Shown here one piece after another: positions 1 to 59,625 of a stretch of 59,625 nucleotides of DNA. Numbering within the stretch: position 1 is the stretch's first letter; the number at the start of each line of letters is the position of its first letter. The position numbers and the translations under genes are program-made. Source of the DNA: a virus; the IMG/VR virus record IMGVR_UViG_3300040781_000192, positions 1-59,625 of that record. The stretch is one strand, 5' to 3'. Below the pieces are notes generated by a model. The model was not told where the DNA came from. It searched no databases and was given only the letters and a program-made list of their open reading frames with translations.

Positions 1-26
1 CTCCTGCTCCTGCTCCTGCTCCTGCT
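1..26. repeat. (CCTGCT)n hexanucleotide repeat, left side of the circle junction
   Basis: Four tandem CCTGCT units open the window and encode Pro-Ala pairs. The identical repeat closes the window at 59600-59625. The true copy number across the junction cannot be known from this sequence. Confidence 0.85.
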
Positions 27-164
27 GCTCAGCCTCAACCATGGGCTCAGCCTGCTGCTCAGCCAGCCCCAGCAGAAGCACCGGTTCAACCAGCTCCGGT
101 AGCTCAACCCGGACCAGCAGCCGCTGCAGCCGCTCCACCTTGGGCGCAGCCTCCAGCGCAGTAA
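1..164 (+). CDS. C-terminal end of DUF669-type ssDNA-binding protein (partial, continues from window end)
   Basis: This is the 3' part of the gene that starts at 59084. Reading the frame that begins at base 3 gives a run of Pro-Ala pairs, then a low-complexity tail rich in Pro, Ala, Gln and Val with two PWAQP-like blocks, ending at TAA 162-164. The same composition continues the reading frame at the right end of the window. The two halves therefore form one protein whose linker was cut at a hexanucleotide repeat. The tail resembles the flexible acidic or proline-rich ends of phage single-strand binding proteins. There is no enzymatic motif in this part. A naive join of the two ends is out of frame by two bases, which is easily explained by a mis-sized repeat. 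Confidence 0.8.
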   Translation, partial: PAPAPAPAAQPQPWAQPAAQPAPAEAPVQPAPVAQPGPAAAAAAPPWAQPPAQ

Positions 165-179
165 GATTCTCTTTCCTCG

Positions 180-205
180 AACCCCGCTTCGGCGGGGTTC
201 CTTTT
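180..205 (+). terminator. Rho-independent terminator after the DUF669 gene
   Basis: An 8-bp stem (AACCCCGC, 180-187, with GCGGGGTT, 192-199) closes a TTCG tetraloop and is followed by CCTTTT. It lies 15 bases after the stop at 164 and should end or attenuate the recombination-gene transcript. Confidence 0.75.
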
Positions 206-218
206 CAAAGGTTTGCAC

Positions 219-749
219 ATGTCCCCTTATACAGTTAGTCTTGCCGGTGGGAAATCGGTCGATCTACTTAACTTCGATGCCAGCGAAATTAGCATTGAGA
301 TTATAGCCTCTGCCCTTTCTAAGATTTGCCGGTTCACTGGGCAATGCGATGAATTCTATTCTGTGGCACAACATTCTGTTTTCTGCGCTGATTTGGTCCC
401 AGAAGAATTTCAGATGCAAGCGCTGCTCCATGATATGTCCGAAGCGGTTATAGGCGACATGGTCAGACCTTTGAAAAGAATGATGCCTGAATATAGAGAT
501 ATTGAAAACACGCTTGAAATCGCAATGCGAAGAAAATTCTATATGCCAGAGGTATTTGATCCTTCCGTCCATGTGGCAGATAACATCGCGCTGCTTACCG
601 AGATTCGGGATTTAATGCCTGAAATGGAGCCGCCTGTTTTCCACAATCTTCAGCCGCACGCTATGACTCTCGTTCCCAGAAACCCAAAATATGCTGAGGC
701 GCAATTCCTTGCAACCTATTATAGACTTCGGAGAAATCCATGCGCTTAG
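219..749 (+). CDS. HD-domain phosphohydrolase (YfbR-like 5'-deoxynucleotidase)
   Basis: A 176-residue protein of the metal-dependent HD family, which removes phosphate from deoxynucleoside 5'-monophosphates or related nucleotides. The HD signature is visible: His52 in AQHS, His71-Asp72 in LLHDMSE, then Asp80, and a late Asp in VADNIALL. Length fits YfbR-like enzymes. The ATG at 219 was chosen over the TTG at 213 because AAAGG at 207-211 sits seven bases before it. The end overlaps the next gene by ten bases, so the two are translationally linked. In a phage with modified DNA, a nucleotidase may adjust dNTP pools; that role is inference. Confidence 0.75.
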   Translation: MSPYTVSLAGGKSVDLLNFDASEISIEIIASALSKICRFTGQCDEFYSVAQHSVFCADLVPEEFQMQALLHDMSEAVIGDMVRPLKRMMPEYRDIENTLEIAMRRKFYMPEVFDPSVHVADNIALLTEIRDLMPEMEPPVFHNLQPHAMTLVPRNPKYAEAQFLATYYRLRRNPCA

Positions 750-1651
750 CAACCAAAACACTCTCGGCGATTGACTCTGCTATTGATGCCGACCAAGGGT
801 CCAGTTTCAGAGGGCTTCTCAAAAAGCATATGATGATGGCAGATGATCCCTTCCGTCAGGGGGAACCTTCTTTCCGGTCCCACCTCGGGGCTTCAATGAT
901 TGGCAGGGATTGCGCTCGGGAGCTTTGGTATAACTTTCACTGGGCAGTCAAGCCTCATTTCGAGGGACGGATTCTTCGCTTGTTTAACCGAGGTCACCTC
1001 GAAGAGCCGCGCTTCCTTGCTATGCTGGAAATGATTGATTGCCAAGTATTTGCTGTCACCGAAGATGGCGGGCAATTTAGAATGCAAGATCACAACGGCC
1101 ATTTCGGAAGCGCTATCGATGGAGTTGCAATCGGCATCCCAGACCTGCCACCGAATACCCCCTGCTTGACTGAGTATAAAACCAGCAATGAAAAGGGCTT
1201 CAAAAAGCTCGTTAAGTCTGGCGTAATAGAATGTAAGTATGAGCACTTTGTTCAGATGCAAATCTACATGCAAAAGATGGGTCTGCTGTACGCTATTTAT
1301 ATGTGCGTAAATAAAAATGACGATGATCTTTACGCCGAGATAATTGAATACGACGAGCGGGTAGCAAACCAATATATTCAGCGTGCTTTTCAAATCATTT
1401 ACACCACCGAGCCGCCACCAAAGATCAATAGTAGCCCGAGCTGGTTCGCCTGTTCTTTTTGCGATTACAAACAGGTCTGCCATTTCAGCGCACCTGTCGA
1501 AGAGAATTGTCGGACATGTTTTCAGTCAAGTCCAAGCGAGCACGAAAACCGTTGGATCTGCGCTTTGGATTCTAGGCTGCTAAGCAAGGATGATCAAGAG
1601 GCGGGATGCGGTTTATACTGCGCGGATAAGTGCTTTCATAATAAGGTCTGA
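740..1651 (+). CDS. PD-(D/E)XK exonuclease, Cas4/RecB-like
   Basis: A 303-residue nuclease candidate. The core motif is visible as Asp127 (SAIDG) followed by Glu145-Tyr-Lys147, then a QMQIYM motif near residue 168 that fits the conserved Gln of RecB/Cas4 nucleases. Cys58 (GRDCAREL) plus the C-terminal CSFC-x5-C cluster near 240-249 could hold an iron-sulfur cluster as in Cas4. More Cys pairs follow towards the C-terminus. It lies between the HD gene and a helicase and downstream of Sak4-like and DUF669 genes, so a role in recombination-dependent replication is likely. It starts inside the previous gene (ATG 740, upstream stop at 747-749). Confidence 0.75.
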   Translation: MRLATKTLSAIDSAIDADQGSSFRGLLKKHMMMADDPFRQGEPSFRSHLGASMIGRDCARELWYNFHWAVKPHFEGRILRLFNRGHLEEPRFLAMLEMIDCQVFAVTEDGGQFRMQDHNGHFGSAIDGVAIGIPDLPPNTPCLTEYKTSNEKGFKKLVKSGVIECKYEHFVQMQIYMQKMGLLYAIYMCVNKNDDDLYAEIIEYDERVANQYIQRAFQIIYTTEPPPKINSSPSWFACSFCDYKQVCHFSAPVEENCRTCFQSSPSEHENRWICALDSRLLSKDDQEAGCGLYCADKCFHNKV

Positions 1652-1653
1652 AA

Positions 1654-3336
1654 TTGATATTACGTGATTACCAGAATGATGCTGTAAAAAGTATCTATGA
1701 TTACTATGCCGATGGCAATACTGGGAACCCGATTGTGGCAATGCCGACTGGGACCGGAAAGAGCTTGGTCATTGGCGATTTCGTAAAGGGCGCTTGTACG
1801 GCCTTTTATGACCAGCGCATAATGATGCTTACACATGTTAAAGAGCTCATTGAACAGAACTTCGAAAAGCTGGTGACCTTATGGCCAACCGCTCCGGCTG
1901 GGATATTTTCAGCTGGACTCAAGCGCAGGGAAACCCATTGCCGAATCACCTTTGGCGGCATTGGCTCTGTATCTGGCAATGCCCACCTGTTCGGCAAGGT
2001 AGACTTAATTCTGATAGATGAATGTCATCTGGTGAGCCCAAAAGCATCTACCATGTATCGGAAATTTATTAAAGAGCTAAAAGAAATAAATCCAAATCTC
2101 AAGGTCATCGGTTTTACGGCTACACCCTACCGACTAGGGCTTGGCCATCTTACGGACGGAGATTTATTCGATGATGTCTGCTATGATATTACCGGAATTG
2201 ATGCCTTCAATAAATTGGTTGCAGAAGCCTATTTGGCACCGCTCACCGCCAAAAGGACGGACATGGAATTCGACATGTCTGATGTCAAGATTCAAGGCGG
2301 GGAATATGTTACCTCCCAGATGCAAGCAGCGGTAGACAAGGAGCAGCTGACCTACCAAGCTGTTCAGGAAATAATTCAGTACGGTTCCAAGCGTAAGCAT
2401 TGGCTGATATTCGCAGCCGGCATTGATCATGCCAATAATATTTGCGAAATGCTAGATACGTTCAATATTTCCTGTGTTAGTATCCATTCGAAAATGTCCG
2501 CCCAAGAACGGGACCAAGCGCTAATCGACTATAAAGCAGGCAAGTATCAGGCCGCTGTGAATAACAATGTTCTGACCACAGGATTCGACTTTCCCGGAAT
2601 TGATTTAATTGCTGCTTTGCGCCCAACTTCATCGCCGGGATTATGGGTGCAAATGCTGGGAAGGGGAACCAGACCTGTTTTCGAGGATGGCTTTGACCTG
2701 TCGACAATCAATGGGCGCCACGAGGCGATGGCGGCTAGTCATAAGCAAAATTGCCTTGTCCTAGACTTCGCTGGTAATACCAGAAGGCTTGGCCCGATAA
2801 ATGATCCAGTCTTGCCAAAGCGAAAAGGGGCGAAGGGTGGCGGGGTGGCGCCAGTCAGAATCTGCGAGGCTTGCAATACTTATAATCATGCCAGCGCAAG
2901 GGTCTGCATTGAGTGCGGGGCTGAATTCCCAAGGGAACTGAAGATTCACGGCACGGCCTATACGGATGAAGTGATGAAATCCTCAATGCCGGTCATTGAA
3001 ACATTTCCGGTGACCAAGGTCATTTATACCGAGCACAGAAAACAGAACCGCCCTCCCGCTATTCAGGTGACTTATTATTGTGGATTGCGTATATTCAAAG
3101 AGTGGGTATGCCTCGAGCATGAAAACTTCGCCGGCAAAAAAGCTCGCGAATGGTGGCGGGAAAGAAGCGCCGAGGAGCCACCCTCAACAACAGCCGATGC
3201 CCTGAAAGGGATGGACCGAGTAGCAGTACCAACCCACATTCGGGTCTGGCTCAAGAAACCTTATCCGGAGGTAAAAGCATATGATTTCACAGGTTCCAGT
3301 TTCGGAGCGGTCGGAGCTGCACAAGCGCTTAATTGA
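1654..3336 (+). CDS. SF2 DEAD/DEAH-box helicase with zinc ribbon
   Basis: A 560-residue superfamily 2 helicase. It shows a Q-like DYQ start, Walker A PTGTGKS (31-37), Walker B/motif II DECH (about 123-126), motif III-like FTATPYR and motif VI QMLGRGTRP (about 332-340). Two CxxC pairs near 404-421 (CEAC and CIEC) form a probable zinc ribbon. The start is TTG at 1654, two bases after the upstream stop, with an AATAAGG ribosome site seven bases before it. Such helicases are common in phage replication/recombination operons. It probably unwinds DNA for the nuclease encoded just upstream; its exact substrate is unknown. Confidence 0.85.
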   Translation: MILRDYQNDAVKSIYDYYADGNTGNPIVAMPTGTGKSLVIGDFVKGACTAFYDQRIMMLTHVKELIEQNFEKLVTLWPTAPAGIFSAGLKRRETHCRITFGGIGSVSGNAHLFGKVDLILIDECHLVSPKASTMYRKFIKELKEINPNLKVIGFTATPYRLGLGHLTDGDLFDDVCYDITGIDAFNKLVAEAYLAPLTAKRTDMEFDMSDVKIQGGEYVTSQMQAAVDKEQLTYQAVQEIIQYGSKRKHWLIFAAGIDHANNICEMLDTFNISCVSIHSKMSAQERDQALIDYKAGKYQAAVNNNVLTTGFDFPGIDLIAALRPTSSPGLWVQMLGRGTRPVFEDGFDLSTINGRHEAMAASHKQNCLVLDFAGNTRRLGPINDPVLPKRKGAKGGGVAPVRICEACNTYNHASARVCIECGAEFPRELKIHGTAYTDEVMKSSMPVIETFPVTKVIYTEHRKQNRPPAIQVTYYCGLRIFKEWVCLEHENFAGKKAREWWRERSAEEPPSTTADALKGMDRVAVPTHIRVWLKKPYPEVKAYDFTGSSFGAVGAAQALN

Positions 3337-3475
3337 TGCGGGCGAATTGACCACATGTTTAACCTGCGCCTATTTCGAGCGCGATATTCTTGGCTGCAAT
3401 CTGGCGACGCAGAAGCCTCCGCTCGAAGTTATTATCTGCGGGTGCCCAGCGTGGGACGACCTCATTCCTTTTTAA
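3281..3475 (+). CDS. Small cysteine-rich protein, possible zinc binder
   Basis: A 64-residue protein overlapping the helicase C-terminus in another frame. A good ribosome site (CCGGAGG, seven bases before ATG) supports translation. Four Cys residues (CLTC, then a later C and CGC) suggest a small metal-binding fold. The overlap suggests coupled expression with the helicase. No function can be assigned. Confidence 0.65.
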   Translation: MISQVPVSERSELHKRLIDAGELTTCLTCAYFERDILGCNLATQKPPLEVIICGCPAWDDLIPF

Positions 3476-3522
3476 GGGATCAAATAAAAGTGCAGAAAAA
3501 TGATAAAAATCGAAAAAAAGAG

Positions 3523-3551
3523 TTGCATTGGTTCTCCTCCAGTGGTATTAT
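3523..3551 (+). promoter_or_regulatory. Sigma70-like promoter with extended -10
   Basis: TTGCAT (3523-3528), a 17-base spacer and TATTAT (3546-3551) preceded by TGG. It is followed by ATCTATTTAACAGGAACA-like leader sequence seen at other promoters in this genome. It serves the gene at 3601. Confidence 0.75.
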
Positions 3552-3600
3552 CTATTTAACAGGAACAGAACACCAACCGAAAAACAAAGGAGATTCACAA

Positions 3601-4031
3601 TGAAAACTTACACCACTAAAGCCAATGCAAACCGCGCAGCAAAAAACATCATCAAGAAATTCGAAGTAGTCGAGACCGCCTTCGCTACCCCATTCGCGGA
3701 TGGTTACACCCTCGAGATTACAATCGTCGCTGGCGAAGAAGCACCAGTCGAACTCAAGGATTTCCAAGTCATTGAAACTTTGCTTCCAGTCGTTGAGGAA
3801 GAAGTTAAAGACTTGGCAGAAACCAAGCCAGCTAAAATCATCAAGCGCAAAAGCGACATCAGCGGCCCTTGCTCGGAAGTATGGAACATCTGCGACGCCA
3901 TGGTAGGCGCTCGCCGCAAGGATGTAATCGAAGCCTGCGTCCAATCAGGCATCGCCTTTTACACCGCCCGTACCCAATATCAGCAGTGGAAAAAGGCTAC
4001 CGAAGCCACCCCAGCAACTGACGCTGAATAA
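3601..4031 (+). CDS. Hypothetical protein, first member of a three-gene paralogous family
   Basis: A 143-residue protein that starts with KTYTTKANANRAAKN, a motif echoed in the minus-strand gene at 47938. Its C-terminal 45 residues carry VWNICDAM, RRKDVIEAC, TARTQYQQWKKA. The two genes that follow carry the same pattern. The spacing of charged and hydrophobic residues suggests a small helical, perhaps nucleic-acid-binding, domain. It sits behind its own promoter and a strong AAAGGAG ribosome site, so it is likely well expressed early. Function unknown. Confidence 0.85.
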
Positions 4032-4052
4032 GCCCTCGACACTAATTCTAAG

Positions 4053-4070
4053 GGGGGACTTCGGTCCCCC
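4053..4070 (+). terminator. Intergenic GC hairpin (weak terminator or processing site)
   Basis: GGGGGAC, TTCG loop, GTCCCCC forms a perfect 7-bp stem. It is followed by TATTAAGGAG rather than a U-run, so it may stabilise the upstream message or only attenuate. Confidence 0.5.
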
Positions 4071-4087
4071 TATTAAGGAGAAAAGCT

Positions 4088-4681
4088 ATGTATGTACTAA
4101 TTGATATTACAAACCTTGAGCAAACTTGCATGCCGCGTGTCGCCGAGCTTCGCCAAATCATCGAGCTCAGTAAACTTCAGAAGGTTGCTGGCCGTACCGT
4201 CATTGGCCCAGAGCTCAATGCCAAGGCGTTCACCCGCCTCGAAAAGGAACAGCTTCAATATATCGTTTGGAATCATACCCAGACACCACCTCCAGAAGAT
4301 TACGGCGAGCTTGTCCAGAAATGCCTTGCTATCGCCTTGGAGATTACCCCAGACGAATCCTCTTTAAAAGAGCTTGAAACCCTCGTCAAGAATAGTGGTT
4401 ACGACGACGCACCAGCGGGTTCCTCTGCTGAAGAAATCAAGGCGGCTGTAACTCCGAAGGCGAAGGTTGCCAAGCCAGCAAAGACCGGCGAAGTAGCACG
4501 GCCAAAAGAAGGAACAGCCACTGGCGCAGTTTGGGATATCTGCGACGAGATGACTCTTGCCAATGGCGGGGTTATTCCAGACCGCAAATTGGTCATTGAT
4601 AAGTGTGTCGAAGAAGGCGTTAATAAGGCGACAGCCTCGACCCAATTCGGCAAGTGGAAAAAAGCGCAAGGATCTATTTAA
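4088..4681 (+). CDS. Hypothetical protein, second member of the paralogous family
   Basis: A 197-residue protein. The N-terminal half has no motif I recognise. Residues about 120-140 form a Lys/Ala/Pro-rich linker, and the C-terminal 55 residues repeat the family pattern: VWDICDEM, DRKLVIDKC, ATASTQFGKWKKA. The linker plus basic domain layout recalls small DNA-binding or chromatin-like proteins, but that is inference. The ribosome site AAGGAG stands seven bases before the ATG. It has no clear promoter of its own and probably relies on readthrough from the gene at 3601. Confidence 0.85.
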   Translation: MYVLIDITNLEQTCMPRVAELRQIIELSKLQKVAGRTVIGPELNAKAFTRLEKEQLQYIVWNHTQTPPPEDYGELVQKCLAIALEITPDESSLKELETLVKNSGYDDAPAGSSAEEIKAAVTPKAKVAKPAKTGEVARPKEGTATGAVWDICDEMTLANGGVIPDRKLVIDKCVEEGVNKATASTQFGKWKKAQGSI

Positions 4682-4684
4682 CCC

Positions 4685-4713
4685 TTGACTTGAATAGGGG
4701 GATAAGGTATTAT
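4685..4713 (+). promoter_or_regulatory. Sigma70-like promoter
   Basis: TTGACT (4685-4690), 17-base spacer, TATTAT (4708-4713) with GG before it. A palindrome overlaps the spacer and -10 (see the operator at 4693-4722). Confidence 0.8.
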
Positions 4714-4722
4714 CTCCCTATT
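4693..4722. promoter_or_regulatory. Palindromic operator over the -10 of the promoter at 4685
   Basis: AATAGGGGGATA (4693-4704) and TATCTCCCTATT (4711-4722) are inverted repeats with one mismatch in 12, separated by six bases. The position over the -10 is typical of a repressor site. Confidence 0.6.
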
Positions 4723-4761
4723 CAGTTAACAATCAACCACCCCAAAAAGGAGACACAGATT

Positions 4762-5082
4762 ATGAGCGAAGAAAAAGCAGCACCAGTCAAAGAAGCCAAG
4801 GCAGAAAAGATTGTCCAAAACGGAATCACGCGCCCAAAGGTCGGCACCAAAACCGGTCGTGTTTTTGAAATCGCTGACGCCATTTCGGAAGAAGCTGGCG
4901 CACCTGCCAAGCGCAAGGCCGTTATCGATACAGCCCTCGCTGAGGACATCAATGCCGCTACTGCCGCTACCCAGTACGGCCGCTGGCGCAAATTCAACGG
5001 CCTGAAAGGCACTGACACTCCTGCCGATGCTCCTGTCGAAGCACCAGTCGAAGAGACCCTTGAGGACGCGCCAGAAGCGTAA
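4762..5082 (+). CDS. Hypothetical protein, third member of the paralogous family
   Basis: A 106-residue protein made of a short Lys/Ala-rich N-terminus, the shared domain (VFEIADAI, KRKAVIDTA, TAATQYGRWRKF) and an acidic Pro/Ala/Glu tail. It differs from its two upstream relatives in replacing the conserved Cys residues by Ala. It has its own promoter with an operator-like palindrome and is followed by a strong terminator, so it forms a one-gene unit. The mixed basic core and acidic tail would fit a nucleic-acid-associated protein; function unknown. Confidence 0.85.
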   Translation: MSEEKAAPVKEAKAEKIVQNGITRPKVGTKTGRVFEIADAISEEAGAPAKRKAVIDTALAEDINAATAATQYGRWRKFNGLKGTDTPADAPVEAPVEETLEDAPEA

Positions 5083-5106
5083 TCAATAAATTCTTCTTCA
5101 GCAAAG

Positions 5107-5137
5107 AAAGAGGGCGCTTCGGTGCCCTCTTTTTTTA
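5107..5137 (+). terminator. Rho-independent terminator before the que operon
   Basis: AAGAGGGC...GCCCTCTT stem with a TTCG loop followed by seven T residues. It separates the paralog block from the 7-deazaguanine operon. Confidence 0.9.
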
Positions 5138-5159
5138 TGCCTTATGTTCTACTTTTTCC

Positions 5160-5188
5160 TTGATTTACCTACTCACCTTTTGTATAAT
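5160..5188 (+). promoter_or_regulatory. Strong sigma70-like promoter of the que operon
   Basis: TTGATT (5160-5165), 17-base spacer and a consensus TATAAT (5183-5188) preceded by TTG. The first gene, queE, follows 23 bases later with the ribosome site AAAGGAGG. Confidence 0.85.
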
Positions 5189-5211
5189 GCCTTAAACCTA
5201 AAGGAGGAAAT

Positions 5212-5901
5212 ATGAATACACAAATGGCCCGTCAAATCGAACGGGGCAAACCGTACCAGCTTTCGGTTAACGAAGTCTTCTATTCCATACAGGGAGAAGG
5301 CCCGCTAGCGGGAGTACCAGCGGTTTTCATTCGCTTGGCTGGATGTAATCTAGCCTGTCCAGAGTGCGACACAAAGTACGGCCATGTCGCCACACATCAC
5401 CCTGACGGTCTAGCGCTTAGAGCTCGTCAGCTTGTCCCGCCATCGCATCGTAATTATGTTTGTGTTATTACTGGTGGCGAACCATTTCGACAGTCTATCG
5501 GTCCGCTGATAGAAGCATTGCAGGGCGAAGGTTTCCTTGTCCAGATTGAGACTAACGGAACAACCTACGACCCGCTTGTAGATTACAATGATGTCATCGT
5601 AGTCTGCAGCCCGAAAACCCCAGTCATCGCAGAGGAGCTTCTGGAACATATTACGGCATATAAATATGTCGGCGATTTCCAGCAGCTGTCCATTGATGAC
5701 GGCCTGCCAATTACAGTTCTCGGCTATAATCATATTCCAGCGCGACCACCAGAAAACTTCGATGGCAACATTTATTTACAGCCTATCGATCACGGGGTTC
5801 AGCTGCATAATGATTTGGCCCGTGAAGCCGTTGTTGAAAGCTGTCTGGAGCATGGGTATACAGTATGCCTACAGCTCCATAAACTTCTAGACTTGGAGTA
5901 A
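5212..5901 (+). CDS. queE: 7-carboxy-7-deazaguanine synthase (radical SAM)
   Basis: A 229-residue radical SAM enzyme that converts 6-carboxytetrahydropterin to 7-carboxy-7-deazaguanine (CDG), the third step of the preQ0 pathway. The cluster-binding motif C-x3-C-x2-C is visible at Cys45, Cys49 and Cys52, and the FYSIQGEGPLAG sequence before it is typical of QueE. TGGEP near residue 87 fits the SAM-binding GGEP motif. It is the first gene of an operon with queC, queD and folE, which supplies its substrate and uses its product. Length is normal. Confidence 0.95.
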   Translation: MNTQMARQIERGKPYQLSVNEVFYSIQGEGPLAGVPAVFIRLAGCNLACPECDTKYGHVATHHPDGLALRARQLVPPSHRNYVCVITGGEPFRQSIGPLIEALQGEGFLVQIETNGTTYDPLVDYNDVIVVCSPKTPVIAEELLEHITAYKYVGDFQQLSIDDGLPITVLGYNHIPARPPENFDGNIYLQPIDHGVQLHNDLAREAVVESCLEHGYTVCLQLHKLLDLE

Positions 5902-5904
5902 AAA

Positions 5905-6690
5905 ATGAAGGCGAAATCAGCAGTCGTAGTCTTGTCAGGCGGACAAGATTCCACTACATGTCTGTTCTGGGCAAAGGAACACTTCGAAAAAGTATACGCA
6001 ATTACTTTCGATTACGGTCAGCGCCATGCTATTGAGCTTGATGCTGCACGGAAGATTGCCATGCTAGGATGCGTCGAAGAACATGTGGTTATTGAGGTCG
6101 GTCCCATTTTGCGGAGCACCTCACCCCTCGTAAGCTCGAATGAATTAGAGCAATACGCCGATGAATATTCACTTCCGGGCGGTCTGGAAAAGACCTTTGT
6201 TCCAGGTCGGAATCTTTTATTCTTAACCCTCGCGGCCAACTACGCTTACTCCATTGGCTCAACCAATCTTGTTACTGGAGTATGCGAAGAGGATTCAGGC
6301 GGGTACCCAGATTGCCGGCAAGACTTTATTAATGCGACCCAAGATGCTATTCGCGAGGGTCTGGGTTATGATGACAGCGATGAATTCCGGAAGCTGAAAA
6401 TTCACACCCCGTTGATGAATTTGACTAAAGCTGAATCAGTTCATATGGCTCATGGCAGTCCCCGTTGCTGGGCGGCGATGGCTTGGACACACACCGCTTA
6501 TGATGGCGCATACCCTCCAATCGGAAAAGACCATGCGACCTTGCTACGGGCAAAAGGATTCCTAGAAGCTGGCTTACCTGACCCGTTGATCTTGCGCGCT
6601 GTTTCGGAAGGTCTCATGGACCTGCCGAAATCCTTAAACTACCTCAAAGCCGGTGAGACTATGCCGATGGATTTTGGAGACGAGTTATGA
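5905..6690 (+). CDS. queC: 7-cyano-7-deazaguanine synthase, QueC, lacking the zinc cysteines
   Basis: A 261-residue N-type ATP pyrophosphatase that turns CDG into 7-amido-7-deazaguanine (ADG) and then preQ0, using ATP and ammonia. The P-loop SGGQDST (11-17), FDYGQRH and SGGYPDCR motifs are intact. The family normally ends with a zinc site of four Cys (one in CYxG, then CxxCxxC) before an R-x-K/E-x-F segment. Here the matching positions read Ala198, Ile206, Asp209 and Thr212 before RAKGF. The enzyme may fold without zinc, or may stop at ADG; this cannot be settled by reading. The stop overlaps queD by four bases. Confidence 0.9.
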   Translation: MKAKSAVVVLSGGQDSTTCLFWAKEHFEKVYAITFDYGQRHAIELDAARKIAMLGCVEEHVVIEVGPILRSTSPLVSSNELEQYADEYSLPGGLEKTFVPGRNLLFLTLAANYAYSIGSTNLVTGVCEEDSGGYPDCRQDFINATQDAIREGLGYDDSDEFRKLKIHTPLMNLTKAESVHMAHGSPRCWAAMAWTHTAYDGAYPPIGKDHATLLRAKGFLEAGLPDPLILRAVSEGLMDLPKSLNYLKAGETMPMDFGDEL

Positions 6691-7187
6691 GCCGGATTAC
6701 AGCTACGCGTTATCATGACTTCTGCGCTGGGCATCGCGTAGTAGGTCAAGGCGGGAAATGCGAGCACCTTCATGGCCACAATTACCGCGTTCATTTTACG
6801 GTCGCTGCCAAGGCTAATGCAACTACCGGTGCCCTCGACGATGTCGGCCGTGTTATCGACTTCGGCGTAATTAAATCCCAGCTGTGCGAATGGTTAGAGC
6901 TCGAGTGGGACCATAAGTTCTTGGCATGGGATCAAGACCCTTTGCTCAAAACTGTGTGCTGCGCTGACCCGCACTCAGAAGGTTACTTGGCACAGGATAG
7001 TGAAGCAACCATGGACCTCCTTTCGGGCATTGTTTACCTCCCCTTTAATCCGACTGCTGAAAACATGGCGGAATACTTGGTCATGGAAGTCGGCCCTCTG
7101 GTGCTTCGGGATAGCCGAGCTCAACTTATTAAAGTAGTCATTGAAGAAACGGCCAAGTGTTCAGCGGCCTTTGAATTGGGAGATTAA
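6687..7187 (+). CDS. queD: 6-carboxytetrahydropterin synthase
   Basis: A 166-residue member of the PTPS/QueD family, which converts dihydroneopterin triphosphate to 6-carboxytetrahydropterin. The zinc ligands His16, His29 and His31 (HGHNY) and the catalytic Cys25 (GKCEHLHGH) are present. PTAENMAEYL and the late Glu in VIEET also fit the family. It is somewhat longer than the usual 120-140 residues because of an insertion between about 85 and 115. It takes the product of the FolE domain encoded next and feeds queE. Confidence 0.93.
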   Translation: MSRITATRYHDFCAGHRVVGQGGKCEHLHGHNYRVHFTVAAKANATTGALDDVGRVIDFGVIKSQLCEWLELEWDHKFLAWDQDPLLKTVCCADPHSEGYLAQDSEATMDLLSGIVYLPFNPTAENMAEYLVMEVGPLVLRDSRAQLIKVVIEETAKCSAAFELGD

Positions 7188-7192
7188 CTGTT

Positions 7193-8116
7193 ATGTCGGA
7201 AAAATGTTTATTGACTCAACAAGATGTTAGTAATCTGGCAGCATCTGCCGCCGCTGAAATTGATCATATTGTTTCCAGAAGGCGGGATAAAAATGTCTAT
7301 CTTTATGGGATTCCTCGTGGTGGCATCCCAGCCATGTACGCGATCGCTGCCCGCCTGCGCTGCGCGTATAAAATTGTCGACAGCCCAGAAAGTGCTAACT
7401 TCTTCATTGATGACTTGCTAGATTCTGGCGAGACAATGCGGACCTTTTCGGACCGCTATCCAAACCGCGTTTTCGTAACCTTAATAGATAAGAAAAGCGA
7501 TCTCGATTATATCGGTAAATGGATTGTTTTCCCTTGGGAGAAAAGCCTCGAAGGACCAGCGGAAACTATTGAGGATAACATCCGTCGTATTATGGAGTTT
7601 ATCGGGGAAGATGTTTCCCGCGAAGGTTTGCAGGAGACGCCTGCTCGGGTCGCCAAAGCAATGGCGCACTGGTACCGAGGTTACGACCAAGACCCGAAAG
7701 ATGTATTGAAGGTATTTGAAGATGGCGCCGAGGGCTGCGACGAAATGGTGGTTGTAGAAGACATCCCTTTCTTCAGCCATTGTGAGCATCACATGGCACC
7801 AATTTTCGGGACCGCCACCATCGGCTATATCCCGAACGGAAAAATAATCGGCCTATCAAAGATCCCTCGTTTGCTAGATGTCTTTGCCCGCCGAATGCAA
7901 GTCCAAGAGCGCTTGACAAATCAAGTCGCGAATGCTTTAAGGGAGCATCTTCAACCTCTCGGATGCGGGGTCGTTATTCGGGCGCGTCATTTCTGTATGG
8001 AAAGCAGGGGGATAGAGAAGATTGGTTCTTCCACAATTACCTCAGCTATGCACGGGGTCTTCAAAGACCAACCATCTACGCGGGCTGAGTTTTTGGCCCT
8101 AGCCAGAAAGGGCTAA
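7193..8116 (+). CDS. folE: Phosphoribosyltransferase-like domain fused to GTP cyclohydrolase I
   Basis: A 307-residue two-domain protein. Residues 1-115 look like a type I phosphoribosyltransferase: GIPRGG at 39-44 and a PRPP loop FIDDLLDSGET at 71-81. Residues about 122-307 are GTP cyclohydrolase I, with FFSHCEHHMAP (zinc and active site), IGLSKIPR and RHFCMESRG. FolE makes dihydroneopterin triphosphate from GTP, the entry to the deazaguanine pathway. The fused PRTase may salvage a purine or deazapurine base, or act on a nucleotide; this is inference. It lies five bases after queD. Confidence 0.9.
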   Translation: MSEKCLLTQQDVSNLAASAAAEIDHIVSRRRDKNVYLYGIPRGGIPAMYAIAARLRCAYKIVDSPESANFFIDDLLDSGETMRTFSDRYPNRVFVTLIDKKSDLDYIGKWIVFPWEKSLEGPAETIEDNIRRIMEFIGEDVSREGLQETPARVAKAMAHWYRGYDQDPKDVLKVFEDGAEGCDEMVVVEDIPFFSHCEHHMAPIFGTATIGYIPNGKIIGLSKIPRLLDVFARRMQVQERLTNQVANALREHLQPLGCGVVIRARHFCMESRGIEKIGSSTITSAMHGVFKDQPSTRAEFLALARKG

Positions 8117-8122
8117 AATATT

Positions 8123-8587
8123 ATGAGCGCATTCTTTTATCTAGCAAGCATCGTTGTGGCAAACCTATTGGTCATGCAATACGGAATCATTCACTTGGGG
8201 CCGATTGCTTTCCCTGCTGGGGCTGCTGTTGTCGGCCTCACTTTCTCCGCACGGGATTTCGTGCAGAAGCGCTTCGGGAAATGGAAGTGCTGGTACTTCA
8301 TGGGCGCTGCTTCTATCCTGACAGCGCTGTTCAGCTGGGACATTGCCTTCGCCTCAGTTTCAGCGTTCCTTGCATCTGAGGTTATCGACTGGATTGTTTA
8401 CACCAAAATGAGCGGTTCGTTCCGCAAGCGGGTTCTGGTCTCCAATATATTTGGAACCCCGATTGACAGCCTCATTTTCGTCCCTCTGCTATTCGGCTGG
8501 AACTGGCCGGCAATCATAGGGCAGGGCGTAATCAAGTTTGTCTCTAGTATCTTGGTGCTGCCATTCATCAATAAAAATAAAGTTTAA
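8123..8587 (+). CDS. Queuosine-precursor transporter-like membrane protein (YhhQ/VUT family)
   Basis: A 154-residue membrane protein with about five hydrophobic segments. The LTFSARDFVQKRFG segment, the FLASEVIDWIVYTK stretch and the late GTPIDSLIFVPL match the pattern of YhhQ/COG1738 transporters, which import preQ0 or preQ1. It is shorter than the chromosomal family (about 220 residues) and lacks part of the N-terminus, but resembles short phage versions. In this operon it would let the phage take up ready-made deazaguanine base besides making it. ATG is six bases after the folE stop. Confidence 0.8.
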   Translation: MSAFFYLASIVVANLLVMQYGIIHLGPIAFPAGAAVVGLTFSARDFVQKRFGKWKCWYFMGAASILTALFSWDIAFASVSAFLASEVIDWIVYTKMSGSFRKRVLVSNIFGTPIDSLIFVPLLFGWNWPAIIGQGVIKFVSSILVLPFINKNKV

Positions 8588-8600
8588 GTCTCTTTTTCAG

Positions 8601-8629
8601 TTGACTCCGTTCCCCCGTTTTGGTATAAT
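8601..8629 (+). promoter_or_regulatory. Sigma70-like promoter with AGTCTCTTTTT upstream tract
   Basis: TTGACT (8601-8606), 17-base spacer, TATAAT (8624-8629) with TGG before it. The AAGTCTCTTTTT tract lies just upstream of the -35. It drives the 8675-13053 genes inside the operon. Confidence 0.85.
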
Positions 8630-8649
8630 CTTTATATCAGGGGGAACGG
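8607..8649. promoter_or_regulatory. Inverted repeat flanking the -10
   Basis: CCGTTCCCCC (8607-8616) and GGGGGAACGG (8640-8649) are perfect 10-base inverted repeats that bracket the -10 and the likely start site. They could be operator half-sites or form a hairpin in the DNA. Confidence 0.55.
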
Positions 8650-8674
8650 AACCAACTCATAAAGGAGATTTAAA

Positions 8675-9010
8675 ATGAAGGTATTCAAGTTCGATCCTAA
8701 AACTGGCAAGCGCGGAGAGCAAATCTGGACAAAGCAACGGATTCAATGGACTGGCCAGTCTGTGCGCTACCAAGCAGAGCATGGAATTATCGAGCCGATT
8801 GAATGTGTTATCCCTTCTGTTTACGGCCAAGAATGGAACCTTTATGTGGACGCTGGTGGCCTTGACCATGACTATTCTGATGTCAGCTACCTTTGTGAAG
8901 AGTGGATTTGCTTCTGCATTGGCGAGATGCGCTGCGGGGAAGAGCCTGCTTACTGGGACTGGACAATCCTGCCACCCAAATCATTAATTGTAAAGAAGGA
9001 GGTAGCATGA
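8675..9010 (+). CDS. Hypothetical protein in the dpdA operon
   Basis: A 111-residue soluble protein with no motif I recognise. The C-terminal half is rich in Cys, Trp and acidic residues (YLCEEWICFCIGEMRCGEE). It is the first gene behind its own promoter and has an AAAGGAG ribosome site. It overlaps the next gene by four bases, and dpdA follows that gene in the same way, so the three are translated together. A link to DNA modification is possible but not shown. Confidence 0.75.
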   Translation: MKVFKFDPKTGKRGEQIWTKQRIQWTGQSVRYQAEHGIIEPIECVIPSVYGQEWNLYVDAGGLDHDYSDVSYLCEEWICFCIGEMRCGEEPAYWDWTILPPKSLIVKKEVA

Positions 9011-9198
9011 CCTCGATACCTACTATGCGCTCGTGGGGCTTTAGTGTCGTAAAACTTGCTGGCCCCGTTACCCAGCTTACCCATTCAAAGGAGTTTACGG
9101 TTAACGGTAAGCCTTCGCGCCCGTGGGCAGGGAGATTTCAATTCAATGTCAAGGGTTGGCATTCTGGCAAATTAAATAGGGAGATTAAATTCGTATGA
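9007..9198 (+). CDS. Small basic hypothetical protein between 8675 and dpdA
   Basis: A 63-residue basic protein linked by ATGA overlaps to both neighbours. Ribosome site AAGGAGG. Its composition (many Lys, Arg, Trp, Ser) and its tight coupling to dpdA suggest an accessory factor of the transglycosylase, but there is no recognisable domain. Confidence 0.65.
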   Translation: MTSIPTMRSWGFSVVKLAGPVTQLTHSKEFTVNGKPSRPWAGRFQFNVKGWHSGKLNREIKFV

Positions 9199-10100
9199 GA
9201 CTATTCTTGGCGGGTCTTTACTCGGCAAGCCTCCACATAGACGGGAACATTTACCACAGGATGGAGCCAACTGAAAAGGCTGCGCTCCTAGGGGTGGAGA
9301 ACGATCTGGAGTCTTATCATTATATCAATAAGGAGAATATTGTACGGCGCCTCAGAAAGGACGGGAAGAAGGTTTTCCTTGACTCTGGCGCATTCTCCGC
9401 CTTCTCTTTGGGCGCTACCATAGACATCGAAAAGTACTGCGCCTACATCCGGAAGAACCACGACATTATTGAAGTCGCTTCGGTGCTCGACGGCATCGGC
9501 GACCCGCTGCTTACTTGGCAGAATCAGAAGCGTATGGAGCAGCTCGGGACAAATCCGTTGCCTTGTTTCCATTACGGGGAAGATGAAAGGTACCTCGATT
9601 GGTATGTTGAGAATTATGAATACATCACCCTCGGTGGTATGGTTCCAATTTCCACTCCACAGCTTCGCCTCTGGTTGGACAGAATTTGGAAGGATCATCT
9701 AACAGACGACCAAGGGCGCCCGAAATTACGTGTTCATGGTTTTGGTCTTACGACCATTTCCTTGATGAAGCGCTATCCTTGGTATTCGGTCGATTCCTCG
9801 TCATGGGTACAGCAGGCGGCGAATGGTAGCATTCTCTTACCTTGGCATTGGAAGGCGCTGTCCGTTTCGAACAATTCGCCATCGGCCAAAAAGGACAACC
9901 AGCATCTTAACACTTTACCGGAAGACCAGAAGCAAGCGGTTATTAAGATCATAGAAGACTTAGGCTTCGATATAGACCGCATGCAAAACAACTATATTGC
10001 TCGATGGACTTTTAACCTAATGAGCTTCACCCTGCTCGGGGCTGAGCTCACTAAAATCAAATCGCCGGTCTATGTCGAAGATCAGATGGGATTATTCTAA
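9195..10100 (+). CDS. dpdA: DpdA-type DNA guanine transglycosylase (7-deazaguanine insertion)
   Basis: A 301-residue protein related to the short phage DpdA enzymes, distant TIM-barrel relatives of tRNA-guanine transglycosylase. They swap guanine in DNA for a 7-deazaguanine base. Visible hallmarks are FLDSGAFSAF (near 61-70), with the presumed catalytic Asp, and GFGLTTISLMKRYPWYSVDSSSW (near 177-199). An N-terminal FLAGLYS and a ITLGGMVP motif also match. It lies downstream of all genes needed to make preQ0. Together they strongly predict modified phage DNA. There is no ArcS or amidotransferase-QueC fusion, so archaeosine-type products are not expected. Confidence 0.88.
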   Translation: MRLFLAGLYSASLHIDGNIYHRMEPTEKAALLGVENDLESYHYINKENIVRRLRKDGKKVFLDSGAFSAFSLGATIDIEKYCAYIRKNHDIIEVASVLDGIGDPLLTWQNQKRMEQLGTNPLPCFHYGEDERYLDWYVENYEYITLGGMVPISTPQLRLWLDRIWKDHLTDDQGRPKLRVHGFGLTTISLMKRYPWYSVDSSSWVQQAANGSILLPWHWKALSVSNNSPSAKKDNQHLNTLPEDQKQAVIKIIEDLGFDIDRMQNNYIARWTFNLMSFTLLGAELTKIKSPVYVEDQMGLF

Positions 10101-11050
10101 TGCTTGATTCAATTCGTTTTGTCCAAGGGGCAGTCGCTAAAAAGGATTTCTCACCCGAGCTTACCCACTTCCATATTGAAGATCACAAAATCAAAGGCTT
10201 CAACGGGTCCATGGCGCTATGCGGGCCGATTGAACTGGACCTGAATGTCACCCCGAAAGCAACGCCATTCGTAAAGGCAATCCGCACCTGTAAGAAAACA
10301 ATCTCTTTACATGTAGGAAATAATGGCAAACTTGTGGTAAAATCAGGGTCCTTCAAAGCCTTTATTGACTGCTCTGAAGAGGCTTTCCCAGTCATCGAAC
10401 CAGAGGGAGAGCTCATTGAAATCCCGAGCGGGGTGCTTGGCGTCCTCAAAAAGCTGGCACCATTTGTAGCTGACGATGCTTCAAGGCCGTGGGCTTGCGG
10501 GATTCTATTTCGAGGGCAATCGGCATTTGCGACGAATAATGCGTGCCTTGTAGAGCACTGGCTGGAATCACCTTTTCCATTCGAGGTATGTATTCCTCAA
10601 AAGGCCATTGCTGAAATCCTCAGGATCAAGGAAGAACCGGTGGCAATACAAGTTTCCGAATCGAATATGACTTTCCACTTTGCCGGCGACCGCTGGCTGC
10701 GCTGCCAGATGCTAGATACTGAGTGGCCGGATATCGCCTCGCTTCTTAACAAAGAATCCAACCAAACGCCAATACCGGAAGGCTTCCATGAGGCGGTTGA
10801 AGACCTCTCCCAGTTCGGGGATGAAATATCTAGGCTCTATTTTCTTGGTGATAAGATATCTACTACCCCGAGCGGCATAGAAGGCGCTATCGTCGAGGTC
10901 GCAGGGATGCCAGAAGAAGGTTGCTTTTCCGCTCAATTTCTTTGCCTGTTAAAAGGTGTTGCCACAACATTTGATATGGATGCCTATCCAAAACCCTGCG
11001 CTTTCTTCGGGGATAAAATACGAGGCGTCATGATGGGAGTTCGTGAATGA
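10100..11050 (+). CDS. Sliding-clamp-like protein (DnaN fold candidate)
   Basis: A 316-residue protein that alternates beta-rich repeats in a way typical of beta-clamp subunits. The segment with VAIQVSESNMTFHFAGDRW followed by DTEWPD resembles the central clamp domain. It overlaps dpdA by one base (TAATG) and the polymerase gene by four bases, so it is co-translated with the polymerase it would tether. It is shorter than bacterial DnaN (about 366). Clamp identity is from fold-like pattern and context; a generic recombination mediator is an alternative. Confidence 0.6.
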   Translation: MLDSIRFVQGAVAKKDFSPELTHFHIEDHKIKGFNGSMALCGPIELDLNVTPKATPFVKAIRTCKKTISLHVGNNGKLVVKSGSFKAFIDCSEEAFPVIEPEGELIEIPSGVLGVLKKLAPFVADDASRPWACGILFRGQSAFATNNACLVEHWLESPFPFEVCIPQKAIAEILRIKEEPVAIQVSESNMTFHFAGDRWLRCQMLDTEWPDIASLLNKESNQTPIPEGFHEAVEDLSQFGDEISRLYFLGDKISTTPSGIEGAIVEVAGMPEEGCFSAQFLCLLKGVATTFDMDAYPKPCAFFGDKIRGVMMGVRE

Positions 11051-13053
11051 GGGCTGATTCTATAGGGCTTTTCTGGGAGGATAAACCGTCCACTGGTAAA
11101 CGCTCCGCTATTGAAAGGCCGATGCCGGCAATCCCAGAAACCGGTTGGAAAACACCAACTGATTTTCCGGACCTTTCTCGGGAGCGTGTTATTGCGATCG
11201 ATGTCGAGACTTGGGACCCCGAGCTTCTAGAACATGGTCCCGGATGGGCGCGTGGCGTTGGACACATGGTTGGCGTATCCATTGGTGTCGAAAGCGGGCA
11301 CCGTTGGTATTTCCCTATGCGCCATGAAACAGAGCCAGAAGACAACATGGACCCAGCACAAGTTATTCGCTGGTTAAAAGACACCCTCGAAGATCCTCGC
11401 CAAGCCAAGGTCGGCGCCAATCTTGCTTATGATGTCGGCTGGCTTCAGCACGAGGGAGTTAATGTAAAAGGGGCACTTGTAGATGTCCAGTTTGCAGAAG
11501 CACTTCTGGATGAACGGGCAAAAGTAGCTCTGGATATTCTTGGTGTGAAGTATTTGAACACTGGCAAGACCAGCGAGCTCATGTACGAATGGTTGGCTGA
11601 TTGGTTTGGCGGGAACCCTACCGAGAAGCAAAGAAAACATATCTACCGCACCCCTCCTCGGCTTTGCGGTCCTTACGCTGAAAGCGATGTCGACTTGCCT
11701 CTCCGCTTGGCCCCTATTTTATATCAAAAGATGGGAGAAGAAGGGCTTCTGGAAGTCTTCGAAATGGAATGCGGACTTATTTACTTGCTTAATGCGATGC
11801 GATATGCTGGCGTTTCTGTGGACATCGAGAAGGCCGAAAAGCTAGCGGATAGCCTTTCCGCTCAAGCGCTGGTTGCCCAAGACAAGTTGAATAAGACAAT
11901 CGGTTGGGAAATCGATATCGGTAAGAAGGATCAACTCGAAAAAGCATTCAACCAACTAAATATACCCTACACGAGAACTAAACCAACGGCTTCATACCCA
12001 GAAGGCCAGCCAAGTTTCACCAAGGCATTTCTAGAAGGGCTTGTTCACCCGATTGGAGATATCATTCGGGAGATCAGGAAGTGCGAAAAGCTGAAAGGAA
12101 CCTTCGTAGAAAGCTACATTCTCAACTCCCATGTCAACGGGAAAGTGTACGGCCAATTCCACAACATGCGCGGGGACGAGGGCGGAACGCGAAGCGGGCG
12201 GTTTTCCTCTAGCACGCCGAACCTCCAGAACCTGCCATCCCGTGACGACATCTGGGCGCCAATGGTCAGGGGAATATTCATACCGGATTATGGGCATGAA
12301 GCATGGCGCAAATATGACTACAGTCAGATAGAATACCGCTGCCTTATTCATGACGCGGTTGGGATGGAAGGCGAAAAGGTTCGGGCAATGTTTAACGCCG
12401 ACCCGACGATTGATTATCACGATTTTATTCAGGCTCTAATTAAGCGGGAAACCGGAATCTTTATAGAGCGGAAACCAATAAAGAATATCAACTTCGGCCT
12501 GATCTATGGGATGGGTGTCCCAGCCCTTGCCGCAGCCATTGGCCTGAGTTTGAAAGATGGCAAGGCGCTAGTCAAAGAATATCATCGAGGGGTGCCATTC
12601 GCCTCTGCCACTATGGATTACTATACCGAGATTGCCAAGAATACCGGAGTCATTGAAACCATCATGGGTCGCAAGTCGCGGTTCGATTTATGGGAGCCAA
12701 CCCAATGGAATTCAGATTCAATAGCACTGCCACTACAGCAGGCAATAACATCCTACGGACAGATCAGAAGGGCTTACACCCATAAAGCGCTGAACAGAAG
12801 GCTTCAAGGCTCAGCGGCCGATATGATGAAACTTGCGATGTATAGATGCTGGAAAGATGGCATCTTTGATGTGACTGGAGTCCCGCGCTTAACCGTCCAC
12901 GATGAATTGGACTTCAGTGATCCGGGCGGCAAGGACGAGGCGTTCAGGGAGATGCAGCACATAATGGAAACCGCTTTGCCGCTGAAAATCCCAATCAAGG
13001 CGGACGGGGAAATTGGACCTGACTGGGGTCATGTGGAAGCAATAGCTGTGTAG
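11047..13053 (+). CDS. DNA polymerase I-type (family A) replicative polymerase
   Basis: A 668-residue polymerase with an N-terminal 3'-5' exonuclease domain (IDVETWDP near 54, NLAYDVGW near 132, a YAESDVD motif near 217) and a family A polymerase domain. Motif A is KYDYSQIEYR (near 420). Motif B is around RKPIKNINFGLIYGMG (near 475). Motif C is VHDELDF (near 618). There is no 5'-nuclease domain, as usual for phage enzymes. It must copy a template carrying 7-deazaguanine. ATG overlaps the clamp-like gene's stop. It ends the long plus-strand operon. Confidence 0.95.
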   Translation: MRADSIGLFWEDKPSTGKRSAIERPMPAIPETGWKTPTDFPDLSRERVIAIDVETWDPELLEHGPGWARGVGHMVGVSIGVESGHRWYFPMRHETEPEDNMDPAQVIRWLKDTLEDPRQAKVGANLAYDVGWLQHEGVNVKGALVDVQFAEALLDERAKVALDILGVKYLNTGKTSELMYEWLADWFGGNPTEKQRKHIYRTPPRLCGPYAESDVDLPLRLAPILYQKMGEEGLLEVFEMECGLIYLLNAMRYAGVSVDIEKAEKLADSLSAQALVAQDKLNKTIGWEIDIGKKDQLEKAFNQLNIPYTRTKPTASYPEGQPSFTKAFLEGLVHPIGDIIREIRKCEKLKGTFVESYILNSHVNGKVYGQFHNMRGDEGGTRSGRFSSSTPNLQNLPSRDDIWAPMVRGIFIPDYGHEAWRKYDYSQIEYRCLIHDAVGMEGEKVRAMFNADPTIDYHDFIQALIKRETGIFIERKPIKNINFGLIYGMGVPALAAAIGLSLKDGKALVKEYHRGVPFASATMDYYTEIAKNTGVIETIMGRKSRFDLWEPTQWNSDSIALPLQQAITSYGQIRRAYTHKALNRRLQGSAADMMKLAMYRCWKDGIFDVTGVPRLTVHDELDFSDPGGKDEAFREMQHIMETALPLKIPIKADGEIGPDWGHVEAIAV

Positions 13054-13055
13054 GG

Positions 13056-13106
13056 AAAAAATCCCCTACCGCCGGAGATCCGCGAGCAAGGGCGGTGCGG
13101 TAGGGG
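13056..13106 (-). terminator. Rho-independent terminator of the late (minus-strand) transcript
   Basis: On the minus strand CCCCTACCGC pairs with GCGGTAGGGG (10 bp), with an inner CGGATCTCCG hairpin, and is followed at once by ATTTTTT. On the plus strand no U-run follows. It lies beyond the plus-strand genes 13201-13545, so late RNA is antisense to them before it stops. Confidence 0.75.
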
Positions 13107-13141
13107 CAACAAAAACTTTTATGTTTTACTCTCTTTTTCTG

Positions 13142-13170
13142 TTGACTAGTCGAATAGGTTTTGGTATTAT
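13142..13170 (+). promoter_or_regulatory. Sigma70-like promoter with AGTCTCTTTT-like tract
   Basis: TTGACT (13142-13147), 17-base spacer, TATTAT (13165-13170) preceded by TTGG; ACTCTCTTTTT lies upstream of the -35 and ATTTAACAG follows. It serves the genes at 13201 and 13393. Confidence 0.85.
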
Positions 13171-13200
13171 CTATTTAACAGCAACCAAAGGAGATTCAAA

Positions 13201-13380
13201 ATGGTCAGAGGCTATGTCAACAATAAATTATTCATCACCTCAAATAACATCCCTAAAATCAAATACGCCCTTGAGCAAGAAGTTGCTCATAACGGGGCCA
13301 CTTCGGCCACCATTATTTACCCAACTTGCATCTTCAATGAGTACAAACTTATTGACGGCCGCTGGGTCCAATCTAACTAA
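13201..13380 (+). CDS. Small hypothetical protein
   Basis: A 59-residue protein (MVRGYVNNK start, DGRWVQSN end) directly behind a conserved promoter and the ribosome site AAAGGAG seven bases before ATG. Mostly beta-prone and soluble, with one Cys. Likely an early, host-directed protein judging by its promoter class; function unknown. Confidence 0.7.
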   Translation: MVRGYVNNKLFITSNNIPKIKYALEQEVAHNGATSATIIYPTCIFNEYKLIDGRWVQSN

Positions 13381-13392
13381 AAGGAGGCTCAA

Positions 13393-13545
13393 ATGACCGC
13401 AATGGAATTACGCCAACTAATCAAATACGCGTGCATGGCAACCAACGATTGGAGCCCAGAATTTAAACGCCGCGAGGCACAAGCAACCTGCAACCGGCAT
13501 GGAGTGCGGCTTACTGGTCACCTTGTACGCGAGTGCTGCCAGTAG
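13393..13545 (+). CDS. Small hypothetical protein, converges with the Rz1 gene
   Basis: A 50-residue protein (MTAMELRQL start, ending in RECCQ) with ribosome site AAGGAGG and twelve bases after the previous stop. It has four Cys and many Arg/Lys. Its last 35 bases overlap the end of the Rz1-like gene on the other strand. Function unknown. Confidence 0.6.
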   Translation: MTAMELRQLIKYACMATNDWSPEFKRREAQATCNRHGVRLTGHLVRECCQ

Positions 13546-13798
13546 CCCATTCGCGCAGCTTCTCTTTATCCACATTACATGCTCCGAGCGCTTCAAGAAC
13601 AATCGGAATATACTCAAGTTGCGCCCTAACTGTTCTATCCAGAGGACGATTCGGTGCGTGGCAGTCTTGCATTAAAGCAATGGGTGGTGTTGGCCGTGAG
13701 CGCTCGCCAACCTCTGCTTTAATTCGTTTCGGTGCTGAACAAGCTGTCAAGGTAATCAGCAGGGATATTAACATCAAGGCACTGCTTAAACGCTTCAT
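13511..13798 (-). CDS. Outer-membrane spanin lipoprotein (Rz1-like)
   Basis: A 95-residue protein with a short signal sequence and lipobox LTAC (lipidated Cys20). It has Pro-rich stretches after the Cys, as in Rz1 proteins. It begins inside the upstream Rz-like gene in another frame, the classical nested spanin layout. With the inner-membrane partner it should fuse inner and outer membranes at the last step of lysis. It implies a Gram-negative host. Confidence 0.8.
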   Translation of the reverse strand: MKRLSSALMLISLLITLTACSAPKRIKAEVGERSRPTPPIALMQDCHAPNRPLDRTVRAQLEYIPIVLEALGACNVDKEKLREWATGSTRVQGDQ

Positions 13799-14162
13799 CT
13801 TTCTCTCCTAAGCTATCTTCTAGGTCGCGAATCTTACGAAGGCGATCTCCAAGGTGCTTTTTTAGTATGGCTTTATCCGTGATTACGTTAGCGAGGAGCA
13901 GGTGCACCCGAGCTGATTCGGCATTGGCATCTTCGACTTCTTGCTGGGTCTGCGCCCACGCCTCTTCTGTGTCAGACAAATCTGCTTGGGTTACTGCCAA
14001 TTCAGCTGCCATTGCTCGGTATGATCGAATGCCGAAAAAGACTATCGCTACCAATGCTAGGACGATTAGCGCCTTGGCAAAATGTTTAGATTTTACAACT
14101 TTCAAACCAACAGCAGCAACTGGACCTAGAGCACTCATTGCTATAGTCCCTAAAATACTCAT
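13719..14162 (-). CDS. Inner-membrane spanin (Rz-like)
   Basis: A 147-residue protein with one N-terminal membrane segment (about residues 28-48, ALIVLALVAIVFFG) and a long periplasmic coiled-coil of about 80 residues. This is the Rz layout. The Rz1-like gene overlaps its 3' end by 80 bases. It acts as the inner-membrane half of the spanin complex. It starts one base after the holin candidate's stop region. Confidence 0.8.
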   Translation of the reverse strand: MSILGTIAMSALGPVAAVGLKVVKSKHFAKALIVLALVAIVFFGIRSYRAMAAELAVTQADLSDTEEAWAQTQQEVEDANAESARVHLLLANVITDKAILKKHLGDRLRKIRDLEDSLGEKDEAFKQCLDVNIPADYLDSLFSTETN

Positions 14163-14163
14163 A

Positions 14164-14460
14164 TCAGCGGCCTCCTTTCAATCCAGCGAACTTCTGTGAA
14201 ATATCGAGGCCGAAGACAACAGCAGTAAATGTAAGATACTCGTAGTATTGGAATTGGCCGTTGACCTCGATATAAGTGTCATAAATAAACAAAGCCGAAA
14301 TGATCCACCAAACAAAAATCTTCTTGCTAATCATGGTTGCCATGAAGCGTTGATACCTCTTTTTGAGGTCTGCGTGGTCCGCTATCATCTGGTACATGCG
14401 GGCATGGAAAAGGCAGAGCAAAAGGAACCCTATTAAGAAGCACGCTTGGTTGATGGTCAT
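14164..14460 (-). CDS. Putative holin (three membrane segments)
   Basis: A 98-residue membrane protein. Hydrophobic stretches lie at about 5-20, 47-63 and 72-88, with a charged cytoplasmic-type loop (HADLKKRYQR) and a basic tail KGGR. Size, topology and position next to the spanins and the endolysin fit a class I holin, which makes the inner-membrane lesion for lysis. There is no diagnostic motif. Confidence 0.55.
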   Translation of the reverse strand: MTINQACFLIGFLLLCLFHARMYQMIADHADLKKRYQRFMATMISKKIFVWWIISALFIYDTYIEVNGQFQYYEYLTFTAVVFGLDISQKFAGLKGGR

Positions 14461-14463
14461 CGA

Positions 14464-15174
14464 TTATCCCTTCGCGATTACCGAGGCTAGTTTCTGGACG
14501 CATTCCTTCAGTGGGTAATTAAGGGTATCCAAAGTCACTTCAGGGCTTAGCGGAATTTCATATGGGGCATCATAACCCGTGAAGCCTTTTATTTCACCTT
14601 TGAATGCTTTATCCCACATCCCTTTAACATCCCGCTTGGCGCAGATTGCTGCTGGTGCTTTAACAAAAACCTCGTAGAAGGCAATCTCCCTCATGTGGTT
14701 ACGGACGCTCTCCCGCTCTTTTCCGCTCGGGGAAACAAACGCGCAGATAACAACGCTACCATCTTTGGCCTTCATCTTTGCGAGGTGTTTTACCCGCCTC
14801 AGATTCTCGGCCCTGTCTTCATCACTAAACCCTAGGTCGGAGCAAAGCGTATGACGCAATTCATCACCATCTAGGATCTCGACCCGCTTTCCGGAAGCAG
14901 ATAGCAATGCTCCAAGCGCCTTGGCAATAGTCGTCTTCCCAGAACAGGGAAGTCCGGTCAGCCAGATTACCGATCCCGGACCGCGTAGATATATTCTTCC
15001 CCAGCGCCAGACATAATCGAAGCCAGCGTAGAACATTATTTTACCTACGAATTCAAAAATCACGATGGTGCCAGCGAGCTCAACGGATCCGGTTATAAAA
15101 TAGGCTGCTGTCATGGTGACGCCGCTCGCCAGTATCCGGTAGACCAGAGCCTTGAACAAAAGCGGTTTGATCAT
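14464..15174 (-). CDS. cysC: Membrane-anchored adenylylsulfate kinase (DUF2061-CysC fusion)
   Basis: A 236-residue protein. Residues 1-57 form a DUF2061-type pair of membrane helices (KALVYRILASGVTM, EFVGKIMFYAGFDYVW). Residues 65-236 are an APS kinase: P-loop GLPCSGKTT (74-82), LDGDELRHTLCSDLGFS, ENLRR, and the APS-binding GEIKGFTGYDAPYE. APS kinase makes PAPS, the sulfate donor of sulfotransferases. All key motifs look intact. Start is ATG 15174, with GGGAGG seven bases before it, overlapping the upstream stop by four bases. A phage sulfotransferase is encoded at 31717, so PAPS could be used by the phage itself. Confidence 0.9.
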   Translation of the reverse strand: MIKPLLFKALVYRILASGVTMTAAYFITGSVELAGTIVIFEFVGKIMFYAGFDYVWRWGRIYLRGPGSVIWLTGLPCSGKTTIAKALGALLSASGKRVEILDGDELRHTLCSDLGFSDEDRAENLRRVKHLAKMKAKDGSVVICAFVSPSGKERESVRNHMREIAFYEVFVKAPAAICAKRDVKGMWDKAFKGEIKGFTGYDAPYEIPLSPEVTLDTLNYPLKECVQKLASVIAKG

Positions 15175-15539
15175 TTTCCCGCCTCCCGAAGAACTGCCTG
15201 CGCCTCTTCCGGCCAATCAAAACACTCACCGGCACGAATAGCGGTGGCGCTAATGTTTTCGATGTTCTCAGGGACTTGCATGATGGCATACCCAACGCCG
15301 CGCCCAACACAAACGGTATCGATATCGGGGATCACAATTACGCTCACAAGATCGTTGCCGGCATAAACCGCTTCGATCATTCGCTTACGCAAATCGGCTG
15401 AGTACGGGTTCTTGATATCTAGCGGGGTATCCCGAACGGCGATGCAAACTTCAAGTCCATTAGCAACATACGAGTCGACAATGTACTTGTGGCCAGCGTG
15501 AAAAGGACTCCAGCGGCCAATGAATAACTTCTTGCTCAT
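15171..15539 (-). CDS. Small nucleotidyltransferase (HxGH/cytidylyltransferase-like)
   Basis: A 122-residue protein of the HxGH nucleotidyltransferase superfamily: GRWSPFHAGHKYIV (residues 8-21) and ISATAIR (about 95-101), which match the two nucleotide-binding motifs. This superfamily contains cytidylyltransferases, NMN adenylyltransferases and ATP sulfurylases. It is much smaller than true ATP sulfurylase. It is tightly coupled to the APS kinase gene (ATGA overlap), so it may supply an activated substrate to it, for example adenylyl transfer onto sulfate; this is inference. Confidence 0.75.
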   Translation of the reverse strand: MSKKLFIGRWSPFHAGHKYIVDSYVANGLEVCIAVRDTPLDIKNPYSADLRKRMIEAVYAGNDLVSVIVIPDIDTVCVGRGVGYAIMQVPENIENISATAIRAGECFDWPEEAQAVLREAGK

Positions 15540-15558
15540 GCTTATCTCCTGTTTTGGT

Positions 15559-15972
15559 TTATGGGTACACTTTACGGATTCTGTCCGCGATATTACGGCA
15601 GTCCATATGTAGCCAGTTTACATCCATTTCAATGCAGTTGATCAATTTCAATTCTTCAGCGTCAGCATTGGCAAGGATCTCTTGCCTCGCATCTTCTGGG
15701 GTTACTTCGGCGATATCCATATCGAAAGCACAGCCGAACTTGTGCAGGCTAAACGCCGCCCCTACCGAGGTGGCTACCCGTAGACCTCGCTGACTAAATG
15801 GGCCTCCTATGGACCAGTTGTTTATTGTGACTGGGCGGGTGAAAAACCGCCGTATCCCATCGATGCTCCGAAGGGCATCCGGATTAAAGAACATCCATGC
15901 CTGCTCTCCCCAGCGGTCGAAGGTTGCTTTGTCCACAAGTTCCTGTATTCCGAAATGCTCGCATTTATACAC
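15559..15972 (-). CDS. Endolysin, peptidase M15-like
   Basis: A 137-residue zinc peptidase. SLHKFGCAFDMDI (His and Asp zinc ligands) and NWLHMDCR (catalytic Glu replaced region and third His) match the M15 D-Ala-D-Ala carboxypeptidase/L-Ala-D-Glu peptidase fold. It would cut peptidoglycan stem peptides during lysis. I chose the GTG at 15972 because AAGGA lies seven bases before it. A longer TTG frame from 16023 would overlap the upstream gene by 41 bases without a ribosome site. There is no signal peptide, consistent with holin-dependent release. Confidence 0.75.
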   Translation of the reverse strand: MYKCEHFGIQELVDKATFDRWGEQAWMFFNPDALRSIDGIRRFFTRPVTINNWSIGGPFSQRGLRVATSVGAAFSLHKFGCAFDMDIAEVTPEDARQEILANADAEELKLINCIEMDVNWLHMDCRNIADRIRKVYP

Positions 15973-15982
15973 AGTAAGATCC

Positions 15983-18900
15983 TTATACGATGAAGTAAAT
16001 GGCAGTGACGTTTTTCTGCCCAAAGGAGAAGACGCTCAGCTCAATATAAGTGATATCACTCTGTTGATTAAACGGTCTCAGGTCAAATGAACTATTCCAA
16101 GAAACAAGTTCATTGGTACAGATTTCTCCGTTCACCGTTCCTATGCTCAGGTAAAGATCATCGCCTTGAGATTCACCGGTTATGAAGATTGAGGATGGAC
16201 GTATGTTGTCTGCCCAAGTTCCGATGGCATCGAGGCGATCATCTCCGCCACCCAACGCCCATAAAGTTCCGTTCCATGCTGTACCACTAAACGGAGTACC
16301 CGGAGTCCAGAAGGCATCTGTTGAAACCTGAATCCAAGCAAGGTTCGGAGGTTGCGGCCATATTTCAATCTGTAGGCTGCTGTTCTCCGTCATTCCGGAA
16401 CAGCGCAACTCGTTTAGTATAGCACCTGCTACTGGTTCCGTTAATGGGTAAGCCTGCCCAGATACCGGTGAGGTAACAAGGGCGAAGTTATTATTATCTT
16501 TGTCCTCTAATTTGAATTGAGACATTGGACCCGTAAAGGTTAGTTTAAGCCACTCTGGTGTGTAGGAGGTATTTACGAGCCCTCCTATGGCATAGATAAA
16601 TATTCCACCAGCCGGACCGACCTGAAAAGATCCATCGCCAGAGGAATTGTACCAAGTGCTTTCATCGAATAAGTTCCAGTGGTTTTCTGTTGTTACAGGG
16701 TAGAACGTTACCGGAGGAAGAATAAGCTCGGACGCTGGATAGGCTTCGTCTACTACATAAGTGAAGCGAAGAGCATCATAGTCGGTAGCCCAGCCTGTTC
16801 CGTTTATATTATCTAGGCGCCCTGCGCTTTGTGGTCTAATTCCCGGAAGCATCAAAGCCTCGTTGATATACATGTTATCATCTGCTCTTTGCCAATCGGC
16901 CATTATCCCAACGTCTTCCCAAACACCTGCGAAAAGCCCTTCTATGCTGGTGATGATATATGCCGTGTCATTTGGAGCTCCGCCTTGATTCCTCACGTCT
17001 ATCTGGGTTGCTAGACTTGTATCGGCATTTCCTGTCCAAGCCATAGCAGTACCAGAAGGATAATCTTGAGTCCAGTTTCCGAATACTGCAGTAGATTCTG
17101 CGCTATTCCAAACCCATATAAGCAATTCAGTTAGTGGGATCACTGGTGGCTCAACCGGTGGAACAAGTGGTGTAAAGTTCGGGAAATCGATATTGTAAGT
17201 ATTGATCGTATCGAAAGAATCAGACGCTATATATACATTATCTCCAGCAGCACACATAGCCCTTGGAACAGCAAAGATACCAGTAGTTAAATCTTGCGAG
17301 CCAACAAGAATAGCGGTTGAAATATTATAAGCCTCAGTCAAATGATACTCATGATACATATCGCTAATAACGTCAACCTGCATTATCCCGTAGCCAGCGT
17401 TAAACCAAGTACAAGCATTGGCCGTTCCAGCGCCACGGGCAGTCATGTCATATGTTTGAACTGCCGTATCTATCTCCCAAGGAGTTGATAGTTTCCAGCA
17501 TGTATAAGTAGAATCGTTGTTTACCCTTAATAACCAAATGCCGTCTAGGCTAAAACTAAAATCAGGGCAAGCGTAGATATATTTTGACTTGGTTTGTGTT
17601 GCGCCAACGGAACTCCATGGAGTAGGGAGATCCCACTGAAAGAGATTTGGATTCGTAGAGGCAAAACCAACATACATGCGCGTTCCATCTTGCGACATTG
17701 AAACGCCGCCGTTTGGTGTAGCACCAGCGCCTAAAACGTAGATATTCCCTGTTGATGTTCCTTTGGTGCTTACATCGTAAGGTGTTCCAAGAGTATAAAA
17801 GTAAACCCTATCTACAGCTGTTCCAAGGATCGCCAGATGAATACCATCCTCAGACATCCAAACGCCGTTCGGAGAAGTCTCAGGGGAGGTGCTTGTTACT
17901 GCCCCTGTAGCGGTAATACCGAAGTCTGAATAAGGAATTGGTGTTGCCCGTACCCATAAAGACTCAATCAGACCATCAATAAGCTGGCGACCACCAACCC
18001 CAACGCGTGTACCTGTATTATGTGTTGCATCGGTAATAGTTACGTCTTGATCTCCTCGATGAACCGTAATAGCGTCCCCTTGAGCGGAGACCCAAAGTTC
18101 ATTACTGGCACCGGTTATGCTCGCTGACCATTCTGTTGTCGCTACGTTATCGACAACTTTAATCAAATACGTCCAGTTGTTTGCCGCGTAGCAAAACCAA
18201 AAATTCGTTGAATTGACAAACCTAAAAACTATTCCGACATAAGCAGTCAGATGTTGCATCTTCGCATAAAAATCAGCTGAAAGATAATCGACGGTCGAAA
18301 CGGCATACCAGAGAGGTCCTTCCAATTCAGATATGCTTGCGTATTGTTCTTGCCAAACGGATATCCAACCAAGGTCGTCTTGCCACAATTGATTCGTATC
18401 AGCAACAGTTCCACCAAGGCGCCCATCAACACGAATGAAACTATCGTATAGTTCCGGCGTAAGAATGACAGGCTCGTCTGGAATTATTACGTCCGGAAGC
18501 GGGGTAGAGGCGAATTCAATATTTTCGATATTATAGGAAATGGTGGTAACCCCTGACGGGTCCTTGAATTCTATTTCTGCTATTTGGTTTGCGCTAAAGG
18601 CAACCAGATCAAATTCGACAGTGCGGGAGACTTCGTCCCCTGCCATATTAATGGTTACTGGAGCAAGAAGGTAAGCGCCGTTATCATCCTTGATTGAAAT
18701 CTGCAAGTCACGGCTACCGACGAAATTGAGAGCTGTAATGCGCACGCTTGTCGGGGTAAAACCAGTCGCCCAGTCACCAATAGGAGTGAGAGTTCCAACA
18801 GTGGTTGAGGGACCGGCTGGAGACCAGTAGCCAAGCTGATAATCGTAATCTGCGGGTATTGTACTCTCCCAGAATGTATTATCTGCAAACGTCTCATAAA

Positions 18901-19306
18901 CAGGATCACCGATAATAATAGCGCCAGTCACTTTATAGACGGCGGTCATTGATATTTTATCATCGGATGCTATTCCCAAAGGAAGAGACGTTACAAAGCC
19001 GAGAAGGGTCATCGCCCTGTTATCGGCAAGACGAATCTGGTAGTAAACCGGCTCGTCGGATTGGAAGTCTTCTATGGCGAGATCGAATCCGGTGCGGGTA
19101 TAATTCATTGCCAAAGTCAACTCACCGCCATCGCGGAAACCAGCTATGAATTCACGGTATCCGGCAACGCTATCCAAGCTCGTAACATCAATGGTGTCCC
19201 TGCTCGCATTCGGCCCTGACATGGAAACGATTTCCGCTGAAGGAGCAAAAGCCGTTCCGTCCCACCTGTGGAAACTAGCGCCTAATCCGGCAATGGCATT
19301 ACTCAT
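15983..19306 (-). CDS. Large tail fibre/tip protein with an N-terminal tail-tube domain
   Basis: A 1107-residue structural protein. Residues 1-127 are clearly related to the major tail tube protein at 26485: both share RETIDVTSLDS-like, GYREFI-GFRD and DDKISMT/DDKVTMN blocks. The rest is beta-rich: a jelly-roll-like region (about 180-460), a repeated propeller-like block (about 470-720) with PYDVST/PWEIDTA and SxDG units, and C-terminal lectin-like repeats with Trp-rich strands. It probably sits at the tail tip or along the tail and binds the host surface. It overlaps the gene upstream by one base. The product is expected to be secreted into the virion, not the cell. Confidence 0.8.
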   Translation of the reverse strand: MSNAIAGLGASFHRWDGTAFAPSAEIVSMSGPNASRDTIDVTSLDSVAGYREFIAGFRDGGELTLAMNYTRTGFDLAIEDFQSDEPVYYQIRLADNRAMTLLGFVTSLPLGIASDDKISMTAVYKVTGAIIIGDPVYETFADNTFWESTIPADYDYQLGYWSPAGPSTTVGTLTPIGDWATGFTPTSVRITALNFVGSRDLQISIKDDNGAYLLAPVTINMAGDEVSRTVEFDLVAFSANQIAEIEFKDPSGVTTISYNIENIEFASTPLPDVIIPDEPVILTPELYDSFIRVDGRLGGTVADTNQLWQDDLGWISVWQEQYASISELEGPLWYAVSTVDYLSADFYAKMQHLTAYVGIVFRFVNSTNFWFCYAANNWTYLIKVVDNVATTEWSASITGASNELWVSAQGDAITVHRGDQDVTITDATHNTGTRVGVGGRQLIDGLIESLWVRATPIPYSDFGITATGAVTSTSPETSPNGVWMSEDGIHLAILGTAVDRVYFYTLGTPYDVSTKGTSTGNIYVLGAGATPNGGVSMSQDGTRMYVGFASTNPNLFQWDLPTPWSSVGATQTKSKYIYACPDFSFSLDGIWLLRVNNDSTYTCWKLSTPWEIDTAVQTYDMTARGAGTANACTWFNAGYGIMQVDVISDMYHEYHLTEAYNISTAILVGSQDLTTGIFAVPRAMCAAGDNVYIASDSFDTINTYNIDFPNFTPLVPPVEPPVIPLTELLIWVWNSAESTAVFGNWTQDYPSGTAMAWTGNADTSLATQIDVRNQGGAPNDTAYIITSIEGLFAGVWEDVGIMADWQRADDNMYINEALMLPGIRPQSAGRLDNINGTGWATDYDALRFTYVVDEAYPASELILPPVTFYPVTTENHWNLFDESTWYNSSGDGSFQVGPAGGIFIYAIGGLVNTSYTPEWLKLTFTGPMSQFKLEDKDNNNFALVTSPVSGQAYPLTEPVAGAILNELRCSGMTENSSLQIEIWPQPPNLAWIQVSTDAFWTPGTPFSGTAWNGTLWALGGGDDRLDAIGTWADNIRPSSIFITGESQGDDLYLSIGTVNGEICTNELVSWNSSFDLRPFNQQSDITYIELSVFSFGQKNVTAIYFIV

Positions 19307-19797
19307 TAGTCTGCTCCTCCGAGTGCTCCGCTACCTTTTTGGGTATAAGGTGGTTGGTCTGCTTGGCGCGAAGGGGTGAGTTTCTTATCGGACTTTGCCA
19401 TGACTTTGAGCAGGATCTTCTCAACCGCTTCTTCAAGGCGCCTCGGCTCATATGCACATCCCTTCAAACTGAATGCGGCGTCATGCTGTCCGGAAAGGTG
19501 CCCGAAACTTGCCACAAGATGGTTTATGGTATCCCATTGCTGTAGGTCGACTTCCCTCAATGATTCGTGGGCTGTTTTATTATTGTCGTAGATTTGTTTG
19601 AGAAACCAAAGAACGCCGACGAGAAGGATCCCGATGGCGGTCATGAGTATGCCGATAAGCGCTACGGCGCCTTTGAGCTGCTGGGTTAGGTAAGCGATCC
19701 CATCCAGCGGGGCAGGAACGCCAGCAGGTGCCGCCCAGACGGTAACGGAGAAAGCCAGCAGTGGTATTAGGTACGAGATCCCGTACAGAAAGCGCAT
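19306..19797 (-). CDS. Membrane protein with signal-like N-terminus
   Basis: A 163-residue protein. Residues 1-22 are a signal-anchor (FLYGISYLIPLLAFSVTVWA) and 41-66 a second membrane helix (GAVALIGILMTAIGILLVGVLWFL). A charged, helical C-terminal domain follows. The ATG at 19797 has AGGAGG nine bases before it, better than the upstream ATG at 19824. It lies between tail genes; it might be a second holin/antiholin-like protein or a superinfection factor. Function unknown. Confidence 0.7.
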   Translation of the reverse strand: MRFLYGISYLIPLLAFSVTVWAAPAGVPAPLDGIAYLTQQLKGAVALIGILMTAIGILLVGVLWFLKQIYDNNKTAHESLREVDLQQWDTINHLVASFGHLSGQHDAAFSLKGCAYEPRRLEEAVEKILLKVMAKSDKKLTPSRQADQPPYTQKGSGALGGAD

Positions 19798-19864
19798 TAG
19801 CGAAAGCCTCCTAAAGCAATGCAATATTCATATGATTGCTTTAATATCCATGAGATCCCTGCGC

Positions 19865-19880
19865 TTTGGCAACCGCCAAA
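19865..19880. other. Small hairpin in the gap between 19797 and 19906
   Basis: TTTGGC, AACC loop, GCCAAA forms a perfect 6-bp hairpin in a 108-base gap of the late operon. There is no U-run, so it is more likely an RNA processing or stability element than a terminator. Confidence 0.4.
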
Positions 19881-19905
19881 TATTAGGGACTGGACGGCGC
19901 CTTCC

Positions 19906-22425
19906 CTATAGGAATTCTATTTTGGTGATAACATAATCTGGATCTGGAAGCCCTACCCATAGCTCATGTATATCCGTTGTGTACGTGAAAAAGTCCGCAA
20001 GCACTTCGCTGGTGTAAGATTCCTTGTATAGAAGGAGCGCATCCGCCACGTCATACACCCGCAACGTGAAGTTTAAACCGAGCGGGGTTGTAAACGTGAC
20101 ACGGCATTGTGTTGGGCGGTAACCGCTTGCCCAAGTACCGACGGCATTGAGCTTACCACTGAAATTTGTCTCCCCAGATGCGTACCTATAAGTATTCGTT
20201 GTGTCATCCCAGATTAGGCCACTATCAGCTGAAATGGACCACCAATCTGGACCCATAAACTGAGGAGCGCCCGGAGGAGCGTACGGGTCGGCGTCTAGCT
20301 CAAGGAGGACCAATTCCATATTGCTTTGCATCACGTCCAGTTTACGGCTCATCACCAAGCACTTGACATCAACGGCATATCCGGGATACGTGGCGAGATC
20401 CGCAGGACGCTCCGCTCCTTGGATATTTACGAGATCGCCTGGTTGTACATGGGCCAAGTGGATCGGAACATTTGATACGGCGTGCATCATCGCAGGATTG
20501 GAGAACCAGTCCCGCCATTGCTGGGCTACACTGCCTAAGAGGGTAGTGCTCGCTCCCCATTTATCAAACAAACGTTTCTCAGCAACGGTGCCCCAGTTCT
20601 CCTCCGCAGTCAAATTCAGATTTACTAATAGTTTGGAATAGTCCCCTTCTTTGTCGCTTGGCGTTGTAGTGTATGGACTGTAGTAGAACAGTTGGCGTGT
20701 ATACAGCTCGCGTTGCTGGCCGTCGATGTTCTTGAAATCGCAGAACCGAGCATCAATGTCCGCTGCTGGTGTTGCTGCCGTGTTGTAGGGTGCTGGGTAT
20801 AATTTTCCATTGCTATATGGGACCGCGAAGATCCTCAATAAGACCGTAAGTTCACTAAGGAGCTTGAATGCCTCCACGGGTTTTCCGGCGAAAAGAGTTC
20901 GCGTCAGATTGTACTCTGCTCCGCTATAATCCCCGTCGCGCAACGCCTCCCATTCGGCTACTGCTATGAATCGGTCAGCCAGACCCATCGCGTCCCATAT
21001 ATCCAATAGAATTTGGATGGCATTCTCATCCGTCCAAATCAAAGAAGCAGTGGTGATGTTGCCACTTGCGTCTGACGTTTCCCGTGGCAGTTTGATTTTG
21101 ATGAAAGGCGTCAGAATATCGCGGAGCTGAATATCCGTTGTTTTTGAAACCTGATTAACGCGATAATCATACCATGATCCGGTGAATATAGGAGCGAATG
21201 CACTAAGGGCAAGACCCTCATAGCCAACGGACAAAGTCACTGGCTTGTTCTTCAAATATCCGGTAGCAAGAAGATTGCTCATGCTTTTCTCGAACACAGA
21301 TCCCGGAGCAACTTCGGAAAGCGTCGTAACCTTATCCCGATTGATCTGGGACTTGAGCACTCCAGCACTTTTTTCTATCAGTAAGGGGAGACACCGAACA
21401 CCACCAGAATTTGGGGTATTACTAAGGAACACATAAGCATCATTGCCTCCGGCAAGCGCAATTGACCTGACCACAGGACGCGCTCCGTATGAGCTTGCGA
21501 AATCCGCTTGTATTCGTACATAACGGAATCCAGAAGTACCAACGAGACTCCCATCGACTACGGAACCCCTAAGTGTAGTCGGTGGCGTGAAATCGTCCGC
21601 GAATGCTATGTACGATAGATTGGTATCGGCTGGAGAATTATCATCAATCAATATCTTGCTAGGCTCAGACGGCGTCTCCAAAAGATCCAGATTGGCGGTC
21701 AACATACGGCCAGAAGTTGGTGTGAAGGTCATATTGGTGCCACTATAAAGCAGCGACGGATATAAAGTTCCGGGATAGTATGATGGAGCATTCATGCTAA
21801 GAATCTGAAGATCGAGCCAGCACCGCGTTCCTGCGCTAAGTAAAATTGGTGGATCGACGCGGAAATCGTCAACGGGGAGCGCGATGGAAGCACCCCAAAC
21901 ACAATAATAGTTGGAGACCGTCATGCTTGTGGTATACACTATAGGGAGCGTCACATCAAAATCGAAATAATGTAACAGCGTTCCGCCTTTTGAATCCCGA
22001 ACATTCAACCTAACAGTACCAGTGGCCTCTCCAGTCCCGTAGTCTTGACCAAACACCCACGGTTTGCTGCTATCACCTTGTTTACCGATCCGTATCTGCA
22101 GGACATCCTGAACGCCCCAAACGAATTCATTATGTTCAACCTCAGCGCTGACGGCGTCGTAGCCCATCTGTGAGGACGGTCCAAGCGGGAAGTTTACGAT
22201 GGCTGCGCCAAACCCATTTAGAACAGGCTTTTTATCGGCGAGCGTTACGCTTCCGTCTTCAATAGAAGTGTCTACCCGCAGCAAGGTGGAGCTGTTGTCC
22301 CATTGCGCTTTCGTATCCAGAATGGCGCTAAGAGCATCCGGAGTTTCTATCTGCATCAACAGCTGTGGCTTCTTGCCGGGTTTCTTCGCTTCGGTTAAAA
22401 AGCTAGAACTCAATGCGAGGCTCAT
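19906..22425 (-). CDS. Tail tip/hub protein with carbohydrate-binding-like C-terminus
   Basis: An 839-residue structural protein encoded after the tape measure and a distal-tail-like gene. Its middle region (about 360-680) with IQLRD and an NxPVTLS strand pattern resembles tail hub proteins. N- and C-terminal parts are beta-sandwich-like, and the last 100 residues (DWWSISADSG, RVTFTTPLGLNFTLRVYD) recall the C-terminal modules in the 15983 gene. It overlaps the upstream gene by four bases. It is probably part of the tail tip complex that contacts the cell envelope. Confidence 0.7.
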   Translation of the reverse strand: MSLALSSSFLTEAKKPGKKPQLLMQIETPDALSAILDTKAQWDNSSTLLRVDTSIEDGSVTLADKKPVLNGFGAAIVNFPLGPSSQMGYDAVSAEVEHNEFVWGVQDVLQIRIGKQGDSSKPWVFGQDYGTGEATGTVRLNVRDSKGGTLLHYFDFDVTLPIVYTTSMTVSNYYCVWGASIALPVDDFRVDPPILLSAGTRCWLDLQILSMNAPSYYPGTLYPSLLYSGTNMTFTPTSGRMLTANLDLLETPSEPSKILIDDNSPADTNLSYIAFADDFTPPTTLRGSVVDGSLVGTSGFRYVRIQADFASSYGARPVVRSIALAGGNDAYVFLSNTPNSGGVRCLPLLIEKSAGVLKSQINRDKVTTLSEVAPGSVFEKSMSNLLATGYLKNKPVTLSVGYEGLALSAFAPIFTGSWYDYRVNQVSKTTDIQLRDILTPFIKIKLPRETSDASGNITTASLIWTDENAIQILLDIWDAMGLADRFIAVAEWEALRDGDYSGAEYNLTRTLFAGKPVEAFKLLSELTVLLRIFAVPYSNGKLYPAPYNTAATPAADIDARFCDFKNIDGQQRELYTRQLFYYSPYTTTPSDKEGDYSKLLVNLNLTAEENWGTVAEKRLFDKWGASTTLLGSVAQQWRDWFSNPAMMHAVSNVPIHLAHVQPGDLVNIQGAERPADLATYPGYAVDVKCLVMSRKLDVMQSNMELVLLELDADPYAPPGAPQFMGPDWWSISADSGLIWDDTTNTYRYASGETNFSGKLNAVGTWASGYRPTQCRVTFTTPLGLNFTLRVYDVADALLLYKESYTSEVLADFFTYTTDIHELWVGLPDPDYVITKIEFL

Positions 22426-23726
22426 CTGATCTCCGTTTCTCTGCTATATAGAATGACTTGACCAACTTCATATGCTCCGGCGTTCTGGTTGCGTCGCGTT
22501 ACGCTGAATTTTGGATTATCTTCTCCCCAACAGAAATAGCCGCGATGATCGTCTCCGTCCGACATGAAATACATTGGCTTCATATCCCTGATTAGATCAT
22601 TACGTAAATCAATCAACCACCCATGCTTATCTGACTGTTGATCTATGGGTGGCCATTTTAAGATGTGTTTTCGTAGCGACTTCTTTTTGGTGCTTCCGAC
22701 GTAGTAACCGGCAGAGGAGACTTGTTGTGTTCCGGTGGTCTCCATATTGCTAAAGGTCTCCTCCAATAATGACGGCAACGGTTTTCGCTCTGCCATGGTG
22801 ATATTCGCCAGCTCATACGCACGGTCCCAATTAGTGAGCCTGATCAATGCGTATGGCTTACTGGACGGAGCTTTAAATGGGGCGAACCCAACATCGTTGT
22901 TTTGGTACAAAGCTCCTGCGAAAACGTAATCATAGATAAGGTCGGCAGTGGCATCTACATAACCGCCCCAAGCATAAACATAGCCAACACTGGCAGCATT
23001 AGATCCGCCCGGATAGATACGCGTGGTCAAAGTGGTGTTTGTTCCATTGTTCTGCATTTCCAAACGAACCCTAGCCCAACCAGTGTTGTGGTCGAAATCA
23101 ATGACCTCTGCTGAATATCCGGGTGCCGGCGTGATATCGAATGTTGGCCATGATGGCTTTGCTGGATTTTGGTCATTTCCATTCCAGTCAAGAGTAGCGT
23201 TCATGAGCAACAGGGTTCCGCCTGTCTCCACCAACTGGACCATGGTTTCAGACAGACTGCCGCGCTTGAGCCAATGCTCTACTGAGTGCGTGGCGGTGTC
23301 TGCTGCTATGGCTTGCGTCCATTCTAGCGTATGGTGTTCGCTGGCATTGGCGTCCTCAAGTTTCCACGGGATAGAAACGCCATCTGGTCCAGTCACGGAT
23401 GGCCATGCTGTGCGGGTGGCAGAAGCTCCACTCAGGGTCCATCCAGAAAGCAAATCTGCTTGCGGTACTGGAGGAGCGTCTCCCAAAGTGATTTCAGCCA
23501 AGCGTCCCCAAAGGCCATCCCGATCTCCTAAAAACCACATGCCTTCAAAACTGTCATATTGGTCCACAAATAGGTTTATCTCCACGATTCCGCCAGTAGC
23601 GGCTTTCCAGCGCAACGACTCCTCCAAAAGCAGTAGGTTGTCTGCATCATACCCAGACGCTGTATCCGCAACTGATATCGAAGCGTTCGGTCCGTTATTG
23701 CTCACTACGTAATATGGTGCGGACAT
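22422..23726 (-). CDS. Distal tail-like protein with inserted beta-sandwich
   Basis: A 434-residue structural protein that follows the tape measure gene, the usual place of a distal tail protein. The N-terminal 90 residues and the C-terminal 130 residues would form the ring domain. The middle part (about 95-280) looks like an inserted lectin or carbohydrate-binding sandwich, with many Trp, Asn and Gly. Insertions of this type are common where the tail tip touches surface sugars. Assignment is by position and length. Confidence 0.65.
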   Translation of the reverse strand: MSAPYYVVSNNGPNASISVADTASGYDADNLLLLEESLRWKAATGGIVEINLFVDQYDSFEGMWFLGDRDGLWGRLAEITLGDAPPVPQADLLSGWTLSGASATRTAWPSVTGPDGVSIPWKLEDANASEHHTLEWTQAIAADTATHSVEHWLKRGSLSETMVQLVETGGTLLLMNATLDWNGNDQNPAKPSWPTFDITPAPGYSAEVIDFDHNTGWARVRLEMQNNGTNTTLTTRIYPGGSNAASVGYVYAWGGYVDATADLIYDYVFAGALYQNNDVGFAPFKAPSSKPYALIRLTNWDRAYELANITMAERKPLPSLLEETFSNMETTGTQQVSSAGYYVGSTKKKSLRKHILKWPPIDQQSDKHGWLIDLRNDLIRDMKPMYFMSDGDDHRGYFCWGEDNPKFSVTRRNQNAGAYEVGQVILYSRETEIR

Positions 23727-23738
23727 GTCCCGTTCTCC

Positions 23739-25694
23739 TTAGGTGGTTATCGCGTCTTGATTGATTCCAAAGTCAGTGCCCATTCTTAGCAGCTTCGCTA
23801 TCGCCGGCGCACCCTTATCAGCCATCCACTGATCAAGGTCTATTATATCGCCTGTCGCAGATAGTTGCACGTGAACTTCTTGAGGTCCTTGAAGATTCGT
23901 GGCGCCAGTGTCAACGCCTGTGTTTACTACAGGGGACGGCAACGTAGCAGCGGCTGGAGATCCGCTAGCACTGGCAACCCCACCGCCCCCACCGCCTCCG
24001 ATTGCGGATATGGCTTTCATCCCTGTTCCGATTGCCCAAGCAACCGCCGGGATTCCTTTCGGCCAGCCCAAAGCAACACCAGCAGAAACGCCTAACCACA
24101 TATTTCGAACTGCTTCGATTGCCGCGAATGCTTTATTAACCGCTGCCATCTTCTTGTTGTTCTTCCCGGCGATCCCGACAAGGCCAGCAGTAAAATTGGT
24201 AAATCCGCCAAGGGTCATATCCCAGTAAGCCTTCTTCTTTTTTATGGTCTCTTCTTCCATTGCAAGAAGTGCTTCTTGAAGATCCATCTGCTTGGCTATT
24301 TCCTGCATACGCCAACCATCACGGAGCATAGTCATTTGTTCATTGGCAGCAATCTCAGCTTCATCAGCAGCGGACAAGCCGCCGGTGGTTGCTCCAGTAT
24401 CTGTATTATCGACAATGGAAGCCTGAGTTGCTTCTGGTCCCATGAGCGGAGCAATTCGGGACTGGAAACGCTCTTCGACGAAGTTCATTAGATTTTCAGT
24501 ATCACCAGCAATCTCAGCGTATGCTGCTTTTTCGTTGGCAGTGATCGCTGCGAAAGCGGCGCCGTAATCATTAAGAGCGTCTGCTTGCATTCTTAGATTA
24601 GTGGCACTCTGGGCAGCAGCCTTGGCTCCGGCTGCGGCGGCGGCTGTTGGGATCATGGATAGAAGTTTGCCGACTCCGCTAGCGAGGTCAGCAATACGCT
24701 CTAAGCCGAAACCAATAAAATCACTTAGCATCTTTTTTGCGCCTACCCATAGGCGTTCGAAGTCCGCTCCAATCTGCACCCATTGGGTGCGGAAGCGATC
24801 CCGCATAGTAATTCCAATGCGTTCACCAGCAGCAGCAAATTGCCAGAAGACAAACTCTAATGCCACAATACCGTCGCTAACGAATTTGAGTCCGGTTAAA
24901 AAGGCATCGAAGAGACCGCTTTGCGCTATGCGGTTTTTGAGCTCGACCATCATGTTACCAAAGCGATTGATTTGTGCTTGGGAGCTTCGAACTGCTTCTG
25001 GGAGACCGTCATTGAAGGTGCGCTTCAGTTCTTCGGCGAACTTTGGCAGGAAGTCAACTGCAGTAACCTGACCCATCTCCAACATCTTGCCAAGCTCTTG
25101 TGTCGTCTTACCCATAGCGCGGGCAGCGATTTGGAAGGCGCCCGGAACGCGCTCGCCTAATTGGCCTCTAAGCTCTTCGGCCTGAACCGTTCCTTTTGAC
25201 ATGATCTGACTGATTGCACGGAAGGCACCTTTGGTATCATCAGCGCTCAGCTTCATAACGGCACTGGCTTCAGATACGGAGGTGAAGATATCGCGGACAC
25301 CAGCCCCAGCAAGTTCGGTCCCTTTTGCTGCAGCTGCTATCTGGGAGAAGCCATCGCCTGCTGCCATAAGATCCAGACCGAGGCGTTTGACTTCATTGCG
25401 GACAAAAGTTAGTTCGATGGCAGCGGCTTTGGAGCTACCAGCAGCGGCACTAACCCGAGCCTCAAAACGCTCGACAGCTAGTGCCGCATTACCGATATTC
25501 TTAGTGATGCCAACGACAACAGCACCGCCGATCAAGGAACCCATTGTGGAAAAGCTATTGCTAATCCGCTTTGTTGAACGAGACATCTTGCCTTCGAACT
25601 TACGCATGGCGTTATCGCCGCGCCGCATGCCGACTTCCATTTGCGTACTATCTAAGCCGAGATGCGCTATTAAGGTTCCTATACTTGCGGCCAT
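23739..25694 (-). CDS. Tail tape measure protein
   Basis: A 651-residue protein with a long helical N-terminus (about 1-270), typical tape-measure sequence such as SAAAGSSKAAAIEL and MKLSADDTKGAFRAI, and hydrophobic helices near 555-600 (NMWLGVSAGVALGW and following). It scaffolds tail tube assembly and sets its length. At about 0.15 nm per residue, 651 residues predict a tail near 100 nm, so a long-tailed siphovirus. It lies just after the frameshifted chaperones, as usual. Confidence 0.9.
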   Translation of the reverse strand: MAASIGTLIAHLGLDSTQMEVGMRRGDNAMRKFEGKMSRSTKRISNSFSTMGSLIGGAVVVGITKNIGNAALAVERFEARVSAAAGSSKAAAIELTFVRNEVKRLGLDLMAAGDGFSQIAAAAKGTELAGAGVRDIFTSVSEASAVMKLSADDTKGAFRAISQIMSKGTVQAEELRGQLGERVPGAFQIAARAMGKTTQELGKMLEMGQVTAVDFLPKFAEELKRTFNDGLPEAVRSSQAQINRFGNMMVELKNRIAQSGLFDAFLTGLKFVSDGIVALEFVFWQFAAAGERIGITMRDRFRTQWVQIGADFERLWVGAKKMLSDFIGFGLERIADLASGVGKLLSMIPTAAAAAGAKAAAQSATNLRMQADALNDYGAAFAAITANEKAAYAEIAGDTENLMNFVEERFQSRIAPLMGPEATQASIVDNTDTGATTGGLSAADEAEIAANEQMTMLRDGWRMQEIAKQMDLQEALLAMEEETIKKKKAYWDMTLGGFTNFTAGLVGIAGKNNKKMAAVNKAFAAIEAVRNMWLGVSAGVALGWPKGIPAVAWAIGTGMKAISAIGGGGGGGVASASGSPAAATLPSPVVNTGVDTGATNLQGPQEVHVQLSATGDIIDLDQWMADKGAPAIAKLLRMGTDFGINQDAITT

Positions 25695-25697
25695 TGT

Positions 25698-26422
25698 TTA
25701 CTCCTTGTTTTTATTGAATGCTTTTGCTATTATGCCAAAAGCCTCTTTCATCTGCTCTACCGTCTGCTTGACAGGCTGAGTAAACTTTGCCATGTAATCC
25801 GGGACGAAATCGGCGCTGCTTTTTACGGTGGTTCCTTTCTTGCTCGCTATGTTATAGAGCATGCTGGTGATCATACCAGCTCTATGCCATGCTTGCTCAA
25901 CGCCCCATGGTTCCATCTCGTAATACAATTCCCATTCTACGAGCTCCTCGCTGCTTATGCTGGAAAGGAGCTCGTCAACTGTTCGGCCCAACGCCAGAGC
26001 GAGGCGGAATTGAAACCTGCGCTCTGGACGGGCTACTAGTTTTTTTGTAGCTGCTTTCTAGCTGACTCAGAAAAGCCGCACAGCTCACTAGCTACTTCAT
26101 AGATGCGATCCAGAGCGGCAGCATTCTTCTTGCCGAGCGCTTCTGCCTCTTCAAAGGTAAACATGTTATTACCCTCTTCGTCCACAATTGCTAGGCTGCA
26201 AAGCCGGGCGCGAGCGTTAACCATGTTCGCCTTGCGGTCTTTGCCTTCTCCGACGAAAAGAGTTACCTCAAAGAGGTCGCGTTCCTGACCGTTCAATGCT
26301 TTAACGAGCACCGCGGCATCTGCGCCAAACTCAGGGACGTCAACGACTTCCGTTACGAGGGCCGAATTGAGGATTGCATCTTTTCCGATAAAAACTCTTT
26401 TTGCTACTTTTGGCTTTGCCAT
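25698..26422 (-). CDS. Tail assembly chaperone, frameshift fusion (gpG-T-like)
   Basis: A -1 ribosomal frameshift at 26039-26045 joins the 128-residue gpG-like protein to the downstream frame that ends at 25698. After the slip the frame reads RPERRFQFRLALALGRTVDELLSSIS, a sequence typical of the T part of lambda-like G-T chaperones (DUF4035). The fused protein guides the tape measure and tube subunits in tail assembly. The frame is open from the slip site to the stop. The T part has no good start codon or ribosome site of its own. Confidence 0.88.
26036..26422 (-). CDS. Tail assembly chaperone (gpG-like, unshifted product)
   Basis: A 128-residue acidic protein that ends at TAG 26036-26038 just after the slippery sequence. 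ATG at 26422 was chosen since AAGGAG lies six bases before it; the track-like longer start has no spacing. It is the abundant chaperone made without frameshifting and acts with the longer G-T form and the tape measure protein. Confidence 0.88.
   Translation of the reverse strand: MAKPKVAKRVFIGKDAILNSALVTEVVDVPEFGADAAVLVKALNGQERDLFEVTLFVGEGKDRKANMVNARARLCSLAIVDEEGNNMFTFEEAEALGKKNAAALDRIYEVASELCGFSESARKQLQKN
26039..26045 (-). other. Slippery heptamer for -1 frameshifting
   Basis: A-AAA-AAC read on the minus strand (codons CAA AAA AAC then TAG). It fits the X-XXY-YYZ rule in the gpG frame. Confidence 0.88.
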
Positions 26423-26440
26423 GATCATCTCCTTGAATGT

Positions 26441-26464
26441 GGGGCGGTACCATTGCACCGCCCC
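26441..26464. other. Intergenic hairpin between tail tube and chaperone genes
   Basis: GGGGCGGT and ACCGCCCC form a perfect 8-bp stem. Without a U-run on the minus strand it is likely an attenuator or 3' stabiliser, giving more tail tube than chaperone RNA. Confidence 0.55.
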
Positions 26465-26484
26465 TTTAGATTACAACTCAAATG

Positions 26485-26907
26485 TTACGGGGTAACGGTT
26501 ACCTGACCAGTGATTTTCAGAGTCACATTCATGGTGACTTTATCATCTGTCGGGATCTCCAACGGCAGCTCGGTAACGAGGGCGCTGAACGCTAACGTGG
26601 TGGTATCAGCGTCTGGGAGAACAATCTGATATTGGCCGAGGACATTGCTTTCGAAGTCTGCTTTCATCAGGTCGTAACCTGCTTTGCTGTAATTCATGTT
26701 GAGCTGGACATCGCCAGCATCACGGAATCCCGGAATGAACTCGCGATAACCGCCAGTTGAATCAAGGCTCGTAACGTCGATGGTCTCGCGGGACATGCTG
26801 GGGCCGGTAATGCTGTTGACCTCAGCCAGCGCGGTAAAGACCGGGGCTGTCGCTAAATCGCTACGATTGAAAACCGCACCGACTCCACTGATTGCTGAGC
26901 TTGGCAT
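26485..26907 (-). CDS. Major tail tube protein
   Basis: A 140-residue protein located between the neck and chaperone genes, at the standard tail tube position. It is small and beta-rich with a conserved TIDVTSLDS and GYREFIPGFRDAG block that recurs in the N-terminus of the 15983 fibre. It polymerises into the tail tube that the tape measure protein fills. A tail-tube hairpin follows it. Confidence 0.88.
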   Translation of the reverse strand: MPSSAISGVGAVFNRSDLATAPVFTALAEVNSITGPSMSRETIDVTSLDSTGGYREFIPGFRDAGDVQLNMNYSKAGYDLMKADFESNVLGQYQIVLPDADTTTLAFSALVTELPLEIPTDDKVTMNVTLKITGQVTVTP

Positions 26908-26929
26908 AAGTTCCTCCTATTGCCTGTTG

Positions 26930-27322
26930 TTAGATAGCTGTTCGATGCAGCCTGAAGTTTAAACTAAATCCATGCCAACTGTTGGCATCTTTGCCGAGGG
27001 AGATGATATCGCCTTGGGACCAAATCCCAATATATCGAGCTCCGTTGATTGTTATTTCCTGCGTGCCGTTTAGATTGAGCTTGGCAGTTTCCGCCAAAGC
27101 ATAAGCGGCGTCATAGGAAGTAGCACGCGTCAGTATTTGGACTGTTGGACGGTCATAGCTTTTATTGGCATCGGCATCAAAGCCGCCAGTATCAATCACG
27201 GAGATTACTTGCGCTGGCTCTGCTGGCTCATAGGCATAAAATAGGTCTACGCCAACGGTGCCAAGCGCTCCGAATCCGGTCTGGGATAAAAGCTCTGCAA
27301 TGTCTTTACTAGGCGCATTCAT
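26930..27322 (-). CDS. Tail terminator / minor capsid-like protein
   Basis: A 130-residue protein in the neck-tail interval, just upstream of the tail tube gene. Its pattern (SYDRPTVQILTRA, YAETAKLNLNG, HGFSLNFRL) fits phage tail-terminator or minor capsid proteins of the gpU-like group that cap the tail tube. ATG overlaps the previous gene's stop by four bases. Confidence 0.6.
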   Translation of the reverse strand: MNAPSKDIAELLSQTGFGALGTVGVDLFYAYEPAEPAQVISVIDTGGFDADANKSYDRPTVQILTRATSYDAAYALAETAKLNLNGTQEITINGARYIGIWSQGDIISLGKDANSWHGFSLNFRLHRTAI

Positions 27323-27702
27323 CGGATAGTCGCATTGCTCCTTATGATGTCCAGAATCCTTGCCGTGTTATGTTTGATAGGATCCTCCAAAAACTTTGGT
27401 TTGGCACCTGCTTTTTTAAATCTAATACGCTTTCCATTCACGGAATGAGTCCGCTCATGTAGGATTGGAGCATAAGCGGCAGTCAAGCCAATCTCAACAG
27501 TAGTCCGAACCGAAGTGCGAAGAAGGGTAGCAACATACCAACTGTGGACAAGGGTGCCGGTATCCACAGGGGTTTGTTTAATGCCTTCGCGCTCAATAAA
27601 GAGCGCAGCTTTGCCAAGACCAATAGCGCCTCTATTTTCAATCTTCCCGATCTCCTTATTGAGATTTCGGAGGACATTATCTAAGCCGCTGACCCTGCTC
27701 AT
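27319..27702 (-). CDS. HK97 gp10-like tail completion protein
   Basis: A 127-residue protein with the gp10-like signature TPVDTGTLVHSW near residues 46-57 and AAYAPILHE. Such proteins join the neck and tail. Start at 27702 was chosen because GGAAGG lies seven bases before that ATG and the ATG overlaps the upstream stop at 27699 (ATGA). Confidence 0.8.
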   Translation of the reverse strand: MSRVSGLDNVLRNLNKEIGKIENRGAIGLGKAALFIEREGIKQTPVDTGTLVHSWYVATLLRTSVRTTVEIGLTAAYAPILHERTHSVNGKRIRFKKAGAKPKFLEDPIKHNTARILDIIRSNATIR

Positions 27703-28070
27703 AGTTGGACCTTCCAAAACATAATAGCGCCATTGAGGTCTCTGTTCTTACTGGCGACTAAAACCGCTTGGGCGTTTTGATTAGAAAGTGGATTAGCTTT
27801 CTGGGAAGCGTCCAAATCCTCGAGCGCCAGCTGATCGATAAAATCCCCTTCTTTGACGACGTTGGTCGGGTCGGAAAAACATTCCGCTGGAATAAAAACG
27901 GTAGCCGTAGAAATGGATTGTGCACCGGTATTGACTCGGACCTCCTCGCGGCGATCTTCCCAGTGGCAGCGCAGCTCAATCGGCGCCTCGAATGTTATCT
28001 GCCCATCGCCGGTTCGGACAGCAGATTGCTTCCACCAAACCATTGGGACGTTAGCGCCTTGACCTAGCAT
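27699..28070 (-). CDS. Neck / head-closure protein
   Basis: A 123-residue protein between two neck genes. It is beta-rich with the segments IELRCHWEDRREEV and TATVFIPAECFSDP, which fit head-closure or minor-capsid-like connectors. It joins the portal side to the tail. Confidence 0.6.
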   Translation of the reverse strand: MLGQGANVPMVWWKQSAVRTGDGQITFEAPIELRCHWEDRREEVRVNTGAQSISTATVFIPAECFSDPTNVVKEGDFIDQLALEDLDASQKANPLSNQNAQAVLVASKNRDLNGAIMFWKVQL

Positions 28071-28429
28071 TGGCCTATCGCCTCAAAAGTAGCAGCGCGG
28101 TTGGTAGCTTTCGCCAACAGGCCGGTCGGGTCAAGGGCGATGGCTTGCCTGCCGTACATAGTAGCTTTGAGACCCTCGGTATTGCCAGTCAGTTTGTTAT
28201 TGAATTTCTCGGTGGCCTCACCAACTTCTTTTTCGGTGAGTCTTGGATCGGAGATCGAGATGAAATGCGCGGCAGTCCAACGATGAATTTCTTTATTAAG
28301 CGCAGTCCCAATCGAGACGCCGGAAAACTTGTCTGCCAAGAATACTTCAGCAACCTTAATAAATGGAGCGACATCATCATACTTCGTTGTGATGATTGCC
28401 TTAACCTCCGTTGAGGATATGATTGGCAT
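28064..28429 (-). CDS. Head-tail connector (adaptor-like)
   Basis: A 121-residue helical protein with conserved-looking ISDPRLTEKEVGEATEKF. Size, position just after head genes and helical content fit an adaptor bound to the portal (DUF4054 type). It overlaps both neighbours by a few bases. Confidence 0.55.
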   Translation of the reverse strand: MPIISSTEVKAIITTKYDDVAPFIKVAEVFLADKFSGVSIGTALNKEIHRWTAAHFISISDPRLTEKEVGEATEKFNNKLTGNTEGLKATMYGRQAIALDPTGLLAKATNRAATFEAIGQC

Positions 28430-28707
28430 TAGACCTGTCTCCCTTCGTCGTCTTCAATAGACCTTGATATATGACCGGGATCGACCTTCTCAAGGAACCA
28501 GATGCAAGCAACAATAAAATAGTGGTGCTTTGCTGGTTGGTTGTGTTTTACATGATAACGCATTGCCTTACCCATAGCACTGCTTAATGTTTCGTCCCGA
28601 TATCCAAACCATGTAGGCTCATGGCCATAAAACCAATTCCATATATTTCCGCCAAGAAGGTTAGCGCCTTGGTCAATCCAGTAAAAGAAGTTCTTTATAA
28701 AGCGCAT
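28429..28707 (-). CDS. Hypothetical protein in the head-neck block
   Basis: A 92-residue Trp- and His-rich protein (FYWIDQGANLL, NWFYGHEPTWFGYRD). The N-terminus is amphipathic and might touch membranes, although no strong membrane helix is visible. It overlaps its neighbours by one base on each side, so it belongs to the late operon. Function unknown. Confidence 0.65.
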   Translation of the reverse strand: MRFIKNFFYWIDQGANLLGGNIWNWFYGHEPTWFGYRDETLSSAMGKAMRYHVKHNQPAKHHYFIVACIWFLEKVDPGHISRSIEDDEGRQV

Positions 28708-29087
28708 TATTCTACCCCTTCGTATGCTGGAAGCTCTGCTAATAGCTCTGCTTCGCTAGGGGCTGTTCTGGCACCAATCACTACGGCGTACATGATCGCT
28801 CGAGCCGCTTCCCAAACGGCGACATTCCATAACCAAATGTCATCGCAGAATTGGCGATGGGTGTAACCAGCAATGTCCCTATAGTTTGAGCATGAATGAG
28901 CGCTTTCGAAAACGAGCCCATGAGCAGCATTGTACGTGTCGACCCGTTGCTGAATTAGGTTGGTTACGAGCACCTCTCCAACCTCTTTAAGGGCACGAAA
29001 AGCCTCTGCCTGCTGCTGCTCTGGTGTAAGGCTGAATGTTTCCTCCTCGGTGGCAGTCACTTTGTTATTGGTAACAGTTACCCTCAT
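28707..29087 (-). CDS. Hypothetical late protein
   Basis: A 126-residue protein with a beta-rich start (RVTVTNNKVTATEEETFSLTPEQQQAE) and helical middle. It resembles tail-fibre-associated accessory proteins that follow fibre genes, but no domain is certain. It starts right after the structural fibre gene at 29089. Confidence 0.6.
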   Translation of the reverse strand: MRVTVTNNKVTATEEETFSLTPEQQQAEAFRALKEVGEVLVTNLIQQRVDTYNAAHGLVFESAHSCSNYRDIAGYTHRQFCDDIWLWNVAVWEAARAIMYAVVIGARTAPSEAELLAELPAYEGVE

Positions 29088-29088
29088 C

Positions 29089-31365
29089 TTATACGTCTCC
29101 TTCCCAAACAGTAATTGTAGCGCCCGGAATCATGGATGGCAAATTCCTACCGCGCACAGTAAGTGATGTGATTGCTTGGGTTGTATCTTCGTTGATTACA
29201 ACATTATCATAATGGACATAACCACCTCCAACCTGAGCAGCGTTCGAAGTCCCTATCATCATCATACCTTGAGGAGTAGAGTGCACGTCTACCTCTACAT
29301 TATTTATCTGGGTGCCGACTGCCGATTGCGATCCGCAGATGCAGTATCCAGATAATAGTCCTGGGTTGCCGTAATTAATAGCTCTGAAGGTAGCATAATC
29401 GGTTGAGGTTAGTTGTAGGTTCGGCATAACCTCGATATCGGTTGTCGCCGTGAATAGGTTGCCGTTGATAAGCACCTTAAACAAAGGGGCACCAGACAGC
29501 TCGTCGAATAGAATAGATGTTTCTCCACCCACCAAGGTATAAGAACCAACTTTTGTCCAGCCGCCTCCGCCACCAGCAGGAGCACCGCCAAGAGCCGTCC
29601 AAGCACCGGCTGCATATTCTTCAATTTCAGCGGTGGTCGTGTTTCTGATTATCATCCCCTCGTTCGGAATGATCAGATCACGCTCTGCCGTAGTAAGCTG
29701 AGGGAGCTGCAATGGAAGGCTGTTGTCCACATGACCCCATGCCTCGCCAGACGCGGCCTTCTTCAGATCGGTCAGATTGAGGTGGCTGTTTGCAGGATTA
29801 CCTGTGGACAAAGCTGTTGTCCGCCAATCGACATAGTCATCACCTTCGTCGGTGGAACGAATACGCGCGTTAACGCTATTACTATAGACATCTCGGCACT
29901 CTAAGATTATTGTCGCGATCGGGATCATCTCGGCAAGCGGTAACTGGGTTAGGATATTACTAATCTCGGTGTTGGCACCGTCGCGGGCAGCACTGCGATT
30001 AGCATAGAAGGCTTGACCCATGACGGCAGTTAGATTTTTATTCACGCCATTGAAGCTAAAGAGGTGAATCAGTACGAAATCGTTATTTGGTACCTCGGTC
30101 AAGAACCACTGGCCGTCATCTAGCTCATTATAGTAGGGCCGTCCTGCTGGCGCATTCAAGAAAGCAAATCCAGCTTGACTCCCTTCGCGCAGGTTCGCAT
30201 TCAAACCCAAGTTATAAATCACGGGGTATGTTCCGCCTGCTGAAAAGAAATTGCTACTATGCTCAAGGTCCTCGTCGAGGTAGGTACCTGAGGTTACACT
30301 GAATTGAGCATGCTGATCCAGACTGCCGTTAGCATCTGCGTTGACGTTCCCAACACTAAACCCGCTAATGTATTGAGCTCCTCTTGTCTTGTGCAGATTA
30401 AGGTGGACCGCTGGGCTCATGCTGATGCCATGGCGCTCGTCGGTATGATCGAGAACAACAACACCATCAGTGGCATTCCAATAAAAGCTGCTCACGAATG
30501 CGTGATTCAGAATGATATGCTCGCGCTGCGCACCGCTCGGATTGTATTCCGAAATCAATACGCCGTCTTGATAGTAGAACCACCATTCCCCTTCGGTGTT
30601 AGTAAAGGCCACTGTGTCTGGCGCGGGTCTTTCGAACTTATTCCCATTCTCATAAAAGTGGAATGGATAGCCTGCCGCATCTACGGTCAGTTCTAGTGTA
30701 CCAGCGTTGACCGCAATCCCGGTGTTATTCCGCTGCTCTGGTGGAAAGCCGTTCGTGTCAGTTGCCTCTACCGTTAAAGTGGAAATTTGGGGGTTAAAAG
30801 CTATAACACCATTTCCTCCATCGGAGATATTTACGACTCCGAGAAGATTGGAATAGCCGCCGAGGGTTGGCTGCTCGGCGACAAATGCGCCATCCCGCCC
30901 AAGATAAAGCAGAGTATTGACAGGGAACTCTTCTGTTTCCAGTCCGCCTACTTGACCAAGACGCGTGAAGTAACCAAACTGGCCGTTCGGGATATCATGG
31001 GTAGCCATTGCCAACAGACGGGATTTATCCGTTATGTAGGCATCGGCCAACGTAACGGTACCAGCGCCGGGAGTCACTACGGAGCCATTCCAGATTGTCG
31101 CGCCGGTATTATTCAGGCCGCGGAAAAGCACCTCCTGCCCAATATTCAAGGTGATACCAGAATACTCGTTATAATAACTTAGTGCGTGTTTGTCTGGGTC
31201 ATAGAAGACGAGCCCTTCCGAGTGCGCTGGGTTGGCTCCCAATACGGGATTGAATTGAATCTTATCTTGGGTTCCAATATCGCCACTACCTTCAGTAGTC
31301 GAGCCCTTGCAGACCTCGATAACAGCTACTGGATTATCCACGACAATGTAAATATCTTCGGGCAT
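29089..31365 (-). CDS. Large beta-rich structural protein (head or tail fibre)
   Basis: A 758-residue protein of fibre type, rich in Gly, Asn, Thr and short beta repeats, with a C-terminal domain (WTKVGSYTLVGGETSILF and following) like those of phage appendages. It lies in the head-neck block, not in the tail tip block, so a head fibre or side tail fibre are both possible. The ATG at 31365 is preceded by AAGGAG at six bases. The DUF115 and sulfotransferase genes lie just upstream, making it a plausible substrate of surface modification; that is inference. Confidence 0.7.
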   Translation of the reverse strand: MPEDIYIVVDNPVAVIEVCKGSTTEGSGDIGTQDKIQFNPVLGANPAHSEGLVFYDPDKHALSYYNEYSGITLNIGQEVLFRGLNNTGATIWNGSVVTPGAGTVTLADAYITDKSRLLAMATHDIPNGQFGYFTRLGQVGGLETEEFPVNTLLYLGRDGAFVAEQPTLGGYSNLLGVVNISDGGNGVIAFNPQISTLTVEATDTNGFPPEQRNNTGIAVNAGTLELTVDAAGYPFHFYENGNKFERPAPDTVAFTNTEGEWWFYYQDGVLISEYNPSGAQREHIILNHAFVSSFYWNATDGVVVLDHTDERHGISMSPAVHLNLHKTRGAQYISGFSVGNVNADANGSLDQHAQFSVTSGTYLDEDLEHSSNFFSAGGTYPVIYNLGLNANLREGSQAGFAFLNAPAGRPYYNELDDGQWFLTEVPNNDFVLIHLFSFNGVNKNLTAVMGQAFYANRSAARDGANTEISNILTQLPLAEMIPIATIILECRDVYSNSVNARIRSTDEGDDYVDWRTTALSTGNPANSHLNLTDLKKAASGEAWGHVDNSLPLQLPQLTTAERDLIIPNEGMIIRNTTTAEIEEYAAGAWTALGGAPAGGGGGWTKVGSYTLVGGETSILFDELSGAPLFKVLINGNLFTATTDIEVMPNLQLTSTDYATFRAINYGNPGLLSGYCICGSQSAVGTQINNVEVDVHSTPQGMMMIGTSNAAQVGGGYVHYDNVVINEDTTQAITSLTVRGRNLPSMIPGATITVWEGDV

Positions 31366-31366
31366 C

Positions 31367-31720
31367 TCAAACTCCTTGTGGCAGGATTTCAAAAGACCCG
31401 CGCAACCACTCTTCTGGTTCTTGGCCGAGGTCCGGTGTTATTTTACAGTTCCATACATAGGATCCGGCAACAAGGCCGGACGCTGACATGTCGGCTAGTG
31501 GGGCTCTCAGCACTATGGCACTTTCATTTATGCCGGTCACAAGGGTAACCTCCAAAGTCAGCGCTGGGGAAGCATCGCCAAACTCAGAAAAGACGGCAGC
31601 GGTCCCGACCCCTTCTTCGAAGTCATAACCGAGAGAGCGCGCCTTATCCCTATACACAAGGATTCGCTGGTTGAATGCTGATCCCATTGCCGCCTGTAAA
31701 TTAACAGGTATTATTTTCAT
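31367..31720 (-). CDS. Small beta-rich protein beside the fibre gene
   Basis: A 117-residue protein with Ig-like beta pattern (ALTLEVTLVTGINESAIVLRAPLA, SYVWNCKITPD). It could be a small virion decoration or the fibre's attachment partner. It overlaps the sulfotransferase stop by four bases, so it is part of the same operon. Confidence 0.55.
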   Translation of the reverse strand: MKIIPVNLQAAMGSAFNQRILVYRDKARSLGYDFEEGVGTAAVFSEFGDASPALTLEVTLVTGINESAIVLRAPLADMSASGLVAGSYVWNCKITPDLGQEPEEWLRGSFEILPQGV

Positions 31721-32385
31721 TTTATGCCCCTTGTCCAGATAGCTGGATCAATGCAAGATTTTATAATCTCGGGATCGAACGTTAGGCCAGCCCACTCGAG
31801 GGCATCTTTCAATTCCGAATAATCGCCAGCAATTAATTTATCCGACCAAACCTCTTTAACGTTAAGCCCAGAATCACGCATTTCGGCGAAGCGGGCAAGC
31901 TGATAGCGGACCCAGCCGAACCATCCTGTAGCATTGAGGTGCCTCTGCATAAAACCGGTGCGCAGACAGCTATCCACAATCATGGCTTCCGACCGGCGTA
32001 CGATAATATATTTCGCGTCTGGGAATTCCCCATGCCAAGCCCTCCACATCAAGTGGATCTTCGCACACTTGTAAAACCAAGGCTTGGCTAGGTCAACGCC
32101 TTCTGCTTGAAGAATAGACTGGACCTTTTTACGTAGGTCTGGTATAGTGGTTATTGGGTCCTCTGGATCTGGGAGTGGATCTTGACCGAGAGGGTCGCAG
32201 CCATTCGCGATGAGTGCTGGCTTTATCAACTTCTCTCGAATGGCAGCATTCTCGAAGAAGCCGTGAGGATTATTGCTATCGCCAAGAATAAGGGTACCGC
32301 CAGCAGCACCGGACGCTTTAACACAGCGGGCTACTAAAGAGGTGCCTGAGCGGGCGCAGCCAGTGATGAAGATTGGTTCGTGCAA
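31717..32385 (-). CDS. P-loop sulfotransferase family protein
   Basis: A 222-residue protein. TGCARSGTS (8-16) is the 5'-phosphosulfate loop of PAPS-dependent sulfotransferases, and KYIIVRRSEAMIVDSCLRTGF (near 132-152) supplies the 3'-phosphate Arg/Ser. Such enzymes move sulfate from PAPS to sugars or tyrosines. The genome also encodes an APS kinase, which makes PAPS. Start is TTG at 32385 with GGAGG seven bases before it, 52 bases inside the previous gene. It lies in the head gene block, so virion components are candidate substrates. Confidence 0.8.
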   Translation of the reverse strand: MHEPIFITGCARSGTSLVARCVKASGAAGGTLILGDSNNPHGFFENAAIREKLIKPALIANGCDPLGQDPLPDPEDPITTIPDLRKKVQSILQAEGVDLAKPWFYKCAKIHLMWRAWHGEFPDAKYIIVRRSEAMIVDSCLRTGFMQRHLNATGWFGWVRYQLARFAEMRDSGLNVKEVWSDKLIAGDYSELKDALEWAGLTFDPEIIKSCIDPAIWTRGIK

Positions 32386-33020
32386 AATAAATCCTCCAAG
32401 ACAACATGGTCAAACATATCCAAGGCGCTATCGGGAGTAGCATTTAAACAGGTAACGCCAATCCGGTCTAAATCTTTGCTTATAGGATAAAATGCTTTTA
32501 TAAATCTGTCAACATATATTGTGTCTTTTGGGCGGTGCTGATGACTTCCATGCCAGTTGTGGCTACCAGCCACAACTTTCATATCGAAGCCAAGAAGGAT
32601 GATCTCAGCCGCTCCAAGATGAATTGCTAGATTAATAGCGGACGCTCCGCTGCTGAAGTTTGCTTTGATTTGATCACGCCTGTCTGTTATCAGGCCGGTA
32701 TGGTTTTGCGTGTTATTGTCAACGTTCCAGCGCTCAATCCGCTTGGCTCCGTCTGGGAGTTTGCAGTGCGGGGTTGTGCCGTAATATTGGATTCCTTTGA
32801 AATTGAGAAGGGCATCCCAATTCCATTCTACCCAGCGGTCATCGAGTGCCCATAAAACATCCACCCAGTCGCCAAGCTCAAAAGCATTGTTTACGCCGAT
32901 TACGTTTTGATCATAAATAGGGCGGAGGTCCATTCGATTAAGAGATGGGCCTCCGCCTATAATAAAAACACGTTCACCCTGCCAGATTGGTTTGACCTCT
33001 GAGGCGGGGATAATGGACAT
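32334..33020 (-). CDS. DUF115/MptE-like protein
   Basis: A 228-residue protein with FIIGGGPSLNRMD (19-31), GVNNAF, and GASAINLAIHLGAAEIILLGFDMK (near 128-151). These motifs fit DUF115/MptE-like proteins, which include pyrophosphokinases and proteins linked to surface glycan and flagellin glycosylation. It overlaps the sulfotransferase gene. A joint role in making or modifying a surface sugar is likely; the exact reaction is unknown. Confidence 0.75.
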   Translation of the reverse strand: MSIIPASEVKPIWQGERVFIIGGGPSLNRMDLRPIYDQNVIGVNNAFELGDWVDVLWALDDRWVEWNWDALLNFKGIQYYGTTPHCKLPDGAKRIERWNVDNNTQNHTGLITDRRDQIKANFSSGASAINLAIHLGAAEIILLGFDMKVVAGSHNWHGSHQHRPKDTIYVDRFIKAFYPISKDLDRIGVTCLNATPDSALDMFDHVVLEDLFCTNQSSSLAAPAQAPL

Positions 33021-33023
33021 AGT

Positions 33024-33515
33024 TTAAACCGTAGCTTTGGCGACTAGCGCATCAGCAGCGGCCTTCTTCAAGGGCTCAGTATTCATGACCTTTTCGTTTT
33101 GGTCAAGAACGTTGTATTGACCCGGACGGATCATCTTTACGCTTGTTGCCACAGATTCGCCGGCTGCTGTCGCTTCGTCCGCTTTCTCTTTAGCGGCATC
33201 TGCTTTTTCCTGAGCCTCGTCCGCTTCTTTCTTTTCTTTGTCCAGAAGATCCTGAGCAGCATCTTCTTCGGCCTTTTCTTTATCGGCCTTTTCCTGCTCC
33301 TCGGCGGCAATCTTTTCAAGACGGGATTTTTCGTCGATCTCGGCTTGGGTTGGTTCCTTTGGCGCATCGGCATCAGGCGCTACAGAAAACTTGCCTTTGA
33401 ATGCTTCTGCTTGCTCCGTAGTCAGAAGAACCTTTTCCCCTTTTCGAGAGTAGGTTCCGTCTTCGTTGCGATGCTTGCCGGCCTGTACAATGTACTCATG
33501 TTTTTTAGCGGCCAT
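33024..33515 (-). CDS. Coiled-coil, Glu/Lys/Ala-rich late protein
   Basis: A 163-residue protein. Residues about 50-115 are almost pure Glu, Lys, Ala and Asp, a long charged coiled-coil, between two small globular ends. ATG 33515 has AAGGAG seven bases before it. It lies between the capsid protein gene and the DUF115 gene; possibly a capsid accessory or a tethering protein. Confidence 0.7.
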   Translation of the reverse strand: MAAKKHEYIVQAGKHRNEDGTYSRKGEKVLLTTEQAEAFKGKFSVAPDADAPKEPTQAEIDEKSRLEKIAAEEQEKADKEKAEEDAAQDLLDKEKKEADEAQEKADAAKEKADEATAAGESVATSVKMIRPGQYNVLDQNEKVMNTEPLKKAAADALVAKATV

Positions 33516-33535
33516 CACTGTTCTCCTTTATTAAA

Positions 33536-33566
33536 TGGAAAACCCGGACCCAGCGAAGGGTCCGGG
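33536..33566 (-). terminator. Terminator or attenuator after the major capsid gene
   Basis: CCCGGACCC, loop TTCGCT, GGGTCCGGG is a 9-bp perfect stem followed by TTTTCC on the minus strand. It lies 22 bases after the capsid stop and would raise capsid message over the genes downstream. Confidence 0.8.
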
Positions 33567-33587
33567 CGTGGGTGTCAATTTAAAAGA

Positions 33588-34622
33588 TTAAAGATTGACG
33601 GTGTAATGGGCGATCCCGCACTTGCCAGCCTGATCGGCACGAAGCTGAGGAACTTGGATACCCATGACCTTGTAGTTGAATGCCATGCCACCTTCGACAC
33701 TCCACTCAACAACCTGCCAAGGCATACCGCTTACGAGGCGAACAACGTCACTGGTCATCTGAACCAAGATGGCGGATTGTGCTGCCAGCTTGTCGGCGAC
33801 TTTGATGTCGTCGATCATGTTGATTTCCAGAAGGCGCTGACGAACCGATTTATCGGAAGCAGCCTTGAAGTCTTTGTCCAGCCCTGCTTCTGCAGTGGTT
33901 GGGACATAGAGGACGAAAGGACCGTAGAAGCCGTCGGCATTCAGGGATGCTTTCATGGCCAAGACATCGGTCAGGATTTGCTCGCCGGTGGCTGTTGCCC
34001 AGTCAGCGGACAGGAATCCAGTGTTACGGCTTGGGAAATCCGAGTAACCGTAGATGGTGCCACCACCGAAGGAGTACTGGCCGGAACCAGTGAAGAGTAA
34101 GTCTTCTGATTTCTCGATGGCCTGACGGGTAGCAAGCTCAACGCCAGTAGCATCGAGTGCCTCGCCAGTTTGACGAGAAGCCGCAAGAGTCCGTGCATTT
34201 AGTGCAAAGTCCTTGTGGATAATCGGCAAGGGCAGGTAAACAGGCTCGAAGTTCGGACGATCACCTTTAGAGCGGGAAATTCCATCCATGCTCAACTCAG
34301 CAGGGGTGAATTCGCCAACATTTTCGGTCTCGAGGACGGTCTTCGACAATCCGGGAGTTGAAAAGGTAAGGCCGCGATCAATAAGGTCTTGCGTACCAAT
34401 CATGCGTTCGCGAGCGGTGCGAACCAAGACGTCATCATAAAATTCCCACTCGTCCTTGCGGAGAGTAGCGTTTGAGACCTGAACGGCTTTACCATTCACG
34501 CTGATGTAGGCGTTGCCGTTGGCATCGACGTACGGGCGCAGAGCGTTGGTTCGCATACCAAGCGCTGCCAGCTTTTGGGCTACTGATCCAGTAGCCAATC
34601 CATTAGTGTTAAGAATATCCAT
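33588..34622 (-). CDS. Major capsid protein (HK97 fold, encapsulin-like)
   Basis: A 344-residue protein encoded after the protease-scaffold and cement genes, the standard place of the capsid protein. The IHKDFALNARTL and MPWQVVEWSVEGG segments resemble the encapsulin/linocin-like branch of HK97-fold capsids. It has no long delta domain. Ribosome site GGAGG precedes the ATG. A strong hairpin follows, consistent with high expression. The fibre-like, DUF115 and sulfotransferase genes lie downstream. Confidence 0.85.
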   Translation of the reverse strand: MDILNTNGLATGSVAQKLAALGMRTNALRPYVDANGNAYISVNGKAVQVSNATLRKDEWEFYDDVLVRTARERMIGTQDLIDRGLTFSTPGLSKTVLETENVGEFTPAELSMDGISRSKGDRPNFEPVYLPLPIIHKDFALNARTLAASRQTGEALDATGVELATRQAIEKSEDLLFTGSGQYSFGGGTIYGYSDFPSRNTGFLSADWATATGEQILTDVLAMKASLNADGFYGPFVLYVPTTAEAGLDKDFKAASDKSVRQRLLEINMIDDIKVADKLAAQSAILVQMTSDVVRLVSGMPWQVVEWSVEGGMAFNYKVMGIQVPQLRADQAGKCGIAHYTVNL

Positions 34623-34663
34623 TTGGTTCCTCCTTCAAGGGTGTTATGGATGGTTACCAGAAA

Positions 34664-35107
34664 TTAGCAAACGAGAGCATCAATTAAGGTGTTATTGCCA
34701 CCAGTCGCAATAGTAAGAGCTTGCAGGGCAACAAAAGACGCCAGCGTGTTGACTCCTTTGGCTGTTGATACAGTACCCGAAGCGTCAAGATAAAGAGGAG
34801 TGCCAACTGCAGCACTGAAGCCGGCACCGGCAACGGCCATGACCTGAACAACGTCCCCAGACTGGAGATGCTCCATTTGGATCAAATCATTCAGGGCGTA
34901 GCTATCAGAAACGCCTTTACCGTAAAGATCATTCTCGACTGCGATAAGCAGCGGGGTGCCGACTGCGACAGGCCCAGCAAGATCAACTCCGCCAGTGTTC
35001 GTAATCTTTACGATATTTCCCGGCAAGATTGGCGTGGCCTCTTGGACATTGATTGCCTCACGGCGAATCGGTTGGAATTTGGTAAGTAAAATTGTGTTGC
35101 CTGCCAT
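34664..35107 (-). CDS. Capsid cement/decoration protein (DUF2190-like)
   Basis: A 147-residue beta-rich protein directly upstream of the capsid gene. ILPGNIVKITNTGG, PLLIAVENDLYGKG and the many Val/Gly-rich strands fit DUF2190-type cement proteins that strengthen expanded capsids. ATG 35107 has GAGGAGG six bases before it. A second, related-looking protein is encoded at 43466. Confidence 0.7.
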   Translation of the reverse strand: MAGNTILLTKFQPIRREAINVQEATPILPGNIVKITNTGGVDLAGPVAVGTPLLIAVENDLYGKGVSDSYALNDLIQMEHLQSGDVVQVMAVAGAGFSAAVGTPLYLDASGTVSTAKGVNTLASFVALQALTIATGGNNTLIDALVC

Positions 35108-35142
35108 GACTACCTCCTCTTTCAAAAGGATGATTTATTTTG

Positions 35143-35679
35143 CTACTTTTTGGCATCCGAAGCAAAACGGTTAATTGACGGCTCTTCCATCACGGCAGGG
35201 GCGTCATCAGAATTGATATGGACTTCAGTCTCAACACCGGCGGCGCCAAGATTGGTTGCTGGTTGTGCTGCTTGAGCGGTATTACAAAGTGCCGCGATGC
35301 TTTTCAAAGCATTGGTATCCATTGCTTCGAGCTGCTCAGCGGTAAAGGTGTTGGCAGCATTGCTGGTGATTGTTGCCACAGTGTCGGCGCGCTCTGTCTC
35401 TTCGGCGGTCTTAGCGTTTGCCAGAAGTTCTTGGCCCTTGCGAAGATCAGCTTGGAAGCCTTCAGGCGCATTATCAATAACGGCCTCAACGGTTTCTGGA
35501 ATAGCAGCATCAACTGGCTCGACTGAGGCAACGGCGTGGCTGGCGATAAGCTCGCCGATCTGGGTTGCGAATTCATCGCAGCTGTCCAGATTGGTCAGCG
35601 CTTCGGCGGCAGCATCATCAATGGCGATCTTACCATTGGTACGCAGTGTCGCCACCACGGTTTGACGATTCTGTTTCAT
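35143..35679 (-). CDS. Predicted internal scaffold product (second internal start)
   Basis: In-frame ATG at 35679 with AGGAGG at 35685-35690. It would give a 178-residue helical, acidic protein, typical of a scaffold. Prediction only. Confidence 0.6.
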   Translation of the reverse strand: MKQNRQTVVATLRTNGKIAIDDAAAEALTNLDSCDEFATQIGELIASHAVASVEPVDAAIPETVEAVIDNAPEGFQADLRKGQELLANAKTAEETERADTVATITSNAANTFTAEQLEAMDTNALKSIAALCNTAQAAQPATNLGAAGVETEVHINSDDAPAVMEEPSINRFASDAKK

Positions 35680-36033
35680 TTCTTCCTCCTGATTAAGAGT
35701 GGTGGCTTCATCAGCCTTATTTGTCGTTTGAACTGGGACAAAGTCCGGTTCCACCAGCGTATTATCTTCGCTGATTGAAACTTGGCCTTCATCATCAATT
35801 CCGTAGGTGCCTTCATAATAACGGGTCGCGCCATCTTTTTCAACCCTGTAAATTAGCCTTTCTGGGTAGACTGCCTCTAGATAGTGAGTTCCGTTCTGGC
35901 CATCGAGCTGATCAAGGGTGCGCTGGAGAGCGTACATGATCTCGCGAAAGCTGTTTTCGTTGGTCTTCAGCAGGCGCGCTAAAAGGCTACCTTTACCTAG
36001 TTCGTTACGGACATGATCGAGATTCTTTTCCAT
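35143..36033 (-). CDS. Predicted internal product of the protease-scaffold gene (first internal start)
   Basis: In-frame ATG at 36033 with CGGAGGAA directly before it. It would give a 296-residue form without the protease part. Prediction only. Confidence 0.5.
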   Translation of the reverse strand: MEKNLDHVRNELGKGSLLARLLKTNENSFREIMYALQRTLDQLDGQNGTHYLEAVYPERLIYRVEKDGATRYYEGTYGIDDEGQVSISEDNTLVEPDFVPVQTTNKADEATTLNQEEEMKQNRQTVVATLRTNGKIAIDDAAAEALTNLDSCDEFATQIGELIASHAVASVEPVDAAIPETVEAVIDNAPEGFQADLRKGQELLANAKTAEETERADTVATITSNAANTFTAEQLEAMDTNALKSIAALCNTAQAAQPATNLGAAGVETEVHINSDDAPAVMEEPSINRFASDAKK

Positions 36034-36624
36034 TGGTTCCTCCGAATTCTTGATATTGAGCCGGATGCCACAACCGTCTGCAACACTGCAAGCTCCGATT
36101 GCTCCGGGAAGTAAGGCTAAATGGTCTGGGCGAACTCCATGAACACGTCCGGAATATTCTTCGCCGTTATAAGTGCCAGCGGTCATATCATGCTCGCTAA
36201 ATAAACCAGTGCTGACTTCCAAAGCTCGGCCGGTGCGAAGGTAGGTCAGAACGGCTGGGTTAATGCGTTGGGCATCTTCGATGTTAACCCAAACTTCTCC
36301 GCGCAGCTTCTGAGCTTCTTCATCCCAGAAGACATTGAACAGGCGTCCAACATTCCAAGCGTCAAGAACGGAAGGATCATTGGCGCTTAGTGGTTCCCCG
36401 TCATTCGTCATCGGGTGGCCGACAGGGACAGGCACGCCATTCCATGCCATTGCGAATGCTGCCAATTCTTCTGCTTCATAAAGGAGTGGCCCACCGCTTC
36501 CATGATGAACTCCGGGAACCATTAAAACGACCGGTGCTATTAAATGGTCTTGGTCTTGCCAAACGTGGAGACGGGCGCTATAGTTATCAATCAGGAAATC
36601 ATTGTGCACAAAAGAACCAGTCAT
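35143..36624 (-). CDS. Prohead protease (DUF2213-like) fused to a scaffold domain
   Basis: A 493-residue protein. Residues 1-180 fit the DUF2213 protease family (GHPMTNDGEPL, EVSTGLF). Residues about 310-493 are helical, acidic and Ala-rich, like phage scaffolds. Two internal in-frame starts, each with a strong ribosome site, would make shorter products (starts 36033 and 35679), as in lambda C/Nu3. The protein would assemble the prohead and then be cut. ATG overlaps the previous stop by four bases (SD GGGAGG). Confidence 0.8.
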   Translation of the reverse strand: MTGSFVHNDFLIDNYSARLHVWQDQDHLIAPVVLMVPGVHHGSGGPLLYEAEELAAFAMAWNGVPVPVGHPMTNDGEPLSANDPSVLDAWNVGRLFNVFWDEEAQKLRGEVWVNIEDAQRINPAVLTYLRTGRALEVSTGLFSEHDMTAGTYNGEEYSGRVHGVRPDHLALLPGAIGACSVADGCGIRLNIKNSEEPMEKNLDHVRNELGKGSLLARLLKTNENSFREIMYALQRTLDQLDGQNGTHYLEAVYPERLIYRVEKDGATRYYEGTYGIDDEGQVSISEDNTLVEPDFVPVQTTNKADEATTLNQEEEMKQNRQTVVATLRTNGKIAIDDAAAEALTNLDSCDEFATQIGELIASHAVASVEPVDAAIPETVEAVIDNAPEGFQADLRKGQELLANAKTAEETERADTVATITSNAANTFTAEQLEAMDTNALKSIAALCNTAQAAQPATNLGAAGVETEVHINSDDAPAVMEEPSINRFASDAKK

Positions 36625-37610
36625 GTGGTTGCCTCCCTATCGGCATAAAAACCGCGAGCGAATTTACGCTCTTTTTTGGCATCAGCAATCTGACGCCGAT
36701 CACTAGGATCAAAAGGTAATGCCACGCACCGGCAATTCGGATGCAGCGGGATACGGCGTTGGATTTCATCTAAGGTAAAGACCCGACCATGGAGAGGAGC
36801 ACATTGCTCGCAAACCCTACCATCGAGGGCTGTTCCCCACTCAGCAGATATTACAACATCCCCGACCCCTATGGCACGGTATTCTTCAATCATTGCTTGG
36901 TGATGTGCTCTAACTATTTCCGTCCGAGCTAGAGTGCGTCCTCGGGTCCGGCCAATCTTGTCAACCCGATCGCCTAGTTGATTACCGAGCTCCCGAGCGT
37001 TGATCCCGTCAGCCAACCCCTGCGCTAAGATGCGGCTAATCTGGGCATCCATTGCAGCTGTGATTCCCTCTAAGTCAGAAAAGGTGCGAGTATAAAGCAT
37101 ACCCACCCGATCAATGTGGACAGGGCCACCGAGGGTAGCACCTAGTGCTGCGACAGAACCCCCAGCAAGTGCTGCTCCGGGAATAGCGGCTTCAGGGATT
37201 TCATAACCCCGTTTCTTTAATTCAGTACGTGCTCTCGCGAGACCTCTCCGGTAAGCGGTATTTATATAGGCGTTTGTCCAAGGCTGCTGGATCTGGGTGC
37301 CGAAGCGGGAATTGGGTCGGGTAACGACTTCAAGGACACCAAGCCCCTGCTGCTCCCTCAACCATGAATTGAAAGCAGCGACTTTCTCGGTGGTGGTCGC
37401 GAAGTCGAATTGGAGGTTGGAAACAATGCGGGGGATGGATTGTGGGTCACCGGATAGGCCGAAAGAGTCCTGATCCACGACGACTTCCTTGATGCTTTTT
37501 TTCAAGGCATTGAAACGCCGATTAATATCGGTCAAGAACTGACGTCTAAGCATTAACGTGCGCGTTGGATCGGCGCCGTTAATTACAAGGTGTCCACAAG
37601 TGCAATCCAT
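36621..37610 (-). CDS. Mu F-like head morphogenesis protein
   Basis: A 329-residue protein of the Mu F/SPP1 gp7 family found after portals. The RTLARTEIVRAHHQAMIEEY motif, the CEQC pair and HPNCRC near residue 298 are hallmarks. These proteins bind the portal and help start head assembly and DNA entry. It overlaps the portal gene by one base and the protease gene by four bases. Confidence 0.85.
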   Translation of the reverse strand: MDCTCGHLVINGADPTRTLMLRRQFLTDINRRFNALKKSIKEVVVDQDSFGLSGDPQSIPRIVSNLQFDFATTTEKVAAFNSWLREQQGLGVLEVVTRPNSRFGTQIQQPWTNAYINTAYRRGLARARTELKKRGYEIPEAAIPGAALAGGSVAALGATLGGPVHIDRVGMLYTRTFSDLEGITAAMDAQISRILAQGLADGINARELGNQLGDRVDKIGRTRGRTLARTEIVRAHHQAMIEEYRAIGVGDVVISAEWGTALDGRVCEQCAPLHGRVFTLDEIQRRIPLHPNCRCVALPFDPSDRRQIADAKKERKFARGFYADREATT

Positions 37611-39052
37611 CAGGCATCCGTTTCGTCTTCTGGGTTTGCTTCTTCTTCCGCTACTTCTTCTGGATCTTCGATTTCATCAGCTGGGTCGTCTTCAGGATCG
37701 ATGTCATCACCGAATGCCGCCTCAATGGTGGCTAGGATGGTATCGATAACGTCCTGCTCAAAACCCATGACTTCCTTGAGAAAGACAGCGGGTGGGATTA
37801 GCATATCAGCGCCAGGAGATGAAGCGTACTTCGAAATAGCCTCGGTCATCGCCTTGGCAATTTCGGCTTGATCCTTTTCGCCTTTGGCAAAGAGGTCCGG
37901 CCATTTGACGACATATTCACCTTCGTCAATAAGTCCGAACTCTTGCATCCGGTCAATAAATTGGCGGACGATTTCCGGCTCAGCAAACTCAGTCCGGCGG
38001 TCGGAGACAGTAACCAACCAGTTCTTCTCGTCTTGGGAGCTCGCCAATTCGCCGCGCTCGGAACCGGTCAGGATGCGCATCGGAATTCCGGTCGTACCAG
38101 AAATCAATTGTAACTGGACTTTGACGTGGTTTTCTGGGTCGGCAATCTGCATGTCCATACTTTTGATATCCATACCGGACAGGCGGAGGAAACGACGAAG
38201 GCCGTGGTCGTATTCGTCAAGCTGCTCTTTCATGGCATCCTTTGCAGGCTGGTCCATGGTAGCATCTTTATCGAGGATGGCGGCATATCCCGGACGAGCT
38301 CCACGCCAGAACATCTCAGCGGAGCCTCCTGCCAGTTTAGCCAAATCATCAAAGCGATTGTAAACCGCCTCTAAGCGCGGGATGCCAAGAACCTCACTTT
38401 CCAGCTTATCCTCAACAATATGAATAACCCGACTACGGTGGACGGTAATTGTTTTCGAGCTGTTGTCCCCTTTTGAGGTTACTATTTTATATAGGAGTGG
38501 GAGGCCGAATGTCTCGCTGGTGGCGTCCGTATCATAAGTGTGGATGGTGGCATTCGTCTGGCTGTAAGGAAAAACGAATTTAAGCTCCAGAGACCTAGAT
38601 TTATCGACCGCATTTTTCAGGTCGCTCTCGTTCATGGCATCGCTGAAGCCAAGAAACAGGATTGAGAAATGCCCTATGCTAGCCAAGCGATCAGCGCGGG
38701 AAAAACGATTGGTCAGAGATAGGCGCTTGTCCAATTCGACAAATGCCTTATGCATTTTATCTTCTTCAAGATCGCGGTCTTCAGCTTGAGTGGAATCTTT
38801 GGTGGTGATTTCCACTTCTCCGCGCCATGTAGCATCGACTGGCGCATCTACAATCCGCTTGGCAATATCGCCTCTGCGGTAAAGAGCGAAGTAATCAGCA
38901 ATCTCAATAGTGTTCTTATAGCCGAGTGCTTCGTAAAGATCACGGCTTCCACCATACTGCTGTCCAAGGCGGCGTAGGAGTGGAAGGCGGGACGCGATTG
39001 TATTCAAAAGGGTTTGCGGTAGCGACCGGCCCTCGTCATTGGTCTCAGACAT
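37610..39052 (-). CDS. Portal protein (DUF1073 family)
   Basis: A 480-residue portal protein. The start region (GYKNTIEIADYFALYRRGDIAKRIVDAPVDATW) and the STGIPMRILTGSERGELASSQDEKNW segment are typical of DUF1073 portals. It forms the ring through which terminase packs DNA. The acidic C-terminus (EDDPADEIEDPEEVAEEE) is normal for portals. It follows the terminase with a 63-base gap. Confidence 0.9.
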   Translation of the reverse strand: MSETNDEGRSLPQTLLNTIASRLPLLRRLGQQYGGSRDLYEALGYKNTIEIADYFALYRRGDIAKRIVDAPVDATWRGEVEITTKDSTQAEDRDLEEDKMHKAFVELDKRLSLTNRFSRADRLASIGHFSILFLGFSDAMNESDLKNAVDKSRSLELKFVFPYSQTNATIHTYDTDATSETFGLPLLYKIVTSKGDNSSKTITVHRSRVIHIVEDKLESEVLGIPRLEAVYNRFDDLAKLAGGSAEMFWRGARPGYAAILDKDATMDQPAKDAMKEQLDEYDHGLRRFLRLSGMDIKSMDMQIADPENHVKVQLQLISGTTGIPMRILTGSERGELASSQDEKNWLVTVSDRRTEFAEPEIVRQFIDRMQEFGLIDEGEYVVKWPDLFAKGEKDQAEIAKAMTEAISKYASSPGADMLIPPAVFLKEVMGFEQDVIDTILATIEAAFGDDIDPEDDPADEIEDPEEVAEEEANPEDETDA

Positions 39053-39115
39053 ATGTGCCTCCTTGAAATAAACTAAAAGCAGTATACCGTATGGTTAATA
39101 GCTTGGCACCCGTAA

Positions 39116-40414
39116 TTACCAGACGCCGGCATCCTTCTGCATGCCGCTCAATTCGGTGAGTGCCCAAACTAGGGCATCCATCCTGTCGGGACTTTCCTTA
39201 TCCTGTGGCGACCAATCGCACATTTCATCCTCGAGCTCTGGATAGAAGCCAACATGGTGAACACGGCCCTGCTCGTACAAGGCAGCAATCGGTTCGGCCC
39301 TAAGTTTTTTCCCGCGCGAGGCGGTCACCGATTTATATGAGATATTCGAATCAATGGAGCGTAACAATGCTTCCACAAGTTCGCCGCCATTATTGACTTC
39401 GCCGATAACCCGATCTGCGTCATAATTCTTATAGGCACGAACCGACTGGCTACCCCATTGAGCGGGCGTGCCGTGAACAGTCATATCGGCTAGAACGTAG
39501 AAATGTCCATCAGAACCGAGGCCGGCAACTACGATTCCAGTATCATCGGCGGTCTCGGAGGAGGTGACGGCTGGGTCGACGCCGACAACTATCCTGACAA
39601 GCGAAACATGGGTAGGCACTGCCTTGACCCGTGCGTCAGAGATAAGGTTAAGCTGCCAGAGGGCGTATGGATTATCATCCAGAACCTCGGCGTACAGCTC
39701 CTGTTTCCCAAGACGGGTGCCTTCGAACTTTGCCACAATCTTACGTAGGAATGCTGCTGCCAGATTGCCCTTGTTATCGAACGTGCTGCCGTTAGTGACA
39801 AAAGTATCAGGATCGTCTATGAGCTCACGAATTAATTTGGTTGGTCTAGGGGTGGTTGTTATGACTGCTTTTGGATCATCACCAAGACGTAGGCCAAAAA
39901 GGAATTGATCCCAAGCATCAGCATACTTCCAAGCGGCAAGCTCGTCGCACCAACCGAAATCGTGCTGCGGGCCACGAAGCTGGTCTGGTTCCTCGCCGGA
40001 ATAGGTTGTTGCGATCGCACCGTTATGGAAAGTGACTCGCCGCTTAGAAGGTTCGTAGTTTGGTCTTATATTCTTCGGGAAACAATTAAGCAGGCCGGAT
40101 TCACCTTCGATCATGGTGTCGCGGACGTCAGCAGCGGTACGCCCGATCAAGGCAATGCGTTTGTAGCCGCCAAGACAGACTGCCTCGCGAACAGTCTCCC
40201 CACCAGTACGCGTCTTGCCAAATCCCCGCCCTGCTTTGATCAGCCAGTAAACCCAATCGCGTTCTGTTGGCGCCTTCTGATTTGGGCGCGCCCAGAAGTC
40301 CCAGTCGTAAAGGAGAGCTTCAGCCTCCTTTTCGGTCATGCTGGCGAAGAAGGCAGCGGCTAGCGCTGGGTCCTCTTTCAGCTTATCCGCCATGCTCCTG
40401 TTATCAGGTAGCAT
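39116..40414 (-). CDS. Terminase large subunit
   Basis: A 432-residue packaging ATPase and nuclease. Walker A is KAGRGFGKTR (near 50-59), Walker B CDELAAW (near 150), and the nuclease centre has GVDPAVT and GEVNNGG with Asp/Glu residues. It packs DNA into the prohead through the portal. It overlaps the small subunit gene by 11 bases; ATG 40414 has GGAAG six bases before it. Confidence 0.93.
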   Translation of the reverse strand: MLPDNRSMADKLKEDPALAAAFFASMTEKEAEALLYDWDFWARPNQKAPTERDWVYWLIKAGRGFGKTRTGGETVREAVCLGGYKRIALIGRTAADVRDTMIEGESGLLNCFPKNIRPNYEPSKRRVTFHNGAIATTYSGEEPDQLRGPQHDFGWCDELAAWKYADAWDQFLFGLRLGDDPKAVITTTPRPTKLIRELIDDPDTFVTNGSTFDNKGNLAAAFLRKIVAKFEGTRLGKQELYAEVLDDNPYALWQLNLISDARVKAVPTHVSLVRIVVGVDPAVTSSETADDTGIVVAGLGSDGHFYVLADMTVHGTPAQWGSQSVRAYKNYDADRVIGEVNNGGELVEALLRSIDSNISYKSVTASRGKKLRAEPIAALYEQGRVHHVGFYPELEDEMCDWSPQDKESPDRMDALVWALTELSGMQKDAGVW

Positions 40415-40931
40415 TCTGCACTTCCGCAGATAGCCCGAACATTGTTCTCAAGCGACCGAGAGGGCTTTCCGTCTGGGTAACGTCTTCGACTTTAATGGCA
40501 CCATCGAGGCCGAGCAGCTTAGCACGGCGCTCCATGATCTTGAGGCAAGAATTTATATCGTAGGAACCGCCATTGAGAATTGCTCTTTTATAGGCGGCAT
40601 TCATAAGGGCATCTAGTCTTTCAGTTTCCAGAACCAAGAGCTCCTCTGCTGGCTCTTGGGTGACTTCCTGAAGCGCTTTGGTGACTAGCTTATGCGCATA
40701 CTGCGATGTAATACCGAGCTCAGCTGCAATCTTCGGGAAACTCATTCCAGTCATGCGAAGCTCGAGGGCTTCCGCTTGTGTCTTACGACGGGCAAGATTA
40801 TGCTCGGAAGTCTTTAGATTAGTGACACCGGGAACTGGGTTAATGGGCGCATGTTTAGAGCGCTCCGGAGCAGCCTCTTCAGAGGCTACAACCTTTTTCC
40901 GTTCCCAAGGTGGTATTGTTTTTTCATCCAT
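40404..40931 (-). CDS. Terminase small subunit (HTH)
   Basis: A 175-residue protein with an N-terminal helix-turn-helix (KIAAELGITSQYAHKLV near 75-91) and a long helical region, as expected for a terminase DNA-recognition subunit. It binds the packaging site and recruits the large subunit, whose gene follows. The palindrome at 40941-40962 just before its start may be a control site. Confidence 0.8.
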   Translation of the reverse strand: MDEKTIPPWERKKVVASEEAAPERSKHAPINPVPGVTNLKTSEHNLARRKTQAEALELRMTGMSFPKIAAELGITSQYAHKLVTKALQEVTQEPAEELLVLETERLDALMNAAYKRAILNGGSYDINSCLKIMERRAKLLGLDGAIKVEDVTQTESPLGRLRTMFGLSAEVQNAT

Positions 40932-40940
40932 GATAAGAAA

Positions 40941-40962
40941 TTACCAGAAATCTCTTTGGTAA
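40941..40962. promoter_or_regulatory. Palindrome upstream of the small terminase gene
   Basis: TTACCA (40941-40946) and TGGTAA (40957-40962) are inverted repeats around a 10-base centre, ending nine bases before the terminase start. Possible regulator or terminase binding site. Confidence 0.35.
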
Positions 40963-40985
40963 GCACGGACTTTCTTTATTTTATT

Positions 40986-41207
40986 TTAGGCCGTGCGCGG
41001 AACCTTACTTGCCACACGGATATTCCATTCGGCTTGGCAATGCTTAACTTCCTGTGGTTCGGTTACCCGCCCTCCGAGCAATCCGGTGCGTAGCATGGTT
41101 TTAGCCGTCTCGACATCGCCGAGTTGCAGACTCGCATAAGCAGCATACATGGCATCCTTACTTCTATTCGCCGCTGAATCTAGTGCCTCAATTTCTGCAA
41201 TCGACAT
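40986..41207 (-). CDS. Small helical hypothetical protein
   Basis: A 73-residue helical protein (SIAEIEALDSAANRSKDAMYAAYASLQLGD). ATG 41207 has GGAGG five bases before it. It lies just upstream of the terminase genes. The first residues suggest a small regulator or dimer; function unknown. Confidence 0.65.
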   Translation of the reverse strand: MSIAEIEALDSAANRSKDAMYAAYASLQLGDVETAKTMLRTGLLGGRVTEPQEVKHCQAEWNIRVASKVPRTA

Positions 41208-41334
41208 TGTAGCCTCCAAAGCTATTGGTTACGGCTACCCCTTCACCGCAAGGGCGAAGGCCATAACCAGTTTGAACGATTTCCCGCCTACGAATAAAAG
41301 ATGCTGCTGCCTCTTTCGTCTTTGCCAAAACCAT
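41188..41334 (-). CDS. Very small hypothetical protein
   Basis: A 48-residue frame (MVLAKTKEAAASF start, NVDCRN end) starting seven bases after the previous stop and overlapping the next gene. The ribosome site is weak. It contains two Cys. Coding is plausible but not certain. Confidence 0.4.
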   Translation of the reverse strand: MVLAKTKEAAASFIRRREIVQTGYGLRPCGEGVAVTNSFGGYNVDCRN

Positions 41335-41341
41335 TAACCGC

Positions 41342-41557
41342 CTACCTGTCTGCATGACATTCCTCACAATTAGTGTTGCCGTCTGATCCTTCTGGTACCG
41401 TAAGCGGGACTATGCGCCCGTCTTTAACCGTATAAGTCGGGACCGCCTCCCCGTATTCGAGCCATGATTCTGGGATCTCCATTTGGTTGATAACACCAGC
41501 AAGGGCCAAAACCAAAAGGGTCCAAAGTACGTATTTCCAGCTATTCTTTTGAGTCAT
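41342..41557 (-). CDS. Small membrane-anchored protein with C-terminal CxxCH
   Basis: A 71-residue protein with one membrane helix (YVLWTLLVLALAGVINQM) and a C-terminal NCEECHADR. CxxCH is a haem c-type motif, but a single motif at the end of a short protein may be chance or may bind zinc. A longer frame from 41581 is possible; the ribosome sites for both starts are weak. Function unknown. Confidence 0.55.
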   Translation of the reverse strand: MTQKNSWKYVLWTLLVLALAGVINQMEIPESWLEYGEAVPTYTVKDGRIVPLTVPEGSDGNTNCEECHADR

Positions 41558-41750
41558 TGCTAATAAACCGATTCTTGGCATTATGCGCTTTGACTATTTC
41601 AGTTGCGTTTGCCAAGCCCTTCTCTTCTGAAACACCGTAGCCGACATTGACCATAGCGACATGGACCGGAAGACCTTCGCCGGTGTATTCCTGAATAGCA
41701 TACTTAATACTGCTATCAATAAACCAATCGCCAACCATCATAGCACTCAT
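41541..41750 (-). CDS. Small hypothetical protein
   Basis: A 69-residue protein (MSAMMVGDWFIDSSIKYAIQ start). ATG 41750 overlaps the upstream stop by four bases and follows GAAGGG. Its end overlaps the next gene by 17 bases. No domain recognised. Confidence 0.6.
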   Translation of the reverse strand: MSAMMVGDWFIDSSIKYAIQEYTGEGLPVHVAMVNVGYGVSEEKGLANATEIVKAHNAKNRFISNDSKE

Positions 41751-42250
41751 TTCATCCACCCTTCCATAAAAGGAAAGCGGACTAAGACCACCCGCTTACA
41801 CAAAGATATATCAAACATTGCTATATGGCACCATTTTTTATTGACGCCAAGATGAACAGCCAAAGCGCGATACATATCGCTACGACTAAGCTGGTCATTC
41901 TCCCAATAAACGTCGACAGCCAGATGCGCGAGATTCCGCCACGAGCGAAGATCCTTATCAGCGACGGTCCCGAGTGCCTTTCCTGTTCCGGGATGGCAAC
42001 CAACATAGGCACCGCAGTGTTCGCATATGTGGACAATAGCGGGTTGGCGAGCTGGGTGTATTTCTGAGCTATGACCTGCCCGTACTTGCCCGCCACAATA
42101 ATGACAGGCGCCAAATGGGTAGGGCTCGGGGGAGGGTAGCTGGACGCTGCCACAATGCCGTCTACCTTCTTGCATTTGCCTTGCTTGGAATTCGCCTTCA
42201 GATTCTTCGCCATTCATATAGCGCTCCATTGCATCTTCTTCGTGGTCCAT
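41747..42250 (-). CDS. Zinc-finger protein (DUF3268-like)
   Basis: A 167-residue protein with two CxxC pairs, CHYCGG near 50 and CEHCGAYVGCH near 77, like the zinc-finger-containing DUF3268. The helical C-terminal part (LRSWRNLAHLAVDVYW) is also typical of that family. Start is at ATG 42250, overlapping the previous stop (TGATG), with AAAGG six bases before it. It probably binds nucleic acid; role unknown. Confidence 0.7.
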   Translation of the reverse strand: MDHEEDAMERYMNGEESEGEFQARQMQEGRRHCGSVQLPSPEPYPFGACHYCGGQVRAGHSSEIHPARQPAIVHICEHCGAYVGCHPGTGKALGTVADKDLRSWRNLAHLAVDVYWENDQLSRSDMYRALAVHLGVNKKWCHIAMFDISLCKRVVLVRFPFMEGWMK

Positions 42251-42552
42251 CACAAACCTTTCGGTGGGAGTGGAATCTTCCGGTTCTTCAAACCGCCTGC
42301 CAACCGGAAAATGGTTTCCTCGAGGGGTTCCAAGCGCGTCATGTATTCCTCTTTTGACATAACAAAATCAATATCATGCTCGTCCTCAAACCAATCCAGC
42401 TTTTCAAACAACCACTGCGGAACATCGAACTTCTTTTCTTTTTCCAGCAGCCTTACCCGAGAACGCGGCAACCAGCAAAGGTGGTGGTTGTACTTAATCA
42501 GCCAAGCCTTCGCGGTTACGGTATGGATGCTGTCAAAGGATACCTTCGGCAC
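42250..42552 (-). CDS. Hypothetical protein
   Basis: A 100-residue basic protein with many Leu, Lys and Glu. The GTG start overlaps the previous stop (TAGTG). No motif recognised. It is translated with the zinc-finger gene. Confidence 0.6.
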   Translation of the reverse strand: MPKVSFDSIHTVTAKAWLIKYNHHLCWLPRSRVRLLEKEKKFDVPQWLFEKLDWFEDEHDIDFVMSKEEYMTRLEPLEETIFRLAGGLKNRKIPLPPKGL

Positions 42553-43076
42553 TATTTCGGCGCCCCCAAGAAAACGCGTAATTTCTTGACAAATTCTTCT
42601 GGCTCAATAACATCAGATTCAATAGTAACAGTTACATCGTTAGTTGTAGTATCGAGCATTTGCGGGATACAGTCACGGAGGAATTTGATACCCATGACCA
42701 CAACTTGCCGCGCCTCGTTCAGCGCTGCAGCCGGATCTTTATGCTTCCGATGCACCTCGCGTGCCAGTTCCATGACTTCGCACTGCAAGGTGTACAACCC
42801 TTCGACTGGGTCCAGCATCGGGCCATGTTTGCCGTCTGCCTGTTCGAGCTCGTGCATGATACCTTCGAGTGGAACAATAAACTCGGCTTCCATTAGTTCA
42901 AGAGCTAGGCTGTACGGGCAATTCCGTGAGTGAGGAATATCGGCCATGATTCTTGACGGGTTGGCAGTCTTAGCGTCAATGCCACCATGGCAGTGACGGC
43001 AGATATAAAGACCGGATGCCTCACCATAGTTAAACGATTTCAATAGCTGTTTGTGTATGCGCCCACCGTAAGACAT
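42552..43076 (-). CDS. Zinc-motif protein with helical, possibly MazG-like, C-terminus
   Basis: A 174-residue protein. N-terminal CRHCHGG (25-31) may bind zinc. The C-terminal half is helical, with Glu-rich LQCEVMELAREVHRKHKD like alpha-helical NTP pyrophosphatases. That link is weak. ATG 43076 has AAAGGAG five bases before it; the longer frame to 43268 has no ribosome site. Confidence 0.6.
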   Translation of the reverse strand: MSYGGRIHKQLLKSFNYGEASGLYICRHCHGGIDAKTANPSRIMADIPHSRNCPYSLALELMEAEFIVPLEGIMHELEQADGKHGPMLDPVEGLYTLQCEVMELAREVHRKHKDPAAALNEARQVVVMGIKFLRDCIPQMLDTTTNDVTVTIESDVIEPEEFVKKLRVFLGAPK

Positions 43077-43092
43077 ATTTACTCCTTTTAAA

Positions 43093-43130
43093 AAATCCCC
43101 GACCCCATAAGAGGGTAGCTGAGGTCGGGG
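43093..43130 (-). terminator. Rho-independent terminator before the 43076 gene
   Basis: On the minus strand CCCCGACC pairs with GGTCGGGG and is followed by ATTTTTT. It ends the transcript of the 43138-43329 gene. Confidence 0.75.
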
Positions 43131-43137
43131 CAACTGG

Positions 43138-43329
43138 TTAATAAGACTGATAATCCTCGAAAGAGATTGGGCATGCGCCGTTTGGATCTTTTGTAGTGAG
43201 TTGATAGATGACCCCTTCCCCGCCCCGAAAATGGACTTCGTAAGCAGCAGGCAAATCTTGAATGGCATAAGCCCCGAAAGGAATGAAGATGAATCCCGGT
43301 TTTAAAGAAGTGATAGTTTGTTTTGGCAT
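43138..43329 (-). CDS. Small beta-rich hypothetical protein
   Basis: A 63-residue protein (MPKQTITSLKPGFIFIPFG start). ATG 43329 follows AAGGAG at seven bases. It has its own promoter and its own terminator, so it is a one-gene unit. Function unknown. Confidence 0.75.
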   Translation of the reverse strand: MPKQTITSLKPGFIFIPFGAYAIQDLPAAYEVHFRGGEGVIYQLTTKDPNGACPISFEDYQSY

Positions 43330-43361
43330 TTGTAATCTCCTTGGTTGCTTTCGATATAAAG

Positions 43362-43390
43362 AGTATACCAAAGGAGCGATTACGAATCAA
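43362..43390 (-). promoter_or_regulatory. Sigma70-like promoter (minus strand)
   Basis: TTGATT (43385-43390), 17-base spacer, TATACT (43362-43367) preceded by TGG, TCTCTTTTTTCC upstream. Drives 43138-43329. Confidence 0.85.
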
Positions 43391-43400
43391 GGAAAAAAGA

Positions 43401-43436
43401 GAACAAAAAAAAAAAGCCCCGAACGAATTCGAGGCT
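43401..43436 (-). terminator. Rho-independent terminator after 43466
   Basis: A 9-bp stem (AGCCTCGAA with TTCGGGGCT, one G-U) with UUCG loop and a run of eleven U residues on the minus strand. It ends the 43466 gene transcript. Confidence 0.85.
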
Positions 43437-43465
43437 TTCTTCTGGGCTATGGCGGTTTAAGCTGA

Positions 43466-43990
43466 TCAGCCGGAAGTCGGGTTGATCATGATCTCGATGC
43501 GGCGCTTACTGATATCAGCGCTGGTAGCATCTTCTGGGTCTGACATTGCGATTCCAACATGGACTTCAGATGCTCCGGTAGGTAGATCAGTTGTCCGGCA
43601 AACCATTCCGGCGTCTGCTATTTCGGAACAAACTACAACTTGGGAGCCCATATTCAGTGATGAGTTTTGCTTAACGATGCCGAGAAATGTGTCCCCGATA
43701 ATCATAGGCATGACCTGAAGCGGGATGATAGTAGTTGTGAGTCCGTCTCCAATCGGGTCGTTGATTCCAGCCCCTTCGAGCTCGTTTTCGAGTGCAACAA
43801 AATAACCCATTGGACACGGATCATTGTTGACGAAGTCGCCAGACCGCAAAGGCTCAGCGCGGACGCCCTGTGTTAGATGTACATCGCTGGATGCCAAAAG
43901 CATTCCTGGGTAGATGATATTACCTCGGGCATTCCAACCGTGCTGCCGTTTTACGTGCTGATCAATTCTAACTGTTCTAGCGACACTCAT
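43466..43990 (-). CDS. Second capsid-cement-like (DUF2190-like) protein
   Basis: A 174-residue protein with RGNIIYPGMLLASSDVH and GYFVALENELEGAGINDPI, echoing the cement protein at 34664 (ILPG..., AVENDLYGKG). It lies 8 kb away from the head genes among small accessory genes, with its own ribosome site (AAAAGGAG) and terminator. It could be an extra virion decoration that is optional or variable. Confidence 0.6.
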   Translation of the reverse strand: MSVARTVRIDQHVKRQHGWNARGNIIYPGMLLASSDVHLTQGVRAEPLRSGDFVNNDPCPMGYFVALENELEGAGINDPIGDGLTTTIIPLQVMPMIIGDTFLGIVKQNSSLNMGSQVVVCSEIADAGMVCRTTDLPTGASEVHVGIAMSDPEDATSADISKRRIEIMINPTSG

Positions 43991-44037
43991 AGGTGACTCC
44001 TTTTAAAATGATTGGTGGATTTAAACTGCTCCCCATC

Positions 44038-44064
44038 GAGCTTCGGGAGGGGGTTTCGAAGCTC
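44038..44064. other. Inverted repeat in the gap 43991-44168
   Basis: GAGCTTCG (44038-44045) and CGAAGCTC (44057-44064) form an 8-bp stem around a GGAGGGGG-type loop. No U-run. Nothing else is clear in this 178-base gap. Confidence 0.45.
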
Positions 44065-44168
44065 TCAGGGCAGTCGTTAAACCGCTACAGGAACACGCCT
44101 TCCAATAAGGAGTGTCAGTACGATATAGATTTCATTGTAGGTTACTTGGCAACCATTGGCAACCCACT

Positions 44169-44348
44169 TTAAGAGGTCGGGTGCTCAGCAATTACTTGCT
44201 GGGTTAGGTCCGGCCGGCAGTGCCCACAAAAGAGCGTCGAAACGCCGCGCAGCTTCTCTCGCACCAAAAGGAAACTGCATACGGGACAACGATAATTAGG
44301 TTTCTTTTTATGGAGCCGGTAAATCTGGCCGCAGCGTTCACTTCCCAT
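44169..44348 (-). CDS. Small zinc-ribbon protein
   Basis: A 59-residue basic protein with CPVC near 25 and CGHC near 45, a two-knuckle zinc ribbon. ATG 44348 has AAGGAG seven bases before it and lies in the end of the previous gene. Likely a nucleic-acid-binding accessory factor. Confidence 0.65.
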   Translation of the reverse strand: MGSERCGQIYRLHKKKPNYRCPVCSFLLVREKLRGVSTLFCGHCRPDLTQQVIAEHPTS

Positions 44349-44712
44349 CGGAATTCTCCTTCGCGAGTAAATTAATATAGGCATCAAGAATCGGGCGCAA
44401 CTGGTCCATCGGAATAGAGCCCTGATTCGCCGGCCAAAGAGTATAGACCGCGCATTTGGTGGGGGTGTACATGCCACCCTTTTCCAGACAAGCCTTCGCT
44501 GGCTGACCAATCTTACAAGTGCCGCTACAGGTATTCTCGCCAAGGCGATAGTAGCCTGCTTCTTGTGGCACGTATGGAATCTGAGTCCGAGGGATTTCGA
44601 TATGGCTAATCAGGTGGCGAACAACGCCATCGGAAGTCAGCTCGGCATACCGATAATCAGAATTAAGTTCGATGGCGCCCAGCAGGGCGCGCGCCTCTTT
44701 GTCACCTAACAT
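44338..44712 (-). CDS. Cys-rich hypothetical protein
   Basis: A 124-residue protein with CSGTCKIGQPAKACLEKGGMYTPTKC (near 64-89) holding four Cys. The pattern suggests a metal site. TAGGAG is five bases before ATG. It overlaps the zinc-ribbon gene by 11 bases. Function unknown. Confidence 0.7.
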   Translation of the reverse strand: MLGDKEARALLGAIELNSDYRYAELTSDGVVRHLISHIEIPRTQIPYVPQEAGYYRLGENTCSGTCKIGQPAKACLEKGGMYTPTKCAVYTLWPANQGSIPMDQLRPILDAYINLLAKENSDGK

Positions 44713-44720
44713 GGCGTCTC

Positions 44721-45041
44721 CTAATATAAGTTTGCCACAAGTTTAGCCGCCGCAATAATAGCGGTCTCGCCTCTTCGGGACATCATTTCGTCTTGGATTG
44801 CTTCCCAGTCCCCGAACCCTTTGCCGAGAAAGTTTTCGCGGCAGACCCAACCGGTGCGGAATTCGGATTGCTTGCCATTCTCAACATGGAAGATATCGTA
44901 GCTTTCAAAATCGTCTTCCATCTGGCTTTCAACGAGGATGAACTCATAATCGTGAATGGAAAAGGTCTTGGCCTCGGAATCCAGATTCAGTTGAATTTCG
45001 CCGTCTACCCAGTTTTCAGCATTGATTGTGATTGTTTGCAT
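44721..45041 (-). CDS. Acidic hypothetical protein
   Basis: A 106-residue acidic protein (QTITINAENWVDGEIQLN start). ATG 45041 follows GGAG at six bases. It has a promoter upstream (45082-45110). No domain recognised. Confidence 0.7.
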   Translation of the reverse strand: MQTITINAENWVDGEIQLNLDSEAKTFSIHDYEFILVESQMEDDFESYDIFHVENGKQSEFRTGWVCRENFLGKGFGDWEAIQDEMMSRRGETAIIAAAKLVANLY

Positions 45042-45081
45042 GGCTGACTCCATCGTTTAGGGTTCGTGTACCTGATGAGTA

Positions 45082-45110
45082 ATAATCCCATCTCCCGAGC
45101 AGGTAGTCAC
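45082..45110 (-). promoter_or_regulatory. Sigma70-like promoter (minus strand)
   Basis: GTGACT (45105-45110), 17-base spacer, GATTAT (45082-45087) preceded by GG. Drives 44721-45041. Confidence 0.65.
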
Positions 45111-45140
45111 GATAAAAGTGACTGCCTGCCGAGAAAAAGA

Positions 45141-45371
45141 TTAGTTTCTCAGGTGAGCTGGACGGCGCCCTGTTTCGATGTAGTGAACGATTTTGCTTTC
45201 AGCGAAGCGCTTGATGTAAGCGATGTCGCGGTAGCAGCCAAGAACGCGTGCTTGCTTCTCGCAGCCAACCAGCAGCGCGTCCCGATGCGGGGTGATGCCT
45301 TTGAAGTTAGCGGTAAGGACGGTAACTACTGCTTCGGCGTTTGCGATTGCTTCGGTGGTTGGTTTCAGCAT
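45141..45371 (-). CDS. Small hypothetical protein
   Basis: A 76-residue helical, basic protein (LKPTTEAIANAEAVVTVL). AAGGAG is six bases before the ATG and a conserved promoter is upstream. Function unknown. Confidence 0.75.
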   Translation of the reverse strand: MLKPTTEAIANAEAVVTVLTANFKGITPHRDALLVGCEKQARVLGCYRDIAYIKRFAESKIVHYIETGRRPAHLRN

Positions 45372-45412
45372 GGCGTGCTCCTTATTAGTTGGGTTCCTGT
45401 TCCTGATGATTA

Positions 45413-45441
45413 ATAATACCTCGAATCAGGCAAGAGTGCAA
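45413..45441 (-). promoter_or_regulatory. Sigma70-like promoter (minus strand)
   Basis: TTGCAC (45436-45441), 17-base spacer, TATTAT (45413-45418) preceded by GG; upstream TCTCTTTTTTAG. Drives 45141-45371. Confidence 0.85.
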
Positions 45442-45588
45442 CTAAAAAAGAGACTATTTTCAAATTAAATCCAACAGCGGTCTGACTCCTGATTCTTCCG
45501 GCCCTCACCATAGTAATCCGAATACCAGACAGCACTTAGTGCCGCTAATGTCAGTAGCTCACATCTTTAGTAGGTGGCGCTGTTAGTT

Positions 45589-45897
45589 TTAAAATGGTTG
45601 GCCGTGCAGGGCGAACTGCTCCTGACGCCATTTCCGACGCTGCTTTTTCGACATGCGGGGAGGCTTCTGCAGATTGCGAAGCTGCCCGCCTTTTCCGACT
45701 TCGTACATCTTCTGGTCCTGAGTCCGAATGCAGACTTGACCGGTCTTTGTTACTTCTCCGGTCTCGGGGTCGGTATGCTCCATTTCAATCTGGCGTGGCT
45801 TGAAAACAATCTTCCCGTCAGAACGCATGCGGTCATACTCTTTGGTGCCTCTCGGCGGTAGCGGGGATGCTTGCTGCTTCGGTTCTTCTTGCTCCAT
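45589..45897 (-). CDS. Basic hypothetical protein
   Basis: A 102-residue protein with a basic tail (MSKKQRRKWRQEQF) and SPLPPRGTKEYDRM. SD AGGAG. It might bind nucleic acid. The 217-base gap between its end and the promoter at 45441 holds only a possible RNA fold. Confidence 0.6.
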   Translation of the reverse strand: MEQEEPKQQASPLPPRGTKEYDRMRSDGKIVFKPRQIEMEHTDPETGEVTKTGQVCIRTQDQKMYEVGKGGQLRNLQKPPRMSKKQRRKWRQEQFALHGQPF

Positions 45898-45910
45898 AAC
45901 GTATCTCCTG

Positions 45911-46144
45911 TTAGTTGACCAATTTCAAATGGTTCGGTTTCTTCGGCTCTGGGTCGACTGGCTCCTCGAACTTTTCAAAGGCGCACGGGACGAGCTTTCC
46001 TTTCTCGTCGAGGAAGTGCAGCTTCTTTGCAACGCCAAGCGCTAGGTCTCCGGATGCCACACAACCCTTTTCGGCTGCTCGCTCCTCTAACGCCTTGATG
46101 ATAATCTCGACCCCTTCTAGGGAGTGCAACGGAATAATAAACAT
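45911..46144 (-). CDS. Small hypothetical protein
   Basis: A 77-residue protein with helical core and acidic, Pro-rich end (FEEPVDPEPKKPNH). SD AAAGGA. No domain recognised. Confidence 0.65.
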   Translation of the reverse strand: MFIIPLHSLEGVEIIIKALEERAAEKGCVASGDLALGVAKKLHFLDEKGKLVPCAFEKFEEPVDPEPKKPNHLKLVN

Positions 46145-46313
46145 GATTTCCTTTCAATGCGGGTTAACGACTCTCCCAAAGGTTTATCACGGGGTTGAAT
46201 TAATACGCTCCGCTCAAGAGTTATTCCCTGCGATAAACCAAATGGACAGGCAGTACCTGCCGTACTCTGAATCAGCTATTCATATATCACCTCCGAGGAG
46301 CGGGTTTAAGTAG
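46145..46313. other. Gene-free stretch before the tRNA-like gene
   Basis: No open frame with a ribosome site. GGTTTATC near 46181 and GATAAACC near 46233 form an imperfect inverted repeat flanking the region. I see nothing else clear in it. Confidence 0.4.
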
Positions 46314-46386
46314 GGCTCGGGACGGGGCTCGAACCCGCATCGACTAACCTATTGGCAGCTGTACTAGTCCATTGTACTACCCGAGC
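46314..46386 (-). tRNA. tRNA-like gene, anticodon arm irregular, anticodon not assigned
   Basis: On the minus strand the 7-bp acceptor GCTCGGG/CCCGAGC, the D-arm GTAC...GTAC with GG in its loop and the T-arm GCGGG-TTCGAGC-CCCGT are all clear. The anticodon arm GCTGC-CAATAGG-TTAGT pairs only partly and lacks the usual U33. CCA is not encoded. It may be a decayed tRNA, a decoy, or an unusual tRNA; the decoded codon is not certain. Confidence 0.6.
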
Positions 46387-46392
46387 ATGAAA

Positions 46393-46614
46393 CTAAGCGG
46401 CACAAAGAGCTTCAATGTCGCGATTCTCTTTCATCGTTTTGTAGTATTGAATCTTGGCGGTATTAACACCAAACCCGAGCTCTTCAGCAATAGCAACAAA
46501 CTCTTTGCAGGTAACGCCTTCTGGCATGAAGGTGATTGCCCACTGAAGTTGATGCGTGAGTGGGCGCCCTGCTGCGTCTGCAATTAAGTTTTCGATGGTT
46601 TCTGCTAATTCCAT
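46393..46614 (-). CDS. Small HTH-like protein
   Basis: A 73-residue helical protein, starting MELAETIEN and with VTCKEFVAIAEELGFGVNTAKIQYYK that fits a helix-turn-helix. ATG 46614 has AGGAGG six bases before it and a conserved promoter upstream. A regulator role is possible. Confidence 0.6.
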   Translation of the reverse strand: MELAETIENLIADAAGRPLTHQLQWAITFMPEGVTCKEFVAIAEELGFGVNTAKIQYYKTMKENRDIEALCAA

Positions 46615-46634
46615 GAGTTCCTCCTGATTGATTA

Positions 46635-46663
46635 ATAATACCACCAATCAGAAGTAGACTCAA
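46635..46663 (-). promoter_or_regulatory. Sigma70-like promoter (minus strand)
   Basis: TTGAGT (46658-46663), 17-base spacer, TATTAT (46635-46640) preceded by TGG; serves 46393-46614. Confidence 0.85.
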
Positions 46664-46676
46664 CAGGAAAAGTGAT

Positions 46677-46844
46677 TTATTTTACATTTATTGTGAGGAC
46701 CAATTCCGCCACAGGTTTGCCGTCGACGCGGGTCACAGACTGCGGCAGATAAATCTGCAGGTCGGAGCCGTCGAGCTTACCCTCATACTTGTCGCCGCCA
46801 GACTTGGCCGCTGCCTTCGCCAGTTTGAAAGTGCCTTCAACCAT
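46677..46844 (-). CDS. Small basic hypothetical protein
   Basis: A 55-residue protein (MVEGTFKLAKAAAKSG start, VLTINVK end). ATG 46844 has AAGGAG six bases before it. Beta-prone, basic. Function unknown. Confidence 0.6.
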   Translation of the reverse strand: MVEGTFKLAKAAAKSGGDKYEGKLDGSDLQIYLPQSVTRVDGKPVAELVLTINVK

Positions 46845-46867
46845 CGTATTCTCCTTTGGGGTATTCG

Positions 46868-46922
46868 AGACGTTTCTTGGAACGTCTTCTATGTTTGAGG
46901 CGGAACAGCTGAACCGCCCAGT
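46868..46922. other. Two small hairpins in the gap 46845-46944
   Basis: GACGTT, TCTTGG, AACGTC (46869-46886) and GGCGG...CCGCC (near 46899-46918) are inverted repeats upstream of the 46844 gene. They may control its expression; no U-run. Confidence 0.35.
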
Positions 46923-46944
46923 ACGGGTTCCTTGGATATTCATA

Positions 46945-47355
46945 TCACTGCCCAGTCGTATCATGGTATTTGAGACGGCTTGCCATATCTTCCCTCTCGA
47001 GTAACCGTTTGATTTTTCCGATTGCAGCTGTCTGGTCTTCGACGTTGAGTAGCGTCCAGATTCCAGACAGGGCGCCAACTGTCGATTGCATGTCTTCGCC
47101 TTTTTCGCTAGACATGTATAAACACCGGTACAGCTCTTCCCACATCTTCGCCTGCCGAGTCATATCGGCCAGCTTCTTTTCGACTTCCGTTTGCGGGTCA
47201 ACCATTCGGGTTAGCTCGCTGAAGCAGTCGCGGCAAACATCGTAGATTACATTGCCTATCCTGATTTCCACAAGATGCCAATCATTCTCGCAACTCGCGC
47301 AAACAGAACTCGGGTGGGTATCTTCGCGAACACTTATCAATGCGTGTTTTGGCAT
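46945..47355 (-). CDS. Zinc-motif hypothetical protein
   Basis: A 136-residue protein. CASC near 19 and CRDC near 41 form a probable zinc site; the rest is helical with many Glu/Lys. SD GGAG. It might be a small anti-host or nucleic-acid-binding protein. No family recognised. Confidence 0.65.
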   Translation of the reverse strand: MPKHALISVREDTHPSSVCASCENDWHLVEIRIGNVIYDVCRDCFSELTRMVDPQTEVEKKLADMTRQAKMWEELYRCLYMSSEKGEDMQSTVGALSGIWTLLNVEDQTAAIGKIKRLLEREDMASRLKYHDTTGQ

Positions 47356-47364
47356 GGACTGCTC

Positions 47365-47649
47365 CTATCGCTCATAGCGGGAAAGAGGGAATAGAAAAAC
47401 AATAGACGAACGAACCGACAAGTCAGGCTGGACTTCGCGCTGAAGGCTAACCTTGATATCAGCATAGCCGAGGCAGTTAAGATGAAACTCAACCGCCGCC
47501 CATTGGACGACCGGCTGCGGGTGCTGAACACCAACCAGTTTTACGCGCTGATGCTTTACGCGGCGCATAGAGTTGAGCTGGTCGTATTTAACCGGCACCT
47601 TCTCCATGCGCTCTCTAAGCTGCTCAAAGACTAATCTTCTGGAAATCAT
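47365..47649 (-). CDS. Small hypothetical protein
   Basis: A 94-residue basic protein with beta-prone middle (WAAVEFHLNCLGYADIKVSLQ). SD AAGGAG, and close spacing to its neighbours. Function unknown. Confidence 0.65.
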   Translation of the reverse strand: MISRRLVFEQLRERMEKVPVKYDQLNSMRRVKHQRVKLVGVQHPQPVVQWAAVEFHLNCLGYADIKVSLQREVQPDLSVRSSIVFLFPLSRYER

Positions 47650-47651
47650 CG

Positions 47652-47897
47652 TTACTCCTTATTGGGTGTGAGGCCGTGTACACTGCGAAGGAAAGCAAGA
47701 ACAGCATCGTTCGGCGTATGGCGTTCCCAAGTCAGGGTCTTATCGTCGAGGTTGCAGTTCAGCAGGATTGGACCGGCCGTGAAATCAAGAGTCATAACAA
47801 AATTACTGCCGCTGTATTTCCAATCAAAACCAAGCCCGAATAGTTCTTGCTGGGCGCTTTCGAATTCTTCCTGATTTGTGATAGTGAGAATTGCCAT
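47652..47897 (-). CDS. Small hypothetical protein
   Basis: An 81-residue protein with a mixed alpha/beta pattern (ILTITNQEEFESAQQELFGLGFDW). SD AAGGAG. It starts fifteen bases after a GC hairpin that follows the 47938 gene. Confidence 0.7.
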   Translation of the reverse strand: MAILTITNQEEFESAQQELFGLGFDWKYSGSNFVMTLDFTAGPILLNCNLDDKTLTWERHTPNDAVLAFLRSVHGLTPNKE

Positions 47898-47911
47898 GAT
47901 GTGCTCCTTCT

Positions 47912-47929
47912 GCGGGGCCGAAGCCCCGC
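47912..47929. other. GC hairpin between 47897 and 47938
   Basis: GCGGGGC, loop, GCCCCGC is a perfect 7-bp stem without a U-run; probably an attenuator or RNA stabiliser. Confidence 0.5.
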
Positions 47930-47937
47930 TCTATTGA

Positions 47938-48177
47938 TTAGCTGAATGCGAGGCAGTTAAAACCGAGGTGGTGGATACCGGCTTCAAGAGCGGTAATCCC
48001 GAAGAAGACTGGAAAACAACGACCTTGCTCGTTCCACATTACTGACCAAACCAGTTGAGCATTGTTGGGTAGCTTATTCAGACCGGGATTCTTTTCGAGC
48101 ATCTTGGCAACTGCGCGCTCGGCATTCTTTTTGTTGGCGTAGGTTTTGACTGGGGTGATTTGATATTGTTTCAGCAT
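47938..48177 (-). CDS. Small hypothetical protein sharing an N-terminal motif with the 3601 gene
   Basis: A 79-residue protein. KTYANKKNAERAVAKML near residues 11-27 mirrors KTYTTKANANRAAKNII at the start of the 3601 protein. It has a conserved promoter and an AAAGGAG ribosome site. The two genes probably share a small domain; function unknown. Confidence 0.75.
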   Translation of the reverse strand: MLKQYQITPVKTYANKKNAERAVAKMLEKNPGLNKLPNNAQLVWSVMWNEQGRCFPVFFGITALEAGIHHLGFNCLAFS

Positions 48178-48216
48178 GGCGATCTCCTTTGGGTGAGTGG
48201 GTGTGCCTGTTGATTA

Positions 48217-48245
48217 ATAATACCACTACCCCATTCCGGAGTCAA
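48217..48245 (-). promoter_or_regulatory. Sigma70-like promoter (minus strand)
   Basis: TTGACT (48240-48245), 17-base spacer, TATTAT (48217-48222) preceded by TGG; TTCGCTTTTTTAG upstream. Drives 47938-48177. Confidence 0.88.
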
Positions 48246-48258
48246 CTAAAAAAGCGAA

Positions 48259-48570
48259 CTATTCGAAAATAATATGAGCACTATCCTTTATCCCATGACA
48301 CCAAGGATTATTGGTTACGATGGCGCTATCTTCCGGACGTGATTTCAATTGCAGGGTTTCGGATTCCCCATGACAAACAAACCAGAAACCCATTATATTA
48401 TCGGACGGTTTAATACTAACGAAACCAGCTGATACCACCTCGAGGCTGTTACCGCGGGTGTGTCGAAGAATCTTTCGGGTAGCACTAGCGACTTCGCTAT
48501 GCACCATTATCTTCGGGAATATAATCGGGAAATCACTATTGCCGTCGCTGAGCATGATATATTTAAACAT
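48259..48570 (-). CDS. Hypothetical protein
   Basis: A 103-residue protein (FKYIMLSDGNSDFPIIFP start) with a mixed beta/alpha pattern and a Cys near the end. The ribosome site is weak. It follows a terminator, so it may be expressed by readthrough. No family recognised. Confidence 0.6.
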   Translation of the reverse strand: MFKYIMLSDGNSDFPIIFPKIMVHSEVASATRKILRHTRGNSLEVVSAGFVSIKPSDNIMGFWFVCHGESETLQLKSRPEDSAIVTNNPWCHGIKDSAHIIFE

Positions 48571-48583
48571 GGTATCCAGTTCC

Positions 48584-48615
48584 AAAAAAGAAACCTCTGG
48601 AGGCTAATCCAGAGG
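48584..48615 (-). terminator. Rho-independent terminator
   Basis: CCTCTGG, 8-base loop, CCAGAGG, then TTTCTTTTTT on the minus strand. A U-run also follows on the plus strand, so it can act both ways. It ends the 48636-49160 transcript. Confidence 0.8.
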
Positions 48616-48635
48616 CTCTTTTTATGTTCTAAGTT

Positions 48636-49160
48636 CTAGTCTTCCCAGTGGATAGATAACTGCCCACCCAGCTCAAGGATATCCAAGGACCTGCTATCAA
48701 GCAAGACCATTGGTGCGAGGATGTAATCAAAGTCGCCATCATAGCGGCCAAGAGAGATGGTGTAGTCATCGAGGATTTCGTAGGCACGGCCATCGTCCAC
48801 ATATCGGCCATCCTTAAACCAGATCAACTTATCGCTGGCGCTTATGCGGTGCCGCTCGTCAAACGTAACACGATACTCAAGCTGGTCATTCGCTTCGACC
48901 TGCTTGATAACGAACTGCTCAGCAACCCACTCACGGGCAACATTTTCGATTGCGTTCGGATTGAGCGGCTGCTCCCACGGAAGCTGAGCCGAGGTGTTAC
49001 AGGGCACGCGGCCGTACACCTGAGTGATTTTGGAAGTCGGGCGAATGCCGCCTTCTTCATAGCGCCCAGCAGTCAGCCGGTAGAGATTAATCTCGCGGCA
49101 TCCCTGCAGTACGCAGACGCTGTGTTTGTTACTTCTGAAACCTTTGTTGCGCTTTGCCAT
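48636..49160 (-). CDS. Hypothetical protein
   Basis: A 174-residue soluble protein. Its N-terminus is basic (AKRNKGFRSNKHSVC) with two Cys, the C-terminal half is acidic and beta-rich. SD AGGAG. It is the first gene after the lipoprotein cluster. No family recognised. Confidence 0.7.
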   Translation of the reverse strand: MAKRNKGFRSNKHSVCVLQGCREINLYRLTAGRYEEGGIRPTSKITQVYGRVPCNTSAQLPWEQPLNPNAIENVAREWVAEQFVIKQVEANDQLEYRVTFDERHRISASDKLIWFKDGRYVDDGRAYEILDDYTISLGRYDGDFDYILAPMVLLDSRSLDILELGGQLSIHWED

Positions 49161-49172
49161 TTGGAGCTCCTG

Positions 49173-49346
49173 TCAATTTGGGTTAAGTTGCTGCTTGGTC
49201 TTCTCAAACCGTTTCATACACTTAGTATGGACCTTCCGTTTCTTCCGGTCCAGAACCATTTGATTGGTCGGATTACCTCTGGTATCGGCGGTTAAGGTGC
49301 CACCGCAGATATAACAGAGCTGGCCTCGAGATGGTAGGTTAGTCAT
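49173..49346 (-). CDS. Small CxxC protein
   Basis: A 57-residue basic protein with CYICGG near 11-16 and a second Cys (HTKCMKRF), so a possible zinc site. ATG 49346 overlaps the end of the lipoprotein gene. Function unknown. Confidence 0.6.
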   Translation of the reverse strand: MTNLPSRGQLCYICGGTLTADTRGNPTNQMVLDRKKRKVHTKCMKRFEKTKQQLNPN

Positions 49347-49773
49347 GTTCCGGCCATCCCCAGCAGTGCAACAGCTCGTGGCCGATAATGTACAGCCGGA
49401 AGTAATCGTCATAGCCGTGTGGGACTTGAGCATAGATGTAACAGACGTTGCCCATAGGATAAGCCATCCCGTAAATATCCGCACCGTTATTTGGTTGGCC
49501 GGCCTGAGCTGCTTTGGCTTGGATCTCTTCGAGGCTGGTCCAGTTGAAGGTGATCATCATATTCTCATTCCAGACGCGCTGGTCTTCTGGAAGGTTATCC
49601 ATGATGGTATCATCGAAGTCGGAATTAACCCCGCTGGCGAACTGTATCTCCGGCGATGGCATATCAAACTGCGTGCCAGCAGTGAAGTCCTCCATCAGCC
49701 GGTCCTGAATGTTTCCGTCACCACAAGATGCTATCATTCCGGTCAAAAGTAGCAGTACAACCAAACGTTTCAT
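49339..49773 (-). CDS. Lipoprotein with HExxH metallopeptidase motif
   Basis: A 144-residue protein with a lipoprotein signal (lipobox IASC, Cys17) and a zinc-peptidase motif GHELLH near residues 131-136, with Glu133 as catalytic residue. A third zinc ligand may be the His near the end (WPEHD). ATG 49773 has AAGGAG six bases before it. It would be anchored in the host membrane facing the periplasm. It may cut a host envelope protein or protect against superinfection; inference. Confidence 0.75.
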   Translation of the reverse strand: MKRLVVLLLLTGMIASCGDGNIQDRLMEDFTAGTQFDMPSPEIQFASGVNSDFDDTIMDNLPEDQRVWNENMMITFNWTSLEEIQAKAAQAGQPNNGADIYGMAYPMGNVCYIYAQVPHGYDDYFRLYIIGHELLHCWGWPEHD

Positions 49774-49786
49774 TTCCAACTCCTTC

Positions 49787-49954
49787 TTAGCTAAAGATTA
49801 CAAACAATGTCATAAAAGGCCAGACCGCATAACAGATTGCTCTGCTCAACGGGTCTTTGGCGTATTGATTACCAGCGGCTTCTCCAGCGACGACCCAAGC
49901 ACAACCACCAAGTAACCATAGCAGGGCGCACAGTACGGATAGAAACAAAATCAT
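49787..49954 (-). CDS. Small membrane protein
   Basis: A 55-residue protein with a membrane helix (ILFLSVLCALLWLLGGCAWVVAG) and a second hydrophobic end (AVWPFMTLFVIFS). ATG 49954 has GAGG ten bases before it and overlaps the previous stop. Function unknown. Confidence 0.65.
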   Translation of the reverse strand: MILFLSVLCALLWLLGGCAWVVAGEAAGNQYAKDPLSRAICYAVWPFMTLFVIFS

Positions 49955-50106
49955 ATATCCAGCTCCTCGTAAACATCCTTGCCGGTGAATAGCCAGACAA
50001 GAGGCCATGCGATAAAGAAGAGCAACAGGTGCATTACAACTAAACCAACAACTGCTACTGGCGCCCAAATCGGACTGGTCAATAAGACAAGCCAGCGTTT
50101 AAGCAT
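49951..50106 (-). CDS. Small membrane protein
   Basis: A 51-residue protein with a long hydrophobic stretch (VAVVGLVVMHLLLFFIAWPLVWLF). ATG 50106 lies inside the end of the 50099 gene and its stop overlaps the next gene (ATGA). The two small membrane genes are co-translated and may work together. Confidence 0.6.
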   Translation of the reverse strand: MLKRWLVLLTSPIWAPVAVVGLVVMHLLLFFIAWPLVWLFTGKDVYEELDI

Positions 50107-50401
50107 CACGCCAATCCCCTTCTAAGGCTTGCCGTGCTTCATGATAAACACAAACAAAACCGTCTTCAAGATATTCAGGATCATCATCTGGACAGCATTG
50201 CAAACAAGCGTGGTCTTTAAATAATGGCGGAGTCTTCTCTACTATCCATTTTGCCCAGATTAGTTTTTCATCTCGCAGCCGTTGGTTTTCTTCAATGGCT
50301 GAAACTAGAACGGTCACCTCAAAACTAGTGAGGTTATCTGGTCTATCATCTTCTGCCCGATATCTTAATCTTTTTAGGATGTGCTCTATTTCCGTCATCA
50401 T
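50099..50401 (-). CDS. Hypothetical protein, first gene of the leftward accessory operon
   Basis: A 100-residue helical protein with three Cys in CLQCCPDDDP near 66. ATG at 50401 has AGGGG seven bases before it. A promoter with a 17-base spacer lies just upstream, next to the 33-bp repeat array. Function unknown. Confidence 0.65.
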   Translation of the reverse strand: MMTEIEHILKRLRYRAEDDRPDNLTSFEVTVLVSAIEENQRLRDEKLIWAKWIVEKTPPLFKDHACLQCCPDDDPEYLEDGFVCVYHEARQALEGDWRDA

Positions 50402-50446
50402 ATGCAAACCCCTTCTCTGATTAATCGTTATTTATCCCCTGCAAAG

Positions 50447-50475
50447 AATATACGATGTCTGGGCTTTCGGTTCAA
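50447..50475 (-). promoter_or_regulatory. Sigma70-like promoter next to the 33-bp repeat array
   Basis: TTGAAC (50470-50475), 17-base spacer, TATATT (50447-50452). It starts the leftward accessory operon. The repeat array begins 25 bases upstream of its -35. Confidence 0.75.
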
Positions 50476-50500
50476 CTCGTATTTAGATCCTTTTTAAATC

Positions 50501-50680
50501 GGTTCTAGCACCTCCCAGAACCACCAAAAAAGAAGTTCTATTGGATTCCAGAACCAAGCAAAAACAGGTTCTAGATAGTTTTAGAACCACTGCAAGACAG
50601 GTTCTAGAACTAGTTTGACAGGTGGCTAAACATGTTCTAGAACTTCAAATAGACATGTCTAAACAGCCTCTAGAACCATA
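50501..50680. repeat. Five to six 33-bp imperfect tandem repeats (iteron-like array)
   Basis: Units at 50501, 50534, 50567, 50600 and 50633 are each exactly 33 bases long; a partial sixth begins at 50666. Each begins with a [GAT]GTTCTA core, which in later units extends to the palindrome GTTCTAGAAC. Units 1-3 also carry the reverse half-site (C/T)AGAACC 14 bases into the unit. All five full units end in A-rich A[AG]A[CG]A-like sequence. The array lies in a 464-base stretch with no supported gene. Direct repeats with a set period suit a replication initiator or regulator. Confidence 0.85.
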
Positions 50681-50865
50681 GGCAGATACGCTATTCAATT
50701 CTGCCGGACATAGTACCACCCGCATGCCTCCGAGATCGCAGCGTATACGGGCGATATGGGCTCCACTTTTCGGCGAATGCCTTCCCAGAATCCCAACATG
50801 TCCAAATAACCCTCGCATACACCCACTATTGAGTCTATTCGAGTGGTATTCGACCATTATATGAT
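50681..50865. other. Gene-free stretch right of the repeat array
   Basis: No frame with a ribosome site. It holds an AT-rich segment ATTCGACCATTATATGATC near 50850 and a Cys-rich antisense frame that I reject. No other structure was clear. Confidence 0.4.
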
Positions 50866-51306
50866 CTAAACTAGAGGGGCAGAGAAGCGTTCTGCTAGTT
50901 CTAGACGCAATCGCATTTGAAAGAACTGGATAAAATGGCCAATCTCGACATCGACAGGAATGACCACAATCTTCCTCCCATGATTCACTTTCGCTTCGAA
51001 CTTAACCCGCCATTTGCAATGACTCTTTCGATAGAATAAAGTTGGGGTTTGACCCGCGCTGGCTTGGCGAGTCGTCTGAACCCACCATTGCGAGAGTTGA
51101 AGCTGCTCACAAAACTTAACTTCCAGTGCCATCCATTCTATGCCCACAATATCAAATCCACCTACCGCACTCTGCATCTGATTCCGCAACAGCTGGGGCG
51201 GCTCTACTCCGAACTCATTATATACCAAATCAATCGACGGCTGAAGTACTTTCACCACTTCCCGCTCTCCTCGCTTACCTTTGTTACGACTAAACAAACC
51301 ACCCAT
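50866..51306 (-). CDS. PD-(D/E)XK endonuclease, resolvase-like
   Basis: A 146-residue nuclease candidate. GKRGEREVV near 9-17 gives the first Glu, GGFDIVGIEWMALEVKF (near 49-65) gives Asp and Glu-x-Lys, and QTTRQASAGQ gives a downstream Gln. This is the fold of archaeal-type Holliday resolvases and VRR-like nucleases. ATG 51306 has AAAAGGAG six bases before it. It sits between the repeat array and the primase gene, which suits DNA branch cleavage in replication. Confidence 0.7.
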   Translation of the reverse strand: MGGLFSRNKGKRGEREVVKVLQPSIDLVYNEFGVEPPQLLRNQMQSAVGGFDIVGIEWMALEVKFCEQLQLSQWWVQTTRQASAGQTPTLFYRKSHCKWRVKFEAKVNHGRKIVVIPVDVEIGHFIQFFQMRLRLELAERFSAPLV

Positions 51307-51385
51307 CTTCATCTCCTTTTAGTTAATAATATGTTTAAGAAAGAATAATACATAATCATATTACCCGTAAAGCTACAGCCACTAA

Positions 51386-51445
51386 GGGTTATATATAATA
51401 ATAATATAAATAATATAATAATATAGGATAAAACCCTTATAGGGG
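51386..51445. other. AT-rich inverted repeat, candidate DNA unwinding region
   Basis: AAGGGTT near 51386 and AACCCTT near 51432 flank about 40 bases of almost pure A/T. This hairpin is in the 248-base gap between the nuclease and primase genes. The rest of the gap (to 51554) is AT-rich with no gene. Confidence 0.55.
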
Positions 51446-51554
51446 GATACAATATCTACTCCCTGTTTTTCCTATTTACCCTTGGCCCCTATTATTATAT
51501 TATTTCACCCGCAACACCACCGTCTTCCTAGCTTTGCGGGGAATATGCCCTATA

Positions 51555-53837
51555 TTATAAATAAGACGATCCATCCCAACTATTTGTAACAGCGAAACAT
51601 TTCGAACTGCTTTTATACTTGTCAGTGATTTGTTTCGGGGGTATCTGAATCAAATCTCCCGAGTCGATTAGAACTTGGATAGCGGATTGCACTGCTCTGG
51701 TTGAGCCGCCACTATCTTTTCTAAACGAGGCGCGCTTATCAAGTCGCCGATGAAAGTAAGTGTATGGAATTATCATGTCACTGTGGAAATTGGTTGGCAC
51801 ACCGTAACTCTTTAGCGCTCCGGGTTTGGAAGTTAAGAAATGGTTGATAGCTGATTTCAAATCGGCTATTTGTTTTCCGTTGCCCTGCCCAACATCGCCG
51901 GATGCAAACCGCTTGGCAACGGTCGTGATATCCTTCTTCACAAAGGTGATTGCCCATTGCGCTATCTGCGGAGTCACTACCGCGTTATGCGGGTCGGTGC
52001 CGACTGCTATCAGCCCTGCCAGCTTGAGTGCTTTCAGGTGGGCCCGATTCCAAAGTTGACATTCAACATCTTGGCTTGACTTATTGATAACGGAATCAGC
52101 TTCGTTGTTGAATGCCAGTAGCAGGTTATTCGCTTCCGTCTCGATGGAGACCGGAGCGCAAGTGCCGTTATTCATCATCGTCAAGGAAACGGTTGCCATT
52201 TCGATAAAGCGCGCGAGCATCCTTTGGTCCGGTGCATGGTCTGCATTATGGTTGAGCGGTGGGCGTTTTCCTTTATATTCGATTATGCTGAATCGGGGTA
52301 TCAAGCCCTCGGCGATATGGCTCTCGTCAATCCCATCGAAGAATGCCTCGGGGGTTGATTCGCCGAGCAGGGTAACATTCGGCGCTTGGACTATTTTGGT
52401 GTTCTTCTCAGAATCGGAATAGGCGGTTGACTTGAGCATTTTGTCCCAGCCGGATTTTGAATACAGGTCAAGGAATACTTTCTTCAGCATGATCTCAGAA
52501 CCGCTAGCGCGAGGAGAGCTGAGCTGCTGGAGGGTTAAACCAACCTCGCCTAGAATCGAAACGAAGCATGGCTTAGTATCTAGAACCTTTATCATGGCCT
52601 GTCCAGAGGCGAAAGATCCCGGACCCGAGAACTCGTCAATCATCGGGATGGTTGGCCTTGCCGCTGACATCAACTTATCAATGCCTGTAGCAGCGCCTTC
52701 TTTGCCGGCGCCTGTTTTGGCTAGAATGATAAGATACTGATTCAGGCCGGTGCCACTGATATTATAGCTGCGACCACAAATGCCGGCTGCCAATGCTAGC
52801 GCCGCCGCAAGAGCGATTTCAGGTACGGGTCTGATTGCACTTGAGTATATATACTGTGCCATCTCTCCCACGAGCCCGATTGGAAGTTCAACGCCGTGGA
52901 GTGGCACAGGTTCAGAAATCGGCGCTTGTTCATGCTGGCTTGGAGCGGGCTGAGTTGTTGCGGGTATTTCGGGCCTCTCTGCTTCTCGGCGATCTTCCGT
53001 CGCAGTAGCGATCGCCGCTTGCGCGTTAAGTTTAAGTTCGTCAAAGTCGACTGGCGCTGGTTGCTTGGCCCTGATCTTGCCAAGGGCGAAGTTGATGTAG
53101 GTATCATTTCTTTGGGCCTTCTCTCTTTTGCCAAGTGCGCTCATTCTAAAGATGCGGCGTACCTGCTCATTGGATTGGGTGTAGAAAGCGATAATAGACA
53201 GGAGCGCCAAATCGGCTTCTGACTGGCTCGGGTATTCAGACATGTCCCCTGAACAGAGGGCATCAAACTTTTCCCCATTCACAGCGCCCGATGCCATCTC
53301 CACAATAGCCATGTCACTGACATCGCCATCCTGTTCGGAGAGCTCGACGGTTACCTCGGGTTTCATCTGCCCGTACATTCCGGTCAGTATTTCTTGGCAG
53401 TCCTTGATTGGCCGGTGATGAACCGTATCGCCGGTGCAAATCATATAGCGCCCAGTGCTATACATTTCGATGTGGTCGCGATTAACGCCGGACGGGATAG
53501 CTCCTCGCACAATAATATGATACCCAGTCTTTGAAGTGCTGCGCTCGGTATAACTTTGGCAGGCTTCCATGATTGAGTCATGGCGGGCAAGCTGTTCAGC
53601 TGTGGCAGGATTCTCCGGCTTATTATCTAAATCAATAATAGAGTAGGGGTCCCATGATGCGAGGACATAACCAACATTCGGGTATCCGGTTCGGCAGGCT
53701 TCTTCGAAGGTTCCCCAAGTGGCAGGATCTGTCGGGGATGCCATTTGCCCAGTGCGCGGATTGATAGGTTTCTTATCAAGGCCGGCACATACCCACTGGT
53801 CTCGCTCGCGCAATTCAAGTGGAATGTTATTTCGCAA
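51555..53837 (-). CDS. Primase-polymerase / ATPase fusion (replication initiation)
   Basis: A 760-residue protein. The N-terminal 200 residues look like an archaeo-eukaryotic primase (Prim-Pol) domain: NVGYVLASWDPYSIIDLDN supplies the catalytic Asp pair and GYHIIVRG a conserved His. Residues about 215-250 (RRIFRMSALGKREKAQRNDTY) fit the helix bundle found after NrS-1-like primases. The C-terminal half has a P-loop AKTGAGKE (near 370) and ATPase-like features. The TTG start at 53837 has AAGGAG seven bases before it. It likely starts replication, perhaps at the nearby repeats. Confidence 0.8.
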   Translation of the reverse strand: MRNNIPLELRERDQWVCAGLDKKPINPRTGQMASPTDPATWGTFEEACRTGYPNVGYVLASWDPYSIIDLDNKPENPATAEQLARHDSIMEACQSYTERSTSKTGYHIIVRGAIPSGVNRDHIEMYSTGRYMICTGDTVHHRPIKDCQEILTGMYGQMKPEVTVELSEQDGDVSDMAIVEMASGAVNGEKFDALCSGDMSEYPSQSEADLALLSIIAFYTQSNEQVRRIFRMSALGKREKAQRNDTYINFALGKIRAKQPAPVDFDELKLNAQAAIATATEDRREAERPEIPATTQPAPSQHEQAPISEPVPLHGVELPIGLVGEMAQYIYSSAIRPVPEIALAAALALAAGICGRSYNISGTGLNQYLIILAKTGAGKEGAATGIDKLMSAARPTIPMIDEFSGPGSFASGQAMIKVLDTKPCFVSILGEVGLTLQQLSSPRASGSEIMLKKVFLDLYSKSGWDKMLKSTAYSDSEKNTKIVQAPNVTLLGESTPEAFFDGIDESHIAEGLIPRFSIIEYKGKRPPLNHNADHAPDQRMLARFIEMATVSLTMMNNGTCAPVSIETEANNLLLAFNNEADSVINKSSQDVECQLWNRAHLKALKLAGLIAVGTDPHNAVVTPQIAQWAITFVKKDITTVAKRFASGDVGQGNGKQIADLKSAINHFLTSKPGALKSYGVPTNFHSDMIIPYTYFHRRLDKRASFRKDSGGSTRAVQSAIQVLIDSGDLIQIPPKQITDKYKSSSKCFAVTNSWDGSSYL

Positions 53838-54042
53838 GTTGCTGCTCCTTCAATATAGCATTCAAATATTCAATTCGATTAACAGACGGATTCTTGGTCT
53901 TTTCATCGATAAGCGATTTCAGCCAAAAGTAGGGGAGGCCGGTTTCGATATGCAACTGGATAAGTGTCCTTTTATCGGACTGAAGCAGCAAAGTGGTTTC
54001 CCTGAGCAATTTGCCGGGTTTGTCAAAGTCTTCTGTGCCCAT
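53827..54042 (-). CDS. Small HTH regulator
   Basis: A 71-residue protein. Residues about 18-60 form a Cro/CI-like helix-turn-helix (LLLQSDKRTLIQLHIETGLPYFWLKSLID). It is encoded just before the primase gene, whose TTG start lies inside its end. It faces the divergent early promoter region, so it may control the early genes or the replication operon. Confidence 0.75.
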   Translation of the reverse strand: MGTEDFDKPGKLLRETTLLLQSDKRTLIQLHIETGLPYFWLKSLIDEKTKNPSVNRIEYLNAILKEQQLAK

Positions 54043-54080
54043 GTATTTTCCTCCTTTCGATTTATTTATAAGACTTCCGT

Positions 54081-54109
54081 ATAATAGGATAAGTAAATAG
54101 GAAATGCAA
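54081..54109 (-). promoter_or_regulatory. Sigma70-like promoter of the regulator-primase operon
   Basis: TTGCAT (54104-54109), 17-base spacer, TATTAT (54081-54086). It reads left into the HTH gene and primase gene. Confidence 0.8.
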
Positions 54110-54153
54110 GTGGTTTTTTATATAAAATAATACCTAAAAAATGATCTTTGGTG

Positions 54154-54182
54154 TTGATGTTTTAGCCTACGTACGCTATAAT
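54154..54182 (+). promoter_or_regulatory. Rightward early promoter with consensus -10
   Basis: TTGATG (54154-54159), 17-base spacer, TATAAT (54177-54182). It faces the leftward promoter at 54081-54109. A hairpin follows within 15 bases of the start site. Confidence 0.8.
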
Positions 54183-54195
54183 GGGACTGGAGCCC

Positions 54196-54230
54196 TCGGC
54201 ACGCTATAGATGCCGATTTATTTTGCTTTT
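54196..54230 (+). terminator. Short hairpin and U-rich leader terminator
   Basis: TCGGCA (54196-54201) and TGCCGA (54211-54216), then TTTATTTTGCTTTT. The expected RNA from the promoter at 54154 would be only about 40 nt if this works, so it may be an attenuator or make a short RNA. Confidence 0.5.
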
Positions 54231-54244
54231 AGTCTCTTTTTATG

Positions 54245-54273
54245 TTGATCTCGAACGCGAAGTATACTATATT
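54245..54273 (+). promoter_or_regulatory. Sigma70-like promoter for the 54313 gene
   Basis: TTGATC (54245-54250), 17-base spacer, TATATT (54268-54273). TTTTAGTCTCTTTTT lies upstream, as at the other conserved promoters. Confidence 0.8.
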
Positions 54274-54312
54274 ATATTTATCAGGAACGAAACCCTAACA
54301 AAGGAGAACAGC

Positions 54313-54558
54313 ATGAAACTTATCTACACAAAAGGAATGCAAGACCTATTGGAGAAAAGTGTCAATGAGTACTTGGTAGCTTTGGAAGCAGACTCGGAAG
54401 ACGTGAATGCCCTCGGCCACGAAGACCTCATTGATATGATGCACGATGCTCGCTCCGATGGGGAATTCATGGACGCCGCAGCATGCGCGTTGGCCCTTGA
54501 TATTTGGTATACAGCTGAAGAAGTGAAAGGGAATAAAGATGTCCGACGTATTAGATAA
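54313..54558 (+). CDS. Small acidic early protein
   Basis: An 81-residue acidic protein (SVNEYLVALEADSEDVNALGHEDLIDMMHD). SD AAAGGAG. Helical and without a known domain. It overlaps the next gene by 20 bases. Likely an early host-takeover protein. Confidence 0.8.
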   Translation: MKLIYTKGMQDLLEKSVNEYLVALEADSEDVNALGHEDLIDMMHDARSDGEFMDAAACALALDIWYTAEEVKGNKDVRRIR

Positions 54559-54841
54559 ATTCGACGCGAGCATTGAGGTGCCGCTAATCGCCGATATTCC
54601 GGAGGCCGTTCGCTTCGCCTCAATCATTCGGGAATGCCTTGTTGAATATGAGCATGGCGGGGCAGCGACCACAGATGAATTGCACCCGAACCTGACCATG
54701 GAAAAACTTTGCTGGGTCGCCACCCAAATGACTTTCGAGTTTGCGAGTGGCGAAGAATGGCTCCGCCCTCGGCTCCCTTGGGAGTATGGCGCGGCCTATG
54801 ATGACCTGCAAGTTTGGTATGATACCTACATTACTCTTTAA
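54539..54841 (+). CDS. Small acidic early protein
   Basis: A 100-residue acidic, Trp-rich protein (LVEYEHGGAATTDELHPNLTMEKLCWVATQM). SD AAAGGG. No domain recognised. A terminator follows. Confidence 0.8.
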   Translation: MSDVLDKFDASIEVPLIADIPEAVRFASIIRECLVEYEHGGAATTDELHPNLTMEKLCWVATQMTFEFASGEEWLRPRLPWEYGAAYDDLQVWYDTYITL

Positions 54842-54845
54842 TGCT

Positions 54846-54873
54846 GAGCCCCTTCACAGGGGCTTTTTTTTAG
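54846..54873 (+). terminator. Rho-independent terminator
   Basis: AGCCCC, TTCACA loop, GGGGCT, then seven T residues. Confidence 0.9.
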
Positions 54874-54892
54874 TATTTAGTGCGCTTTTATG

Positions 54893-54921
54893 TTGCGTCT
54901 ACTCTAGGTTAGTGCTATTAT
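54893..54921 (+). promoter_or_regulatory. Sigma70-like promoter
   Basis: TTGCGT (54893-54898), 17-base spacer, TATTAT (54916-54921). TTTAACAGGAACACAA follows as in other promoters. Confidence 0.85.
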
Positions 54922-54961
54922 GGTTTTAACAGGAACACAAACTCAGAAAAAGGAGCTCAGC

Positions 54962-55222
54962 ATGAAACGTCAAAAAACTACAGTCAAGCGCATCGACACA
55001 AACGGAAACGAAGCTGGTAGCAGCGTTGCCAATTTCGAGGTGAATAACGGCCAAGTTTTTTCGGTCCTTTACGAGCACAGCTCACTTGGCCTCACCGAGT
55101 ATTTCGGTACCGGCAAAGTCGGCGTCAATGTTGCCACCGGAAAAGATTCTTTCGAAATGGCTTCCGAATCTGACGAGCGCATCTGGGTCCTAGCAGACCT
55201 CACCAGCGTCGACGAAGACTAA
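54962..55222 (+). CDS. Small early protein
   Basis: An 86-residue protein with basic start and acidic end, beta-rich middle (VFSVLYEHSSLGLTEYFGTGKVGVNVATG). SD AAAAGGAG. It forms a single-gene unit between promoter and terminator. Function unknown. Confidence 0.8.
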   Translation: MKRQKTTVKRIDTNGNEAGSSVANFEVNNGQVFSVLYEHSSLGLTEYFGTGKVGVNVATGKDSFEMASESDERIWVLADLTSVDED

Positions 55223-55234
55223 GCCTTAACCAAC

Positions 55235-55264
55235 GACCCGCTTCGGCGGGTCTTTTTTTTTTTA
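55235..55264 (+). terminator. Rho-independent terminator
   Basis: GACCCGC, TTCG, GCGGGTC, then eleven T residues. Confidence 0.93.
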
Positions 55265-55283
55265 CTTTTAGTCTCTTTTATCG

Positions 55284-55312
55284 TTGACTCTACTCCTTGG
55301 TTTTGGTATTAT
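55284..55312 (+). promoter_or_regulatory. Sigma70-like promoter, best match to the shared consensus
   Basis: TTGACT (55284-55289), 17-base spacer, TATTAT (55307-55312) preceded by TTGG; TTTTAGTCTCTTTT upstream and ATTTAAC downstream. Confidence 0.9.
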
Positions 55313-55347
55313 ATATTTAACATGGGGAACACACAAAGGAGATTAAA

Positions 55348-55548
55348 ATGGCAAAGCTAACCAAACAAATTCAAAATCACTCACAATTCACCCAGTCAGA
55401 TTACGATTACTTTTCTGGCAAGGGCTACACCAATAAAGAGATTATCGCCTTCTGGGACCGCGATGCAAAATCAGGCAACGACCCGCTCATTCACAAAGCG
55501 GCTCCAAAAATCATCGAGTATTGCGGCCAAGTCATCTTCAGCAAATAA
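55348..55548 (+). CDS. Small early protein
   Basis: A 66-residue protein (QIQNHSQFTQSDYDYFSGKGYTNKEIIAFWD) with a helical pattern that could be a DNA-binding fold. SD AAAGGAG. Function unknown. Confidence 0.8.
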   Translation: MAKLTKQIQNHSQFTQSDYDYFSGKGYTNKEIIAFWDRDAKSGNDPLIHKAAPKIIEYCGQVIFSK

Positions 55549-55558
55549 GGGGACCACA

Positions 55559-55828
55559 ATGAATAAACTGGAAAAAGCCTATATCATAATCGCTGCGCTC
55601 GACAACATGTTTGAAAACTGCGACGCCAAAAACAAGGGCCATCTCAGTTCAGCCTTACGGCAGGATGACCTCTGCTGGGTGGCTTGCCTTGCTAGCCTTC
55701 AGGTTTGCAAAAGCATCTACCTTCAGAAGCGCGCTGAGAAGTATGCTCGCCAGTCTTTGGCAGTAGTTGACGACCAGCTGCGCATGGCAATCAAGTCCCT
55801 TAATAGCCAGTTCGTAGAGGAGTCTTAA
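55559..55828 (+). CDS. Small early protein
   Basis: An 89-residue helical protein with three Cys (LCWVACLASLQVCKS). It starts ten bases after the previous stop. SD GGGG. No family recognised. Confidence 0.7.
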   Translation: MNKLEKAYIIIAALDNMFENCDAKNKGHLSSALRQDDLCWVACLASLQVCKSIYLQKRAEKYARQSLAVVDDQLRMAIKSLNSQFVEES

Positions 55829-55829
55829 A

Positions 55830-56357
55830 ATGAGCGATTCTGCAATCAAAGATAAGCTGCGCAAGATTCGGGCGCTCGCTGAACAAGGCTGTCGCGGAGA
55901 GGCTGAAGCTGCCAAGCTGGCTCTTGATAGAATGTTGGCTAAATACGAGCTCACCCTTGAGGATATTACCGAGCATGAAACCAAGACCTATAAATTCTAC
56001 TTCACCAGCAAGTTCGAGCGCGACATTATGTTTCAGTGCTGGGCGAAGATTATGCGCTGCGACCAAGTCACCTATACGACTTACAAGAAGGCCAACCGCG
56101 CAATCGGCTTCGCTTTTACTGCCGAGCAATATGTGGACTTTGCTGAGCTTTTCAAGTATTACAAGGAAGAATGGAAAAAGGAGCAAGCCCGTCTGGTTTC
56201 AGCCTTCATCCAGAAGCACCGGCTGTTTTCTGGCGTCGAGCGCGACCGCGATTTGGACGAGCCGATTGACCCTGAAGAGCTCGCTGCCATCATGAAACTT
56301 ATGGACGGTTTGCGCAGCAAAACAATGCGCCAAGACTTAAAGAAAATCGGTAATTAA
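55830..56357 (+). CDS. DUF2786 domain protein
   Basis: A 175-residue protein. Its N-terminus (KIRALAEQGCRGEAEAAKLALDRMLAKYEL, residues 12-41) is a DUF2786-type helical motif. The rest is helical and acidic-basic mixed. Such proteins are common in phages and of unknown function. It begins two bases after the previous stop. Confidence 0.8.
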   Translation: MSDSAIKDKLRKIRALAEQGCRGEAEAAKLALDRMLAKYELTLEDITEHETKTYKFYFTSKFERDIMFQCWAKIMRCDQVTYTTYKKANRAIGFAFTAEQYVDFAELFKYYKEEWKKEQARLVSAFIQKHRLFSGVERDRDLDEPIDPEELAAIMKLMDGLRSKTMRQDLKKIGN

Positions 56358-56370
56358 TCGCATTTTCTTG

Positions 56371-56399
56371 TTGCGTCTACTCCGGCGGTTTGGTATTAT
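56371..56399 (+). promoter_or_regulatory. Sigma70-like promoter
   Basis: TTGCGT (56371-56376), 17-base spacer, TATTAT (56394-56399) preceded by TTTGG; ATCTATTTAACAGGAACACA follows. Confidence 0.88.
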
Positions 56400-56440
56400 C
56401 TATTTAACAGGAACACAAATACTAACCAAGGAGATTCAAA

Positions 56441-56623
56441 ATGGCTTCTCACATCAAGACTGGCGACAAAGTTCAACTCACCTTTTCGTTCAGCGGAATG
56501 ACCATTGCCGGCACCGTAGTTGGCGAATCGCCAAAGCGCTTAATCGTAGCCCTTGCTGATGGCGACGAATGGGTTGGCCTTCGTGATTCTGATACCGTTA
56601 ACATTCAAAAAGTTGGAGCATAA
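56441..56623 (+). CDS. Small beta-rich early protein
   Basis: A 60-residue protein that reads like a small beta-barrel (KVQLTFSFSGMTIAGTVVGESPKRLIVAL). SD AAGGAG. Possibly a nucleic-acid-binding barrel; not proven. Confidence 0.75.
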   Translation: MASHIKTGDKVQLTFSFSGMTIAGTVVGESPKRLIVALADGDEWVGLRDSDTVNIQKVGA

Positions 56624-56624
56624 A

Positions 56625-56834
56625 ATGGGACTCAAAATCAATTACAATATCGCTAGTTTAGAAGAGCGCGGCCATGGCGTTGTCCAGAATGAAGAACTTG
56701 AAATCATGGAGTGCTGGGCGCATGAATTGCTCGCCGACGATACAGCCGAACAGTTTGGCAATGCGGTCAGGGCAAGCATCAGGAGTGACCGCAAAGACCG
56801 GCTGAACCGCTCTTATGCGAGCCCTCTTTACTGA
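56625..56834 (+). CDS. Small early protein
   Basis: A 69-residue protein (GLKINYNIASLEERGHGVVQNEELEIM). It starts one base after the previous stop. Function unknown. Confidence 0.65.
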   Translation: MGLKINYNIASLEERGHGVVQNEELEIMECWAHELLADDTAEQFGNAVRASIRSDRKDRLNRSYASPLY

Positions 56835-56846
56835 TCTAAAAATCAA

Positions 56847-56875
56847 TTGACTTTAATCAGCCCCCTACTTATACT
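56847..56875 (+). promoter_or_regulatory. Sigma70-like promoter
   Basis: TTGACT (56847-56852), 17-base spacer, TATACT (56870-56875). A palindrome CCCCTA...TAGGGG (56862-56867 and 56875-56880) covers the -10. Confidence 0.85.
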
Positions 56876-56895
56876 AGGGGACCAAGGAGGAAATC

Positions 56896-57138
56896 ATGTC
56901 GACAAAAAGCAAGCTGAAGCGCACGGAATTACAAGAACATCTTAGCGCTAATGGTTGGAAAGAGGACCGCTGGGGCCATTACCACAAGAACGAATACCGC
57001 TTTAAGTTTCAGGCCATAACCGTCCGCCTTGAGAAGAAGAACAGCCTCGGCGAATGGTTTAAGGTTCATCACGATGTTTTCCTAATCAAGAATTTTCACC
57101 TCGTCGACGGCAAAGCCAGTTTCAAGGGGGAGAGATGA
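56896..57138 (+). CDS. Small basic early protein
   Basis: An 80-residue basic protein (Lys-rich start, DRWGHYHKNEYRFKFQA core). SD AAGGAGG. It overlaps the next gene by four bases. Function unknown. Confidence 0.75.
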   Translation: MSTKSKLKRTELQEHLSANGWKEDRWGHYHKNEYRFKFQAITVRLEKKNSLGEWFKVHHDVFLIKNFHLVDGKASFKGER

Positions 57139-57638
57139 AAAACGCTATCTTCTTCGGACTACTCGTCAGCGTCTTCTTTATTGGCGGTGAGCTGTCGCTA
57201 CGTTTCTCGAGTGAACCAGCGCCACCTAAATCGGCAACAGAATTTGAGGAGCATCGTTTTGCTCTTCAGGATTTGGACCGCATGCGAAATACCCTCGAGC
57301 TCGTCTTCAACCAACCAATTGAAAGGGGAATGCCAACCTGCACCATACCGGTAACTGTCACGGCTTATTCCGCCCAAGACGCCAAGGAAACCAATGCCGA
57401 ATTCTGGTACACAGCTGACATGTCTCCGGCTCGGGTTGGCATCATTGCTATATCCCGAGACCTGCAAAATGAGGTAGGTTTGAAAATGGGGCAGCGCGTA
57501 TTGCTCCCGAACTACGGCGTATTTGAAATCCGCGATCTTATGAATAAACGATTTAAGCGCAGGGTCGATGTTCTCATGGCCAGTCGCAAAGCTGCCAATC
57601 TATTTGGCATCAAAGAGGAGGTCTTAATTTGGCTATAA
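57135..57638 (+). CDS. Membrane-anchored 3D-domain (MltA/RlpA-type barrel) protein
   Basis: A 167-residue protein with an N-terminal signal-anchor (IFFGLLVSVFFIGGELSLRF) and a C-terminal double-psi barrel of the 3D type, with TVTAYS, GIIAISRDLQNEVGLKMGQRV and VDVLM. 3D domains are common in cell wall and muramidase-related proteins. Here it lies among early replication genes, not in the lysis block. It may act on the envelope early in infection. Confidence 0.75.
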   Translation: MKNAIFFGLLVSVFFIGGELSLRFSSEPAPPKSATEFEEHRFALQDLDRMRNTLELVFNQPIERGMPTCTIPVTVTAYSAQDAKETNAEFWYTADMSPARVGIIAISRDLQNEVGLKMGQRVLLPNYGVFEIRDLMNKRFKRRVDVLMASRKAANLFGIKEEVLIWL

Positions 57639-57901
57639 ACAGATTTGGCAAAGCTACCAAGGTTATATTCCTAGTCGAGATAACTGCCGGTGGGATTCGG
57701 GTTGGCAATGGCCGAATCGGCTTAGTCCAAGCATCCCGCCAGCTTCCACCAATCGTGGAGGAGGATGGTTCCCGCACCAAGCGCTTTGAATACTTGGTTG
57801 ATTTATGCGGGACTGAGCAAACGGTTTCGACCCTCGGGTCTGAAATTGAGGAAATCGAAGAGGGCGAAATCGTCCACAAACCAATCGCAGGAACATGGTG
57901 A
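57629..57901 (+). CDS. Small hypothetical protein before the replication genes
   Basis: A 90-residue protein, beta-rich, with acidic end (GSEIEEIEEGEIVHKP). The TTG start at 57629 has GGAGG seven bases before it, inside the end of the 3D-domain gene. Function unknown. Confidence 0.7.
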   Translation: MAINRFGKATKVIFLVEITAGGIRVGNGRIGLVQASRQLPPIVEEDGSRTKRFEYLVDLCGTEQTVSTLGSEIEEIEEGEIVHKPIAGTW

Positions 57902-57914
57902 AAGGAGCAAGGGA

Positions 57915-58313
57915 ATGACCGAGCAAGAAATAGAACTGGTTGAATGGGGCTGCGTGGCACTACAGTTGAAAGAGCTCTCGAAATATGAAATGGACCTACG
58001 TAAAAAGGTCTTCGGGAACTTCTTCAAGGACCCAGTCGAGGGTGCCAATACTGTCGAGTTTCCGGACGGCAGCAAGCTGAAAGGCACCTACAAAATCAAC
58101 CGCAATCTGGACGAGGCATCGGTGCCGGCCGTATCGCAACAACTGGCTGAAATCGGGGTTAGCCCTGACAGCATTTTCGTACCGAAGTTCTCGTTGTCTA
58201 CCAAAGGTTTGAAGTCGCTTGGCGAGCAGGGAAGGTTAATTGCTGAAGCAGCTTTCACTTCCAAACCGGGCGCTCCGGCGCTTGAGCTGGTGGCACCAAA
58301 AGGCCAAAAGTAA
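57915..58313 (+). CDS. Hypothetical protein upstream of the Sak4-like gene
   Basis: A 132-residue protein (MTEQEIELVEWGCVALQLKEL start) with a beta-rich middle (TVEFPDGSKLKGTYKINRN). It is often seen near RecA-like annealing genes in phages and might help recombination; that link is by position only. Confidence 0.7.
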   Translation: MTEQEIELVEWGCVALQLKELSKYEMDLRKKVFGNFFKDPVEGANTVEFPDGSKLKGTYKINRNLDEASVPAVSQQLAEIGVSPDSIFVPKFSLSTKGLKSLGEQGRLIAEAAFTSKPGAPALELVAPKGQK

Positions 58314-58331
58314 TCGTGATCTATTTTATGC

Positions 58332-58360
58332 TTGTATTTGTTTGCTGGGCAATAGATAAT
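58332..58360 (+). promoter_or_regulatory. Possible promoter of the recombination operon
   Basis: TTGTAT (58332-58337), 17-base spacer, GATAAT (58355-58360), 31 bases before the Sak4-like start. Confidence 0.6.
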
Positions 58361-58390
58361 GGGTTTTCACTTTAACATTAGGAGGTTACC

Positions 58391-59080
58391 TTGGCACTGA
58401 CATTGACAACAACCCAGCAAGCAGCCCATCAGCAAGGCATAAAGGCTTTGATTTATGGGAAAGCTGGATACGGGAAAACGATGATGGCAGCAACCGCGCC
58501 GTCTCCGTTAATCCTATCAGCGGAGGCTGGCGTTCTGTCGCTTGCCAAGTTTCAAATCCCAATGATTGAGATTAAAACTGTTGAAGATTTAACCGCAGCT
58601 GAAGCGTGGCTTCGTGCAGACCAGCAAGCACGGGGAACCTATCAAACCATTTATATCGATTCCATTTCGGAGATCGCTGAGGTGGTTCTAGCTAATGCCA
58701 AAACACTAGTCAAAGACCCGCGACAGGCTTACGGCGAACTCATTGAAAAGATGATGATGACCATTCGGGCTTTTCGCGATTTGCAAGGGTACAATGTGGT
58801 CATGACTGCTAAGCAAGAAGCAATCAAAGACGGCAACGGGGTTGTTATGAATGGACCAAGTATGCCGGGAACTAAATTAGGACCAGCACTGCCATATATG
58901 TTTGACGAGGTATTTCGCCTCGGGGTTGGGACCGACCCACAAACACAACAAAACTACCGGTTCCTCCAAACCCAACCCGACATGCAAAATGACGCCAAGG
59001 ACCGTTCGGGAGCCTTGGAAGCCGTCGAGTCTCCCGACCTCACCTATATCTTTAACAAGATATTACAACAAGGAGTTTAA
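58391..59080 (+). CDS. Sak4-like RecA-family ATPase (single-strand annealing)
   Basis: A 229-residue P-loop ATPase. Walker A GKAGYGKT (23-30), a Walker B-like IYIDSIS (near 87-93) and MTAKQE fit Sak4-like phage RecA paralogs that anneal single strands. Start is TTG at 58391 with AGGAGG five bases before it. The DUF669 gene follows after three bases; these two often work together in recombination. Confidence 0.85.
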   Translation: MALTLTTTQQAAHQQGIKALIYGKAGYGKTMMAATAPSPLILSAEAGVLSLAKFQIPMIEIKTVEDLTAAEAWLRADQQARGTYQTIYIDSISEIAEVVLANAKTLVKDPRQAYGELIEKMMMTIRAFRDLQGYNVVMTAKQEAIKDGNGVVMNGPSMPGTKLGPALPYMFDEVFRLGVGTDPQTQQNYRFLQTQPDMQNDAKDRSGALEAVESPDLTYIFNKILQQGV

Positions 59081-59083
59081 AAA

Positions 59084-59625
59084 ATGGGCGCACCACTAAA
59101 TTTTGACGCGAGCACAGTTGACCCGAATCAATCCTTTGACCCGTTGCCAGCAGGCTGGTACCCAGTCAAAATCGTTGATTCAGAAATGAAGCCTACCAAG
59201 GATACTCTTGGCGCTTACCTCCAGATCCAGCTAGAAGTGCTAGCCGGAGAATTCGCTGGGAGCAAAGTATTCGATCGCCTCAACTTGCAGAATAAAAATC
59301 AGGTTGCTGTCGAGATTGCCTACAAAACCCTGTCGGCTATTTGCCACGCGGTCGGTGTTATTCAAGTTGCCGATGCAGCTCAGCTTCATGGCCTGCCAAT
59401 GGAAGTCAAGGTTTCTGTTAAGGCAGCAGACGGCCAGTACGACGCTTCCAATGATTGCAAAGGCTACCGCGCTATTGGTGCCGGTACCGGTTCCGCTGCT
59501 GTTGGCGCTCCAGTTCAAACCCCTCCTGTCCAGCAAGCTGCTCCGGTACAACCTGCTCCTGTTTACCAGCCACCGGTACAACCTGCTCCGGTTCAGCAGC
59601 CTGCTCCTGCTCCTGCTCCTGCTCC
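59084..59625 (+). CDS. DUF669-type single-strand DNA-binding protein (partial, continues at base 1)
   Basis: The first 180 residues of a protein whose C-terminus is at 1-164. Residues about 10-130 (PLPAGWYPVKIVDSEMKPTKDT..., VFDRLNLQNKNQVAVEIAYKTL) match the DUF669 family, which supports Sak4-type recombination. A long Pro/Ala/Gln linker follows and contains the (CCTGCT)n repeat. SD AAGGAG. The window cuts it inside the repeat. Confidence 0.88.
   Translation, partial: MGAPLNFDASTVDPNQSFDPLPAGWYPVKIVDSEMKPTKDTLGAYLQIQLEVLAGEFAGSKVFDRLNLQNKNQVAVEIAYKTLSAICHAVGVIQVADAAQLHGLPMEVKVSVKAADGQYDASNDCKGYRAIGAGTGSAAVGAPVQTPPVQQAAPVQPAPVYQPPVQPAPVQQPAPAPAPA
59600..59625. repeat. (CCTGCT)n hexanucleotide repeat, right side of the circle junction
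   Basis: Four CCTGCT units and a partial unit. The window opens with the same repeat. Together they encode a Pro-Ala run. Confidence 0.85.

Follow-up and report, generated by a model that had tools for sequence, protein, structure and literature searches.

The window analysed in this study, an entire virus record of 59,625 bases, encodes an APS kinase (CysC), a small nucleotidyltransferase (NTase) and a sulfotransferase (ST), and we consider it likely that the three enzymes give this phage a sulfate-activation and sulfation pathway of its own, running from the NTase through CysC to the ST. We propose that the NTase is an unrecognised minimal ATP sulfurylase and that NTase and CysC together form a compact PAPS synthetase. 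In more general terms, the NTase probably represents a third class of ATP sulfurylase, derived from NadM-like enzymes, which would constitute with CysC a miniature PAPS synthetase feeding sulfotransferases; this class would be widespread in Patescibacteria, Omnitrophota, Dadabacteria, Flavobacteriales and phages, and phages would carry complete pathways from sulfate to sulfated product. Our search of the literature found no report of a NadM-like ATP sulfurylase or of a phage PAPS pathway.

Results

All four genes that the initial annotation had joined in a sulfation pathway are present at their positions on the minus (late) strand. The CysC gene (14464–15174, 236 aa) and the NTase gene (15171–15539, 122 aa) share the ATGA overlap described there, and both are placed within a lysis cassette, with a peptidase M15-like endolysin (15559–16023, minus strand; phrog_894, 9.8e-14) upstream of the NTase and an Rz-like spanin (13719–14162, minus strand; phrog_89, 7.5e-7) downstream. 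The ST gene (31717–32385, 222 aa, TTG start) lies 16.5 kb from CysC and is accompanied by a DUF115/MptE-like gene (32334–33020). Two further minus-strand genes served as synteny markers: the major capsid protein (MCP; 33588–34622; phrog_771, 1.8e-24), which compares at 39–41% with those of Brevundimonas phages, and a head-completion-type protein (28064–28429), identified by homologs directly 3′ of ST in relatives. The phage also encodes a 7-deazaguanine DNA-modification cluster.

The window CysC is a genuine APS kinase, and its catalysis is predicted from sequence. Its kinase domain (residues 67–216) matches Pfam APS_kinase (PF01583) at 190.4 bits against a cut-off of 21.1, its best PDB match is 2gks (E 8.6e-47), and the P-loop, DGDELR, LGF..EDR.EN, FVSP and RDVKG...IKGFTG motifs are conserved in comparison with other CysC proteins. 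The initial identification of a CysC-type kinase with its key motifs is thus borne out by the Pfam score and the intact APS- and ATP-site motifs, although the N-terminal DUF2061 membrane domain (residues 7–56; 44.8 bits, cut-off 23.1) had been missed. Matches in Pseudomonas phage Y4 and in two faecal "Bacteriophage sp." scaffolds have cellular-type neighbours and look bacterial, and they were therefore kept solely as examples of CysC diversity.

The window ST is a genuine PAPS-type sulfotransferase, as initially annotated, with its activity predicted from its sequence and structural model. It matches Pfam Sulfotransfer_3 (PF13469) at 30.8 bits (cut-off 27), and its profile matches TPST2 (E 6.8e-6). 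Single-protein scans of phage records and IMG/VR gave no matches for ST; its relatives were subsequently found through alignments, and 18 of the 22 match PF13469. In the ST alignment, R12-S13-G14-(T15)-S16 and R131 are invariant or nearly so, and S139 and K106 are nearly invariant. The AF2 model is confident (pLDDT 94.6, pTM 0.91), and its 25 best PDB fold matches all belong to sulfotransferases or to retinol dehydratase, a related PAP-binding enzyme. The 5′-phosphosulfate-binding loop, the 3′-phosphate-binding Arg and Ser and the sulfotransferase fold are all found in this protein.

The NTase belongs to the HIGH superfamily. It matches Pfam CTP_transf_like at 22.6 bits (cut-off 21), carries all 13 invariant residues of its family, and is modelled by AF2 with an NMNAT-like fold (pLDDT 87). 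Profile comparison with the PDB retrieves NMNAT, PPAT and further enzymes of the HIGH type, and its nearest solved relatives, by sequence and by fold, are NMN adenylyltransferases rather than ATP sulfurylases; no ATP sulfurylase occurs among the best 50 PDB fold matches, of which the top ones are NMNATs. Membership in known families was not found: the scores against NadM equivalog and subfamily models of NCBIfam are low (33.9 vs. 127, 39.2 vs. 397 and 28 vs. 181 bits), and no Sat or CysDN model is among the NCBIfam matches listed for the NTase. The invariant residues specific to this family are Arg36, which is aligned to a Gly of NadM, and Gly79-Arg80. The initial annotation recognised the gene and its coupling to CysC but missed the role in sulfate adenylation to which the genomic evidence points.

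Members of the NTase family are found joined to CysC in one protein, or encoded next to it, in phages and across many bacterial phyla. Phages (L020, L034) and bacteria both show fusions in either order, and the NTase adjoins CysC in 10 further viral loci with a full CysC. In a sample of 196 Flavobacteriales genomes, CysC was found in seven genomes with the NTase and 71 without it, and CysN was present in none of the former and in 69 of the latter (Fisher p 1.4e-8, uncorrected for phylogeny). In a second order, neither Sat nor CysN occurred in any of the 23 genomes with the NTase, 19 of which have CysC, and Sat occurred in nine of the 21 genomes without it, once as a fragment (p 4e-4); because incomplete MAGs and related genomes enter these comparisons, the p-values overstate independence. 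An ATP sulfurylase should be present with CysC where Sat and CysDN are absent, and the NTase shows this distribution in both orders. Moreover, a Flavobacteriales cluster (L206) has the order CysC-NTase-DeoC-CysQ-like-flippase-ST-ST-ST and lacks CysDN. Among 36 genomes with the NTase and a full CysC, both Sat and CysN are missing from 27; the presence of Sat or CysN in the remaining nine counts against the proposal, as does their presence in Bradyrhizobium types with the short kinase. On the whole, this family appears to take the place of the known ATP sulfurylases in bacteria of several phyla.

Linkage of the two activation genes to sulfotransferases was observed in the phage operons ST-NTase-CysC-HNH-ST (G003), NTase-ST-CysC (G013) and CysC-NTase-DUF2061-x-ST (G015), and in an ST-CysC fusion (L035). 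In addition, a short APS-kinase-like gene directly follows ST in about 10 viral loci, and the nearness of ST and kinase over 13 records gives a Fisher combined p of 0.0013. In another locus (L002), the gene after CysC looks by eye like a P-loop sulfotransferase; it has no sulfotransferase Pfam match and was therefore excluded from the evidence. Within the lineage of the window phage, CysC, ST and DUF115 occur together at comparable places in one divergent relative, G021 (37%, 45% and 37%, respectively; MCP 39% and portal 41% identical). Of the 31 viral records that contain this type of ST, it is the only one in which CysC was found, although many of the records are fragments. ST and CysC thus appear not to be obligatorily linked in this lineage, and in most of it the ST probably uses host PAPS; the 16.5 kb between the two genes in the window likewise speaks against a tight link.

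The DUF115 gene, which the phage family annotates as "alpha-2,3-sialyltransferase-like", is a probable glycan-transfer enzyme. Its initial assignment to DUF115/MptE-like proteins stands with regard to phrog_4603 (2.8e-37) and falls short for Pfam MptE-like PF01973 (29.1 bits, cut-off 34.6). In many relatives, DUF115 precedes ST within the interval from the MCP gene to the head-completion gene, and head-completion homologs lie directly 3′ of ST in L131, L132, L134–L139 and L141–L144; the two genes sit in a conserved glycan island flanked by the capsid and head-completion genes. In relatives, genes for glycosyltransferases and methyltransferases fill this interval, together with an acetyltransferase-like gene. 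The gene at 29089 (767 aa) is indeed two genes downstream of ST, but the suggestion that its product is the substrate of sulfation found no support, since ST in relatives is followed by the head-completion gene and a counterpart of the 29089 gene is lacking.

Discussion

According to the pathway that we propose, the 122-aa NTase would act as a minimal ATP sulfurylase, unrelated to Sat and CysDN at the family level, and would convert ATP and sulfate to APS and pyrophosphate. The DUF2061-anchored CysC, probably working at the membrane, would phosphorylate APS to PAPS, from which ST would pass the sulfuryl group on to an acceptor; strong homology argues for both of these steps. ST and DUF115 occupy the position filled in relatives by glycan- and group-transferring genes, and for this reason the acceptor would most likely be a sugar or protein-linked glycan of the virion, or a glycan on the host surface. 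The pathway would be expressed from the late strand. Relatives that have ST and DUF115 without CysC presumably draw on host PAPS, and the window phage would add its own supply. The earlier view that the phage both makes and uses PAPS is supported in part, by a real APS kinase, a real ST and related cassettes elsewhere, and is weakened by the scarcity of CysC among the records with this type of ST.

Three other explanations must be weighed. The NTase could be an NMN adenylyltransferase of NAD salvage that lies next to CysC by chance, with the host supplying the ATP sulfurylase. Among solved structures and NCBIfam models, those of NadM-type NMNATs come nearest, and NadM is known in phages (matches in Ruegeria phages). 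However, the NTase scores far below all NadM equivalog cut-offs, lacks the NMNAT segment following the PDI motif and has the invariant GRxVG and Arg36; furthermore, NAD salvage leaves unexplained the fusions to APS kinase in both orders and the replacement of CysN in CysC-bearing genomes. We consider this explanation unlikely. It is also quite improbable that kinase and NTase produce some other activated group or feed nucleic-acid modification while ST uses host PAPS. APS-kinase homologues with other substrates do exist, such as Cj1415, a CDP-phosphoramidate kinase of Campylobacter capsule synthesis. Modification of nucleic acids would suit the 7-deazaguanine cluster of this phage, and a modification of phage DNA of the sulfotransferase type has been predicted (Iyer et al., 2013, cited in PMC10829341). 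Nevertheless, the APS-site motifs of CysC are intact, the NTase is of the HIGH type with no glutamine kinase or phosphoramidate-type genes recognised beside it, one locus encodes a kinase-ST fusion and many have the two genes side by side, and the bacterial L206 cluster combines a CysQ-like gene with three STs.

PAPS is also a substrate of PAPS reductase, and CysC and the NTase might accordingly be ordinary metabolic genes for sulfate assimilation (cysteine supply). This is the usual reading in virome surveys, several of which name cysC among phage auxiliary metabolic genes. However, PAPS reductase, sulfite reductase and cysteine synthase were not recognised among the window proteins searched, the genome also encodes an ST, and the partner of homologous cassettes is ST rather than a reductase; we regard cysteine supply as very improbable.

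If the proposed sulfation pathway is correct, the missing sulfate-activation step would be filled for lineages with an orphan APS kinase, a core sulfur-cycle reaction would gain an enzyme class, and NTase and CysC would constitute an unusually small PAPS-making pair. Phage cysC would be assigned to sulfation instead of cysteine supply, and glycans of the virion or the host would be predicted to carry sulfate, with potential effects on adsorption, superinfection exclusion or defence.

Each component can be compared with known systems. The ST shares its fold, the 5′-phosphosulfate loop and the 3′-phosphate Arg and Ser with the Sulfotransfer_3 family, tyrosylprotein sulfotransferases and mycobacterial Stf1, but it is shorter and belongs to a phage-specific clade with an invariant N..GFFE-type motif. 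The NTase resembles NadM-type nicotinamide-nucleotide adenylyltransferases in its fold and in the HIGH (GRxxPxHxGH) and ISxTxxR motifs, and differs in its truncation after the PDI motif, its invariant residues, its scores below every NadM model cut-off and its partner, an APS kinase. With Sat (TIGR00339) and CysDN (TIGR02034), it would share the predicted reaction and shows a complementary genomic distribution, although no sequence relationship was recognised. The bifunctional PAPS synthetases (PAPSS1/2; Aquifex SAT/APS kinase 2gks) likewise couple sulfate adenylation to APS phosphorylation within a single polypeptide or operon and have a homologous CysC half; however, their adenylating half belongs to the PF01747 fold family, whereas its phage counterpart is a NadM-like HIGH nucleotidyltransferase of ~100 aa, and the phage system consists of two overlapping genes with a membrane anchor. 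A related arrangement is found in the phrog_10255 kinase family of Stenotrophomonas phages Suzuki and DLP_6, in which a short APS-kinase-like domain is fused to the same NTase; that kinase lacks the RDVKG...FTG half, whereas the window CysC is full-length and encoded by a separate gene.

Results

The record is 59,625 bases long, and the window is the complete virus record in the database. The four genes that the initial annotation had joined into a phage sulfation pathway are all present on the minus strand, with head, tail and lysis genes: CysC (14464-15174), a small nucleotidyltransferase (NTase, 15171-15539), a sulfotransferase (ST, 31717-32385) and a DUF115 gene (32334-33020). The NTase (122 aa) lies directly upstream of CysC with an ATGA overlap and scores barely above the cut-off of Pfam CTP_transf_like. 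The DUF115 product falls under its Pfam cut-off, yet it belongs clearly to phrog_4603, a phage family.

CysC is confirmed as an APS kinase by 190 bits against Pfam APS_kinase and by solved APS kinases that align with it across the whole domain (best 2gks, E 8.6e-47); residues conserved in an alignment of diverse CysC proteins are also present. Its extra N-terminal DUF2061 membrane domain (45 bits) hints that CysC might be sited at the membrane. By a local profile, about 40 of 81 viral loci (L014-L092) carry DUF2061 close to the kinase/NTase cassette or as a fusion with it; there it is a predicted membrane partner. In viral loci L016, L017 and L018, a C-terminal HAD-like hydrolase domain is fused to CysC and followed by the NTase, possibly providing a linked phosphatase step. 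Locus L010 (OQ572406.1, Pseudomonas phage Y4, marked UNVERIFIED) contains bacterial polysaccharide-cluster DNA, with a histidine kinase, glycosyltransferases, CysC and a sulfotransferase-like gene, and is probably a misassigned bacterial contig.

The assignment of ST as a PAPS-type sulfotransferase likewise held. Its Sulfotransfer_3 score is 30.8 bits, above the cut-off of 27; RSG.S and R131 are invariant and T15, K106 and S139 near-invariant among 22 relatives; and its profile matches human tyrosylprotein sulfotransferase 2 (E 6.8e-6). The best 25 PDB fold matches of its structure model (pLDDT 94.6) all belong to the sulfotransferase superfamily, counted as sulfotransferases and the related PAP-binding retinol dehydratase. 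Residues, profile match, model and fold matches therefore remove the reading as a non-sulfotransferase P-loop kinase, the refuting case named at the outset.

This ST type occurs in 31 viral contigs, and the well-covered ones share the order protease, MCP, DUF115, variable genes, ST and head-completion gene. Because the variable genes, named by sequence inspection, include glycosyltransferases, SAM methyltransferases, hexapeptide acetyltransferase-like and radical SAM genes, the DUF115-ST region looks like a putative glycan island in the head module. Glycan-type islands lie at this position in the head modules of related phages (L133, L139, L144 and L121). The expected co-occurrence in relatives was found in part: CysC, ST and DUF115 stand together in the relative G021 (MCP 39%, portal 41%, ST 45%, DUF115 37% and CysC 37% identical to the window), whose CysC sits downstream of its tail genes, and the other 30 records with this ST type, many of them fragments, showed no CysC. 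This distribution suggests that ST and DUF115 are a stable pair of the lineage and that CysC is an addition in the window phage and G021.

Scanning IMG/VR with a CysC alignment yielded 80 loci, including DUF2061-CysC proteins. Viral loci contain NTase-CysC and CysC-NTase fusions (L020, L034), a single 393-aa protein uniting a sulfotransferase-like domain with an APS kinase (L035, 2630-3811), and the operon orders ST-NTase-CysC-HNH-ST, NTase-ST-CysC and CysC-NTase-DUF2061-x-ST. The NTase is fused or adjacent in 12 of 25 full-CysC loci (L002 counted) and in 41 of 56 with a short APS-kinase-like protein, which ST adjoins in 11/56; phrog_10255 is a short kinase-NTase fusion. The ST-kinase distance is shorter than under random placement (Fisher combined p 0.0013, 13 records).

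The fold and motifs of the NTase are those of NadM-type NMN adenylyltransferases (model pLDDT 87). The segment after the PDI motif is absent from the NTase family, in which Arg36 and Gly79-Arg80 are invariant. Identity as NadM itself is unlikely, every NadM model scoring far below its own cut-off. In most of 80 bacterial and archaeal NTase loci, CysC is fused, in either order, or adjacent; the exception is a Dadabacteria-Nitrospira-Deltaproteobacteria group, with CysC elsewhere in the genome in 23 of 28. A Flavobacteriales cluster, from which CysDN is absent, reads CysC, NTase, DeoC-like, CysQ-like, flippase-like and three ST genes (names other than CysC, NTase and ST by sequence inspection).

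Elsewhere in the window, a 7-deazaguanine DNA-modification cluster (5212-10100, plus strand) comprises radical SAM (QueE-like), QueC, QueD/PTPS, FolE with an extra N-terminal part, a YhhQ/Vut_1-like transporter and a DpdA-type transglycosylase; the phage genome probably carries a deazaguanine base. It is followed by a weak sliding-clamp-like gene and, directly, a DNA polymerase I-like gene (10100-13053, plus strand). A 1107-aa protein (15983-19306, minus strand) has an N-terminal stretch of ~140 aa that matches major tail protein phrog_158 and is similar to the tail-tube gene located separately at 26485-26907; the protein seems to combine a duplicated tail-tube domain with a large beta-rich part. 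A primase-polymerase-like protein with an NrS-1 helix-bundle domain is encoded at 51555-53837 (minus strand).

Discussion

Non-orthologous replacement of ATP sulfurylase would be expected to give the distribution that the NTase shows. Among 196 genomes of one order, 78 have CysC, including all 7 with the NTase; CysN occurs in 69 of the 71 CysC genomes lacking the NTase vs 0/7 with it (Fisher p 1.4e-8, phylogeny and MAG gaps ignored). In the Dadabacteria order, 0/23 genomes known to have the NTase carry Sat or CysN and 19/23 carry CysC, and Sat occurs in 9 of the remaining 21, once as a fragment (p 4e-4, phylogeny and MAG gaps ignored); these 21 are genomes outside the known-NTase set, the NTase itself not having been searched for directly there. 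Across phyla, both Sat and CysN are missing from 27 of 36 genomes with the NTase and full CysC. Because of this complementary distribution, we propose, with good support, that APS is the product of the NTase, which together with CysC would form a compact PAPS synthetase.

In the proposed pathway, the NTase would make APS, CysC would phosphorylate it and ST would carry out PAPS-dependent sulfation; homology shows the last two predicted activities to be encoded by the phage. The acceptor might be a glycan on the virion or host. With NTase-CysC placed within the lysis cassette and ST in the head module, gene order speaks for late expression only.

Our search, which lay outside the subscription literature, found no paper on a phage PAPS pathway or a NadM-like ATP sulfurylase, and the novelty of both is therefore provisional. 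Earlier work already lists phage cysC among auxiliary metabolic genes, and sulfotransferases have already been noted in viromes.

Follow-up and report, generated by a model that had tools for sequence, protein, structure and literature searches.

A 33-bp Array of Inverted Half-Sites Upstream of a Leftward Gene Cluster in a Phage with 7-Deazaguanine Genes: A Candidate Tandem Operator

Introduction

The phage genome IMGVR_UViG_3300040781_000192 (59,625 nt, analysed over its whole length and hereafter called the window) carries a 33-bp tandem array close to its replication genes, which raises the question of whether the array is an origin of replication or the binding site of a regulator. The genome possesses a queuosine/7-deazaguanine gene set (QueE, QueC, PTPS/QueD-like, GTP cyclohydrolase, and queuine tRNA-ribosyltransferase-like), and its replication module is similar to those in Queuovirinae and related siphophages. 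The order on the leftward strand is a gene for a 71-aa HTH protein (53827-54042), a primase gene with NrS-1 HBD and DUF3987 domains (51555-53837; phrog_3022, E 2e-209; PF22763, PF13148), an AT-rich gap (51313-51554), a gene for a PDDEXK nuclease resembling RusA-like Holliday-junction resolvases (50866-51312; PF24608, E 3e-6; phrog_244, E 2e-10), the 458-bp gap containing the array, and then small genes of unassigned function. The neighbours named in a first-pass annotation of this DNA, namely the PDDEXK/RusA-like gene, an AT-rich hairpin (51383-51439) and the primase, were all found in place. The first gene of the leftward small-gene cluster (50099-50407, minus strand), with a likely ATG start a few codons inside, belongs to no known family, and the cluster continues into the terminase and structural genes. 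Searches with the proteins of this cluster (50099-50407 and 48636-49160) gave no phage relatives able to supply closer genomes.

Results and Discussion

The array consists of regularly spaced inverted half-sites

The array proved to be real, with five 33-bp units at 50501, 50534, 50567, 50600 and 50633 and a partial sixth at 50666, at an exact spacing of 33 bp. A direct period scan gave a period-33 self-match of 85/132 positions from 50512, as compared with 64 at the second-best position anywhere in the window and a maximum of 63 in 30 locally shuffled windows. Tandem Repeats Finder did not report the array, because its copies are too diverged. Common to the six units (50501-50677) are the inverted half-sites GGTTCT/AGAACC, which are kept from unit to unit, in contrast to the intervening DNA.

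The arrangement of the half-sites divides the units into two groups. GGTTCT at position 0 and AGAACC at +16 are found in unit 1 (50501-50533), which also has AGCACC at +6, and in unit 3 (50567-50599), while unit 2 (50534-50566) has AGTTCT at 0 and AGAACC at +16. The right half-site lies at +6 in unit 4 (50600-50632) and unit 5 (50633-50665), which form the abutting dyads GGTTCTAGAACT and TGTTCTAGAACT, respectively, and in partial unit 6 (50666-50677), which reads GCCTCTAGAACC. Between the two groups, the right half-site is displaced by exactly 10 bp, or roughly one turn of the helix. A displacement of this size fits a dimeric protein that binds DNA; it would be expected if the sites were contacted by a protein, but not if they formed RNA hairpins. 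At their distance of 33 bp, neighbouring units are separated by 3.1 turns and share the same helix face only roughly.

We considered whether the dyads might act instead as RNA, forming tandem stem-loops with U-runs in leftward transcripts, which would serve as weak terminators or processing sites between the primase-PDDEXK transcript and the cluster that follows. Read on the minus strand, units 2 and 3 do show GGTTCT..AGAAC(C/T) with TCTTTTTT or TGTTTTT behind it, a single terminator-like match is present at 50588-50567, and the folding z-score of 50495-50700 is -3.9. However, self-complementary repeats alone raise the folding score, the stems are only 6-7 bp long, and units 4-6 are loopless abutting palindromes, in which this hairpin cannot form although the half-sites and the 33-bp phase are retained. 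We consider a role of the dyads as RNA improbable. An array of intrinsic terminators, with a stem and a U-run in every unit, was rejected, as units 4-6 have no loop. An Rfam search of the whole window gave no match.

A degenerate seventh site, GGTTCAACTCGTATTTAGATCC (50469-50490), was found 32 bp from unit 1, with 10/12 half-site letters, and is one of very few spaced dyads in the window with at most two mismatches. GGTTCT/AGAACC dyads of this quality are concentrated at the array, and no other cluster of the motif exists in the genome. The locus presents several dyad copies at a regular spacing of 33 or 32 bp, six units and one degenerate site, as in tandem operator arrays. As a separate observation, an extra AGTTCTAG half-site is present at the 3' end of the nuclease gene (window positions 50894-50930); its distance from the left half-site of unit 6 is 231 bp (7 x 33), which may be a matter of chance (about 1 in 33).

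The seventh site covers the -35 box of a putative leftward promoter

No ORF-free stretch in the window is longer than the gap containing the array (50408-50865, 458 bp) when ORFs of at least 75 aa are counted, in agreement with the first-pass annotation, and the array in it lies immediately upstream of the first leftward gene. The leftward promoter also claimed there exists as a sigma-70-like match, TTGAAC-17-TATATT (50447-50475, minus strand), just upstream of that gene, with TTGAAC at 50475-50470, a 17-bp spacer, TATATT at 50452-50447, and 9/12 consensus letters; sigma-70-like matches are no commoner in this region than in shuffled sequences, so that support above chance is absent. The seventh site covers the -35 box of this putative promoter, which also points to transcriptional control.

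Taken together, the one-turn shift, the seventh site and the location immediately in front of the leftward cluster fit a tandem operator for a dimeric regulator better than RNA hairpins or iterons. We favour, with moderate confidence, the hypothesis that the array is a lineage-specific tandem operator of six or seven sites controlling the putative leftward promoter. The inverted half-sites GGTTCT/AGAACC would be the target of a dimeric protein that binds DNA sequence-specifically, and the presence of one left and one right half-site per unit, at spacings differing by one helical turn, may mean that the same protein binds with a flexible reach. Cooperative filling along the array would then place the protein on the -35 box, and its occupation would switch the leftward small-gene cluster, by either repression or activation. 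Here we infer the activity of the promoter as well as the binding, the identity of the binder and the sign of its effect. The number of sites speaks against an operator, as phages often use fewer than six in an operator, whereas direct repeats at even spacing in six or more copies would also be in keeping with iterons. If the hypothesis is correct, the array would provide a concrete switch site in a poorly studied phage group with 7-deazaguanine genes.

Two other functions were dropped on the basis of the gene content. A packaging (pac) site was ruled out by position, as the terminase genes lie at 39-41 kb, and a recombinase res site was ruled out since no site-specific recombinase was present among the subset of ORFs scanned.

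The array is absent from the relatives compared

The first-pass annotation had suggested a search of related genomes for conserved repeats. We compared 80 IMG/VR loci together with stretches of ten relatives and annotated phages, all around homologous primases. The array was found neither elsewhere in the window nor in about 100 homologous-primase loci or six complete related phages, the nearest primases being about 59% identical or less. As these relatives are distant, the absence of the array argues against a conserved origin function and is silent on conservation of the sites within the lineage. A BLAST search with the array gave nothing in phages and only chance pieces in plasmids. Scans for patterns of two units and two palindromes in IMG/VR, and one scan of GTDB genomes, yielded only coding repeats, unrelated palindromic repeats and chance matches. 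One locus with a similar form that is unrelated to the phage, in a Tannerella MAG (L191, 1577-1900), has dyads GGTTCTATCTCCGGATAGAACC at a spacing of about 41 bp.

Arrays of evenly spaced dyads are likewise a typical form of centromere and host-factor sites. The array could accordingly bind a host regulator, or have a maintenance or partition role like that of centromere-like iterons, instead of acting as a lytic switch of the phage. The evenly spaced dyad form agrees with such a role, as does the finding that the only phage-regulator-like match in Pfam scans was an HTH-like match in a protein beside the terminase. However, the ORFs scanned yielded no partition protein and the plasmids no similar array, and two genome-contig matches to the array pattern turned out to be unrelated repeats; we regard this explanation as very unlikely.

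The AT-rich gap downstream of the primase is the likeliest origin site

The other function put forward in the first-pass annotation, an iteron-type origin, was examined in the light of the neighbouring gap between the primase and PDDEXK genes (51313-51554). This gap contains the window's most AT-rich 60 bp (from 51381) and an 8-bp stem, TAAGGGTT/AACCCTTA (51383-51439), around an AT-rich loop, with a modest folding z-score of about -1 to -1.6. Among the relatives' loci in which the nuclease closely follows the primase, the gap is mostly 200-420 bp long and often AT-rich. In 47 of 85 loci, as compared with 3.4 expected, the most AT-rich 60 bp of the locus lies no more than 450 bp beyond the primase stop; this set of loci includes near-duplicates and does not represent 85 independent cases. 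The same holds for the most AT-rich 60 bp of the genome in six of seven complete genomes, the window included. An AT-rich gap downstream of phrog_3022 primases is positionally conserved in the window and in the loci L004, L080, L094, L095, L109, L115, L118 and L125. By eye, the AT tract in several of the relatives' gaps is surrounded by oligomer repeats, inverted or direct, which differ between lineages. We found no counterpart of the 458-bp array gap in the relatives, in which the next gene usually follows the nuclease within about 110 bp.

Judged from sequence comparison, the gap 51313-51554, rather than the array, is most likely the origin site. The array might nevertheless be an origin of the iteron type, or else assist replication as an accessory element together with the AT-rich stem-loop, in which case an initiator (the primase or the XRE-fold protein) would bind it and help to open the AT-rich region about 0.7 kb away. 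Such cooperation has a precedent in phage P4, where crr works with ori. Evenly spaced 33-bp direct repeats near a primase, an AT-rich region at that distance, and a cumulative GC-skew minimum of the window at 51618 are consistent with this possibility. The skew extreme, however, is inconsistently placed in the relatives and carries little weight, and the minimum was dropped as evidence for an origin. The most AT-rich stretch (51381-51440) is not adjacent to the array, as an unwinding element of iterons would be, but lies about 700 bp away across the nuclease gene, and the repeats are not conserved with the replication module, being absent from the loci with the same primase type and from the complete relatives described above. 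In addition, the gaps downstream of the primase in the relatives are commonly AT-rich and repeat-bearing, and the one in the window has no GGTTCT site. In phage BIP-1, likewise, iteron-like repeats elsewhere in the genome did not resemble its origin (PMC4234260). An iteron-type origin or accessory replication role is unlikely in our judgement, and of the two functions first proposed, the conserved origin-like position elsewhere and the seventh site over the -35 box favour the regulator site of the leftward operon.

A combined function can also be conceived, in which the array would be a second, lineage-specific replication element, an iteron cluster separated by the nuclease gene from a stem-loop origin; the XRE-fold protein would bind this cluster and at the same time gate the leftward promoter. 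Such a dual role would link replication initiation with the changeover to leftward genes; we give this idea little credence.

Moving the origin call to the gap would avoid annotation of the array as an iteron origin, and it offers a conserved origin candidate behind the primase for a large phage family, with 265 encoding stretches in IMG/VR and 464 matching phage records. No description of origins in the phage family with phrog_3022 primases was found in the literature searched. In the primase-nuclease gap of Stenotrophomonas phage Bhz54 (L094, 3358-3510), we noticed a 77-bp tandem duplication with T-tracts, of which the related Baskent_P4_1 has a single copy. Two Achromobacter phages (L095, 8267-8615, and L009, 6261-6609) carry inverted arrays GTGTTTTCGGT / ACCGAAAACAC in the gap downstream of the primase.

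An HTH protein of the primase operon is a candidate regulator

The 71-aa protein encoded at 53827-54042 (minus strand) has a predicted lambda-repressor/XRE-like fold (AlphaFold pLDDT 87) and is a candidate DNA-binding partner of the array. Homologues are encoded upstream of the primase in most of the loci compared (94 aligned rows). Its closest solved folds include the AcrIIA15 NTD, Aca11 and the SinR NTD with Z of 6-8; at such values a shared arrangement is often seen and does not show function. The SinR half-site also contains GTTCT, which we note as a lead only. On the basis of its modelled fold, the XRE-like protein may be regarded as a candidate array regulator. The promoter region of the HTH gene has no GGTTCT-type site, giving no sign of autoregulation; the motif is likewise absent from relatives with homologous HTH proteins, and no regulator gene adjoins the array.

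Comparison with known systems

The array resembles the lambda OL/OR operators and the Apl operators of phage 186 pR-pL in having repeated dyads or half-sites at a regular spacing that overlap or flank a promoter, here a putative one. It differs from them in having more sites (six or seven), a 33-bp period, no adjacent repressor gene, and a promoter and protein binding that are predicted ones. Like the iteron origins of RSF1010 and P4 (ori/crr), it comprises several direct repeats, all of one length, close to a primase gene; unlike those, it is not conserved with the primase and lies outside the AT-rich gap, and the conserved gap has no copy of the motif.

The gap itself is comparable to plasmid pRN1, in which an operon of a repressor (orf56) and a replication protein (orf904) is followed by a stem-loop shown to be necessary for replication, and to phage BIP-1, which has a stem-loop 3' of its replication gene and iteron-like repeats elsewhere that were discounted (PMC4234260). 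The window element 51313-51554 has the pRN1 layout, with a small DNA-binding protein gene, a primase gene and a stem-loop just 3' of it (PMC4234260), and the HTH gene overlaps the primase gene, giving the same operon of small DNA-binding protein and replication protein. The domain make-up of the replication proteins differs, and the likeness concerns the neighbouring gap, a candidate origin, and not the array.

The HTH-primase-PDDEXK module and 7-deazaguanine genes are shared with Queuovirinae and related siphophages (VpKK5, 033B, Bhz54 and Baskent_P4_1), whereas these relatives have no 33-bp array and their next gene lies close behind the nuclease. In phage 9g, opposed promoters have been predicted in a non-translated region (PMC4276943).

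Two further features of the genome were noticed. Both contig ends (1-26 and 59600-59625) lie in the same CTCCTG repeat within a single-strand-binding protein gene, and look as if a circular or permuted genome had been opened within a low-complexity stretch. The gene at 14464-15216 encodes an APS kinase domain fused to a DUF2061 membrane domain.
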